Assembly: GCF_002775205.1 (NCBI RefSeq) | Contig: NC_036447.1 | Location: 28,394,245-28,458,244 of the forward strand | Length of the DNA: 64,000 bases | From: Xiphophorus maculatus | Lineage: Eukaryota; Chordata; Actinopteri; Cyprinodontiformes; Poeciliidae | Direction of reading: 5' to 3' | Shown: positions 1 to 64,000 of the stretch, one piece after another | Layout: every line of letters begins with the position of its first letter | Numbering within the stretch: position 1 is the first letter of the stretch | Translations under genes and position numbers: made by a program | The notes under the pieces: generated by a model | What the model saw: only the letters and a program-made list of their open reading frames with translations | Databases searched by the model: none | Told to the model about the DNA's origin: nothing

Positions 1-245
1 TATCCAAAATAGTTAGGAAGTCACGCAACATTGTTTGGGCTCATAATGTTGCTGAACCTGGACTTGATCAACTACAGCAACCCTAGATCATAGCACTAAT
101 CCCACATGCTTGTACAGTAGGCACTAGGGTAGATGGGTACATCATTTTGTCTGGCTCTCTTCTTACCCAGATGCGCCATAACGCCGGAGAGTACTTAGTA
201 TTTCATTGCTTACCTCAGCTCAAAGATTGCATCAGTCCAATCTTT

Positions 246-438
246 TTATTTTTTAAAGGCTTTGCTGGCTCTAGTGGCCTTTATTTGAGAGTGGTCAGAT
301 GGGAAAGTGGGTAATCAGAGAAGAAAAAGATATGTGGCAAAGGTCATCAGAGTGGGATCTGAACCTGCGACGGCCGTGTTGAGGACTGAGGCCTCCTTAT
401 GTGGGTTGTGCTGAACCTCTGGGCCACCACAGCGTAAG
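246..438 (-). mobile_element. tRNA-derived SINE, copy 1
   Basis: A SINE of about 193 bp lies in reverse orientation, flanked by a perfect 12-bp target duplication AGTCCAATCTTT (234-245 and 439-450). Read on the minus strand, the right end carries a degenerate tRNA-like head (A-box region near 420-435, eroded B box near 355-368). Three relatives occur at 13572, 22157 and 26927; this copy has the most decayed B box. Confidence 0.85.
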
Positions 439-450
439 AGTCCAATCTTT

Positions 451-1582
451 GTGCTCGCTGGCAAATGCAATTTTCTTTTCTTCAGTTAGCCTCCCTGATT
501 AGTGGTTTTCTTATGGCTACGAAGCTTTTCTGTGGAAACCTTTAGAGTTCCCTTCACATTGTGCCTGTGGAAATACTTTTACTTTTGCTTTGAAACACAA
601 CCTTGACTTCTGTTGTTTTCCTTAGATTTGATCTCACCGAATGTTTAAGAGATTGTTGATCATTATTATTATTTTTTCCACCAAAGGTGATAGTTCTTCA
701 CTTTCCTTCCAGTTATTAGTGACGTGTTGGACTGTTCTTAACTCGGTTTTAGTAGTTCTGTGTCTCCTTCAGACGTTCTCTCTGTTTAATGCTTGCCAAT
801 GATCTGATGACTCTCAAACTAACATATTTGTCATGATCAGCTGACTCTTGTGAATCATGACCTCTGAATAACTTCCTATGATTAACAGACTATGTATTGG
901 AGTTGCATAACCAGAGATCCTTAGAGAAAAGCAGAAATATTAAAATGTGAGTAACTTTTCATGCGAGATTAGAGGCAGAACTAAGGATTTTATTTGCTCT
1001 AACAGTCGTGTTTTGTACTGTGGTAGGAAGCCGGAGTACCCAACATGTGACTTGACATTTCTAGGTACAAAACTGCCAATTTACAGATTATTGAAATGAG
1101 GAAGGCGTGAAATGACCTGCGCCTACAACTGAATCTTTGTCATCTTACTTTACGTAATTATGTTTTTTCAAAAAAGCTTGCATGTCCTTACGTTTTACAA
1201 TATATTTAGATATATAACGTGAATTTGAGCTATAATGCTCAAGAACAATAGTCCTTTTTCCACAAACAGAGCCACTTTATCTTTGATTTTGGTCTTTAGA
1301 TACTAGATAATTGGGCTGCATGATATTAGGATTGTGATATTATTGCTTCCAACACTCACAAGGAGCCTTTAGTAACTTGAAGACTATCGTCTTTGTCTGA
1401 TATGATCATCTGCTGCAGCGACATGCTATCTTCTTATCTTTGATAAATACGATTCAATCTTTTTATTTTCTGAAGTGAGAAAATGATTTTGGGCTAGAGT
1501 AATGAAACGGTTCAGTTTATAGGCACCAAATAGAAGAGTAGCAGCTCATGAAAAGGTAACTTGCTGCCATGAGCAACACCAA
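451..1582. other. Intergenic DNA, nothing recognised
   Basis: AT-rich DNA with no long reading frame, no recognisable exon with splice sites and no clear repeat. The missing 5' exons of the adhesion gene (signal peptide) could lie here or left of the window; I could not place them. Confidence 0.5.
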
Positions 1583-1850
1583 CATAGAATAGAATAGATT
1601 AGAATTCAACTTTATTGTCATTGCACTGTCACAAGTACAAGCAACGAGATGTAGTTTGCATCTATCCAGAAGTGCTCTACGAGATATAAATATTATTATA
1701 TATTATAATATAATTATTTACGGATGTACAAGACTATTTATGTATGGACTACAAGGGGTTATAGCAAGAGATATAGATATTGTGTATAAATATAAATATG
1801 GGAGCTATATGCACAGATTATACAGAATATACAAGAATGTCAGGGATATC
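1583..1850 (-). repeat. LINE/SINE 3'-tail-like repeat
   Basis: Starts with short AATAG-type repeats followed by AACTTTATTGTCATTG. On the minus strand this reads as a retroposon 3' end (CAATGACAATAAAGTT) with a simple-repeat tail. A related tail occurs in the insertions upstream of protease copies E, F, G and J. Family assignment (L2/Rex-like) is a guess and the right boundary is approximate. Confidence 0.5.
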
Positions 1851-2294
1851 AGACAACCTGAAAACGTTAACAACCTGGAAGCAAAGCAAAGACTTCCTTT
1901 TAGTCTGCTTAGAGAAAAGTTATGACAAAGTGGTGAACCAGAGCATACTGAGGCAGCATAGTCAAAATCTAAATGATGTTAGGAAGAAGGAAGGAGCTTC
2001 TAGAATCTAGATAATATTTTTTACATAGAAACAATTTCAGGTGAGACGTTTCATCCAGCATTTCCAAGACCAGATCGACAGTACTGACTGTGTCTGGGTC
2101 GAATAAAGTCAAATATAAAAAATAATATACCAGTTAGTAGCACTATCTAAACACTAAAATGGTGATTAGCAAATCTCTAAGTTCCTAAGAACTTTATCCT
2201 ATGTGAATTGTATATTTACTAAGGCTAAATATATTGTGTTTTGACTTCTGAGAGGACTCAAATGCAATAATATTATTATGCGTGTTTCTCACAG

Positions 2295-5211
2295 ATTACA
2301 GCTGTCTAGATAAACCTGTGATGACTCCGTCCAGGCTGGTGGTGAAGTTCGGTGATCCAACCTCTGCTACATGTGTAGCCTGTCAGCAGGCCTGTTTTCC
2401 CCTGGATGACAGTATTAGAAATATGGAAGCTTCTCTTGGAACTTCTAACATAAATGGAAACACAGTGACCTGGACAGTGAACCGAATGACTGTGTGGGAT
2501 TTAACTCCAAAGTGCTACTATACTACCATAATGAATGATCAGTGTTGCACTGACCTGCCTGTTACTGTCTACAGTAAGTTAATTAATGTTGCCAAAGCAT
2601 TTAGAGTTACTGTTATCCATTGTTTTCACCATGATATATTTTTATGTTTAATGTTTTATTGCTTGATGTTACGAACTGGTATTGCTTTTATTGTTTTTAT
2701 TTTTTATTATTCTCCCCAGAACCTCCAGAAAGTGTGTCCTTCAGCTTAAACCCCTCTGGACCTCTGACTGAGGGTTCAGAGGTCACGCTGCAGTGTGATG
2801 TACAGAACGTCGCTCCGGCTGAAAACCTCACTGTGACCTTTTACAGAGGTCACACGCTTCTGGGTCAAGTGAAAAGCAGCAATACCGCAAAGAAACCAGT
2901 TAATGAGATATTTTCTATGAGCTACAACAGCACAAAAGAAGATAATGGAGTCCAGTTCTGGTGTGAAGCCAAGCTGGAACTGGGAGCTGAAGGACCACAG
3001 CCCCCTCTAGTGGTGAAATCAAAGGAGACCACTGCTACAGTTTATTGTAAGTTCAGAGAGACACACAGACTGCATAGATTAGATTACCAAAAAGTTGAAG
3101 TTAATGAAACATTATTTAGATTGATTATAGACAGACTGATGTTTTCAAACCTTTATTATTGTTAATGATGGTAATTTTCACTTGCATCTAATGAAAACTG
3201 ATTAGAATACTGCATCAGACCATCACAGAGTGATTTTTAAAAAATAGATGTCAGCTTTAATACTTCCTTTTGTTATTTTGAAAGGCTACTTTAATCTGAA
3301 AACGAGCCTAGTTAAAACCTCTATTTGTTAAATATGACTCCTTTGTCTTCTCACTCATTTCAGAGAAATGAGCATAAAGCACTATGTTTTTCAGTACTTA
3401 ACTTCTTTTTAAATACAGAAATTCACTAATAATGTTATATTGCAGAAACTTTAAAACCTTTTCAAACTCATTTTCACAGTTAAACCAATAAAAGTGAATT
3501 ATTGTTGTCATTTGGGTGTAATTTAATTTTTCTTAAAAATCAAGTGAGTTATTTGCATAAAAATATAATATAGATAAGCTCCTTGTTGACACTGTCAACT
3601 TTATAGGCTATAAATGAGATCATTGTCAGCTGCTCAGATTCTCTACAATGGTTGATTTTAGAACACAGTTGTTTTTGGAAATGGACATTTAATGCTAAAC
3701 TTCTCTTTTTTGTTATTCCTGCACAAAACGTAACTTTTGTCCTATTAATTACAAAAGGTTAACCATTTATGACATGTCGTTTGTCTTAGTGGGCAGGAGA
3801 TTTGTTGTTGATGTTCCCATGCAGGTACATATATTTGAGAAAATTTCTACTGTACTGGTCTCTTCTTAATCAGCAACAGAGCAAATAAAAATGATTTGTC
3901 AAATAGTTAAAAATTAGCCTCATAAATATGTATGTAGTATTTTTAATGGTAACTGATCAGTTTTTTTTAATGATCAATCACTGCATTTCCATTGAGCATA
4001 TGATTGTGCAAATTGGAATTCTGAAAATAAAATTTGCTCACGATGAAACCCACGTTTTCCGTTGAAAGGTTTCGGCGCTACGATGAGGTGGTTTTTCGGC
4101 TGTATCCTAATTGGCTTATTTTACAACACTGCATTGAAAACACTTTTTGCCTTGCATGAGTTATGATGAAAAATGAGACGTTGCTACTGGCGAAAAAGGC
4201 AAAGATGACGACAGGAAGTAAAAGGAGGATTGTGTTTTTCAATGGCGTATTGTGCAAACTGACATTCACAAGGGTTTAAATTGTGTTTCTTATTTAATTG
4301 ACACAGCACAATTGCAAAATTGTGTTATTTTTATATTTTTGCAACATTAGTAAGATACTAGTAAGACATTTTGTGCACATCTGTAATGGAAACTCAGCTT
4401 ACATTGTGTTCAAAAATACATGACAGCTACAGTGTATAGGGAGCAAACATTCCATAAGTAAGATTTGGTGAAAGACGTCCCTTGAAATGTGGAAGCATTT
4501 GTCCGACAGTAAATCTTGGTGTTTTTCCACGTATAGGGATTTTTTTTTCTCATGTGCTCTGTTGTGTTTGAATTACTCCATTTTGTTTCCCTCTTTGTTG
4601 TAAAAACACAGACGGACTTGAGCTGAAGGTTCCGGCTGATCCCGCTCCGATCAGCATCATTAGAGGAGAACCTCTCCATTTGACCTGCTTGGCTGAAGGA
4701 AACCCCAAACCTTGGTACAACTGGACGCTGCCGCCCAACAGAGGCCACAGCAGTGTGACCGATCTGAAAATCGACTCAGTGGATTTTCAGGACGGAGGGC
4801 AATATGTCTGCACCGCCAGCAACATCGTGAACTCCGTCAGTGTTAGATTTGACGTAACAGTCCAAGGTGAGCTTCCTCAGGATTAGTTTCTAAGGTTTTT
4901 AACATTTCAGAGAAATGAGCCGCAGTACTTCTTCCAGTATTATTATTTAGCTTGAACTCACTTCACCCCAAGAAGGAAGTTTGACTGTTTGGGTATTTTA
5001 AATCATCTCTGTTCCCTTTTTTGTCTTTTTCTCTGCAGAAAACTTCATCCCGTACATAATAGGCGCCGTAGTAATTGCTGCAGTTGTGATATTGATCGCC
5101 GCAGTAGTCATCTACACTTTTTATTACAAACAGAACAAGATGGGAAAGTACCAACTAAAGGACGTTTTCCGTTTGGGCTCAATGAATCCCACCACGATTC
5201 CTCTTTGTTAG
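2295..5211 (+). CDS. ICAM/VCAM-like Ig-domain adhesion protein (3' part)
   Basis: Four coding exons are visible: 2295-2573, 2720-3046, 4612-4866 and 5039-5211 (stop TAG 5209-5211), all joined in phase 1 with good AG/GT sites, giving 343 residues. Exon 1 holds an N-terminal Ig-like domain rich in Cys with a double-Cys stretch typical of ICAM domain 1. Exon 2 encodes an Ig domain (Cys in LQCDVQ and FWCEA; glycosylation motifs NLT, NST). Exon 3 encodes an I-set/C2 Ig domain (LTCLAEG, YNWT, DGGQYVCTAS). Exon 4 encodes a transmembrane helix (from ENFIPYIIGAVV) and a short tail with KMGKYQLKDV, much like the juxtamembrane tail of ICAMs. Likely a type I surface protein for leukocyte or endothelial adhesion (inferred from family). 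The signal-peptide exon was not found, so the model is 5'-partial. Confidence 0.8.
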
Positions 5212-7569
5212 TAAAAACCAAATCCCTGGAATGACAATGGCAGGTTGAAGATTCGCTGCAGTGCCTCCAATCTGAGTCAGGTTGGTGTTGCTGCAGGTTC
5301 TCCCTTTTCCCATCACGGACATGAAAGACGTCCCACTTTTTGAATGGAAGTATTCGCTTCCTCCTAGATGGTTTTAGTGTCAGAAAGTTGCAGGAACTCT
5401 TTGTACCTGGAATCTGGAGGTTGCATGTTTTACTCAGGCCACCACGGATTACAGTAATTTCCTCTTAACTATTTGTACTTTGATAGATTCTTAATGATGA
5501 AGGTAAAGGGACACAGTTAATGCCAAAACTGTCAGTCCAGAGTGAAAGCTCATAGGAAATGATTTATACTTTGAACTAAGCTCTCATGCCTGGTATGTAC
5601 TTGTTCCACAGTTTGTTTGTTTTTTTGTTTTTTCCCCCCAAATACATAGCTCATGATGTCATGCACCATTTAGCATATTTATTTAGTGATTTATTGCCTA
5701 CCATTTGCAAGCTGTCCTATTATATCTGTTCCTTTATGCTCTGCTAAAATGTATTTTAATGCGACTGAACTCTTAAAAAAAGTTGCTCTCATTTGCATAG
5801 TGAGTTAGTCGTCAGAAAGCAACTTTTCTGATCAAGAATAATAATTATTTTTTGTTTGTTTTTGTTGCTTTTGCTTTGACCGCTATAATGCACTACAGGA
5901 CTGTTACTATGCTTTGATTAAATCAGCTGGCAAAGTGCCACAGACCAAGCCTGTGGCATTTATTTATGGCCATGTTTAACTCTATGGTGGTGCAAGAGCA
6001 ACGCAGGAAGTGACTAAATACATCCGGTGGGAATTTATCTCCCCGCCTCTGCTGAATCTCCACATTCTCACTTTCTTGTCTGCTTCTCATTCAGAGAACG
6101 GTTTACGATTACGGTCGGGAACAGTTTACGATCAGCAGTAAAAAATGGTAACATCTTAATAGTTTCTAATTCCTTGGTGAAACATTGGCTAAAACAAAAC
6201 CAAAATCTGAACACTGAGGTATCCCAGTCCACTTTGTGGTGGAGAATTGGTTTTCTCTGCTATGCACTTTCATGTTTGTCTTATTTATAGTCAGAGAAAT
6301 TCTGCATAGATGTCTGTGTGTGACAGGAATCGTTCATTTTAATTTCGCTGTCTTTTAAAAACGTTGCTCATTTTAACAAAAAAAAAAAAACAGAAATTAC
6401 AGTCCAGATTACATGGAGCTGCTCTCCAGCTACACCGCGACATTTTTGTTGCGATCCAGCCGCTTGTTTGCGCACTAGTACACACATGCGCAGAACGCGC
6501 TGCTGTAGGGTTTATTCTACACCTGCACAGGCAGATAACAGCAGAAACAATGGTGGGTGGTATGGCGCTGCGCTGCTTTCCCTGTTCAGTTTAACACAAT
6601 TTCTGATAAAGAATATGCGCTTCACGAGCAAGTCTTTCACGGAGACGGGTTGCTGTTTACAATGAGATGGAAGCTAAGAGTCGAAGCGCATATGTGTTTC
6701 TATTTCACGCTAAAATCACAGCGCCTTGTAGTGGCCTGGCGTGACAACTACAGCTGACTAGGTATCTCCGCGGCGTGGAACTTTTTCCCAATCGATATCC
6801 AAAGATACCGGAAGTATCCAGGCAGCGGTGTCGCGTAAATGTACTCTATGTTTAGTTCAAATGGCTAGGATATGAGTCTGGACTCAGTTTCTGTCATATG
6901 ATGCAAAATGATTCAAATTCGGAGTCCATCCCTCATAAAATGTTTTTTCTATGAATAGTGAAAATTTAGCATCCTGCTGGGTATTTGGAACATTTTCTGA
7001 CGCTTACGCTTTTGTGAGCATTCTGATTATTGTTCAGTTTTTAAAAAATGTGTATTTATATCTGAATTATTGTTATTTGACTTGTAAGTCATTTGAGAGG
7101 GATTGTGAAAAGGAGAGGATTCATTTGATGAAGACCAACTTCTGTGTGGAAATCCTGACGCTGACCTTTAACCCTCTATTCACTTACGCGGTTTTCTGGT
7201 TCTTCCAGAGGTTGCTGTGAATTTAAACATTTATATGGATTTTCTTTTGCTTTTCATGTGAGAATAATGAAAACATAGTGTTGTGTTGAGCAGATATGGT
7301 AAAACAAGGTTTCAAGTTAAAGTGAAAGGAAAAATACTTCTGAGCTTGTAACAGCTTCACACTGTTTCACGGTGGATGTGTCTGTGCACAAATCTTTATA
7401 GCTCTATTTAGACGTGTGTAGTCAAAGTGTTCTCTGAACGTCTGTGCCACTTGTGAAACCACTGACTGTATTTATAACTGTTTGTGAAAATAATACATAA
7501 GACATGCAAATGACCGAAAAAATGAATATTTTGTGCAGGAAATATAAGCTTTTTGAAACTGTAAATAAA
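5212..7569 (+). other. Probable 3' UTR with AATAAA at 7564
   Basis: Downstream of the adhesion-gene stop there is no further coding pattern. The first strong polyadenylation signal followed by an A-rich run is AATAAA at 7564-7569, which would give a UTR of about 2.35 kb. Earlier use of a weaker signal (ATTAAA near 5918) is possible. The stretch 6400-6840 is more GC/CpG-rich than its surroundings and may be an unrelated insertion. Confidence 0.4.
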
Positions 7570-8065
7570 GGGCCATTTTCTTTAAAAAAAAAACATGCTT
7601 CCTTCTTTTTTGGGTTATTCTTGGTATTTTGTTTAAAATGGTTTCATTTATCAGGAAGTAAATGACTAACTAATCAATGTGCTCATGCTTTACAAAGAAA
7701 AACATGAGCTACTTACTGTATTAGCGGAAATTATTGCCAAAGTTCCTACGAATACCAGCCAGACAACTTCAGAAATCTTTGGGAGGATTTAACTGAAAGG
7801 TGGAGTGAGGGCATTCATTCCCAGAAACACTTTTTTCCTCCCCTTCCTGTATTTTTACATCCTGCTAAGAAAAAATGCTGTGCTGGAATTAGGGTGAGTG
7901 GGATGTGTGTGTGTGTGTGGGTGGGTGGAGGTGTACACGTGGGCTGCTGTTCTGAATGACCGTGCTTCTTAAGCCCTCATCATGTTAGCCAGAGCTTAAA
8001 TGAGGCTTGAACAGAAACTAATTCACATATCGGGCTTTGAATCAACACAACATTATCTCAGGTCC
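7570..8065. other. Intergenic DNA with short GT repeat
   Basis: No gene seen. Around 7904-7928 there is a short (GT)n/(GGGT)n tract. The remainder is ordinary AT-rich DNA. Confidence 0.5.
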
Positions 8066-8073
8066 CTTTAAAC

Positions 8074-8296
8074 CAGGGGTCTCAAACTCCAGTCCTCAAG
8101 GGCCGCAGTCCTGCAACTTTTAGATGTGCCTCTGCTGCACCACACCTGAACAGAATAATTAGGTCATTAAGGCTCTGAAGAACTGATCTACACAAGGAGG
8201 AGGAAATTAAGTCATTTCATTCCAGTGTTTTGTACCTGTGGCACATCTAAAAACTGCAGGTCTGCGGCCCTCGAGGACTGGAGTTTGAGACCCCTG
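8074..8296. mobile_element. hAT-type palindromic MITE
   Basis: A 223-bp element with long terminal inverted repeats: it starts CAGGGGTCTCAAACTCCAG and ends with the matching inverse, and the inverted similarity continues through most of the element. It is flanked by a perfect 8-bp duplication CTTTAAAC (8066-8073 and 8297-8304). Eight-base duplications and CAGGGG termini are hallmarks of hAT non-autonomous elements common in teleosts. Confidence 0.93.
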
Positions 8297-8304
8297 CTTT
8301 AAAC

Positions 8305-8650
8305 GAATCTATCATGCTTCTGTCCAGACACCGCTTTGTTGCTGCGGCACACTCAACACTTAAGAATCAAAGTGGAGTTGAGTCCCATTCTGCTAAATGG
8401 TGTGTGTCGCTATCAGTGGACGGCTGGCTCTCCTGTGGGTGGGTGTCAATGTTGTGGGGAAGCCATTATCATTGACATCAGTCCTGGACTTCTTTGAAGT
8501 CAGGAAGATTTGGGAAAATGGTTTAATGCCCGTAAAAATTGGTGTAAAAGTTAATTTAGGCAAACTTGGGTGTTCTCTTTCCATTATTTGTTTATTTTAA
8601 AGCTACACTTCCTGTTTGTGTCACTTGTAGGCAGAGTTGGGCAGTTACAG
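8305..8650. other. Unique flank before protease array
   Basis: Single-copy-looking DNA with no gene recognised. The first sequence that recurs in the protease spacers begins near 8655 (ACTTCATAATTATGA), matched near 15498 and 22074, so this is the last non-array DNA on the left. Confidence 0.55.
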
Positions 8651-8654
8651 AAAT

Positions 8655-10940
8655 ACTTCATAATTATGAACGTAACATCTTAGATATTTTGTAGGAGTGG
8701 AATAGAAACATAAATGGTTATTTTTTTTAGAGATATCAGGATTTTTAAACAAATGTTTTCTTCTCAAGGTAGAGGGGAAGAAAACTGATGTCAGAGTTGT
8801 TTAGTTCACCCATTGCGTGTAAGCTGATAAAACAGATAGAAAAATGACAAAAAGTCCTTTTGTCCATAACAGAGTGTTCCTTTTAAACTTCTTGGAACAT
8901 TTTTGGTCCATAAAGTATTCATAGTTTATTTTAAGAAGGACATTTTAGTTCCATTAATCTTTTTGTTTTTCATAATGTAGAATCAGGGCTCTTTTTCTAC
9001 TTTTTCTAACTTTTGGCCACATAAAACAGATCTTTTGTTTTTTCGAGTAGCAGATCTCTTCACATCTCTAATTAGTTAAATCATAGTCTATTACCCACTG
9101 GATCATTTAATTACTCCACACCACTGCTCCTTGTCCCTTCTCCCTGGTTTCCTCATGGTATCTTCATTTTTGTTCCTTGGACTATTTTTTTGGAAGATTG
9201 ATTTTTCACTTTAATCTACAACAGAACGTTTACGTCTCCTGCCTGCTGCATTTGGCCCCACACTACTATCACACATATCATGACAGACGGAGGTAATGCA
9301 TTGGACTTTAAAGTCACTCTGTCCATCATGGTCAGTTTGGAATGAATATATGTAATGAACACATTTACATATCAATAAAAATAGTTTCTTTTAAGGAACC
9401 ACAATAAAGCCTAATTTGTTACAAAATAAAATACCAACAATCACTTATTTTCTTAAATCTTTAAGTTAAGAACTGAAATATAAAATTGTTTTTACAGCCA
9501 AGATATTTGCTGGAAATGGGGCATATTGTAGATCTATAGTCAGAGTAATGACATCAATAAATACCTGTCAAAATACAGTATTGCCACTGATACATAACGT
9601 CCACTTTAGTGGACAGGTGACCAGCTGTTATTTCTCCAAATACAAAGTTGTTATTTGGAAACTACAGTATATCAGTAGTGTTAGTATTTAAGAGTTGCTT
9701 TATGTCACAATATATTTTCACCTACAATAGAAGGAGGGACTGGATTTTCCTGAGTTGGTCGGCATGCTTTTTCATTTGTCTGCCATATTGGATTCAACAA
9801 TTTTTTCTTGCACTTGCAATAGATGACCAGTAGTTGGCAGTGTATTGTATCAAGCACTAGTGTACACTTCAGTGGTCTGTGTGCATTTATAAAATAAAAT
9901 CCCATATAAACACAAGAAAATATTTTTCAGATAACTGTCCACTGTCCTGTATGTATAAAATGGATTATACATAATGCATGGTTTGAGATACTGACAGGGT
10001 GGTGTTTCTCAGTCATTAAATGTATTTGGAGCCTCAGTTGTGCAGAAATTTGTGAAGTCAAGTTGCTACCTGTGAGACACAGAGGGAACTTAGTTCCTGT
10101 GAGTTTTTGTCAGACAAAGTGTGTAAGTTCAGGGAGCTGAACTTACTGCATGTTCCATGTTTGCTGTCAGATCAGATTACAATTGTTTTTGATTGCTTTG
10201 ACTTGCTGAAAGGATCTGGGATCCACTCAGTTTCCATAATCTCAGCAGAAGAAAACCTCCTGCAGATGTATGAACATCCGGATGTTCATCTCACCCTTTT
10301 GGAAGATAGTTAACATAGACATCATTCAAGTAGTCCAAACTCCATCCTTTATGGCAACAAAACAGAAATCACCTGTTCTTTCTCACCCACTTCACGTTGC
10401 ATGCATCAGTATGAATCCACAGAAGCGGCTGCTTCACTTTCCAAAACAACTCCAGAAAAAATTAAGCAAAGGCAGATGTGAATTCTTGTAGAATAGAAGC
10501 CAATCATTTTTTTTGTAAAAACAAAACATCAACCTGAAAACAAGGATTCTCTCTACCTTCAAAATATCAATTTTATTTCATCAAGCTTATGATCAAGTTT
10601 TCCGTTGTGCAAAACTCACTGCAAGCTTGTGCAAAAACATAAAACTAACCAATTATTTTTAGTCTAGTTTGTAGTGCAAAAATCTCAGTTCACTTGAGAA
10701 AAGGCATAAATAACTAATAAGTAACTTTGTAGCAAAATATAGGAGATACTTGTTTTAAGTCAACTCCTTAATGTTAATGAAAACATTCTTGTTTCATTTG
10801 GTCATTCTATAAGTTACAAGAGGAGTAAATGTTTTGTTATTAGTGAAATGATCTGTGAATGGAACAAGAACCTTTTCAAGTTTCTTTAGAACGTTGAGTT
10901 CTTGAAGTTAGTCTGTATGCAGATGACAGCACAACTCACT
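8655..10940. other. Spacer upstream of copy A
   Basis: Array spacer, about colinear with 15496-17870 (upstream of B). It contains the palindrome GTCCACTTTAGTGGAC at 9599-9614. Short reading frames such as 10107-10313 are shared with B only because the DNA is duplicated, and show no domain or splice evidence. Confidence 0.6.
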
Positions 10941-11026
10941 GTCTGTCCTGTCATTGGACAGATCAGTGTCTGTCCTGTGATTGGTGGCTTCCTGTCCAGC
11001 AGGAAGTTGTGAACAGAGTTTAAAAG
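10941..11026 (+). promoter_or_regulatory. Promoter of copy A, two CCAAT units
   Basis: Inverted CCAAT boxes (ATTGG) at 10953 and 10980, exactly 27 bp apart, followed by TATA-like TTTAAAAG at 11019-11026, 45 bp before the ATG. Layout is conserved in all copies, but the number of 27-bp units varies. Confidence 0.65.
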
Positions 11027-11070
11027 CAGGCCTGCAAGACTGCAGACATTCACAGGAAGCTGGACCAGCA

Positions 11071-12644
11071 ATGGCTCTGCTGAAGGTTCTGCTGCTGCTG
11101 CTGGGGCTGGGTGAGCGGACACACTGGAAACACTGGGCATACTGGAGACACTTCCTACTGGTTCCAGGGAGGCTGCTGCTCTCTGTAACTCTCAAACTTC
11201 CCCCTGATTCTGTTTCAGACTGAAACGTCTTTGCATATGAACTGTAATGCTTTTTAATCTTTAACTAATTATTCTTTTCTGTTCCTTCAGCCATGTTTGG
11301 ACCTGATTTCTGAGTGAAGTCCTCCTTTTTCTTCTTCAGGTGTTTCAGTGAACTCACATGTTTCTTTGCACAAGAGAATCATTGGAGGTCAAAACTGTGA
11401 TGACAAGGAGCGTCTTTATCATGTTCGGCTGGAGGGCAACAATGGTACTGAGACAACCTTGTGTGGAGGATCTCTGATCCACCCTGAGTGGATCCTGACT
11501 GCAGCTCACTGCTGGAAGTCGGAGCCAGGATGGTAGGAAAGAGTCATTCAGACAGTTTTATGAGCAGATGATCAGGTTTTCTATGTGTTCATTATAATCT
11601 AACCTGTTCTGCAGGACTACCACAGCAACGTTAGGAGTTCATCCACGGACTGCTACACAGGAGAAACAGATAATCCAACACAATCCAGTTATTTATGTTG
11701 ACCAATCGCATCAGCAGCATGACATCATGTTGCTGAAGCTTCAGAGACCAGTAAGAAATATCCGTCCTGCTCTGCTACCAAGATGCAATAATCGTATTAC
11801 AATGTAAGTCTTTCTCTGGTCAAAAACATGACTTCAGGTTTTCTGTTTCCACTCTTCCAGTCCTGCTGCCTCTGCTTCAGCACACCTGAGTCAGGTATTC
11901 AGTCCACCAGCAGAACCAGAACTTGTTTAGCTCAGATGTGTTGGACCAGAGACATGTGAAGGATGCACAACACTGTCACTGAGGACTGGAGGTGGACACT
12001 CCTATGTCTGTGGATGAAATCCTTCATGGATTTATTTTCTGTTCTTTCATTGTTCCTCCTAATGATTGAATTTCTACATTGTCATCATTTTTGACATTTA
12101 TCCTAATTGTGTTTCAGTGGTGCTACAGTTCAGCTGGCAGGAGAAGGATCAACGATAACCAGCCCCAATAATTTACGCTGTGAGAGAAATATTGAAGTTA
12201 TGAGAGTAAAATCTTTGGGTCTGTCTGTACAGAGAAGGTTAAGTGAAGAACTTTTATGATTCTCATGTTTCTCTGCAGCACTCGATGCTCCTATTCCACC
12301 ATATCTTCAGTGTGTCAACATGAAAGTTAGTGGTTTTTTCTTCGCGGCAACACGTGGGCATCTATTCATGGCTGAAGCAGAGAACAAGGATACGTGTCTT
12401 GTAAGTTTGTTTCGTCAATATTTCTCCACAGACAAGAGAAAAGAAAACGTTTCTGTTTTACAACATAAATATATTGTTATAAATTTTCCTACAGGGTGAC
12501 TCTGGTGGAGGAGTGGTGTTCAACAAGAAGATTTATGGTGTGATTGCTGACAGTGGAAAAGACCATGCATGTCAGAAACCAATTATTAGCATGGTTGTGT
12601 GTGAATACATGGAGTGGATAAGCAAAACAATTGGGCTTAAATAA
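11071..12644 (+). CDS. Trypsin-like S1A serine protease, copy A
   Basis: Six coding exons: 11071-11110, 11340-11532, 11615-11803, 12118-12179, 12279-12400 and 12495-12644; 251 residues. Signal peptide MALLKVLLLLLGLG, propeptide ending HKR, then IIGGQNC as the mature N-terminus, so activation is probably by cleavage after Arg15. The triad is visible as TAAHC (His57), HDIMLL (Asp102) and GDSGGG (Ser195). The S1 base KDTCL gives Asp189, predicting Lys/Arg specificity. Cys191 and Cys220 (HACQK) are both present, unlike copies B-J. Disulfides 22-157, 42-58 and 128-232 can form by position; those at 136-201 and 168-182 are absent. The canonical Ser214-Trp215-Gly216 appears as A-D-S. Exon 4 ends at GTGAGA, the only donor that keeps frame in all copies. 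A secreted protease is well supported; its physiological substrate is unknown. Confidence 0.9.
11848..12000. repeat. Decayed hAT-MITE relative in intron 3
   Basis: Ends resemble each other in inverse (TCCACT..TTCCAGTCCTG against the complement of GAGGACTGGAGGTGGA), and both halves contain the CACACCTGAG-type inner motif seen in the MITE at 8074. The same element sits in intron 3 of all ten protease copies, so it predates the array. No target duplication is left that I can define. Confidence 0.5.
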
Positions 12645-13571
12645 AACATAAACTATCATGAAAAAGTTTCATCAAATTTCCTCTCAGATGTAATTCTATA
12701 GTTATATCTTCATCAGTTTGTTCTACAAGTTTATAGAATTAGGATAAATTAATAGTTTTGTTTTTTCTCACCTGACCTTGACCTCCCTAATGGAGCTTTC
12801 TCTGCCTCAGAAATGAAAAAATAAATCAATAAATGAATGAAAAAGAATAATTTCCTGTCTGATCATCTTTACATTCATGGTTGAGTTTGTTCACTTGATA
12901 TTTTTCCTGAACTGAGTCTACAAACGTGACATGAGTTTTAAATCACATGACGAGGATCTCCAGAAGTAAATTTATTCAGTTTTTGTCTTTATTTTACATC
13001 AGAAATGAACATGCAGCATCTAAACTGTGCAGATCTGGAGAGACTATATATGATTTAGTTCTGGAGAACTTTAAACTCCAAGAGCTACAAAAAAATAATA
13101 AAACAGAAGTCACTTAATACAACAATTAATAATAAAACTCAAATAACTTAGAAATAAATAATAAAAACATCACATTTTAAGAAAGGAAATAAAAAGTTCA
13201 ATAATTAAAAACATTTTAAAAGTCCAATTCTAGAACGGAAGAAGTTTTATTGGGTTTATTTCTGGTTATCAGTGAGGAAAATAACAGACTTCCAATAAAA
13301 TATTGAGCATATTTTCAGTCTTAAAAGTTGTTAAACTGTCATTAAAGAAACAAAATCTAAAATCTGCATCAAACAGTTCATGTACAAAACAATAACATCT
13401 GCATGGATGTGGTGGACGTATTCTGATAAATTCTAACTTTTGAACACATTTTCTAATAACTTAAACTTTAGAAACATTAAATAGACAAACACTGAAACCT
13501 TTGCTGTTGTTGGAGAAGATCAGAGGGTCTTCTTGAAGTTTAGCCATGAGCTACATAATTAGTTAGTAAAC

Positions 13572-13771
13572 ATTTTCTTTTTAAAGGTTTTTTATTGGCT
13601 CTAGTGGCCTTTATTTGATAGTTAATTGACAGGAAAGTGGGTAATGAGAGAAGGGGGAAGACATGCGGCAAAGGTCACCAGGCCGGGAATGGAACCTGCG
13701 ACAGCCGCGACGAGGACTAAGGCCTCCTTATGTGGGTTGTGCTTAACCCCTGCGCCACCACAGCACATCCC
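13572..13771 (-). mobile_element. tRNA-derived SINE, copy 2
   Basis: A 200-bp SINE in reverse orientation with a perfect 15-bp duplication AATTAGTTAGTAAAC (13557-13571 and 13772-13786). The B-box-like stretch is seen in reverse near 13686-13700, and the tRNA-like head ends at the right with GCGCCACCACAGC. The same site in the B unit (near 20052-20066) is empty, so insertion followed the A/B duplication. Confidence 0.92.
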
Positions 13772-13849
13772 AATTAGTTAGTAAACTTAATATTTAGTTT
13801 AGTTGGTAAATAAATATTTTAATGGCAAGCATAAATGTGACATATTTAT

Positions 13850-15252
13850 ACGTATATACAAAGCTAAGGTTGCAAGAAAGGACACACTAGGAATCACCCT
13901 CTTCAGGGCATATCTTAGATACAGGCCTACAATAGGAAATTGTTAGGTGCCATTTTGTTGTGTTGTTATGACAATGGACCAGCGCTGCATTTTAGTCTTA
14001 ATAAATGGAATTCATGATTTCAACTCGCTGCCTCTTCTTGAACCTCATGAACCTAATAAACGTAGCTTGAGAAAGTATAATCTCCAACAATTGGAGGCAT
14101 TGCTGGGATGTATGGAGGTTAGTGATTTGAAAAACAGAGCAGAACACAGCAGACACCAAACTCTGGGTTGACCTAAAGAAACAAAAGATAAATATCCATT
14201 TTAATTGGGTAACTGAAAGTAAACAAATTGAGAGCTGGTGTCTGAGGTGTTACATTCCCAAATGGAAGAGTGCAGTGTAGTTTTATGGTGAAATAATGAA
14301 TTAAATAAGAGGGGAAAAGGTGCATCTTTGGACCTTGTAGTCTTAAACCAACAAAACCTGATGTGTTGCAGAGTTGGGTGCTCAGAATGTAGGTGTTCGG
14401 ATTCAGTTTTGTGTTCAGTGTGAGTGCTCTGTCTATAGAGGATCTATAGATTATCTGTGGGATTATTCCAGAAGTCTGTCACACCTGCAGCTCATTCCAG
14501 AAATTGGCTGCAGCATCGTTAAGGGGCGGTGGAGCAGTTGTTTGTCGCTCGATGGTCCAACCTGTTGATCCAGAGGAGATTTACGAATCAAACCTGGAAT
14601 CCCATCCTGACAAAGATCGCATCTTCATTGTTCAATAACTGCTCCTCACCCAACTGGGCTCCGGACTCCACAGTCTGGCCGCTCTCCCCCCATTTCCACC
14701 TAAGAGCCTCCACTGCACATACCTGGATTCACACCTCTCTGTCAGCGCCCACATCCACCTACGAGATTTTAATTGAACTGTCAGATCCCTTAACCCCAAA
14801 TTCCTCCGCCTGAATCAGACTGCCAGGATTCCAGCCTTGTAGGAGTTCCTAGCTGAGGATTTACCTGGGACTGAAGACATTTTCAACACTTTTATTGTAT
14901 TTATAAAAACTGAACTTTTTTATCCCTTTGAGAATAAAATTGTTTAAAACTCAGGTGATCTCTGTTCTGACTTATTGCCTCCCCCTTGTTTTCTTTGAAC
15001 TAGCTGGTGCCACCAGGCCATATTAGCCTGGTGTTACACATACACACATAAGGATAAAGGAAATGACACATTGGGGAACGCCCTATTTATCGGGCAGCTT
15101 AGATAAAAACCTAGAAAAGTAACCATAAACTGTTCAATTCTTTTTTGCTGTGTTGTTCCATAAAGAAACATGGTGATGGATCAGTGCTGCATTTTGGTCT
15201 TAATAAAGTTTATTATTAAACTCGCTGACTCTTCTAGAACCTCATACATTAA
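13850..15252 (+). mobile_element. LTR-element fossil, A unit
   Basis: Two LTR-like pieces (about 13850-14062 and 15034-15252) share the stretch around GCTGCATTTT.GTCTTAATA and CTCGCTG.CTCTTCT, consistent with an R/U5-like region with a polyadenylation signal. They flank about 1 kb of internal DNA with no recognisable gag, pol or env. A short GGAGGCATTGCTGGGA motif after the left piece resembles a leader region. The family is undetermined and the element is broken. A small stem (CACCAGGC/GCCTGGTG, 15011-15033) sits at the right inner edge. It is shared with the B unit, so it predates that duplication. Confidence 0.5.
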
Positions 15253-17870
15253 GAACAAAGCTGGAGAGGGGATCATTTTGAACAATATAATATAACTCTT
15301 CATCCAAATTTAGAAAACCAATTTGTATTATATTAAAGTAAACATGGAATACATTTGCTGTTGAATAATCTTTTGAAAATCTTTCTAAAAACATGTTACA
15401 ATTGAAAAAAGACGTAGTGTCTCAAAATCTCAGTCAAAAAACACACAGGAATATTTATTTTTGAATTTCTTTTCAAGAAAGTCATTACAGGGAAAACTTC
15501 ATAATTATGAATGTAACATCTTAGATATTTTGTAGGAATAGAAACATAAATGGTTATTTTTTAGGGATACCAGGATTTTTAAACAAATGTTTTCTTCTCA
15601 AGGTAGAGGGGAAGAAAACTGATGTCAGAGTTGTTTAGTTCACCCATTGCGTGTAAGCTGATAAAACAGATAGAAAAATGACAAAAAGTCCTTTTGTCCA
15701 CAACAGAGTGTTCCTTTTAAACTTCTTGGAACATTTTTGGTCTATAAAGTTTTCATAGTTTCTTTTAAGAAGGACATTTTAGTTCCATTAATCTTTTTGT
15801 TTCTCATAATGTAGAATCAGGGATCTTTTTGTACTTTTTTATATTTAGGCTTGTCTTTAACTTGCTCTTTGTTAGCACATTAGCTCCACATTACATCAAA
15901 CTAACTTTTGGCCACATAAAACAGATCTTTTGTTTTTTCGAGTAGCAAATCTCTTCACATCTCTAATTAGTTAAATCATAGTCTATTACCCACTGGATCA
16001 TTTAATTACTCCACACCACTGCTCCTTGTCCCTTCTCCCTGGTTTCCTCATGGTATCTTCATTTTAGGTTTATTTTTGTTCCTTGGACTATTTTTTTTGG
16101 AAGATTGATTTTTCACTTAAATCTACAACAGAACTTTTACGTCTCCTGCCTGCTGCATTTGGCCCCACACTACTATCACACATATCATGACAGACGGAGG
16201 TAATGCATTGGACTTTAAAGTCACTCTGTCCATCATGGTCAGTTTGGAATGAATATTTGTAATGAACACATTTACATATCAATAAAAATAGTTTATTTTA
16301 AGAACCACAATAAAGCCTAATTTGTTACAAAATAAAATACAAACAATCACCTATTTTCTTAAATCTTCAAGTTAAGAACGGAAATATAAAATTGTTCTTA
16401 CAGCCAAGATATTTGCTGGAAATGGGGCACATGGTGCATCTCAAACTTCCCTCTGATTCTGTTTCAGACTGATCAATAGTCAGAGTAATGACATCAATAA
16501 ATACCTGTCAAAATATTGTCACTGATGCATGACGTCCACTTTAGTGGACAGGTGATCAGCTGTAATTTCTCCAAAAACAAAGTTGTTATTTGGAAACTAC
16601 ATCAGTAGTATTAGTCTTTAGGAGTTGCTTTATGTCACAATATATTTTCACCTACAATAGAAGGAGGGACTGGATTTTCCTGAGTTGGTCGGCATGCTTT
16701 TTCATTTGTCTGCCATATTGGATTCAACAATTTTTTCTTGCACTTGCAATAGATGGCCAGTAGGTGGCAGTGTATTGTATCATGCACTAGTGTACACTTC
16801 AGTGGTCTGTGTGCATTTATAAAATAAAATCCCATATAAACACAAGAAAATATTTTTCAGATAACTGTCCACTGTCCCGTATGTATAAAATGGATTATAC
16901 ATAATGCATGGTTTGAGATACTGACAGGGTGGTGTTTCTCAGTCATTAAATGTATTTGGAGCCTCAGTTGTGCAGAAATTTGTGAAGTCAAGTTGCTACC
17001 TGTGAGACACAGAGGGAACTTAGTTCCTGTGAGTTTTTGTCAGACAAAGTGTGTAAGTTCAGGGAGCTGAACTTACTGCATGTTCCATGTTTGCTGTCAG
17101 ATCAGATTACAATTGTTTTTGATTGCTTTGACTTGCTGAAAGGATCTGGGATCCACTCAGTTTCCATAATCTCAGCAGAAGAAAACCTCCTGCAGATGTC
17201 TGAACATCTGGACGTTCATCTCACCCTTTTGGAAGATAGTTAACATAGACATCATTCAAGTAGTCCAAACTCCATCCTTTATGGCAACAAAACAGAAATC
17301 ACCTGTTCTTTCTCACCCACTTCACGTTGCATGCATCAGTATGAATCCACAGAAGCGGCTGCTTCACTTTCCAAAACAACTCCAGAAAAAATTAAGCAAA
17401 GGCAGATGTGAATTCTTGTAGAATAGAAGCCAATCATTTTTTTGTAAAAACAAAACATCAACCTGAAAACAAGGATTCTCTCTACCTTCAAAATATCAAT
17501 TTTATTTCATCAAGCTTATGATCAAGTTTTCCGTTGTGCAAAACACACTGCAAGCTTGTGCAAAAACGTAAAATTAACCAATTATTTTTAGTCTAGTTTG
17601 TAGTGCAAAAATCTCAGTTCACTTGAGAAAAGGCATAAATAACTAATAAGTAACTTTGTAGCAAAATATAGGAGATACTTGTTTTAAGTCAACTCCTTAA
17701 TGTTAATGAAAACATTCTTGTTTCATTTGGTCATTCTATAAGTTACAAGAGGAGTAAATGTTTTGTTATTAGTGAAATGATCTGTGAATGGAACAAGAAC
17801 CTTTTCAAGTTTCTTTAGAACGTTGAGTTCTTGAAGTTAGTCTGTATGCAGATGACAGCACAACTCACTG

Positions 17871-17955
17871 TCTGTCCTGTCATTGGACAGATCAGTGTCT
17901 GTCCTGTGATTGGTGGCTTCCTGTCCAGCAGGAAGTTGTGAACAGAGTTTGAAAG
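17871..17955 (+). promoter_or_regulatory. Promoter of copy B, two CCAAT units
   Basis: ATTGG boxes at 17882 and 17909 as in A. The TATA-like box reads TTTGAAAG (17948-17955) instead of TTTAAAAG, the only copy with this change, which may weaken initiation. Confidence 0.6.
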
Positions 17956-17997
17956 CTGCTGGAGGACTGCAGACATTCACAGGAAGCTGGACCAGCA

Positions 17998-19566
17998 ATG
18001 GCTCTGCTGAAGGTTCTGCTGCTGCTGCTGGGGCTGGGTGAGCGGACACACTGGAAACACTGGGCATACTGGAGACACTTCCTACTGGTTCCAGGGAGGC
18101 TGCTGCTCTCTGTAACTCTCAAACTTCCCCCTGATTCTGTTTCAGACTGAAACGTCTTTGCATATGAACTGTAATGCTTTTTAATCTTTAACTAATTATT
18201 CTTTTCTGTTCCTTCAGCCATGTTTGGACCTGATTTCTGAGTGAAGTCCTCCTTTTTCTTCTTCAGGTGTTTCAGTGAACTCACATGTTTCTTTGCACAA
18301 GAGAATCATTGGAGGTCAAAACTGTGATGACACGGAGCGTCTTTATCATGTTCGGCTGGAGGGCAACAATGGTACTGAGACAACCTTGTGTGGAGGATCT
18401 CTGATTCACCCTGAGTGGATCCTGACTGCAGCTCACTGCTGGAAGTCGGAGCCAGGATGGTAGGAAAGAGTCATTCAGACAGTTTTATGAGCAGATGATC
18501 AGGTTTTCTATGTGTTCATTATAATCTAACCTGTTCTGCAGGACTACCACAGCAACGTTAGGAGTTCATCCACGGACTGCTACACAGGAGAAACAGATAA
18601 TCCAACACAATCCAGTTATTTATGTTGACCAATCGCATCAGCAGCATGACATCATGTTGCTGAAGCTTCAGAGACCAGTAAGAAATATCCATCCTGTTCG
18701 GCTACCAAGATGCAATAATCGTGTTACGATGTAAGTCTTTCTCTGGTCAAAAACATGACTTCAGGTTTTCTGTCTCCACTTCTCTGGTCCTGCTGCCTCT
18801 GCTTCAGCACACCTGAGTCAGGTAATCAGGTCACCAGCAGAACCAGAACCTGTTTAGCTCAGGTGTGTTGGACCAGAGACATGTGAAGGATGCACGACAC
18901 CGTCACTGAGGACTGGAGGTGGACACTCCTGTGTCTGTGGATGAAATCCTTCATGGATTTATTTTCTGTTCTTTCATTGTTCCTCCTAATAATTCAATTT
19001 CTACATTGTCATCCTTTTTGACATTTATCCTAATTATGTTTCAGTGGTGCTACAGTTCAGCTGGCAGGAGAAGGTCCAACGACAATCGGCCCCAATAATC
19101 AGCGATGTGAGAGAAATATTGAAGTTATGAGAATAAAATCTTTGTTTCTGTCTGTACAGAGAAGGTTAAGTGAAGAACTTTTATGATTCTCATGTTTCTC
19201 TGCAGCACTCAGTGCTCCTCTTCTACCACATCTACAGTGTGTCGACATGATAGTTAGTGGTTTTTTCTTCGTGGCGACACGTGGGCATCTATTCTTTGCT
19301 GAAGCACTGAACAAGGATATGACTCTAGTAAGTTTGTTTCTTCAATATTTCTCCACAGACAAGAGAAAACTTTTCTGTTTTACAACATAAATACATTGTT
19401 ATAAATGTTCCTACAGGGTGACTCTGGTGGAGGAGTGGTGTTCAACAAGAAGATTTATGGTGTGATTGCTGGCAGTGGAAAAGACTATGCATTCCGTAAT
19501 CCAGTTATTAGCATGGTTGTGTGTGAATACATGGAGTGGATAAGCAAAACAATTGGGCTTAAATAA
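17998..19566 (+). CDS. Trypsin-like S1A serine protease, copy B
   Basis: Exons 17998-18037, 18267-18459, 18542-18730, 19045-19106, 19206-19327 and 19417-19566; 251 residues, stop TAA. Closest to A: the 37-loop (LEGNNGTETTL) and 99-loop (VDQSHQQH) are identical. It differs at the S1 base, KDMTL, so Asp189 stays but position 191 is Thr. Position 220 is Phe (YAFRN), so the 191-220 disulfide is gone. Residues 214-216 read A-G-S. All splice sites and the triad are intact, so it is probably functional, with a possibly weaker promoter. Confidence 0.88.
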
Positions 19567-20089
19567 AACATAAACTCTCATGAAATAAAATTTTCATCAC
19601 ATTTCCTTTCATATACAAATTTATAGTTGTATCTTCATCAGTTTGTTCTACAAGTTTGTAGAATTAGGACAAATTAATAGTTTTGTTTTTTCTCACCTTA
19701 CCTTGACCTCCCTAATGGAGCTTTCTCTGCTTCAGAAATGAAAAAATAAATCAATAAATGAATGAAAAAGAAACATTTCCTGTCTGATCGTCTTTACATT
19801 CATGGTTATTGAACATATTTTCAGCCTTAAAAGTTGTTAATCTGTCATTAAAGAAACAAAATCTACAATCTGCATCAAACAGTTCATGTAGAAAACAATG
19901 ACATCTGCATGGATGTGGTGGATGTATTCTGATAAATTCTAACTTTTGAACACATTTTCTAATAACTTAAACGTTAGAAACATTAAATAGACAAACACTG
20001 AAACCTTTGCTGTCTTTGGAGAAGATCAGAGGGTCTTCTTCAAGTTTAGCCATGAGCTACATAATTAGTTAGTAAACTTAATATTTAGT

Positions 20090-20580
20090 TTAGTTGGTAA
20101 CTAAATATTTTAATGGCAAGCATACTAAATGTTTAACTAGTAACCAAAATCTGTCATTACTTTGCATTTATCAATTTTGTTTGGAAAAATCTGTGTGTCT
20201 GATCAGTTTCTCTCAGCACTCCTTGATGTCATTGTTGTGTCAGGACTTTTCATTTTGGTGACACGATCTCTGACATGAAAAGCTGTTTTAGAGGAACGAG
20301 CCATTCATTCTGAATTAGTACTAAATCACTATTGCAGGTTGAAAAAATGTCTCATGACATCTTAAAACTAGTTTTTGTTAGGAATAAATAATTGCTGTGT
20401 TTTCCTCTATCTCTTTTAAGTGCTTGCATGTACATATATATACAGCTAAGGTTGAAAGAAAGGACACACTAGGAATCACCCTCTTCAGGGCATATCTTAG
20501 ATACAGGCCTTCTTATCTTATTTTGGTTACTAGTTAAACATTTAGTATGCTTGCCATTAAAATATTTAGTTACCAACTAA
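20090..20580. repeat. 61-bp perfect inverted repeat
   Basis: The arms 20090-20150 and 20520-20580 are exact reverse complements, separated by 369 bp that contain the start of an LTR fossil. Immediately right of the second arm is a second palindrome (20579-20592 / 20596-20609, 14-bp arms, 3-bp loop). The A unit has only the left-arm sequence, in diverged form, so the right arm is a new inverted copy. Confidence 0.9.
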
Positions 20581-21833
20581 CAAGTTCTTATCTTAGATAA
20601 GAACTTGTTAGGTGCCATTTTGTTGTGTTGTTATGACAATGGAATTCATGATTTCAACTCGCTGACTCTTCTTAAACCTCATGAACCTAATAAACTTAGA
20701 TTGAGAAAGTATAATCTCCAACAATTGGAGGCATTGCTGGGATGTATAGAGGTTAGTGATTTGAAAAACAGAGCAGAACACAGCAGACACCAAACTCTGG
20801 GTTGACCCAAAGAAACAAAAGATAAATATCCATTTTAATTGGGTAACTGAAAGTAAACAAATCGAGAGCTGTGTTGTTACATTCCCAAATGGAAGAGTGC
20901 AGTGTAGTTTTATGGTGAAATAATGGATTTAATAAGAGGAAAAAAGGTGCATCTTTGGACCTTGTAGTCTTAAACCAACAAAACCTGATGTGGTGCAGAG
21001 TTGGGTGCTCAGAATGTAGGTGTTCGGATTCAGTTTTTATGTTCAGTGTGAGTGCTCTGTCTATAGAGGATCTTTGTGGGATTATTCCAGAAGTCTGTCA
21101 CACCTGCAGCTCATTCCAGAAATTGGCTGCAGCATCGTTAAGGGGCGGTGGAGGAGGATTTGCGAATCAAACCTGGAATCCCATCCTGACAAAGATCGCA
21201 TCTTCATTGTTCAATAACTGCTCCTCACCCAACTGGACTCCGGACTCCACAGTCTGGCCGCTCTCCCCCCATTTCCACCTAAGAGCCTCCGTTGCACATA
21301 CCTGGATTCACACCTCTCTGTCAGCGCCCACATCCACCTACGAGATTTTAATTGAACTGTCAGATCCCTTAACCCCAAATTCCTCCGCCTGAATCAGACT
21401 GCCAGGATTCCAGGCTTGTAGGAGTTCCTAGCTGAAGATTTACCTGGGACTGGAGACGTTTTCAACCCTTTTATTGTATTTATAAAAACTGAACTTTTTT
21501 ATCCCTTTGAGAATAAAATTGTTTAAAACTCAGGTGATCTCTGTTCTGACTTATTGCCTCCCCCTTGTTTTCTTTGAACTAGCTGGTGCCACCAGGCCAT
21601 ATTAGCCTGGTGTTACACATACACACATAAGGATAAAGGAAATGACACATTGGGGAACGCCCTATTTATCGGGCAGCTTAGATAAAAACCTAGAAAAGTA
21701 ACCATAAACTGTTCAATTCTATTTTGCTGTGTTGTTCCATAAAGAAACATGGTGATGGATCAGTGCTGCATTTTGGTCTTAATAGAGTTTATTATTAAAC
21801 TCGCTGACTCTTCTAGAACCTCATACTTTATGA
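20376..21833 (+). mobile_element. LTR-element fossil, B unit
   Basis: Same fossil as 13850-15252, here with a more complete left LTR starting TGTTAGGAATAAAT, interrupted by the inverted duplication described above, then internal DNA and a right LTR-like piece (about 21613-21833). No coding domain is recognised. Broken; family undetermined. Confidence 0.5.
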
Positions 21834-22156
21834 ACAAAACTGGAGAGGGGATCATTTTGAACAATATAATATAACTCTTCATCCAAATTTAGAAAACCAA
21901 TTTGTATTATATTAAAGTAAACATGGAATACATTTGCTGTTGAATAATCTTTTGAAAATCTTTCTAAAAACATGTTACAATTGAAAAAAGACGTATTGTC
22001 TCAAAATCTGTCAAAAAACACACAGGAATATTTATTTTTGAATTTCTCTTCAAGAAAGTCATTACAGGGAAAACTTCATAATTATGAACATCTTAAATAT
22101 TTTGTTGGAGTTGAATAGAAACATAAATGGCTATTTTTAGAGAAATCATTATTTTT

Positions 22157-22338
22157 TTCCTCCCCTCCAGGTGATCTTTTCTGGGTTCTAGTGTCCCTTA
22201 TATGAAAGTAGGCTGACAGGAGAGGGGGGAAGACCTGCGGCAAATGTCGCCAAGTCTGGGAATCGAACACGCGACGAGGACTCAAGGTCTCCAAACATGG
22301 ATCATAATATCCCCTACGCCACCACAGCACACCCTGAA
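22157..22338 (-). mobile_element. tRNA-derived SINE, copy 3
   Basis: Reverse-oriented SINE; the reverse B box is seen in GGGAATCGAACACGCG near 22258. It is flanked by an imperfect 14-bp duplication AAATCAT(T/G)ATTTTT (22143-22156 and 22339-22352). The paralogous positions upstream of A (near 8735) and B (near 15570) are empty. Confidence 0.85.
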
Positions 22339-23619
22339 AAATCATGATTTTTAAACAAATGTTTTCTTCTCAAGGTCGAGGGGAAGAAAACTGATGTCAG
22401 AGTTGTTTAGTTCACCCATTGCGTGTAAGCTGATAAAACAGATAGAAAACTGTCCATAACAGAGTGTTCCTTTTAAACTTCTTGGAACATTTTTGGTCTA
22501 TAAATTATTCATAGTTTCTTTTAAGAAGGACATTTTAGTTTCATGAATCTTTTTGTTTCTCATAATGTAGAATCAGGGCTCTTTTTGTACTTTTTTATAT
22601 TTAGGCTTGTCTTTAACTTGCTCTTTGTTAGCACATTAGCTCCACATTACATCAAACTAACTTTTAGCCTCATAAAACAGATGTTTGTTTTTTGAGTAGC
22701 AAATCTCTTCACATCTCTAATTAGTTAAATCATAGATTATTACTAACTGGATCATTTAATTACTCCACACCACTGCTCCTTGTCCCTTCTCCCTGGTTTC
22801 CTCATGGTATCTTCATTTTAGGTTTATTTTTGTTCCTTGGACTATTTTTTGGAAGATTGCTTTTTCACTTAAATCTACAACAGAACTTTTACGTCTCCTG
22901 CCTGCTGCATTTGGCCCCACACTACTATCACACACATGGACTTTAAAGTCATTCTGTCCATCATGGCCAGTTAGGAATGAATTTATGTAATGTAAACATT
23001 TAAGTTCTTTTTAAGAACCACAACAAAGCCTAAATTGTTACAAAATAAAATGACAACAATGTACTTTGTTCCTTAAATCTTCAAGTTAAGGACTAAAATA
23101 TAAGAATGATTTTACAGCCAAATATTTGCTGGAAATGGGGCATATTGTAGATCTATAGTCAGAGTAATGACATCAATAAAGACCTATCAAAATATTGCCA
23201 CTCATGCATGATCAGCTTTAATTTCTCCAAATACAAAGTTGTTATTTGGAAACTACATCAGTAGTATTAGTTTTTAGGAGTTGTTTTATGTCACAATATA
23301 TTTTTACCTACTGTAGAAGGAGGGCCTGGATTTTTCTGAGTTGGTCGGCATGCATTTTCATTTCTCTGCCATATTGGATTCAACAATTTTTTCTAGCACT
23401 TGCAATAGATGAGCAGTAGTTGGCAGTGTATTGTATCATGCACAAGAGTTACATGATTATTTTGAAATAATCAAAACATTGATTATGTGAAATAATCTGT
23501 GAATGGAACAAGAATATTTTCTTGTAAAATAATCTGTGAATGGAACAAGAATATTTTTCAAGTTTCTTTAGAACATTGAGTTCTTAAAGTTCCTCTGTAC
23601 ACAGATGACAGCACAAATC

Positions 23620-23681
23620 ACTGTCTGTCCTGTTATTGGTGGCTTCCTGTACAGTAGACAGTTGTGAACAGAGTTTAAAAG
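23620..23681 (+). promoter_or_regulatory. Promoter of copy C, single CCAAT unit
   Basis: Only one ATTGG box (23635-23639), then TTTAAAAG at 23674-23681. This is the minimum unit number seen in the array. Confidence 0.6.
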
Positions 23682-23723
23682 CTGCTGGAGGACTGCAGAC
23701 ATTCACAGGTAGTTGGACCAGCA

Positions 23724-25266
23724 ATGGCTCTGCTGAAGGTTCTGCTGCTGCTGCTGGGGCTGGGTGAGTCAGACACACTGGACACACTGGAAACACTGGA
23801 GACACTCCCAGTAGTTCCAGGTAGCTGCTCTTCTCTGTGACTGTCAAACTTCCCTCTGATTCTGTTTCAGACTGAAACTTCTTTGCATGTGAACTGTAAT
23901 GCTTTTTAATCTTTAACTGATTATTCTTTTCTGTTCCTTCAGCCATGTTTGGACCTGATTTTAGTGAAGTCCTCCTTTTTCTTCTTCAGGTGTTTCAATG
24001 AACTCACATGTTTCTCTGCACAAGAGAATCATTGGAGGTCAAAACTGTGATGACGAAGAGCGTCTTTATCATGTTCGGCTGCAAAGCAACAATGGTACTC
24101 AGGAGATCCCTTGTGGAGGATCTCTGATCCACCCTGAGTGGATCCTGACTGCAGCTCACTGCTGGAACTCTGAGCCAGGATGGTAGGAAAGAGTCATTCA
24201 GACAGTTTTATCTGCAGATGATCAGGTTTCCTATGTGTTCATTATAATCTAACCTGTTCTGCAGGACTACCATAGCAACTTTAGGAGTTCATCCACGGAC
24301 TGCTATACAGGAGAAACAGATAATCCAACACAATCCAGTTATTTATGTTGACCAATCGCATCAGCAGCATGACATCATGTTGCTGAAGCTTCAGAGACCA
24401 GTAAGAAATATCCATCCTGTTCGGCTACCAAGATGCAATAATCGTATTACGATGTAAGTCTTTCTCTGGTCAAAAACATGTCTTCAGGTTTTCTGTCTCT
24501 GCTTCAGCACACCTGAGTCAGGTAATCAGGCCACCAGCAGAACCAGAACCTGTTTAGCTCAGGTGTGTTGGACCAGAGACATGTGAAGGATGCAGGACAC
24601 CATCACTGAGGACTGGAGGTGGACACTCCTGTTTCTGTGGATGAAATGCTTCATGGATTTATTTTCTGTTCTTTCATTGTTCCTCCCAATGATTCATTTT
24701 CTACATTGTCATCATTTTTGACATTTATCCTTATTGTGTTTTAGTGGTGCTACAGTTCAGCTGGCAGGAGAAGGATCAACGATAACCGGCCCCAATAATT
24801 TACGCTGTGAGAGAAATATTGAAGTAGTGAGAATAAAATCTTTGTTTCTGTCTGTACAGAGAAGGTTAAGTGAAGAACTTTTATGATTCCCATGTTTCTC
24901 TACAGTACAAAGTGCTCCTCTTCCACCACATCTTCAGTGTGTCGACATGAAAGTTAGTGGTTTTGTCTTTAAGAAAACATATGGGCATGTATTCTTTGCT
25001 GAAGCACTGAACAAGGATGTGAATCTTGTAAGTTTGTTTCTTCAATATTTCTCCACAGACAAGAGAAAACTTTTCTGTTTTACAACATAAATATATTGTT
25101 ATAAATGTTCCTACAGGGTGACTCTGGTGGAGGAGTGGTGTTCAACAAGAAGATTTATGGTGTGATTGCTGGCAGTGGAAAAGACTATGCATTCCAGAAT
25201 CCAGTTATTAGCATGGTTGTGTGTGAATACATGGAGTGGATAAGCAAAACAATTGGGCTTAAATAA
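23724..25266 (+). CDS. Trypsin-like S1A serine protease, copy C
   Basis: Exons 23724-23763, 23990-24182, 24265-24453, 24745-24806, 24906-25027 and 25117-25266; 251 residues. The 37-loop is distinct (LQSNNGTQEIPC), exon 2 ends in HCWNSEPGW, and the 170-loop region reads VFKKTYGHVF. The S1 base is KDVNL (Asp189, Asn191) and position 220 is Phe (YAFQN). The triad is intact. It shares the GLK ending and the A-G-S at 214-216 with B, so it belongs to the A-C clade but has its own substrate-facing loops. Confidence 0.88.
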
Positions 25267-25789
25267 AACATAAACTCTCATGAAATAAAATTTTCATCAA
25301 ATTTCCTCTCAGATGTAATTCTATAGTTGTATCTTAATTAGTTTGTTCTACAGGTTTATCGAATTAGGATAGATTAATATTTTAGTTATTTCTTACCTGA
25401 GCTTGACCTCCTTAATGGAGCTTTTCTGCCTCAGAAATGAAAAATAAATCAATAAATCAATTTAAAAAACCATTTTCTGTCTGATCGTCTTTACATTCAT
25501 GGTTCGGTTTGTTCACTTTATATTTTTCCTGAACTGAGTCTACAAACGTGACATGAGTTTTAAATCACATGAAGAGAAACACCAGAAGTAATTTATTTAT
25601 TAAGGTTTTTTTGACTTTATTTTACATCAGAAATGAACATACAGCATCTTAACTCTGCAGCTCTGGAGTTACTATTACAGATTTAGTTGTAGTGAACTTT
25701 AAACTCCAAGACCAAAGAGCTGTACACAACCATAATGAAACAGCAGTCACATAATTCAACAATTAACAAAGAATGAAATAAAACAACTT

Positions 25790-25984
25790 GTTGAATCTTA
25801 TTGTTGATGTTCTTGTTGACTTCCTGTTGTGGGCGGAGATTTACACAGGTGGGTGCAATCTGCTAATAAAAGGCCACAGGTTGCTCTGGTGAGCACTGCA
25901 CTCAAGCCAAACGAAACTGAAGGCTATGTTTTTCCTTCGTAACGACCCCTGCATTTTCAGCCCGTTAAAGATGGCAGTGTCAAC
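25790..25984. mobile_element. 195-bp insertion with 7-bp duplication
   Basis: Present only in the C unit; flanked by ACAACTT (25783-25789 and 25985-25991). It starts GTTGA and ends TCAAC, so short terminal inverted repeats are possible. The same site after G (near 47257) is empty. Looks like a small non-autonomous DNA element of unknown family. Confidence 0.55.
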
Positions 25985-26873
25985 ACAACTTATAAATAAA
26001 TAATAGCATCACATTTCAATAAAGAAAATAAAAAGTTCAATACTTTAAAACAATTTAAAAGTCAAAATCAGGAATGAAATAGAAGTTTTAAGGAAATATG
26101 TAAAACCAGATATAACTAATTAATGGTAGCTTCTCGTTGCCACATTTTTCTCATAAAAATGATAGAAAATTTTCCTCTATTGCAGTTAAACAATGTGTCA
26201 CTGTTAATTTAATTTTTAATTTTCTTTCACTGTTGAAATTAAATTTAAATTACGTTTATTACGTAAAACTTGTAAGAAATCACAACTTGTTTTATAAAAG
26301 TTTAAATATGACCGAAGTTCTCTGTCAAGTTTATAGTAACATCTGGAAAAAGTAAAAAGATGTTAGTACTGATAAATTTATCATTAAATACTATTTTGAT
26401 TCAACGTTTTTCATCGATATTACATCAGATTGAACAGAAAAATAGGTTTGCATTGCAGAGAATAATCCTGCCTCCATGTTAAGTTCTTGATGTATGAGGT
26501 TGAAGAACAGTCAGTGGGTTGAAATCATGAATTAATTCATTAATACCAAAATACAGCAGGCCCACTTCTCTTGCTACTGTTAGGAGAATCATTGAATTTG
26601 GTATGTTTTTACCCATTGGTTTCAGCCATGTTTTATCATGTTTAATTACTCCCACAAATGTGACACATTTGTATCACCTTTATGGGATGTGCCCAGGGTT
26701 TTGCAACACTCAGGGCTGCTGGCCGTTACTGGAGACGTGGCATTCTGTGTGTGGAGCCACGGGACAATGCAATGGTTTGAAAGAACGGTCCGCCATATTT
26801 TAGCTTAGGATCCACATGCACCACACTTAATGATTTTGGTGGGGTGGTGTCTGTGCCACCCCATCAGGGGGGT

Positions 26874-27328
26874 TGTTAGGAATAAATGATTCTGTTTTCC
26901 TCTCTCCTTTAGCTGCTTGCATGCTCTTTTTTTTACCCCTCCATGGGTCTTTTGTGGGCCCTAGTGTCCCTTATATGATAGTAGGGTGACAGGAAACAGG
27001 GAAGGAGAAGGGGGAAGACATGCGGCAAATATCATCAGGTCCGGGAGTCGAACCCGCGACAGCCGCTTCGAGGACTCAAGGCCTCCAAATACGGGTTGCG
27101 CTAACCCCTATGCCACCACGGCACGCCCCTGCATGCTCATTTTTACACAAACACAGAAGCCCACACACACACATGCCCACGCGCTTATATACACATGTAA
27201 GGATAAAGGAAATGGCATATTACGGAACACCGTCTTTAGGGCACAGCTTTGATAAAAATCTACAAAAGGAATCAGAAACTGTTGTCCCACAAAGAAACAT
27301 GGCAACGGACCAATGCTGCATTTTGGTC
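26874..27328 (+). mobile_element. Solo-LTR-like fossil, C unit
   Basis: Starts TGTTAGGAATAAAT and matches the 319-bp LTR-like piece at 48132-48450, but is split by a SINE and its right end is replaced by LINE DNA. Broken; family undetermined. Confidence 0.5.
26927..27129 (-). mobile_element. tRNA-derived SINE, copy 4 (best preserved)
   Basis: Reverse orientation, 203 bp, 9-bp duplication TGCATGCTC (26918-26926 and 27130-27138). On the minus strand a good B box (GGTTCGACTCC, about 27044-27054) and an A-box-like GTGGCATAGGGGTTAGC (about 27097-27115) are visible. Sites near 48177 and 62353 are empty, so this insertion occurred after the C-type and G/J-type units separated. Confidence 0.93.
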
Positions 27329-27708
27329 AATTCAGCAAATACAGTTAAAATGGTGGGCCTTGAGCCTGCTCTTTAAGACAGCAACATTTTCTGGATCCCT
27401 CAGGATCTCTGGCAGACCGTTCCACAAACGGGGGACACAATACTGGAAAGAAGCCTCACAATAAGTGCATGTTCTGACTCTTGGAACTGATAATAGTCTG
27501 GTGCCAGAGGACCTCAGGGCCTGCAGGGGTTCATAAGGTAATAGCAGCTCTGCTAGGAATGATTGCTCAAGAAAATTAAGACATTTAAAAACCAGTAAAA
27601 GAATCTTAAAATCAATCCTGAGACATACTGAGATGTTAAACGTCATACAAATAGAACAGATACAGAGTGACATTCTCCACCCAGCACTGGGCTCCACTCA
27701 GCTCAATT
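27329..27708 (-). mobile_element. LINE fragment (L2-like reverse transcriptase C-terminus)
   Basis: The minus-strand frame 27697-27332 (121 codons) carries the typical C-terminal tail of teleost L2-type LINE proteins: KILLLVFKCLN, ELLLPYEP, ALRSSG, LLSVPRVRT, PRLWNGLPE, LKSRLKAH in order. It is a 5'-truncated piece lacking the catalytic domain. It replaces the end of the neighbouring LTR and its flank seen in the G and J units. Confidence 0.75.
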
Positions 27709-28910
27709 TAGCTGTGACACCAAGTGAAGCAAATATTGTAGCATGAGTTCTGCTTTATTTTCTCCTCATTCTGGTTCCTCTCTAAGGTGTTGTTCTGCCT
27801 TAATCAGTTTTTTTCATGTGTGACTGTCACCAGTATTAAATATTATGGTTATGTCAGCATGCAGCTGTGTGCGTGTGAGCAGATAAAGCAGAAAAGACAA
27901 AGAGTCCTGTTGTCCATAACAGTGTGTTCCTTATGAATTTCTTGTAACATTTTTGGTCTATAAAGTTACAAGATTCATAGTTTCTTCTAAGAAGGACATT
28001 TTAGTTCCATTAATCATTTTATTTTTCAAAACGTAGAAGCAGGACTTTTTTCTATTTTTTCATGTTCTTCCTTAACTTGATCTTTGTTAGTATATTAGCT
28101 CCACTTTACACCAAACTAACATTTAGCCACATAAAATACGTTTATGTTTTCAGTAGCAGATGAATATGTAATCACATCTCTAGTTAGTCAAATCACAGAC
28201 TGTTACTGGCTGGTTCGTGTTGTTACTCCACCCCACTGCTTCTCTCCCTTCTTCCTGGTTTCCTCATGGTCTCTTCATGTCTCTGGTTTGGGTTTATTTT
28301 TGTTCCTTGGACTTTGTTTTTTTATAAGTCTGATTTTTTAAATTTTAATCTACAACAGAACTTTAATTTTTCCCGCCTGCTGCATTTGGGTCCACACTTC
28401 TACCACAATGGAAGTCCAATGGTAATGCAATGGACTTTAAAGTCACTCTGTCCATTGTGGTCAGTTTGGAATGAATATATGTAATGAAAACATCTACATA
28501 TAAATTAAATAGTCTTTTAAGAACCACAATAAAGCTTAATTTGTTACAAAATAAAATGGCAACAATCCCTTATTTCCTTAAATCTTCAAGTAAAGAACTG
28601 AAATTTCAGAATGTTTTTACAGCCAAAATATTTGCTGGAAATGGGGCATATTGTAGATCTATAGTCAGAGTAATGACATCAATAAATACCTGTCAAAATA
28701 TTGCCACTGATGCATGACGTCCACTTTAGTGGACAGGTGATCAGCTGTAATTTCTCCAAATACAAAGTTGTTATTTGGGAACTACATCAATAGTCTTAGT
28801 CTTTCGGAGTTGCTTTATGTCACAATATATATTTTTTTAGCTGCAAGAGTTTTCTACAGTAGAAGGAGGGACTGAATATTCCTGATATGGTTGACATGCT
28901 TTTTCATCTG

Positions 28911-30514
28911 TGTTACGGCCCGGCTCGGATGGCCGCAAGAAAAAGTAGGGAGGACACGGCAAACCCAACGGGTTTTGTCTATATGCCTCAGGCACGAGTT
29001 CATAGGCTTTTTCCACTGCACTCTTCACCTTATCATAATGTAAACTGTCACCAGCTGACAGCGAGGCATAGGCTTCCTGTGCTTTACTGGTAAAAACGCA
29101 CTGCAAAAGCAGCGGCCAAACCTCCTGAGGCCACTTCAGTGTCTTTGCCACACGTTCAAACAAGATGAAATATTTATCCACATCCAACTCTGTAAACGGT
29201 GGAATCAAGCGAATGCATTTAGTTACGTCAAACTCCGCCCGCGCAGCACCACCATCCTGATCAACAGAAACACGCGCAGACTCACGTTTCGCAGCTGCCT
29301 CCAATTCCAATCTGCGCATCTCCACTTGATGGTGCAGCTCTCTCTCACGGAGCTCCAAACGACGCATTTCCAACTCCATCTCCATTTTACGTACCTCAGC
29401 GTTAGACGCCCCAACTTCACCCAGGGTGGTTGGTTCGGGAGGTGGCAAAATGTGTTGCTCAACCAACGCGGCATACAGTCGCCTTTTAATAACCTCCTTT
29501 TTCTCCTGTTTAACCACAGGTACTTCAAACTGAGCAGCAATAGCTATGAGATCGTTTTTAGTAGCAACACTAAACTTCTCCAAAGAAGGCTCAGCTACAA
29601 AATCGTACAGATCAAACTCCATTCTTAAGCAAAACGGTAATCGCACACCACAGGAAGAGAAAAAACAAGTGAAACTGCAAACACAGTGAAAAGTGAAAGT
29701 AAATTGAAACCAGTGCACAACGGGCCCAAAGTAATAATGTCCCCACTATACTTAACCTGCCTGCCACGACTCACCTGCCTAACTAATTCCTGGCACTTCA
29801 CGTGAATCGGCGGCGGGTTTATTAAGCACCTAACCAGTAAGAAATTAATCTTACGGATTGCCCCCGAGATCACTGCTTGCACAGTGAACACTAACCGCAA
29901 ACCCCCACGACACTACCAAAAAACAAACAGGTGAAGTCTAAAGCGACAGCACCTCTTAGCCTAGCAGGAGACACAATCACTAGAACAGAACCAACATCGA
30001 TGCACAAGCCCCAAAACATTCCACTCACCTGTATACCGGACCAATCTACCAAACAGGCCACAGCTGCCCACAACAAACAAACCGGTTAAGAAAGCCGCGT
30101 CCCACCTACAACGATGATGTCACTGAGTACTCCTACAAATAGGAAAAAGCTGAATGAAACACGCCATGCACTCGAACCAACAAATTTCCAAACTGTAGAA
30201 AGTTTGTTTTTGACGAGCCCCCATTTGTTACGGCCCGGCTCGGATGGCCGCAACAAAAAGTAGGGAGGACACGACAAACCCAACGGTTTTTAACCCCTTG
30301 CAAGGCATTTATTAAAAAACACAAGGTGTCAGCGCCGCCTCTGAGTCCAGATCTCGTCTGCTTCTGTTGTCAGCCAGCCAAACCCACATTGATGGAACGG
30401 CGCTCCTTATATACCATCCAGGTCTGGGAGGCACCTCCCACAATCAAGGACCTAATGGAAAAGCAGCCTGCACTATACAGCACACACATACAACAGCACC
30501 GCAGGGGCGTCACA
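28911..30514 (-). mobile_element. Ty3/Gypsy-like LTR fossil with gag piece
   Basis: Element from TGTTACGG to CGTCACA, with a perfect 5-bp duplication ATCTG (28906-28910 and 30515-30519). Minus orientation: a nearly whole 289-bp LTR lies at the right (30226-30514; TATA-like TATATAAGG and AATAAA on the minus strand). Beside it is a primer-binding-site-like TGGGGGCTCGTC (tRNA-Pro type, complement at 30212-30223), then a leader. A gag-like open region (about 29622-28981) has a Glu/Arg-rich coiled stretch and a SCAN/Gmr1-gag-like segment (RLIPPFTELDVDKYF, LKWP, YELVPEAYRQ). Only a short piece of the other LTR remains (28911-about 28977). Pol is absent; the element is internally deleted and broken. 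Confidence 0.85.
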
Positions 30515-31170
30515 ATCTGTCTGCCATATTGGATTTAACTAAATTTTCTTGCACTTGTGTGATGGCTGCAGGTACAGACACACAAATGTGGTAACATTCA
30601 ATCACACCACACACAATTGGTCAGTCAGTCTCACCTCACTTCTATTGTTTCTTTAAATCTTGGATTTAGTAATGATGGGAAAACAACACAGAAACCTCGG
30701 CACATGCTTCAGTTAGGTTTTTGTGTGTTCTCTTGTACATTGGAAGCCAAACAGTTTTTTTTGTAAAAAATATTAAAATAAAATAGACATCAACATGGAA
30801 ACAAGGAGTCTCTCTACCTTCAGAAAATCATTTTTTTTGCTTCAGCTTACAATCGAGTTTTCCGTTGTGCAAAACTCACTGCAAGCTTGTGCAAAAACAG
30901 AAAATTTACCAATTATTTTTAGTCTAGTTTCTAGTGCAAACCTCTCAGTTCACTTAAGAAAAGGCATAACTACCATATAAGTAACTTTGTAACAAAATAT
31001 AGGAGCTACTTGGTTTGAGTCAATTCCTTAATATTGATGACCAGGTTATTGTTTCATTTGCTAATTATTTAAGTTACAGGAGGGGAAATGTTTTATTAGT
31101 GAAATAATCTGTCAATGGAATAAGAACTTTTTTCAAGTTTCCTTAGAAAGACGACCCAAAGAATCACTGT

Positions 31171-31308
31171 CTGTCCTGTCATTGGACAGATCAGTGTCCG
31201 TCCTGTGATTGGACAGATCAGTGTCCGTCCTGTGATTGGACAGATCAGTGCCCGTACTGTGATTGGTGGCTTCCTGCCCAGCAGGAAGTCGTGAACAGAG
31301 TTTAAAAG
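31171..31308 (+). promoter_or_regulatory. Promoter of copy D, four CCAAT units
   Basis: ATTGG at 31181, 31208, 31235 and 31262, exactly 27 bp apart, then TTTAAAAG at 31301-31308. Confidence 0.65.
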
Positions 31309-31352
31309 CAGGCCTGCAAGACTGCAGACATTCACAGGAAGCTGGACCAGCA

Positions 31353-32941
31353 ATGGCTCTGCTGAAGGTTCTGCTGCTGCTGCTGGGGCTGGGTGAGTCA
31401 GACACACTGGAAACACTGGGCATACTGGAGACACTTCCTACTGGTTCCAGGGAGGCTGCTGCTCTCTGTGACTCTCAAACTTCCCTCTAATTCTTTGTCA
31501 GACATAAACTTTATTGTAAATAAATTGTGATGCTTTTCAATCTTTATCTGTTCATCCTTTTTCTGTTCCTTCAGCCATGTTTGTTCCTAATTTCTGAATA
31601 AAGTCCTCTTTTTTTCCTCTTCAGGTGTTTCAATGAACTCACATGTTTCTCTGTACAAGAGAATCATTGGAGGTCAAAACTGTAATGACACGGAGCGTCT
31701 TTATCATGTTCGGCTGGAGGGCAACAATGGTACTCATACGACCTTTTGTGGAGGATCTCTGATCCACCCTGAGTGGATCCTGACTGCAGCTCACTGCTGG
31801 AAGTCGGAGCCAGGATGGTAGGAAAGAGTCATTCAGACAGTTTTATCTGCAGATGATCAGGTTTTCTATGTGTTCATTATAATCTAACCTGTTCTGCAGG
31901 ACTACCACAGCAAAGTTAGGAGTTCATCCACGGACTGCTACACAGCAGAAACAAATAATCCAACACAATCCTGTGATTTATTTTAACCAATGGCATAAAC
32001 GGCATGACATCATGTTGCTGAAGCTTCAGAGACCAGTAAGAAATATCAGTCCTGCTCTGCTACCAAGGTGCAATAATCGTATTACTATGTAAGTCTTTCT
32101 CTGGTCAAAAACATGACTTCAGGTTTTCTGTCTCCACTTCTCTGGTCCTTCTGCCTCTGCTTCAGCACACCTGAGTCAGGTAATCAGGCCACCAGCAGAA
32201 CCAGAACTTGTTTAGCTCAGGTGTGTTGGACCAGAGACATGTGAAGGACGCAGGACACCGTCACTGAGGACTGGAGGTGGACACTCCTGTGTCTGTGGAT
32301 GAAATCCTTCATGGATTTATTTTCTGTTCTTTCATTGTTCCTCCTAATTATTCATTTTCTACATTGTCATCATTTTTGACATTTATCCTAATTATGTTTC
32401 AGTGGTGCTACAGTTCAGCTGGCAGGACAGGGACCACCGACAACCAGCCGCAATCATCAGCGATGTGAGAGAAATATTGAAGTTTTGAGAATAAAATCTT
32501 TGTTTCTGTCGGTACAGAGAAGATTAAGAGAAGAACTTTTATGATTTTCATGTTTCTCTGCAGCACTCCGTGCTAGTGGTATTACACCACATCTTCAGTG
32601 TGTCGACTTGAAAGTTACTGGTTTTTTCTATTCGATTAAATCTGGGCATGAATTCCTTGCTGAAGCACAGAACAAGGATGCTAACTTTGTAAGTTTGTTT
32701 CTTCAATATTTCTCCACAGATAAAGGAAAACTTTCTGTTTTACAACATAAATATATTGTTATAAACTTTCCTGCAGGGTGACTCTGGTGGAGGAGTGGTG
32801 TTCAACAAGAAGATTGTTGGTCTGATTTCTCGCAGAGGAAAGAAGTATGCATTTCGGAATCCAATTTTTAGCATGGATGTGTGTGATTACTTGGAGTGGA
32901 TAAGAAACACAACTGGGCTTAATAAGCCTAAAATATCATGA
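31353..32941 (+). CDS. Trypsin-like S1A serine protease, copy D
   Basis: Exons 31353-31392, 31625-31817, 31900-32088, 32403-32464, 32564-32688 and 32777-32941; 257 residues. First member of the D-J clade: propeptide VSLYKR, C-terminus NKPKIS, and 214-215 read S-R. Exon 5 is one codon longer than in A-C. The 37-loop is LEGNNGTHTTF and the 99-loop FNQWHKRH, more basic than in A. S1 base KDANF, position 220 Phe (YAFRN). The triad is intact. Exon 4 has PPTTSRNHQR, shared only with copy I. Confidence 0.88.
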
Positions 32942-33139
32942 AATAACATTTCACCAAATTTCCTCTCACATGTAATTTTATTTTTACATCTCCATCAGTT
33001 TGTTCTAGAGGTTTGTAGAATTGTCATAAATTAAAAGTTTTTTTTTTCTCACCTGACCTTGACCTCCCTAATGGAGCTTTCTCTGCCTCAGAAATGAAAA
33101 AATAAAACAATAAATGAATGAAAAAAATAATTTCTTGTC

Positions 33140-33582
33140 TGATAGGTATTTTGTTTACCTAAATACAAGGAAAGAACCACAGACAACGTTTATGAGTTTT
33201 CAACCAAGCTTCTGCAGAATTAGAGAACATAGCAAACCGCTTCTCCAAGGTGTTTACCATGGGTTCTGATTCCCTGTAGCAGAGCCTGTCTTTTTATAAA
33301 GCAGCAGGAAGAAGGGAGTCAAGAATGGAATGTGGAGGTAATATATTATCGGAAGCCTATTCTGAAACAAGGAAGAACTACATTCTACACACAAGCAGTT
33401 TAAGGAGTAACCCAAGATAAGAAACAGCTGCAACTTCAAGGTTTTGGGAAAAAGCAAAGTTTTGTCTTTCACACGGTTTAACAAATTCCTCCTCTCTGGG
33501 GTGTGAATTCTAACCCTTTAAATGAAAAACAAACTGGTATCTACTTATGTAAGAATGATAACAAAACATAATTATTCTAACA
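33140..33582 (-). mobile_element. Solo LTR fossil (443 bp), D unit
   Basis: Runs TGATAGG to CTAACA on the plus strand (TGTTAG..CTATCA on minus), with a TATA-like TTTATAAAAAG on the minus strand. Five-base flanks TTGTC/CTGTC point to a 5-bp duplication; after G both read TTGTC. The A unit (near 12858) has the uninterrupted site. No internal genes. Solo LTR of a retrovirus-like or Gypsy-like element. Confidence 0.75.
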
Positions 33583-34233
33583 CTGTCTGATCGTCTTTAC
33601 ATTCATGGTTCAGTTTGTTCACTTGATATTTTTCCTGAACAGAGTCTACAAACATGACCTGAGTTTTAAATCACATGACGAGAAACACCAGAAGTCATTT
33701 ATTTATTCAGGTTTTTTTTGGCTTTATTTTACATCAGAAATGAACATAGAGCATCTAAACTCTGCAGCTCTGGAGTTACTATTCCAGATTTAGTTGTAGT
33801 GAACTTTAAACTTTTTCATCTGTCTGCCATTTTGGATTCAACAAAATTTTCTTGCACTTGTGTGATGGCTGCAGGTTCAGACACACAAATGTGGTAACAT
33901 TCAATCACACCACACACAATTGTTCAGTCAGTCTCACCTCACTTCTATTGTTTCCTTAAATCTTGGATTTAGTAGTGATGGGAAAACAACACAGAAACCT
34001 CGGCACATGCTTCAGTTAGGTTTCTGTGTGTTCTCCCCTTTGTCTTCTATGTAACCTGATCAGCCAGTACTTACGTTTCCTCTTTGTATTTCATTTAGAT
34101 ACCTCTGTTCGTCTGTCTGAGTTGATTTCTGTTACTTTGACCTCTTTTATGGGCCCAATTTGGTCATTTTTACCTAAGTGTCTGTTTTGGGTTAAATAAA
34201 ATACAATACTTTTTTAAATTTAACTTGTGCCTA

Positions 34234-34774
34234 TGTGGACAAAAATCTGTAGGATAACAGATCAGGCTGAGACTCTGGCAAATGGCAAAGAGCAAAGCTT
34301 TATTTCATCTGCAGACGGAGAACAAACACAGCGGCGAGCTGCTCTGAGTTCTGATTTGGAGCTGCAAGCCCTCACAATATATAGAACTCATGTTACACAA
34401 TGTGGTCACTCCAGTTTCAGTTGAACAATATACAAGCCACGTAACCACACTGGAGGGTCAGTTAGCTCCTGGGATGATAAATCTTCTTGTTCAAATATGT
34501 GAGTTTCCAAAAATCAGGTTTGATAATGGAACAATTTTACATAACAAGAGCATTGCCAAACCAGAATATCCAGCAGGTGCACCAAACTCTTAACACTTTG
34601 AGCTGGTGATTTTCCATAGAGAAACTTCTTAAGCCTCAGAGCTTCTATCTAAACTATCTGTTCTTTTCTGTTAACAAATTCTGGCGTCTTGCTGTCGCTA
34701 TCAGCCTGCTGCAGTGGCTGCAGGGACCCCTCTGACTGGTTCTGCAGAAACTCTCTAGCCTACATACTTTAACA
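34234..34774 (-). mobile_element. LTR-like fossil (541 bp), upstream of E
   Basis: On the minus strand it begins TGTTAAAGTATG, has TATA-like CTATATATTG and, downstream, AATAAAGC, and ends in CCACA, the order expected of an LTR. No convincing target duplication is found, so boundaries are tentative. Copies lie at 38496, 42767 and 56945; absent upstream of D and I. Confidence 0.5.
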
Positions 34775-35421
34775 GGTTGAACAACACTAATGTGGTTAAA
34801 TGAGTAAAAGAATTAAACAAAATTGTTAAGAGACATAATAAACTATTTTTACTTCACAAACGTTTTCTCTCACACTTTTGGAAAACAGTTAACAGTTAAA
34901 CAGTTAACAGATGTCATTCAACCAGTGAAAACTTCATTATTTATAGCAACCAAAGAGAAACCAGATTTTCTTTCTTACCCACTTCACGTTGCATGCATCA
35001 GTATGAATCAATGAAGCTGCTGTTTCACTTCCCAAAAAAAACTCCTAAAGAAATTATGCAAAGGCAGTTTTCAAAACTTGTACATTGGAAGCCAAACAGT
35101 TTTTTTGTAAAAAATAAAATAAAATAAACATCAACGTGGAAACAAGGAGTCTCTCTTCCTTCAGAAAATCAGTTATATTTTATCAAGTTTTCCGTTGTGC
35201 AAAACTCGCTGCAAGCTTGTGCAAAAACAGAAAATTTACCAATTATTTTTAGTCTAGTTTCTAGTGTAAACCTCTCAGTTCACTTAAGAAAAGGCAAAAC
35301 TACCATATAAATAACTTTGTAACAAAATATAGGAGCTACTTGGTTTAAGTCAATTCCTTAATATTGATGACCAGGTTATTGTTTAATTGGCTAATTATTT
35401 AAGTTACAGGAGGGGTAAATG

Positions 35422-35846
35422 ATATGATAGATAAGATAAGATAAATCTTTATTGTCATTGTCACAAGAACAACGAAATTCAAAAGGTGCCATCAGTCAGT
35501 GCACATCCCAAAAACAAAAAATAACTGTCTCACAATTCACACACAACGCAAGAATCAACAGACAACTGGCAAAAATCAAACAAACAAAAAAACCCACTAA
35601 AGAACAGCCACATTCTCACATACATCATTTATGATGATTCATGGTTGTTTTTGATTGCATTTAGTTTTGTTATGGCTATCGGGTAGAAACTGTCTCTGAG
35701 ACGATTGGTTCTTGTTCTGATTGCTCTGTATCTCCTGCCTGAAGGCAGCAGTGTGAACAGAGAATGCCCGGGGTGAGAAGTGTCCTTTGTGATGTGTTGT
35801 GCTTTTCTTAGACAGCGGTCTCTGTGCTAACAGCTGTGCACTAATA
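35422..35846 (-). mobile_element. LINE-tail insertion in E 5' region
   Basis: 425-bp insertion flanked by AAATG (35417-35421 and 35847-35851). The left end is (GATAA)n followed by ATCTTTATTGTCATTG, a retroposon 3' tail on the minus strand; the inner part has the CTCCTGCCTGAAGGCAGCAG stretch common in teleost retroposon ends. It sits about 110 bp before the CCAAT cluster of E. Family uncertain. Confidence 0.65.
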
Positions 35847-35960
35847 AAATGTTTTATTAGTGAAATAATCTGTCAATGGAATAAGAACTTTTTTCAAGTT
35901 TCTTTAGAAAGATGAGTTACTAAAGTTCTTATGTATGCAGATGACCCCAAAAATCACTGT

Positions 35961-36071
35961 CCATCATGTCATTGGACATATCAGTGTCCATCCTGTGATT
36001 GGACAGATCAGTGCCCGTATTGTGATTGGTGGCTTCCTGCCCAGCAGGAAGTTGTGAACAGAGTTTAAAAG
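35961..36071 (+). promoter_or_regulatory. Promoter of copy E, three CCAAT units
   Basis: ATTGG at 35971, 35998 and 36025 (27-bp spacing), TTTAAAAG at 36064-36071. Confidence 0.65.
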
Positions 36072-36115
36072 CAGGCCTGCAAGACTGCAGACATTCACAT
36101 GAAGCTGGACCAGCA

Positions 36116-37703
36116 ATGGCTCTGCTGAAGGTTCTGCTGCTGCTGCTGGGGCTGGGTGAGTCAGACACACTGGAAACACTGGGCATACTGGAGACACTTC
36201 CTACTGGTTCCAGGGAGGCTGCTGCTCTCTGTGACTCTCAAACTTCCCTCTGATTCTTTGTCAGACATAAACTTTATTGTAAATAAATTGTGATGCTTTT
36301 CAATCTTTATCTGTTCATCCTTTTTCTGTTCCATCAGCCATGTTTGTTCCTAATTTCTGAATAAAGTCCTCTTTTTTTCCTCTTCAGGTGTTTCAATGAA
36401 CTCACATGTTTCTCTGTACAAGAGAATCATTGGAGGTCAAAACTGTAATGACACGGAGCGTCTTTATCATGTTCGGCTGGAGGGCGACAATGGTACTCAT
36501 ACGACCTTGTGTGGAGGATCTCTGATCCACCCTGAGTGGATCCTGACTGCAGCTCACTGCTGGAAGTCGGAGCCAGGATGGTAGGAAAGAGTCATTCAGA
36601 CAGTTTCATCTGCAGATGATCAGGTTTTCTATGTGTTCATTATAATCTAACCTGTTCTGCAGGACTACCACAGCAACGTTAGGAGTTCATCCACGGACTG
36701 CTACACAGGAGAAACAAATAATCCAACACAATCCTGTGATTTATGTTGACCAATCGCATCAGCAGCATGACATCATGTTGCTGAAGCTTCAGAGACCAGT
36801 AAGAAATATCCGTCCTGCTCTGCTACCAACATGCAATAATCGTCTTACGTTGTAAGTCTTTCTCTGGTCAAAAACATGACTTCAGGTTTTCTGTCTCCAC
36901 TTCTCCGGTCCTGCTGCCTCTGCTTCAGCACACCTGAGTCAGGTAATCAGGCCACCAGCAGAACCAGAACCTGTTTAGCTCAGGTGTGTTGGACCAGGAC
37001 ATATGAAGGATGCAGAACACCGTCACTGAGGACTGGAGGTGGACACTCCTGTGTCTGTGGATGAAATCCTTCATGGATTTATTTTCTGTTCTTTCATTGT
37101 TCCTCCTAATTATTCATTTTCTACATTGTCATCATTTTTGACATTTATCCTAATTGTGTTTCAGTGGTGCTACAGTTCAGCTGGCAGGAGATGGACTAAC
37201 GACAACCAGCCGCAATAATCAGCGATGTGAGAGAAATATTGAAGTTTTGAGAATAAAATCTTTGTTTCTGTCTGTACAGAGAAGATTAAGAGAAGAACTT
37301 TTATGATTTTCATGTTTCTCTGCAGCACTCCGTGCTAGTGGTATTACACTACATCTTCAGTGTGTCGACATGAAAGTTACTGGTTTTTTCTATTCGATTA
37401 AATCTGGGCATGAATTCTTTGCTGAAGCACAGAACAAGGATGCTAACTTTGTAAGTTTGTTTCTTCAATATTTCCCCACAAATAAAGGAAAACTTTCTGT
37501 TTTACAACATAAATATATTGTTATAAACTTTCCTGCAGGGTGACTCTGGTGGAGGAGTGGTGTTCAACAAGAAGATTGTTGGTGTGATTTCTAGCAGAGG
37601 AAAGAATTATGCATTTCGGAATCCAGTTTTTAGCATGGATGTGTGTGATTACTTGGAGTGGATAAGAAACACAACTGGGCTTAATAAGCCTAGAATATCA
37701 TGA
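36116..37703 (+). CDS. Trypsin-like S1A serine protease, copy E
   Basis: Exons 36116-36155, 36388-36580, 36663-36851, 37165-37226, 37326-37450 and 37539-37703; 257 residues. 37-loop LEGDNGTHTTL; 99-loop VDQSHQQH as in A-C although the rest is D-clade. Exon 4 reads GDGLTTTSRNNQR. S1 base KDANF; Phe220; C-terminus NKPRIS. The triad is intact. It is almost identical to copy F over the whole 4.27-kb unit, a recent duplication. Confidence 0.88.
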
Positions 37704-37900
37704 AATAACATTTGATCAAATTTCCTCTCAGATGTAATTTTATTTTTACATCTCCATCAGTTTGTTCTAGATGTTTGTAGAACTGTCATAAATTAATAGG
37801 GTTTTTTTCTCACCTGACCTTGACCTCCCTAATGGAGCTTTCTCTGCCTCAGAAATGAAAAAATAAAACAACAAATGAATGAAAAAAATCATTTCTTGTC

Positions 37901-38094
37901 TGATAGGTATTTTGTTTACCTAAATACTAGGAAAGAACCACAGACAACGTTAATGAGTTTTCAACCAAGCTTCTGCAGAATTAGAGAACATAGCAAACCG
38001 CTTCTCCAAGGTGTTTACCATGGGTTCTGATTCCCTGTAGCAGAGCCTGTCTTTTTATAAAGCAGCAGGAAGAAGGGAGTCAAGAATGGAATGT
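37901..38094 (-). mobile_element. Part of 443-bp solo LTR, E unit
   Basis: Left part of the same LTR as 33140-33582, ending at the unit junction. Fossil fragment. Confidence 0.7.
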
Positions 38095-38495
38095 TGGATT
38101 CAACAAAATTTTCTTGCACTTGTGTGATGGCTGCAGGTTCAGACACACAAATGTGGTAACATTCAATCACACCACACACAATTGTTCAGTCAGTCTCACC
38201 TCACTTATATTGTTTCTTTAAATCTTGGATTTAGTAGTGATGGGAAAACAACACAGAAACCTCCGCACATGCTTCAGTTAGGTTTCTGTGTGTTCTCCCC
38301 TTTGTCTTCTATGTAACCTGATCAGCCAGTACTTATGTTTCCTCTTTGTATTTCATTTAGATAGTTCTGTTTGTCTGTCTGAGTTGATTTCTGTTACTTT
38401 GACCTCTTTTATGGGCCCAATTTGGTCATTTTTACCTAAGTGTCTGTTTTGGGTTAAATAAAATACAATACTTTTTTAAATTTAACTTGTGCCTA

Positions 38496-39036
38496 TGTGG
38501 ACAAAAATCTGTAGGATAACAGATCAGGCTGAGACTCTGGCAAATGGCAAAGAGCAAAGCTTTATTTCATCTGCAGACGGAGAACAAACACAGCGGCGAG
38601 CTGCTCTGAGTTCTGATTTGGAGCTGCAAGCCCTCACAATATATAGAACTCATGTTACACAATGTGGTCACTCCAGTTTCAGTTGAACAATATACAAGCC
38701 ACGTAACCACACTGGAGGGTCAGTTAGCTCCTGGGATGATAAATCTTCTTGTTCAAATATGTGAGTTTCCAAAAATCAGGTTTGATAATGGAACAATTTT
38801 ACATAACAAGAACATTGTCAAACCAGAATATCCAGCAGGTGCACCAAACTCTTAACACTTTGAGCTGGTGATTTTCCATAGAGAAACTTCTTAAGCCTCA
38901 GAGCTTCTATCTAAACTATCTGTTCTTTTCTGTTAACAAATTCTGGCGTCTTGCTGTCGCTATCAGCCTGCTGCAGTGGCTGCAGGGACCCCTCTGACTG
39001 GTTCTGCAGAAACTCTCTAGCCTACATACTTTAACA
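38496..39036 (-). mobile_element. LTR-like fossil (541 bp), upstream of F
   Basis: Duplicate of 34234-34774, carried along with the unit; nearly identical. Confidence 0.5.
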
Positions 39037-39684
39037 GGTTGAACAACACTAATGTGGTTAAATGAGTAAAAGAATTAATCAAAATTGTTAAGAGACATAA
39101 TAAACTATTTTTACTTCACAAACGTTTTCTCTCACACTTTTGGAAAACAGTTAACAGTTAAACAGTTAACAGATGTCATTCAACCAGTGAAAACTTCATT
39201 ATTTATAGCAACCAAAGAGAAACCAGATTTTCTTTCTTACCCACTTCACGTTGCATGCATCAGTATGAATCAATGAAGCTGCTGTTTCACTTCCCAAAAA
39301 AATCTCCTAAAAAAATTATGCAAAGGCAGTTTTCAAAACTTGTACATTGGAAGCCAAACAGTTTTTTTGTAAAAAAATAAAATAAAATAAACATCAACAT
39401 GGAAACAAGGAGTCTCTCTTCCTTCAGAAAATCAGTTATATTTTATCAAGTTTTCCGTTGTGCAAAACTCACTGCAAGCTTGTGCAAAAACAGAAAATTT
39501 ACCAATTATTTTTAGTCTAGTTTCTAGTGTAAACCTCTCAGTTCACTTAAGAAAAGGCAAAACTACCATATAAATAACTTTGTAACAAAATATAGGAGCT
39601 ACTTGGTTTAAGTCAATTCCTTAATATTGATGACCAGGTTATTGTTTAATTTGCTAATTATTTAAGTTACAGGAGGGGTAAATG

Positions 39685-40116
39685 ATACGATAGATAAGAT
39701 AAGATAAATCTTTATTGTCATTGTCACAAGAACAACGAAATTCAAAAGGTGCCATCAGTCAGTGCACATCCCAAAAACAAAAAATAACTGTCTCACAATT
39801 CACACACAACGCAAGAATCAACAAACAACTGGCAAAAATCAAACAAACAAACAAAAAAAAACACTAAATAAGAACAGCCACATTCTCACATACATCATTT
39901 ATGATGATTCATGGTTGTTTTTGATTGCATTTAGTTTTGTTATGGCTATTGGGTAGAAACTGTCTCTGAGACGATTGGTTCTTGTTCTGATTGCTCTGTA
40001 TCTCCTGCCTGAAGGCAGCAGTGTGAACAGAGAATGCCCGGGGTGAGAAGTGTCCTTTGTGATGTGTTGTGCTTTTCTTAGACAGCGGTCTCTGTGCTAA
40101 CAGCTGTGCACTAATA
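39685..40116 (-). mobile_element. LINE-tail insertion in F 5' region
   Basis: Duplicate of 35422-35846 with the same AAATG flanks; the A-rich stretch differs slightly in length. Confidence 0.65.
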
Positions 40117-40230
40117 AAATGTTTTATTAGTGAAATAATCTGTCAATGGAATAAGAACTTTTTTCAAGTTTCTTTAGAAAGATGAGTTACTAAAGTTCTT
40201 ATGTATGCAGATGACCCCAAAAATCACTGT

Positions 40231-40341
40231 CCATCATGTCATTGGACATATCAGTGTCCATCCTGTGATTGGACAGATCAGTGCCCGTACTGTGATTGGT
40301 GGCTTCCTGCCCAGCAGGAAGTTGTGAACAGAGTTTAAAAG
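40231..40341 (+). promoter_or_regulatory. Promoter of copy F, three CCAAT units
   Basis: ATTGG at 40241, 40268 and 40295; TTTAAAAG at 40334-40341. Confidence 0.65.
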
Positions 40342-40385
40342 CAGGCCTGCAAGACTGCAGACATTCACATGAAGCTGGACCAGCA

Positions 40386-41974
40386 ATGGCTCTGCTGAAG
40401 GTTCTGCTGCTGCTGCTGGGGCTGGGTGAGTCAGACACACTGGAAACACTGGGCATACTGGAGACACTTCCTACTGGTTCCAGGGAGGCTGCTGCTCTCT
40501 GTGACTCTCAAACTTCCCTCTGATTCTTTGTCAGACATAAACTTTATTGTAAATAAATTGTGATGCTTTTCAATCTTTATCTGTTCATCCTTTTTCTGTT
40601 CCATCAGCCATGTTTGTTCCTAATTTCTGAATAAAGTCCTCTTTTTTTCCTCTTCAGGTGTTTCAATGAACTCACATGTTTCTCTGTACAAGAGAATCAT
40701 TGGAGGTCAAAACTGTAATGACACGGAGCGTCTTTATCATGTTCGGCTGGAGGGCGACAATGGTACTCATACGACCTTGTGTGGAGGATCTCTGATCCAC
40801 CCTGAGTGGATCCTGACTGCAGCTCACTGCTGGAAGTCGGAGCCAGGATGGTAGGAAAGAGTCATTCAGACAGTTTCATCTGCAGATGATCAGGTTTTCT
40901 ATGTGTTCATTATAATCTAACCTGTTCTGCAGGACTACCACAGCAACGTTAGGAGTTCATCCACGGACTGCTACACAGCAGAAACAAATAATCCAACACA
41001 ATCCTGTGATTTATGTTGACCAATGGCATCAGCAGCATGACATCATGTTGCTGAAGCTTCAGAGACCAGTAAGAAATATCCGTCCTGCTCTGCTACCAAC
41101 ATGCAATAATCGTCTTACGTTGTAAGTCTTTCTCTGGTCAAAAACATGACTTCAGGTTTTCTGTCTCCACTTCTCCGGTCCTGCTGCCTCTGCTTCAGCA
41201 CACCTGAGTCAGGTAATCAGGCCACCAGCAGAACCAGAACCTGTTTAGCTCAGGTGTGTTGGACCAGAGACATGTGAAGGATGCAGGACACCGTCACTGA
41301 GGACTGGAGGTGGACACTCCTGTGTCTGTGGATGAAATCCTTCATGGATTTATTTTCTGTTCTTTCATTGTTCCTCCTAATTATTCATTTTCTACATTGT
41401 CATCATTTTTGACATTTATCCTAATTGTGTTTCAGTGGTGCTACAGTTCAGCTGGCAGGAGATGGACTAACGACAACCAGCCGCAATAATCAGCGATGTG
41501 AGAGAAATATTGAAGTTTTGAGAATAAAATCTTTGTTTCTGTCTGTACAGAGAAGATTAAGAGAAGAACTTTTATGATTTTCATGTTTCTCTGCAGCACT
41601 CCGTGCTAGTGGTATTACACTACATCTTCAGTGTGTCGACATGAAAGTTACTGGTTTTTTCTATTCAATTAAATCTGGGCATGAATTCCTTGCTGAAGCA
41701 CAGAACAAGGATGCTAACTTTGTAAGTTTGTTTCTTCAATATTTCCCCACAAATAAAGGAAAACTTTCTGTTTTACAACATAAATATATTGTTATAAACT
41801 TTCCTGCAGGGTGACTCTGGTGGAGGAGTGGTGTTCAACAAGAAGATTGTTGGTGTGATTTCTAGCAGAGGAAAGAATTATGCATTTCGGAATCCAGTTT
41901 TTAGCATGGATGTGTGTGATTACTTGGAGTGGATAAGAAACACAACTGGGCTTAATAAGCCTAGAATATCATGA
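40386..41974 (+). CDS. Trypsin-like S1A serine protease, copy F
   Basis: Exons 40386-40425, 40658-40850, 40933-41121, 41436-41497, 41597-41721 and 41810-41974; 257 residues. Same exon 1, 2 and 4 products as E. Exon 3 differs in a short tract: CAGCAGAAACAA and an ACCAATGGCATC codon context give VDQWHQQH at the 99-loop, mixing D-like and E-like bases. Exon 5 reads FLAEA as in D rather than FFAEA as in E. KDANF, Phe220 and the triad are as in E. Confidence 0.88.
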
Positions 41975-42171
41975 AATAACATTTGATCAAATTTCCTCTC
42001 AGATGTAATTTTATTTTTACATCTCCATCAGTTTGTTCTAGATGTTTGTAGAACTGTCATAAATTAATAGGGTTTTTTTCTCACCTGACCTTGACCTCCC
42101 TAATGGAGCTTTCTCTGCCTCAGAAATGAAAAAATAAAACAACAAATGAATGAAAAAAATCATTTCTTGTC

Positions 42172-42365
42172 TGATAGGTATTTTGTTTACCTAAATACTA
42201 GGAAAGAACCACAGACAACGTTTATGAGTTTTCAACCAAGCTTCTGCAGAATTAGAGAACATAGCAAACCGCTTCTCCAAGGTGTTTACCATGGGTTCTG
42301 ATTCCCTGTAGCAGAGCCTGTCTTTTTATAAAGCAGCAGGAAGAAGGGAGTCAAGAATGGAATGT
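42172..42365 (-). mobile_element. Part of 443-bp solo LTR, F unit
   Basis: Same truncated fossil and junction as 37901-38094. Confidence 0.7.
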
Positions 42366-42766
42366 TGGATTCAACAAAATTTTCTTGCACTTGTGTGATG
42401 GCTGCAGGTTCAGACACACAAATGTGGTAACATTCAATCACACCACACACAATTGTTCAGTCAGTCTCACCTCACTTATATTGTTTCTTTAAATCTTGGA
42501 TTTAGTAGTGATGGGAAAACAACACAGAAACCTCCGCACATGCTTCAGTTAGGTTTCTGTGTGTTCTCCCCTTTGTCTTCTATGTAACCTGATCAGCCAG
42601 TACTTATGTTTCCTCTTTGTATTTCATTTAGATAGTTCTGTTTGTCTGTCTGAGTTGATTTCTGTTACTTTGACCTCTTTTATGGGCCCAATTTGGTCAT
42701 TTTTACCTAAGTGTCTGTTTTGGGTTAAATAAAATACAATACTTTTTTAAATTTAACTTGTGCCTA

Positions 42767-43307
42767 TGTGGACAAAAATCTGTAGGATAACAGATCAGGC
42801 TGAGACTCTGGCAAATGGCAAAGAGCAAAGCTTTATTTCATCTGCAGACGGAGAACAAACACAGCGGCGAGCTGCTCTGAGTTCTGATTTGGAGCTGCAA
42901 GCCCTCACAATATATAGAACTCATGTTACACAATGTGGTCACTCCAGTTTCAGTTGAACAATATACAAGCCACGTAACCACACTGGAGGGTCAGTTAGCT
43001 CCTGGGATGATAAATCTTCTTGTTCAAATATGTGAGTTTCCAAAAATCAGGTTTGATAATGGAACAATTTTACATAACAAGAACATTGTCAAACCAGAAT
43101 ATCCAGCAGGTGCACCAAACTCTTAACACTTTGAGCTGGTGATTTTCCATAGAGAAACTTCTTAAGCCTCAGAGCTTCTATCTAAACTATCTGTTCTTTT
43201 CTGTTAACAAATTCTGGCGTCTTGCTGTCGCTATCAGCCTGCTGCAGTGGCTGCAGGGACCCCTCTGACTGGTTCTGCAGAAACTCTCTAGCCTACATAC
43301 TTTAACA
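42767..43307 (-). mobile_element. LTR-like fossil (541 bp), upstream of G
   Basis: Duplicate of 34234-34774. Confidence 0.5.
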
Positions 43308-43955
43308 GGTTGAACAACACTAATGTGGTTAAATGAGTAAAAGAATTAATCAAAATTGTTAAGAGACATAATAAACTATTTTTACTTCACAAACGTTTTC
43401 TCTCACACTTTTGGAAAACAGTTAACAGTTAAACAGTTAACAGATGTCATTCAACCAGTGAAAACTTCATTATTTATAGCAACCAAAGAGAAACCAGATT
43501 TTCTTTCTTACCCACTTCACGTTGCATGCATCAGTATGAATCAATGAAGCTGCTGTTTCACTTCCCAAAAAAATCTCCTAAAAAAATTATGCAAAGGCAG
43601 TTTTCAAAACTTGTACATTGGAAGCCAAACAGTTTTTTTGTAAAAAAATAAAATAAAATAAACATCAACATGGAAACAAGGAGTCTCTCTTCCTTCAGAA
43701 AATCAGTTATATTTTATCAAGTTTTCCGTTGTGCAAAACTCACTGCAAGCTTGTGCAAAAACAGAAAATTTACCAATTATTTTTAGTCTAGTTTCTAGTG
43801 TAAACCTCTCAGTTCACTTAAGAAAAGGCAAATCTACCATATAAATAACTTTGTAACAAAATATAGGAGCTACTTGGTTTAAGTCAATTCCTTAATATTG
43901 ATGACCAGGTTATTGTTTAATTTGCTAATTATTTAAGTTACAGGAGGGGTAAATG

Positions 43956-44387
43956 ATACGATAGATAAGATAAGATAAATCTTTATTGTCATTGTCACAA
44001 GAACAACGAAATTCAAAAGGTGCCATCAGTCAGTGCACATCCCAAAAACAAAAAATAACTGTCTCACAATTCACACACAACGCAAGAATCAACAAACAAC
44101 TGGCAAAAATCAAACAAACAAACAAAAAAAAACACTAAATAAGAACAGCCACATTCTCACATACATCATTTATGATGATTCATGGTTGTTTTTGATTGCA
44201 TTTAGTTTTGTTATGGCTATTGGGTAGAAACTGTCTCTGAGACGATTGGTTCTTGTTCTGATTGCTCTGTATCTTCTGCCTGAAGGCAGCAGTGTGAACA
44301 GAGAATGCCCGGGGTGAGAAGTGTCCTTTGTGATGTGTTGTGCTTTTCTTAGACAGTGGTCTCTGTGCTAACAGCTGTGCACTAATA
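43956..44387 (-). mobile_element. LINE-tail insertion in G 5' region
   Basis: Duplicate of 35422-35846 with the same AAATG flanks, about 115 bp before the CCAAT cluster of G. Confidence 0.65.
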
Positions 44388-44505
44388 AAATGTTTTATTA
44401 GTGAAATAATCTATCAATGGAATAAGAACTTTTTTCAAATTTCTTTAGAAAGATGAGTTACTAAAGTTCTTATGTATGCAGATGACCCCAAAAATCACTG
44501 TCCAT

Positions 44506-44666
44506 CATGTCATTGGACATATCAGTGTCCATCCTGTGATTGGACAGATCAGTGCCCGTACTGTGATTGGACAGATCAGTGTCCGTCCTGTGATTGGACA
44601 GATCAGTGCCCGTACTGTGATTGGTGGCTTCCTGCCCAGCAGGAAGTTGTGAACAAAGTTTAAAAG
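44506..44666 (+). promoter_or_regulatory. Promoter of copy G, five CCAAT units
   Basis: ATTGG at 44512, 44539, 44566, 44593 and 44620 in exact 27-bp steps; TTTAAAAG at 44659-44666. Largest unit number, shared with J. Confidence 0.68.
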
Positions 44667-44708
44667 CTGGTGCAGGACTGTAGACATTCACAGGAAGCTG
44701 GACCAGCA

Positions 44709-46304
44709 ATGGCTCTGCTGAAGGTTCTGCTGCTGCTGCTGCTGCTGGGGCTGGGTGAGTCAGACACACTGGAAACACTGGGCATACTGGAGACACTTCC
44801 TACTGGTTCCAGGGAGGCTGCTGCTCTCTGTGCCTCTCAAACTTCCCTCTGATTCTTTGTCAGACATAAACTTCATTTCATATAGATTGTGATGCTTTTC
44901 AATCTTTATCTGTTCATCCTTTTTCTGTTCCATCAACCATGTTTACTCCTGATTTATGAATAAAGTCCTCTTTTTTTTCTTCTTCAGGTGTTTCAATGAA
45001 CTCACATGTTTCTCTGTACAAGAGAATCATTGGAGGTCAAAACTGTAATGACACAGAACGTCTTTATCATGTTCGGCTGGAGTTCGACAATGATACTCAT
45101 ATGAGCTTGTGTGGAGGATCTCTGATCCACCGTCAGTGGATCCTGACTGCAGCTCACTGCTGGAAGTCGGAGCCTGGATGGTAGGAAAGAGTCATTCAGA
45201 CAGTTTTATGAGCAGATGATCAGGTTTTTTATGTGTTCATTATAATCTAAGCTGTTCTGCAGGACTACCACAGCAAAGTTAGGAGTTCATCCACGGACTG
45301 CTACACAGGAGAAACAAATAATCCAACACAATCCTGTGATTTATGTTAACAAATGGCATTACCAGCATGACATCATGTTGCTGAAGCTTCAGAGGCCAGT
45401 AAGAAATATCCGTCCTGTTCGTCTACCAAGGTGCAATAATCGTATTACGATGTAAGTCTTTCTCTGGTCAAAAACATGATTTCAGGTTTTCTGTCTCCAC
45501 TTCTCCAGTCCTGTTGCCTCTGCTTCAGCACACCTGAGTCAGGTAATCAGGCCACCAGCAGAACCAGAACTTGTTTAGCTCAGGTGTGTTGGACCAGAGA
45601 CATGTGAAGGACGCAGGACACCGTTACTGAGGACTGGAGGTGGACACTCCTGTGTCTGTGGATGAAATCCTTCATGGATTTATTTTCTGTTCTTTCATTG
45701 TTCCTCCTAATTATTCATTTTCTACATTGTCATCATTTTTGACATTTATCCTAATTGTGTTTCAGTGGTGCTACAGTTCAGCTGGCAGGAGAAGGACTAA
45801 CAACAACCAGCCCCAATAATTCACTCTGTGAGAGAAATATTGAAGTTATGAGAGTAAAATCTTTGTTTCTGTCTATACAGAGAAGGTTTAGTGAAGAACA
45901 CTTTTATGATTTTCATGTTTCTCTGTAGCATTCGGTGCTTCTCTTCCACCACATCTTCAGTGTGTCGACATGAAAGTTACTGGTTTTTTCTTTACGATTA
46001 CATCTGGGCATGAATTCTTTGCTGAAGCACAGAACACAGATGCGTACTTTGTAAGTTTGTTTCTTCAATATTTCTCCACAGACAAAGGAAAACTTTTCTG
46101 TTTTACAACATAAATATATTGTTATAAACTTTCCTGCAGGGTGACTCTGGTGGAGGAGTGGTGTTCAACAAGAAGATTGTTGGTGTGATTTCTAGCAGAG
46201 GAAAGAGTGTTTCATTTCGGAATCCAGTTTTTAGCATGGATGTGTGTGATTACTTGGAGTGGATAAGAAACACAACTGGGCTTAATAAGCCTAAAATATC
46301 ATGA
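44709..46304 (+). CDS. Trypsin-like S1A serine protease, copy G
   Basis: Exons 44709-44754, 44988-45180, 45263-45451, 45766-45827, 45929-46050 and 46140-46304; 258 residues. The signal peptide has seven CTG codons in a row against five elsewhere, adding two Leu. 37-loop LEFDNDTHMSL and LIHRQW, 99-loop VNKWHYQH, exon 5 FFTITSGHEF, S1 base TDAYF, 220 region SVSFRN: a distinct specificity class shared with H and J. Asp189 and the triad are intact. The exon 5 acceptor is TAG rather than CAG. Upstream DNA is E/F type, so the gene is a hybrid. Confidence 0.88.
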
Positions 46305-46502
46305 AATAACATTTCATCAAATTTCCTCTCAGATGTAATTTTATTTTTACATCTCCATCAGTTTGTTCTAGAGGTTTGTAGAATTGTGATAAATTAAAAG
46401 TTTTTTTTTTCTCACCTGACCTTGACCTCCCTAATGGAGCTTTCTCTGCCTCAGAAATGAAAAAATAAAACAATAAATGAATGAAAAAAATAATTTCTTG
46501 TC

Positions 46503-46945
46503 TGATAGGTATTTTGTTTACCTAAATACAAGGAAAGAACCACAGACAACGTTTATGAGTTTTCAACCAAGCTTCTGCAGAATTAGAGAACATAGCAAAC
46601 CGCTTCTCCAAGGTGTTTACCATGGGTTCTGATTCCCTGTAGCAGAGCCTGTCTTTTTATAAAGCAGCAGGAAGAAGGGAGTCAAGAATGGAATGTTGAG
46701 GTAATAAATCATCAGAAGCCTATTCTGAAACAAGGAAGAACTAAATTCTACAAACAAGCAGTTTAAGGAGTAACCCAAGATAAGAAACAGCTGCAACTTC
46801 AAGGTTTAGGGAAAAAGCAAAGTTTTGTCTTTCACACGGTTTAACAAATTCCTCCTCTCTGGGGTGTGAATTCTAACCCTTTAAATGAAAAACAAACTGG
46901 TATCTACTTATGTAAGAATGATAACAAAACATAATTATTCTAACA
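46503..46945 (-). mobile_element. Solo LTR fossil (443 bp), G unit
   Basis: Same LTR as 33140-33582, here with a perfect 5-bp duplication TTGTC (46498-46502 and 46946-46950). Confidence 0.78.
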
Positions 46946-48131
46946 TTGTCTGATCGTCTTTACATTCATGGTTCAGTTTGTTCACTTGATATTTTTCCTG
47001 AACAGAGTCTACAAACATGACATGAGTTTTAAATCACATGACGAGAAACACCAGAAGTAATTTATTTATTCAGTTTTTTTGGCTTTATTTTACATCAGAA
47101 ATGAACATAGAGCATCTAAACTCTGCAGCTCTGGAGTTGCTATTCCAGATTTAGTTGTAGTGAACTTTAAACTCCAAGACCAAAGAGCTGTACACAACCA
47201 TAATGAAACAGCAGTCACATTATTCAACAATTAACAAAGAATGAAATAAAACATCTTAAAAATAAATAATAGCATGACTTTTTAATAAAGGAAATAAAAA
47301 GTTCAATACTTAAAAACAATTTAAAAGTCAAAATCAGGAATGAAATAGAAGTTTCAAGGAAATATGTAAAACCAGATATAACTAATTAATGGTAGCTTCT
47401 CGTTGCCACATTTTTCACATAAAAATGATAGAAAATTTTCCTCTATTGCAGTAAAGCAACGTGTCAATGTTAATTTTAATTTTCTTTCACTGTTGAAATT
47501 AAATTTAAATTACGTTTATTACGTAAAACTTGTAAGAAATCACAACTTGTTTTATAAAAGTTTAAATATGACAGACGTTCTCTGTCAAGTTTATAGTAAC
47601 ATCTGGAAAAAGTAAAAAGATGTTAGTACTGACAAAATATATCATTAAATACTATTTTGATAGGTTTTTCATCGATATTACATCAGATTGAACAGAAAAA
47701 AAGGTTTGCATTGCAGAGAATAATCCTGCCTCCATGTTAAGTTCTTGATGTATGAGGTTGAAGAACAGTCAGTGGGTTGAAATCATGAATTAATTCATTA
47801 ATACCAAAATACAGCAGGCCCACTTCTCTTGCTACTGTTAGGAGAATCATTGAATTTGGTATGTTTTTACCCATTGGTTTCAGCCATGTTTTATCATGTT
47901 TAATTACTCCCACAAATGTGACACATTTGTATCACCTTTATGGGATGTGCCCAGGGTTTTGCAACACTCAGGGCTGCTGGCCGTTATTGGAGACGTGGCA
48001 TTCTGTGTGTGGAGCCACGGGACAATGCAATGGTTTGAAAGAACGGTCCGCCATATTTTAGCTTAGCATCCACATGAACCACACTTAATGATTTTGGCGG
48101 GGTGGTGTCTGTGCCTCCCCATCAGGGGGGC

Positions 48132-48450
48132 TGTTAGGAATAAATTATTCTGTTTTCCTCTCTCTTTTAGCTGCTTGCATGCTCATTTTTACACAAACAC
48201 ACACGCATTCCACCCCCCGCCCCCTATCCACCACCCTCCCCACACACGTGCATATATACACATGAAAGGATAAAGGAAATGACATATTAGGGAACACCAT
48301 CTTTAGGGCACAGCTTTGATAAAAACCTACAGAAGGAATCAGAAACTGTTGTCCCACAAACAAACATGGCAACGGTCCAATGCTGCATTTTGGTCTTAAT
48401 ATAGTTGATTATTTAAACTTGTTGACTCTTCTATAAACTCATACATTACA
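48132..48450 (+). mobile_element. Solo-LTR-like fossil (319 bp), G unit
   Basis: TGTTAGG to ATTACA with TATA-like CATATATACA, a polyadenylation-like TTAATATAG and an R/U5-like end. Its right flank matches that of the A and B fossils, so they share one ancestral insertion on that side. A C/CA-rich tract (about 48197-48247) lies inside. Confidence 0.5.
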
Positions 48451-50095
48451 AACCAAACTAGGGAGAAAAGCTAATCTTGAACAATATCATTTAAATATTC
48501 ATCCCATGTTAGTAGACCAAATTTTATTGCATTAAAACTTAAAGGTGGAATTGATCTGTTGCTCACCTTAGGGGTGACTCCAAGTCAAGCAAATATTGTA
48601 GCATGAGTTCTGCTTTATTTTCTCCTCATTCTGGTTCCTCTCTAAGGTGATGTTCTGCCTTAATCAGTTTATTTCATGTGTGACTGTCACCAGTCTTAAA
48701 TGTTATGGTTATTTCAGTATACAGCTGTGTGCATGTGAGCAGATAAAGCAGAAAAGACAAAGAGTCCTTTTGTCCATAACAGTGTGTTCCTTATGAATTT
48801 CTTGTAACATTTTTGGTCTATAAAGTTACAAGATTCATAGTTTCTTCTAAGAAGGACATTTTAGTTCCATTAATCATTTTATTTTTCAAAACGTAGAAGC
48901 AGGATGTTTTTTCTATTTTTTCATGTTCTTCTTTAACTTGATCTTTGTTAGTATATTAGCTCCACTTTACACCAAACTAACATTTAGCCACATAAAACAT
49001 GTTTATGTTTTCAGTAGCAGATGAATATGTAATCACATCTCTAGTTAGTCAAATCACAGACTGTTACTGGCTGGTTCGTGTTGTTGCTCCACCCCACTGC
49101 TTCTCTCCCTTCTTCCTGGTTTCCTCATGGTCTCTTCATGTCTCTGGTTTGGGTTTATTTTTGTTCCGTGGACTTTGTTTTTTTATAAGTTTGATTTTTT
49201 AAATTAAATCTACAACAGAACTTTAATTTTTCCTGCCTGCTGCATTTGGGTCCACACTTCTACCACAATGGAAGTCCAATGGTAATGCAATGGACTTTAA
49301 TGTCACTCTGTCCATTGTGGTCAGTTTGGAATGAATATATGTAATGAAAACATCTACATATAAATTAAATAGTCTTTTAAAAACCACAATAAAGCTTAAT
49401 TTGTTACAAAATAAAATGGCAACAATCACTTATTTCCTTAAATCTTCAAGTAAAGAACTGAAATTTCAGAATGTTTTTACAGCCAAAATATTTGCTGGAA
49501 ATGGAGCATATTGTAGATCTATAGTCAGAGTAATGACATCAATAAATACCTGTCAAAATATTGCCACTGATGCATGACGTCCACTTTAGTGGACAGGTGA
49601 CCAGCTGTAATTTCTGTAAATACAAAGTTGTTATTTGGGAACTACATCAATAGTCTTAGTCTTTCGGAGTTGCTTTATGTCACAATATATATTTTTTAGC
49701 TGCAAGAGTTTTCTACAGTAGAAGGAGGGACTTAATATTCCTGATATGGTTGACATGCTTTTTCATCTGTCTGCCATATTGGATTTAACTAAATTTTCTT
49801 GCACTTGTGTGATGGCTGCAGGTACAGACACACAAATGTGGTAACATTCAATCACACCACACACAATTGTTCAGTCAGTCTCACCTCACTTCTATTGTTT
49901 CTTTAAATGTTGGATTTAGTAATGATGGGAAAACAACACAGAAACCTCGGCACATGCTTCAGTTAGGTTTTTGGGGTAAATGTTTTATTTGTAAAATAAT
50001 ATATCAATGGAATAAGAACATTTTTTAAGTTTCTTTAGAAAGATGAGTTGTTAAAGTTCCTATGTATGCAGATGACCCCAAAAATCACTGTCCAT

Positions 50096-50202
50096 CCTGT
50101 CATTGGACAGATCACTGTCCATCCTCTCATTGGACATATCAGTGTCCGTCCTGTGATTGGTGGCTTCCTGTCCAGCAGGAAGTTGTGAACAAAGTTTAAA
50201 AG
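50096..50202 (+). promoter_or_regulatory. Promoter of copy H, three CCAAT units
   Basis: ATTGG at 50102, 50129 and 50156; TTTAAAAG at 50195-50202. No LINE-tail insertion upstream. Confidence 0.65.
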
Positions 50203-50246
50203 CAGGCCTGCAAGACTGCAGACATTCACAGGAAGCTGGACCAGCA

Positions 50247-51835
50247 ATGGCTCTGCTGAAGGTTCTGCTGCTGCTGCTGGGGCTGGGTGAGTCAGACACA
50301 CTGGAAACACTGGGCATACTGGAGACACTTCCTACTGGTTCCAGGGAGGCTGCTGCTCTCTGTGACTCTCAAACTTCTCTCTGATTCTTTGTCAGACATA
50401 AACTTCATTTCATGTAGATTCTGATGCTTTTCAATCTTTATCTGTTCATCCTTTTTCTGTTCCATCAGCCATGTTTGCTCCTGATTTATGAATAAAGTCC
50501 TCTTTTTTTTCTTCTTCAGGTGTTTCAATGGACTCACATGTTTCTCTGTACAAGAGAATCATTGGAGGTCAAAACTGTAATGACACGGAGCGTCTTTATC
50601 ATGTTCGGCTGGAGTTCGACAATGATACTCATATGAGCTTGTGTGGAGGATCTCTGATCCACCGTCAGTGGATCCTGACTGCAGCTCACTGCTGGAAGTC
50701 GGAGCCTGGATGGTAGGAAAGAGTCATTCAGACAGTTTATCTGCAGATGATCAGGTTTTCTATGTGTTCATTATAATCTAACCTGTTCTGCAGGACTACC
50801 ACAGCAAAGTTAGGAGTTCATCCACGGACTGCTACACAGGAGAAACAAATAATCCAACACAATCCTGTGATTTATGTTAACAAATGGCATTACCAGCATG
50901 ACATCATGTTGCTGAAGCTTCAGAGGCCAGTAAGAAATATCCGTCCTGTTCGTCTACCAAGGTGCACTAATCGTATTACGATGTAAGTCTTTCTCTGGTC
51001 AAAAACATGATTTCAGGTTTTCTGTCTCCACTTCTCTGGTCCTGCTGCCTCTGCTTCAGCACACCTGAGTCAGGTAATCAGGCCACCAGCAGAACCAGAA
51101 CTTGTTTAGCTCAGGTGTGTTGGACCAGAGACATGTGAAGGATGCAAGACACCGTTACTGAGGACTGGAGGTGGACACTCCTGTGTCTGTGGATGAAATC
51201 CTTCATGGATTTATTTTCTGTTCTTTCATTGTTCCTCCTAATTATTCACTTTCTACATTGTCATCATTTTTGACATTTATCCTAATTGTGTTTCAGTGGT
51301 GCTACAGTTCAGCTGGCAGGAGAAGGACTAATGACAACCAGCCCCAATAATTCACTCTGTGAGAGAAATATTGAAGTTATGAGAGTAAAATCTTTGTTTC
51401 TGTCTATACAGAGAAGGTTTAGTGAAGAACACTTTTATGATTTTCATGTTTCTCTGCAGCATTCGGTGCTTCTCTTCCACCACATCTTCAGTGTGTCGAC
51501 ATGAAAGTTACTGGTTTTTTCTTTACGATTACATCTGGGCATGAATTCTTTGCTGAAGCACAGAACACGGATGCGTACTTTGTAAGTTTGTTTCTTCAAT
51601 ATTTCTCCACAGACAAAGGAAAACTTTTCTGTTTTACAACATAAATATATTGTTATAAACTTTCCTGCAGGGTGACTCTGGTGGAGGAGTGGTGTTCAAC
51701 AAGAAGATTGTTGGTGTGATTTCTAGCAGAGGAAAGAGTGTTTCATTTCGGAATCCAGTTTTTAGCATGGATGTGTGTGATTACTTGGAGTGGATAAGAA
51801 ACACAACTGGGCTTAATAAGCCTAAAATATCATGA
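50247..51835 (+). CDS. Trypsin-like S1A serine protease, copy H
   Basis: Exons 50247-50286, 50520-50712, 50794-50982, 51297-51358, 51460-51581 and 51671-51835; 256 residues. Gene body of the G class (LEFDNDTHMSL, VNKWHYQH, TDAYF, SVSFRN), but the propeptide starts VSMDSH and exon 3 ends RCTNR, both unique. Exon 5 acceptor CAG. Triad and Asp189 intact. The upstream region lacks the LINE-tail and 541-bp LTR-like insertions, so H may represent the original setting of this gene class. Confidence 0.88.
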
Positions 51836-54385
51836 AATAACATTTCATCAAATTTCCTCTCAGATGTAATTTTATTTTTACATCTCCATCAGTTTGTTCT
51901 AGAGGTTTGTAGAATTGTGATAAATTAAAAGGTTTTTTTTTTCTCACCTGACCTTGACCTCCCTAATGGAGCTTTCTCTGCCTCAGAAATGAAAAAATAA
52001 AACAATAAATGAATGAAAAAAATAATTTCTTGTCTGATAGGTATTTTGTTTACCTAAATACAAGGAAAGAACCACAGACAACGTTTATGAGTTTTCAACC
52101 AAGCTTCTGCAGAATTAGAGAACATAGCAAACCGCTTCTCCAAGGTGTTTACCATGGGTTCCGATTCCCTGTAGCAGAGCCTGTCTTTTTATAAAGCAGC
52201 AGGAAGAAGGGAGTCAAGAATGGAATGTGGAGGTAATAAATCATCGGAAGCCTATTCTGAAACAAGGAAGAACTAAATTCTACAAACAAGCAGTTTAAGG
52301 AGTAACCCAAGATAAGAAACAGCTGCAACTTCAAGGTTTAGGGAAAAAGCAAAGTTTTGTCTTTCACACGGTTTAACAAATTCCTCCTCTCTGGGGTGTG
52401 AATTCTAACCCTTTAAATGAAAAACAAACTGGTATCTACTTATGTAAGAATGATAACAAAACATAATTATTCTAACACTGTCTGATCGTCTTTACATTCA
52501 TGGTTCAGTTTGTTCACTTGATATTTTTCCTGAACAGAGTCTACAAACATGACATGAGTTTTAAATCACATGACGAGAAACGCCAGAAGTAATTTATTTA
52601 TTCAGTTTTTTTGGGCTTTATTTTACATCAGAAATGAACATAGAGCATCTAAACTCTGCAGCTCTGGAGTTGCTATTCCAGATATAGTTGTAGTGAACTT
52701 TAAACTCCAAGACCAAAGAGCTGTACACAACCATAATGAAACAGCAGTCACATAATTCAACAATTAAGAAAAAATGAAATAAAACATCTTAAAAATAAAT
52801 AATAGCATGACTTTTTAATAAAGGAAATAAAAAGTTCAATACTTAAAAACAATTTAAAAGTCAAAATCAGGAATGAAATAGAAGTTTCAAGGAAATATGT
52901 AAAACCAGATATAACTAATTAATGGTAGCTTCTTGTTGCCACATTTTTCACATAAAAATGATAGAAAATTTTCCTCTATTGCAGTAAAGCAACGTGTCAA
53001 TGTTAATTTAATTTTTATTTTACTTTCACTGTTGAAATTAAATTTAAATTACGTTTATTACGTAAAACTTGTAAGAAATCACAACTTGTTTTATAAAAGT
53101 TTAAATATGACAGAAGTTCTCTGTCAAGTTTATAGTAACATCTGGAAAAAGTAAAAAGATGTTAGTATTGACAAAATATATCATTAAATACTATTTTGAT
53201 TCAACGTTTTTCATCGATATTACATCAGATTGAACAGAAAAAAAGGTTTGCATTGCAGAGAATAATCCTGCCTCCATGTTAAGTTCTTGATGTACGAGGT
53301 TGAAGAACAGTCAGTGGGTTGAAATCATGAATTCATTTATTAATACCAAAATACAGCAGGCCCACTTCTCTTGCTACTGTAAGGAGAATCATTGAATTTG
53401 GTATGTTTTTACCCATTGGTTTCAGCCATGTTTTATCATGTTTAATTACTCCCACAAATGTGACACATTTGTATCACCTTTATGGGTTGTGCCCAGGGTT
53501 TTGCAACACTCAGGGCTGCTGGCCGTTACTGCATGACGTCCACTTTAGTGGACAGGTGATCAGCTGTAATTTCTCCAAATACAAAGTTGTTATTTGGGAA
53601 CTACATCAATAGTCTTAGTCTTTCAGAGTTGCTTTATGGCACAATATATATTTTTTTAGCTGCAAGAGTTTTCTACAGTAGAAGGAGGGACTGAATATTC
53701 CTGATATGGTTGATATGCTTTTTCATCTGCCTCCCATATTGGATTTAACTAAATTTTCTTGCACTTGTGTGATGGCTGCAGGTATGGACACACAAATGTG
53801 GTAACATTCAATCACACCACACACAATTGGTCAGTCAGTCTCACCTCACTTCTATTGTTTCTTTAAATCTTGGATTTAGTAATGATGGGAAAACAACACA
53901 GAAACCTCGGCACATGCTTCAGTTAGGTTTTTGTGTGTTCTCTTGTACATTGGAAGCCAAACAGTTTTTTTTGTAAAAAACAATCAAAATAAAATAGACA
54001 TCAACATGGAAACAAGGAGTCTCTATACCTTCAGAAAATCAATTTTTTTGCTCCAGCTTACAATCGAGTTTTCCGTTGTGCAAAACTCACTGCAAGCTTG
54101 TGCAAAAACAGAAAATTTACCAATTATTTTTAGTCTAGTTTCTAGTGCAAACCTCTCAGTTCACTTAAGAAAAGGCATAACTACCATATAAGTAACTTTG
54201 TAACAAAATATAGGAGCTACTTGGTTTGAGTCAATTCCTTAATATTGATGACCAGGTGATTGTTTCATTTGCTAATTATTTAAGTTACAGGAGGGGGAAA
54301 TGTTTTATTAGTGAAATAATCTGTCAATGGAATAAGAACTTTTTTCAAGTTTCTTTAGAAAGACGACACCAGAAATCACTGTCTG
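51836..54385. other. Shortened spacer between copies H and I
   Basis: Starts as a long-type spacer with full LTR (52035-52477), then jumps at about 53530 (GCCGTTACT/GCATGACG) past about 1.6 kb present in the G-H spacer, including the 319-bp LTR-like piece. Continues with the palindrome (53538-53553) and D-like upstream DNA. Confidence 0.65.
52035..52477 (-). mobile_element. Solo LTR fossil (443 bp), H unit
   Basis: Same LTR as 33140-33582, full length. Confidence 0.75.
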
Positions 54386-54520
54386 TCCTGTCATTGGACA
54401 GATCAGTGTCCGTCCTGTGATTGGACAGATCAGTGTCCGTCCTGTGATTGGACAGATCAGTGCACGTACTGTGATTGGTGGCTTCCTGCCCAGCAGGAAG
54501 TTGTGAACAGAGTTTAAAAG
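54386..54520 (+). promoter_or_regulatory. Promoter of copy I, four CCAAT units
   Basis: ATTGG at 54393, 54420, 54447 and 54474; TTTAAAAG at 54513-54520. Same unit number and order as D. Confidence 0.65.
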
Positions 54521-54564
54521 CAGGCCTGCAAGACTGCAGACATTCACAGGAAGCTGGACCAGCA

Positions 54565-56152
54565 ATGGCTCTGCTGAAGGTTCTGCTGCTGCTGCTGGGG
54601 CTGGGTGAGTCAGACACACTGGAAACACTGGGCATACTGGAGACACTTCCTACTGGTTCCAGGGAGGCTGCTGCTCTCTGTGACTCTCCAACTTCCCTCT
54701 AATTCTTTGTCAGACATAAACTTTATTGTAAATAATTTGTGATGCATTTCAATCTTTATCTGTTCATCCTTTTTCTGTTCCTTCAGCCATGTTTGCTCCT
54801 AATTTCTGAATAAAGTCCTCTTTTTTTCCTCTTCAGGTGTTTCAATGAACTCACATGTTTCTCTGCACAAGAGAATCATTGCAGGTCAAAACTGTGATGA
54901 CACGGAGCGTCTTTATCATGTTCGGCTGGAGGGCAGGAATGGTAATCATAAGAGATTGTGTGGAGGATCTCTGATCCACCCTGAGTGGATCCTGACTGCA
55001 GCTCACTGCTGGAAGTCGGAGCCAGGATGGTAGGAAAGAGTCATTCAGACAGTTTTATCTGCAGATGATCAGGTTTTCTATGTGTTCATTATAATCTAAC
55101 CCGTTCTGCAGGACTACCAAAGCAACGTTAGGAGTTCATCCACGGACTGCTACACAGCAGAAACAAATAATCCAACACAATCCTGTGATTTATCTTAACC
55201 AATGGCATAAACGGCATGACATCATGTTGCTGAAGCTTCAGAGACCAGTAAGAAATATCCGTCCTGCTCAGCTACCAAGATGCAATAATCGTCTTAGAAT
55301 GTAAGTCTTTCTCTGGTCAAAAACATGACTTCAGGTTTTCTGTCTCCACTTCTCCGGTCCTGCTGCCTCTGCTTCAGCACACCTGAGTCAGGTAATCAGG
55401 CCACCAGCAGAACCAGAACCTGTTTAGCTCAGGTGTGTTGGACCAGGACATATGAAGGACACAGGACACCGTCACTGAGGACTGGAGGTGGACACTCCTG
55501 TGTCTGTGGATGAAATCCTTCATGGATTTATTTTCTGTTCTTTCATTGTTCCTCCTAATTATTCATTTTCTACATTGTCATCATTTTTGACATTTATCCT
55601 AATTGTGTTGCAGTGGTGCTACAGTTCAGCTGGCAGGAGAGGGACCACCGACAACCAGCCGCAATCATCAGCGATGTGAGAGAAATATTGAAGTTTTGAG
55701 AATAAAATCTTTGTTTCTGTCTGTACAGAGAAGATTAAGAGAAGAACTTTTATGATTCTCATGTTTCTCTGCAGCACTCCGTGCTAGTGGTATTACACCA
55801 CATCTTCAGTGTGTCGACTTGAAAGTTACTGGTTTTTTCTATTCGATTAAATCTGGGCATGAATTCCTTGCTGAAGCACAGAACAAGGATGCTAACTTTG
55901 TAAGTTTGTTTCTTCAATATTTCCCCACAGATAAAGGAAAACTTTCTGTTTTACAACATAAATATATTGTTATAAACTTTCCTGCAGGGTGACTCTGGTG
56001 GAGGAGTGGTGTTCAACAAGAAGATTGTTGGTGTGATTTCTAGCAGAGGAAAGAATTATGCATTTCGGAATCCAGTTTTTAGCATGGATGTGTGTGATTA
56101 CATGGAGTGGATAAGAAACACAACTGGGCTTAATAAGCCTAGAATATCATGA
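54565..56152 (+). CDS. Trypsin-like S1A serine protease, copy I
   Basis: Exons 54565-54604, 54837-55029, 55112-55300, 55614-55675, 55775-55899 and 55988-56152; 257 residues. The mature N-terminus is IIAGQNC, so the usually invariant Gly18 is Ala. The 37-loop LEGRNGNHKRL is strongly basic and lacks the N-G-T glycosylation motif. 99-loop LNQWHKRH as in D; exon 4 PPTTSRNHQR as in D; C-terminus NKPRIS as in E/F. S1 base KDANF and Phe220. All splice sites and the triad are intact. Confidence 0.87.
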
Positions 56153-56349
56153 AATAACATTTGATCAAATTTCCTCTCAGATGTAATTTTATTTTTACAT
56201 CTCCATCAGTTTGTTCTAGAGGTTTGTAGAACTGTCATAAATTAATAGGGTTTTTTTCTCACCTGACCTTGACCTCCCTAATGGAGCTTTCTCTGCCTCA
56301 GAAATGAAAAAATAAAACAACAAATGAATGAAAAAAATCATTTCTTGTC

Positions 56350-56543
56350 TGATAGGTATTTTGTTTACCTAAATACTAGGAAAGAACCACAGACAACGTT
56401 TATGAGTTTTCAACCAAGCTTCTGCAGAATTAGAGAACATAGCAAACCGCTTCTCCAAGGTGTTTACCATGGGTTCTGATTCCCTGTAGCAGAGCCTGTC
56501 TTTTTATAAAGCAGCAGGAAGAAGGGAGTCAAGAATGGAATGT
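56350..56543 (-). mobile_element. Part of 443-bp solo LTR, I unit
   Basis: Same truncated fossil and unit junction as after E and F. Confidence 0.7.
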
Positions 56544-56944
56544 TGGATTCAACAAAATTTTCTTGCACTTGTGTGATGGCTGCAGGTTCAGACACACAAA
56601 TGTGGTAACATTCAATCACACCACACACAATTGTTCAGTCAGTCTCACCTCACTTATATTGTTTCTTTAAATCTTGGATTTAGTAGTGATGGGAAAACAA
56701 CACAGAAACCTCCGCACATGCTTCAGTTAGGTTTCTGTGTGTTCTCCCCTTTGTCTTCTATGTAACCTGATCAGCCAGTACTTATGTTTCCTCTTTGTAT
56801 TTCATTTAGATAGTTCTGTTTGTCTGTCTGAGTTGATTTCTGTTACTTTGACCTCTTTTATGGGCCCAATTTGGTCATTTTTACCTAAGTGTCTGTTTTG
56901 GGTTAAATAAAATACAATACTTTTTTAAATTTAACTTGTGCCTA

Positions 56945-57485
56945 CGTGGACAAAAATCTGTAGGATAACAGATCAGGCTGAGACTCTGGCAAATGGCAAA
57001 GAGCAAAGCTTTATTTCATCTGCAGACGGAGAACAAACACAGCGGCGAGCTGCTCTGAGTTCTGATTTGGAGCTGCAAGCCCTCACAATATATAGAACTC
57101 ATGTTACACAATGTGGTCACTCCAGTTTCAGTTGAACAATATACAAGCCACGTAACCACACTGGAGGGTCAGTTAGCTCCTGGGATGATAAATCTTCTTG
57201 TTCAAATATGTGAGTTTCCAAAAATCAGGTTTGATAATGGAACAATTTTACATAACAAGAACATTGTCAAACCAGAATATCCAGCAGGTGCACCAAACTC
57301 TTAACACTTTGAGCTGGTGATTTTCCATAGAGAAACTTCTTAAGCCTCAGAGCTTCTATCTAAACTATCTGTTCTTTTCTGTTAACAAATTCTGGCGTCT
57401 TGCTGTCGCTATCAGCCTGCTGCAGTGGCTGCAGGGACCCCTCTGACTGGTTCTGCAGAAACTCTCTAGCCTACATACTTTAACA
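56945..57485 (-). mobile_element. LTR-like fossil (541 bp), upstream of J
   Basis: Duplicate of 34234-34774. Confidence 0.5.
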
Positions 57486-58134
57486 GGTTGAACAACACTA
57501 ATGTGGTTAAATGAGTAAAAGAATTAATCAAAATTGTTAAGAGACATAATAAACTATTTTTACTTCACAAACGTTTTCTCTCACACTTTTGGAAAACAGT
57601 TAACAGTTAAACAGTTAACAGATGTCATTCAACCAGTGAAAACTTCATTATTTATAGCAACCAAAGAGAAACCAGATTTTCTTTCTTACCCACTTCACGT
57701 TGCATGCATCAGTATGAATCAATGAAGCTGCTGTTTCACTTCCCAAAAAAAAACTCTTAAAAAAATTATGCAAAGGCAGTTTTCAAAACTTGTACATTGG
57801 AAGCCAAACAGTTTTTTTGTAAAAAAAAAAAATAAAATAAACATCAACATGGAAACAAGGAGTCTCTCTTCCTTCAGAAAATCAGTTATATTTTATCAAG
57901 TTTTCCATTGTGCAAAACTCACTGCAAGCTTGTGCAAAAACAGAAAATTTACCAATTATTTTTAGTCTAGTTTCTAGTGTAAACCTCTCAGTTCACTTAA
58001 GAAAAGGCAAAACTACCATATAAATAACTTTGTAACAAAATATAGGAGCTACTTGGTTTAAGTCAATTCCTTAATATTGATGACCAGGTTATTGTTTAAT
58101 TTGCTAATTATTTAAGTTACAGGAGGGGTAAATG

Positions 58135-58572
58135 ATACGATAGATAAGATAAGATAAGATAAATCTTTATTGTCATTGTCACAAGAACAACGAAATTCAA
58201 AAGGTGCCATCAGTCAGTGCACATCCCAAAAACAAAAAATAACTGTCTCACAATTCACACACAACGCAAGAATCAACAAACAACTGGCAAAAATCAAACA
58301 AACAAACAAAAAAAAAACACTAAATAAGAACAGCCACATTCTCACATACATCATTTATGATGATTCATGGTTGTTTTTGATTGCATTTAGTTTTGTTATG
58401 GCTATTGGGTAGAAACTGTCTCTGAGACGATTGGTTCTTGTTCTGATTGCTCTGTATCTTCTGCCTGAAGGCAGCAGTGTGAACAGAGAATGCCTGGGGT
58501 GAGAAGTGTCCTTTGTGATGTGTTGTGCTTTTCTTAGACAGTGGTCTCTGTGCTAACAGCTGTGCACTAATA
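58135..58572 (-). mobile_element. LINE-tail insertion in J 5' region
   Basis: Duplicate of 35422-35846 with AAATG flanks and one more GATAA unit in the tail. Confidence 0.65.
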
Positions 58573-58690
58573 AAATGTTTTATTAGTGAAATAATCTATC
58601 AATGGAATAAGAACTTTTTTCAAATTTCTTTAGAAAGATGAGTTACTAAAGTTCTTATGTATGCAGATGACCCCAAAAATCACTGTCCAT

Positions 58691-58851
58691 CATGTCATTG
58701 GACATATCAGTGTCCATCCTGTGATTGGACAGATCAGTGCCCGTACTGTGATTGGACAGATCAGTGTCCGTCCTGTGATTGGACAGATCAGTGCCCGTAC
58801 TGTGATTGGTGGCTTCCTGCCCAGCAGGAAGTTGTGAACAAAGTTTAAAAG
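58691..58851 (+). promoter_or_regulatory. Promoter of copy J, five CCAAT units
   Basis: ATTGG at 58697, 58724, 58751, 58778 and 58805; TTTAAAAG at 58844-58851. Identical layout to G. Confidence 0.66.
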
Positions 58852-58893
58852 CTGGTGCAGGACTGTAGACATTCACAGGAAGCTGGACCAGCA

Positions 58894-60482
58894 ATGGCTC
58901 TGCTGAAGGTTCTGCTGCTGCTGCTGGGGCTGGGTGAGTCAGACACACTGGAAACACTGGGCATACTGGAGACACTTCCTACTGGTTCCAGGGAGGCTGC
59001 TGCTCTCTGTGCCTCTCAAACTTCCCTCTGATTCTTTGTCAGACATAAACTTCATTTCATATAGATTGTGATGCTTTTCAATCTTTAACTGTTCATCCTT
59101 TTTCTGTTCCATCAACCATGTTTACTCCTGATTTATGAATAAAGTCCTCTTTTTTTTCTTCTTCAGGTGTTTCAATGAACTCACATGTTTCTCTGTACAA
59201 GAGAGTCATTGGAGGTTAAAACTGTAATGACACAGAACGTCTTTATCATGTTCGGCTGGAGTTCGACAATGATACTCATATGAGCTTGTGTGGAGGATCT
59301 CTGATCCACCGTCAGTGGATCCTGACTGCAGCTCACTGCTGGAAGTCGGAGCCTGGATGGTAGGAAAGAGTCATTCAGACAGTTTATCTGCAGATGATCA
59401 GGTTTTCTATGTGTTCATTATAATCTAAGCTGTTCTGCAGGACTACCACAGCAAAGTTAGGAGTTCATCCACGGACTGCTACACAGGAGAAACAAATAAT
59501 CCAACACAATCCTGTGATTTATGTTAACAAATGGCATTACCAGCATGACATCATGTTGCTGAAGCTTCAGAGGCCAGTAAGAAATATCCGTCCTGTTCGT
59601 CTACCAAGGTGCAATAATCGTGTTACGATGTAAGTCTTTCTCTGGTCAAAAACATGATTTCAGGTTTTCTGTCTCCACTGCTCCAGTCCTGTTGCCTCTG
59701 CTTCAACACACCTGAGTCAGGTAATCAGGCCACCAGCAGAACCAGAACTTGTTTAGCTCAGGTGTGTTGGACCAGAGACATGTGAAGGACGCAGGACACC
59801 GTTACTGAGGACTGGAGGTGGACACTCCTGTGTCTGTGGATGAAATCCTTCATGGATTTATTTTCTGTTCTTTCATTGTTCCTCCTAATTATTCATTTTC
59901 TACATTGTCATCATTTTTGACATTTATCCTAATTGTGTTTCAGTGGTGCTACAGTTCAGCTGGCAGGAGAAGGACTAACGACAACCAGCCCCAATAATTC
60001 ACTCTGTGAGAGAAATATTGAAGTTATGAGAGTAAAATCTTTGTTTCTGTCTATACAGAGAAGGTTTAGTGAAGAACACTTTTATGATTTTCATGTTTCT
60101 CTGTAGCATTCGGTGCTTCTCTTCCACCACATCTTCAGTGTGTCGACATGAAAGTTACTGGTTTTTTCTTTACGATTACATCTGGGCATGAATTCTTTGC
60201 TGAAGCACAGAACACGGATGCGTACTTTGTAAGTTTGTTTCTTCAATATTTCTCCACAGACAAAGGAAAACTTTTCTGTTTTACAACATAAATATATTGT
60301 TATAAACTTTCCTGCAGGGTGACTCTGGTGGAGGAGTGGTGTTCAACAAGAAGATTGTTGGTGTGATTTCTAGCAGAGGAAAGAGTGTTTCATTTCGGAA
60401 TCCAGTTTTTAGCATGGATGTGTGTGATTACTTGGAGTGGATAAGAAACACAACTGGGCTTAATAAGCCTAAAATATCATGA
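58894..60482 (+). pseudogene. Serine protease copy J, nonsense-mutated
   Basis: Exons by homology: 58894-58933, 59167-59359, 59441-59629, 59944-60005, 60107-60228 and 60318-60482. Gene body of the G/H class with all splice sites, triad codons and TDAYF intact. In exon 2 the codon for Gln20 reads TAA (59217-59219; CAA in every other copy), stopping translation right after VIGG, and the mature N-terminus is VIGG rather than IIGG. With a stop at residue 31 or so of about 256, no protease can be made unless the stop is a polymorphism or sequencing error. The absence of other damage means the loss is recent. Confidence 0.85.
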
Positions 60483-60680
60483 AATAACATTTCATCAAAT
60501 TTCCTCTCAGATGTAATTTTATTTTTACATCTCCATCAGTTTGTTCTAGAGGTTTGTAGAATTGTGATAAATTAAAAGTTTTTTTTTTCTCACCTGATCT
60601 TGACCTCCCTAATGGAGCTTTCTCTGCCTCAGAAATGAAAAAATAAAACAATAAATGAATGAAAAAAATAATTTCTTGTC

Positions 60681-61123
60681 TGATAGGTATTTTGTTTACC
60701 TCAATACAAGGAAAGAACCACAGACAACGTTTATGAGTTTTCAACCAAGCTTCTGCAGAATTAGAGAACATAGCAAACCGCTTCTCCAAGGTGTTTACCA
60801 TGGGTTCTGATTCCCTGTAGCAGAGCCTGTCTTTTTATAAAGCAGCAGGAAGAAGGGAGTCAAGAATGGAATGTGGAGGTAATAAATCATCGGAAGCCTA
60901 TTCTGAAACAATGAAGAACTACATTCTACACACAAGCAGTTTAAGGAGTAACCCAAGATAAGAAACAGCTGCAACTTCAAGGTTTAGGGAAAAAGCAAAG
61001 TTTTGTCTTTCACACGGTTTAACAAATTCCTCCTCTCTGGGGTGTGAATTCTAACCCTTTAAATGAAAAACAAACTGGTATCTACTTATGTAAGAATGAT
61101 AACAAAACATAATTATTCTAACA
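60681..61123 (-). mobile_element. Solo LTR fossil (443 bp), J unit
   Basis: Same LTR as 33140-33582, full length. Confidence 0.75.
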
Positions 61124-62307
61124 CTGTCTGATCGTCTTTACATTCATGGTTCAGTTTGTTCACTTGATATTTTTCCTGAACAGTCTACAAACATGACATG
61201 AGTTTTAAATCACATGACGAGAAACACCAGAAGTAATTTATTTATTCAGTTTTTTTGGCTTTATTTTACATCAGAAATGAACATAGAGCATCTAAACTCT
61301 GCAGCTCTGGAGTTGCTATTCCAGATATAGTTGTAGTGAACTTTAAACTCCAAGACCAAAGAGCTGTACACAACCATAATGAAACAGCAGTCACATTATT
61401 CAACAATTAACAAAGAATGAAATAAAACATCTTAAAAATAAATAATAGCATGACTTTTTAATAAAGGAAATAAAAAGTTCAATACTTAAAAACAATTTAA
61501 AAGTCAAAATCAGGAATGAAATAGAAGTTTCAAGAAAATATGTAAAACCAGATATAACTAATTAATGGTAGCTTCTCGTTGCCACATTTTTCACATAAAA
61601 ATGATAGAAAATTTTCCTCTATTGCAGTAAAGCAACGTGTCAATGTTAATTTTAATTTTCTTTCACTGTTGAAATTAAATTTAAATTACGTTTATTACGT
61701 AAAACTTGTAAGAAATCACAACTTGTTTTATAAAAGTTTAAATATGACAGACGTTCTCTGTCAAGTTTATAGTAACATCTGGAAAAAGTAAAAAGATGTT
61801 AGTACTGACAAAATATATCATTAAATACTATTTTGATAGGTTTTTCATCGATATTACATCAGATTGAACAGAAAAAAAGGTTTGCATTGCAGAGAATAAT
61901 CCTGCCTCCATGTTAAGTTCTTGATGTATGAGGTTGAAGAACAGTCAGTGGGTTGAAATCATGAATTAATTCATTAATACCAAAATACAGCAGGCCCACT
62001 TCTCTTGCTACTGTTAGGAGAATCATTGAATTTGGTATGTTTTTACCCATTGGTTTCAGCCATGTTTTATCATGTTTAATTACTCCCACAAATGTGACAC
62101 ATTTGTATCACCTTTATGGGATGTGCCCAGGGTTTTGCAACACTCAGGGCTGCTGGCCGTTATTGGAGACGTGGCATTCTGTGTGTGGAGCCACGGGACA
62201 ATGCAATGGTTTGAAAGAACGGTCCGCCATATTTTAGCTTAGGATCCACATGCACCACACTTAATGATTTTGGCGGGGTGGTGTCTGTGCCACCCCATCA
62301 GGGGGGC

Positions 62308-62626
62308 TGTTAGGAATAAATTATTCTGTTTTCCTCTCTCTTTTAGCTGCTTGCATGCTCATTTTTACACAAACACACACGCATTCCACCCCCCGCCCCC
62401 TATCCACCACCCTCCCCACACACGTGCATATATACACATGTAAGGATAAAGGAAATGACATATTAGGGAACACCATCTTTAGGGCACAGCTTTGATAAAA
62501 ACCTACAGAAGGAATCAGAAACTGTTGTCCCACAAACAAACATGGCAACGGTCCAATGCTGCATTTTGGTCTTAATATAGTTGATTATTTAAACTTGTTG
62601 ACTCTTCTATAAACTCATACATTACA
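62308..62626 (+). mobile_element. Solo-LTR-like fossil (319 bp), J unit
   Basis: Duplicate of 48132-48450, same length. Confidence 0.5.
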
Positions 62627-64000
62627 AACCAAACTAGGGAGAAAAGCTAATCTTGAACAATATCATTTAAATATTCATCCCATGTTAGTAGACCAAATTT
62701 TATTACATTAAAACTTAAAGGTGGAATTGATCTGTTGCTCACCTTAGGGGTGACTCCAAGTCAAGCAAATATTGTAGCATGAGTTCTGCTTTATTTTCTC
62801 CTCATTCTGGTTCCTCTCTAAGGTGTTGTTCTGCCTTAATCAGTTTTTTTCATGTGTGACTGTCACCAGTATTAAATGTTATGGTTATGTCAGTATACAG
62901 CTGTGTGCATGTGAGCAGATAAAGCAGAAAAGACAAAGAGTCCTTTTGTCCATAACAGTGTGTTCCTTATGAATTTCTTGTAACATTTTTGGTCTATAAA
63001 GTTACAAGATTCATAGTTTCTTCTAAGAAGGACATTTTAGTTCCATTAATCATTTTATTTTTCAAAACGTAGAAGCAGGATGTTTTTTCTATTTTTTCAT
63101 GTTCTTCTTTAACTTGATCTTTGTTAGTATATTAGCTCCACTTTACACCAAACTAACATTTAGCCACATAAAACATGTTTATGTTTTCAGTAGCAGATGA
63201 ATATGTAATCACATCTCTAGTTAGTCAAATCACAGACTGTTACTGGCTGGTTCGTGTTGTTACTCCACCCCACTGCTTCTCTCCCTTCTTCCTGGTTTCC
63301 TCATGGTCTCTTCATGTCTCTGGTTTGGGTTTATTTTTGTTCCGTGGACTTTGTCTTTTTATAAGTTTGATTTTTTAAATTAAATCTACAACAGAACTTT
63401 AATTTTTCCTGCCTGCTGCATTTGGGTCCACACTTCTACCACAATGGAAGTCCAATGGTAATGCAATGGACTTTAAAGTCACTCTGTCCATTGTGGTCAG
63501 TTTGGAATGAATATATGTAATGAAAACATCTACATATAAATTAAATAGTCTTTTAAAAACCTCAATAAAGCTTAATTTGTTACAAAATAAAATGGCAACA
63601 ATCACTTATTTCCTTAAATCTTCAAGTAAAGAACTGAAATTTCAGAATGTTTTTACAGCCAAAATATTTGCTGGAAATGGAGCATATTGTAGATCTATAG
63701 TCAGAGTAATGACATCAATAAATACCTGTCAAAATATTGCCACTGATGCATGACGTCCACTTTAGTGGACAGGTGACCAGCTGTAATTTCTGTAAATACA
63801 AAGTTGTTATTTGGGAACTACATCAATAGTCTTAGTCTTTCGGAGTTGCTTTATGTCACAATATATATTTTTTAGCTGCAAGAGTTTTCTACAGTAGAAG
63901 GAGGGACTGAATATTCCTGATATGGTTGACATGCTTTTTCATCTGTCTGCCATATTGGATTTAACTAAATTTTCTTGCACTTGTGTGATGGCTGCAGGTA

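What the first reader, a model, noticed from the sequence alone, without database searches (positions are those of the whole stretch)
11071..60482. Both partners of the Cys191-Cys220 disulfide lost together in nine of ten copies
Copy A has Cys at both positions (KDTCL before GDSGGG; HACQK after). B-J carry Thr, Asn or Tyr/Asn at 191 and Phe at 220 in every case. This disulfide frames the S1 pocket and is nearly universal in trypsin-fold proteases, so paired loss across a whole expansion suggests selection for a more open or flexible pocket while Asp189 is kept. The residues are read directly; numbering comes from alignment by eye to trypsin.
Basis: partly seen in the sequence, partly recalled or inferred. 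Interest (0 to 1): 0.8.

Follow-up and report, generated by a model that had tools for sequence, protein, structure and literature searches.

The report
Fish proteases missing a pocket disulfide
Ten neighbouring digestive-enzyme-like genes of a platyfish really do show, in nine copies, the loss of both halves of a chemical bridge beside the substrate pocket, but similar losses are known in mammals and occur scattered in related fish genes, so this is a fresh fish example of a known kind of change and not proof of a purposeful redesign.

Summary
The residues are as reported. Ten tandem six-exon S1A protease genes of Xiphophorus maculatus were modelled. Copy A equals a deposited protein and has Cys at both sites; B-J have Thr, Asn or Tyr at 191 and Phe at the loop site. 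Copy J has an in-frame stop. 191 aligns with trypsin Cys191. The loop Cys aligns about three residues past trypsin Cys220, but co-occurrence and cysteine counts make it the likely partner of 191.

A single loss is neither shown nor rejected. In related poeciliid genes loss recurs and includes unpaired states. Asp189 is kept as often in relatives with a broken catalytic triad, and 216/226 are not Gly, so Asp189 does not imply a trypsin pocket. Exons 4-6 diverge faster than introns 3-5 between the older copies, which is not tied to the disulfide as such.

Loss of this bond is known from mammalian chymase-locus proteases. The fish case differs: two other disulfides were already absent, leaving three. 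It is a new variant of a known kind.

The parts
11071..12644 (+). Copy A, six exons: 11071-11110, 11340-11532, 11615-11803, 12118-12179, 12279-12400, 12495-12644; Cys/Cys; codons 12395-12397 and 12570-12572 both TGT
   Evidence: product identical to P0001
17998..19566 (+). Copy B, Thr191 (19322-19324 ACT), Phe (19492-19494 TTC)
23724..25266 (+). Copy C, Asn191 (25022-25024 AAT), Phe (25192-25194 TTC)
31353..32941 (+). Copy D, Asn191 (32683-32685 AAC), Phe (32852-32854 TTT)
36116..37703 (+). Copy E, Asn191 (37445-37447 AAC), Phe (37614-37616 TTT)
40386..41974 (+). Copy F, Asn191 (41716-41718 AAC), Phe (41885-41887 TTT)
44709..46304 (+). Copy G, Tyr191 (46045-46047 TAC), Phe (46215-46217 TTT)
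50247..51835 (+). Copy H, Tyr191 (51576-51578 TAC), Phe (51746-51748 TTT)
54565..56152 (+). Copy I, Asn191 (55894-55896 AAC), Phe (56063-56065 TTT)
58894..60482 (+). Copy J, Tyr191 (60223-60225 TAC), Phe (60393-60395 TTT); in-frame stop in exon 2 (59167-59359)

Best explanation
Shown: ten tandem S1A protease genes of the platyfish. The relatives sampled lack Cys at the positions of two trypsin disulfides (136-201 and 168-182) and mostly keep eight cysteines, which fit four bonds: 22-157, 42-58, 128-232 and 191-loop. In copies B-J and six near relatives the cysteines of the last pocket bond are gone, leaving six as a rule, while His57, Asp102 and Ser195 remain. Inferred: in diversifying exons 5-6 one cysteine was lost, the orphan partner was then free or favoured to change, and a loop motif (Y-A-F-R/Q-N-P) is shared by B, C, D-F and I by descent or gene conversion. 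The result is probably an active protease whose 217-225 loop is held by packing (Phe, Val/Ile226) and not by a bond, which would work like the mammalian graspases. Its specificity is unlikely to be plain trypsin-like.
For: Gene models and residues. Cys at 136, 168, 182 and 201 in 0 of 127 rows (182 falls in a gap in all 127); cysteine count 8 in 69 of 100 both-Cys rows and 6 in 17 of 18 rows lacking both. Pairing by co-occurrence, 104/18/4/1, Fisher 4e-17 without correction for kinship. Intermediates exist: P0115 Cys/Phe beside P0119 Ser/Phe, and P0006 Gly/Cys next to the window clade. Codon 191 states TGT, TAC, AAC, AAT and ACT are joined by short steps (codons; the steps are my reading). Mosaic segment distances, such as A-B intron 1 at 0.0% but exon 4 at 14.5% while A-C exon 4 is 1.6%, point to conversion or recombination. 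Nonsynonymous divergence of exons 4-6 exceeds introns 3-5 in two comparisons on separate tree paths: A-B p 0.004, D-G p 2.5e-5. Position 191 is one of 8 of 259 columns with four or more residues among the ten copies.
Against: The kinship-aware pairing test has too few events (median p 0.25 and 0.5). No distance between the two sulphurs could be read from the model, so the bond in copy A is inferred. Tree nodes that decide one loss against two are weak, and the exon 5-6 tree does not hold A, B and C together. dN/dS in exons 4-6 is not uniformly above 1 (A-B 0.91, B-C 0.64, B-G 1.02), exon dS is above intron divergence in several pairs, and the youngest pairs E-F, G-H and G-J show no excess, so part of the exon excess may come from mosaic ancestry and not selection. 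Activity, expression and substrate are untested.
Confidence: 0.6

Rival explanations
1. One reading: paired loss was itself selected because a more open S1 pocket, with Asp189 kept, serves a new trypsin-like use.
For: Fast exons 4-6 and four residues at 191; triad intact; looser predicted loop without the pair.
Against: Asp189 is equally kept in triad-broken relatives (77 of 80). 216 is Ser or Arg and 226 is Val or Ile. Unpaired and scattered losses occur in relatives. One ancestral loss is not shown.
Confidence: 0.15
2. Relaxed constraint: the copies are on the way to being non-catalytic, like most of the relatives sampled, and the disulfide loss is decay.
For: 80 of 117 non-window relatives have a changed triad residue; J carries a stop.
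Against: Nine of ten window frames are open and ten of ten models keep H/D/S. Triad-broken relatives mostly keep the cysteine pair (74 of 80), so loss of catalysis and loss of the bond do not go together. Decay predicts dN near intron divergence, not above it. Whole-gene dN/dS is 0.30 in the young pairs G-H and G-J, though 0.94 in E-F and 0.76 in H-J.
Confidence: 0.2
3. Assembly or annotation artefact.
For: E and F are nearly identical, and some deposited models of this family seem mis-spliced.
Against: Copy A matches a deposited protein exactly. X. couchianus rows P0002-P0004, P0007 and P0008 and Gambusia P0009 show corresponding states.
Confidence: 0.03

Closest known systems
Graspases (mammalian chymase-locus type proteases; granzyme B/H, chymase, cathepsin G and duodenase as members is recalled)
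   Same: S1A proteases that lack the Cys191-Cys220 bond (chymase-locus enzymes: PMC4646688 passage; the 2003 graspase paper was seen only as a reference in PMC6096847). Duodenase, granzymes B, C and H, chymase and cathepsin G are near the top of the structural list for both models, tied within 1 Z with several others.
   Different: Window genes keep Asp189 and lack Cys at 136, 201, 168 and 182, bonds that graspases keep (recalled); they carry 22-157 and 128-232, assigned by alignment and elimination. Phe sits at the loop side, not at 191 (graspase Phe191 recalled). The loss lies within a fish expansion.
Vertebrate trypsin (rat trypsin II 1co7, fish trypsin 1a0j)
   Same: Fold, triad and Asp189; trypsins head the sequence matches in the PDB set.
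   Different: Gly216 and Gly226 replaced; Pro198 is Gly; Trp215 replaced; cysteines for only three (B-J) or four (A) of six disulfides.
Fish chymase-locus-related proteases of a 2015 survey (PMC4646688, passages only)
   Same: Fish S1A expansions; the paper remarks that the fish enzymes have the Cys191-Cys220 bridge.
   Different: Whether the window belongs to that locus was not tested. The window copies would be an exception to that remark if it does.

Membership tests
Peptidase S1A (trypsin fold) | Pfam Trypsin domain over the mature chain | tested here: met
   PF00089, 110.9 bits against cut-off 20.6; copy A, typed with one wrong residue; only copy A was scanned
Peptidase S1A (trypsin fold) | His57, Asp102, Ser195 and an Ile16-type N terminus | tested here: met
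   10 of 10 window models keep H/D/S; IIGG, IIAG or VIGG after KR in the models; J is cut by a stop
Trypsin-specific S1 pocket | Asp189-Gly216-Gly226 | tested here: not met
   Asp189 kept; 216 Ser or Arg, 226 Val or Ile in 10 of 10; the triplet as criterion from PMC6096847 (passage)
Graspases | No Cys191-Cys220 bond | tested here: met
   Both Cys absent in 9 of 10 copies; not met by copy A
Graspases | Retains 42-58, 136-201 and 168-182 (recalled) | tested here: not met
   42 and 58 are Cys, but 0 of 127 rows have Cys at 136, 168, 182 or 201
[quoted passage not shown]
   No mammalian chymase-locus sequence was put in the trees
Catalytically dead S1 homologues | A triad residue replaced | tested here: not met
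   0 of 10 window models; 80 of 117 relatives do

The most novel reading that the evidence does not exclude
A lineage of active S1A proteases that has dispensed with all three disulfides internal to the substrate-pocket barrel (136-201, 168-182, 191-220), arising inside a fish family in which most sampled members have lost a catalytic residue, with diversifying selection acting on the freed pocket loops.
Probability: 0.3. Interest if true: 0.6.

Novelty: new variant of a known kind. Interest (0 to 1): 0.4.

Why it matters
It gives a natural series (Cys/Cys, Cys/Phe, Gly/Cys, Ser/Phe, Tyr/Phe, Asn/Phe, Thr/Phe, and a relocated Cys) within related genes, so the order and cost of losing a pocket disulfide can be tested directly. 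It also shows a large poeciliid protease family in which the cysteine pair usually outlives the catalytic residues.

Tried and rejected
Rejected: nearly universal bond as an argument. Rejected: Asp189 retention as evidence of trypsin specificity. Not settled: one loss or two. The losers-as-one-clade tree has AU p 0.215 (28 rows: 10 window, 18 of the 120 proteins then held), and 0.055 for exons 1-4 and 0.162 for exons 5-6 (24 rows each: 10 window, 14 of 135). The A+B+C clade is in the best tree of the whole protein (87/93) and, weakly, of exons 1-4 (55/87); it is not in the exon 5-6 tree but not rejected there (p 0.142). In the exon 1-4 tree P0006 falls with D-J. The kinship-aware pairing test was not significant. 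Rows dropped before counting: 18 of 135 fetched proteins (a duplicate of A, and partial or mis-spliced models), plus rat trypsin, 15 of 120. P0005, almost the same as copy C, was kept as a relative. P0114 was scored Cys/Met through a one-column shift and counted as having a loop Cys. P0047, P0048 and P0053 lack Cys at the family column but have one near 216; counted as lacking it and as having a loop Cys. Each protein search listed 120 of its hits (of 1721, 1372 and 185); the species printed were of Xiphophorus, Gambusia, Poecilia and Poeciliopsis, so other teleosts were not sampled. The AlphaFold tool gives no coordinates, so no S-S distance. Its lower loop confidence for P0005 (block 221-230 mean 54 against 78 in A, the two numberings two residues apart) is weak, as most rows of the alignment carry the pair. 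Rows of the structure lists within 1 Z are tied. NCBIfam gave only one match, far below its cut-off, to a bacterial esterase model (E 4e-5, 1e-4 and 1e-7). Searches of print for this poeciliid family and for the bond listed none whose title or abstract start describes this loss in these fish; five papers were opened, by passage search only, and the library is partial. The whole-genome search did not complete.

Full report

The two sites. Codon 191 is TGT in A, ACT in B, AAT in C, AAC in D, E, F and I, and TAC in G, H and J; the loop codon is TGT in A, TTC in B and C, TTT in D-J. Position 191 aligns without doubt. The loop cysteine does not align with trypsin Cys220: the phmmer, profile and MAFFT alignments shown run ungapped from Gly211 to Cys232 for copy A or the family profile and put it about three residues later. 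It is nevertheless the probable partner. In 127 rows (10 window, 117 relatives) 104 have Cys at 191 and in the loop, 18 have neither, 4 only 191, 1 only the loop (Fisher 4e-17, kinship ignored). Both-Cys rows most often have 8 cysteines (69 of 100) and neither-rows 6 (17 of 18). With the other six at the 22, 42, 58, 128, 157 and 232 positions (128 by elimination; rat trypsin is gapped there), these two are left to pair. A kinship-aware test had only about five usable pairs and was not significant, though no pair went the other way.

A family already short of disulfides. None of the 127 rows has Cys at 136, 168, 182 or 201 (182 falls in a gap). So the bond 191-loop is the last one within the pocket barrel in these rows, and B-J have none there.

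History. The whole-protein trees place A with its X. couchianus counterpart P0002 beside B and C, with D-J and Gambusia P0009 as another group, though P0009's place is open. This order means either two losses, or one loss with the ancestral patch kept or restored in A by conversion. The exon 5-6 tree alone does not hold A, B and C together. Holding all losers as one clade is not rejected (p 0.215; 0.055 and 0.162 for the two halves). B, C, D-F and I share Y-A-F-R/Q-N-P around the loop Phe, G, H and J have V-S-F-R-N-P, and A has H-A-C-Q-K-P; segment distances are mosaic. Gambusia P0009 has Tyr/Phe, and Glu at 189, so the loss is older than Xiphophorus if the grouping holds. Outside this clade both cysteines are missing in P0070, P0090 and P0119; P0059, P0108, P0115 and P0134 keep 191 alone; and P0006, close to the window clade, keeps the loop Cys alone. 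P0115 and P0119 are sisters with Cys/Phe and Ser/Phe, which fits a loop-first order. In P0047, P0048 and P0053 a Cys near 216 stands in for the loop Cys.

Selection. In exons 4-6 nonsynonymous divergence is 0.11-0.23 per site in A-B, D-G, A-E and C-G, against 0.03-0.06 in introns 3-5. The excess is clear in A-B (p 0.004) and D-G (p 2.5e-5), which use separate paths of the tree, and no significant excess is seen in exons 1-3 of the three pairs tried (A-B lower, p 0.018; D-G p 0.11; A-E p 0.07). Against a simple reading: dN/dS in exons 4-6 is 0.91 in A-B and 0.64 in B-C, exon dS is also above intron divergence in several pairs, and the youngest pairs E-F, G-H and G-J show no excess, so mosaic ancestry may add to it. 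Position 191 is one of 8 of 259 columns with at least four residues among the ten copies. This supports diversification of the pocket-forming exons, not selection for loss of the bond as such.

Pocket. Asp189 is present in ten of ten copies, but also in 77 of 80 relatives with a changed triad and 34 of 37 with an intact one. Trypsin specificity is tied to Asp189 with Gly216 and Gly226 (PMC6096847, passage). The window has Ser or Arg at 216 and Val or Ile at 226. An open trypsin pocket is therefore unlikely. The predicted loop is less certain in P0005 than in A (block 221-230 mean pLDDT 54 against 78, numbering two residues apart), a weak hint of flexibility.

Known kind. PMC4646688 (passages only) says the fish proteases it studied have the bridge Cys191-Cys220, lacking in mammalian chymase-locus proteases, and links its absence to larger, open and flexible sites. 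The name graspases comes from the title of a 2003 paper that I saw only in a reference list. The fish genes resemble that group at this bond but are not filed with it, because the other bonds differ and descent was not tested.

Verdict. The adaptive reading is possible but unproven. The most telling new point is that the cysteine pair usually survives in relatives that lost a catalytic residue (74 of 80) and is gone in a clade that kept all three.

Noticed in passing
Relatives among P0002-P0134 (alignment): 80 of 117 non-window relatives have at least one changed catalytic-triad residue (Ser195 to Ala, Thr, Asp, Val, Tyr and others; His57 to Thr, Arg and others), yet 74 of these 80 keep the 191-loop cysteine pair: apparently a large poeciliid pseudoprotease radiation.
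   Followed up: partly
P0047, P0048, P0053: Cys191 kept, family loop Cys replaced by Phe or Leu, and a new Cys near position 216: a possibly relocated disulfide.
   Followed up: partly
Alignment columns 289 and 382: Ten rows have an extra Cys before Gly in exon 5, and six of them also have one near 216, as if an additional bond had been gained.
   Followed up: no
window 12118-12644 and the matching exons of the other copies: Exons 4-6 diverge more than introns 3-5 between the older copies.
   Followed up: partly
window 59167-59359: Copy J has an in-frame stop in exon 2.
   Followed up: yes
window 2638-3162 and 4572-4886: Open frames upstream of the array with immunoglobulin-domain matches, the first just below Pfam's cut-off, the second above it; a published survey puts fish chymase-like genes next to CD276 in platyfish. 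Identity not tested.
   Followed up: no
window 28837-29745: 302-residue open frame on the minus strand between copies C and D with no Pfam match at E 0.01.
   Followed up: partly
P0010, P0012, P0013, P0017, P0038, P0071: Deposited models for this family that seem to run through wrong splice sites before the GDSGG exon.
   Followed up: no
All 48 rows of alignment A1, residues 25-26: The dibasic KR before the mature N terminus is invariant, unlike the DDDDK of trypsinogen seen in the rat chain.
   Followed up: no
PMC4338968: An anionic trypsin-2-like gene is reported higher in the ventral (sword) than the dorsal caudal fin of a swordtail (passage); which copy is unknown.
   Followed up: no
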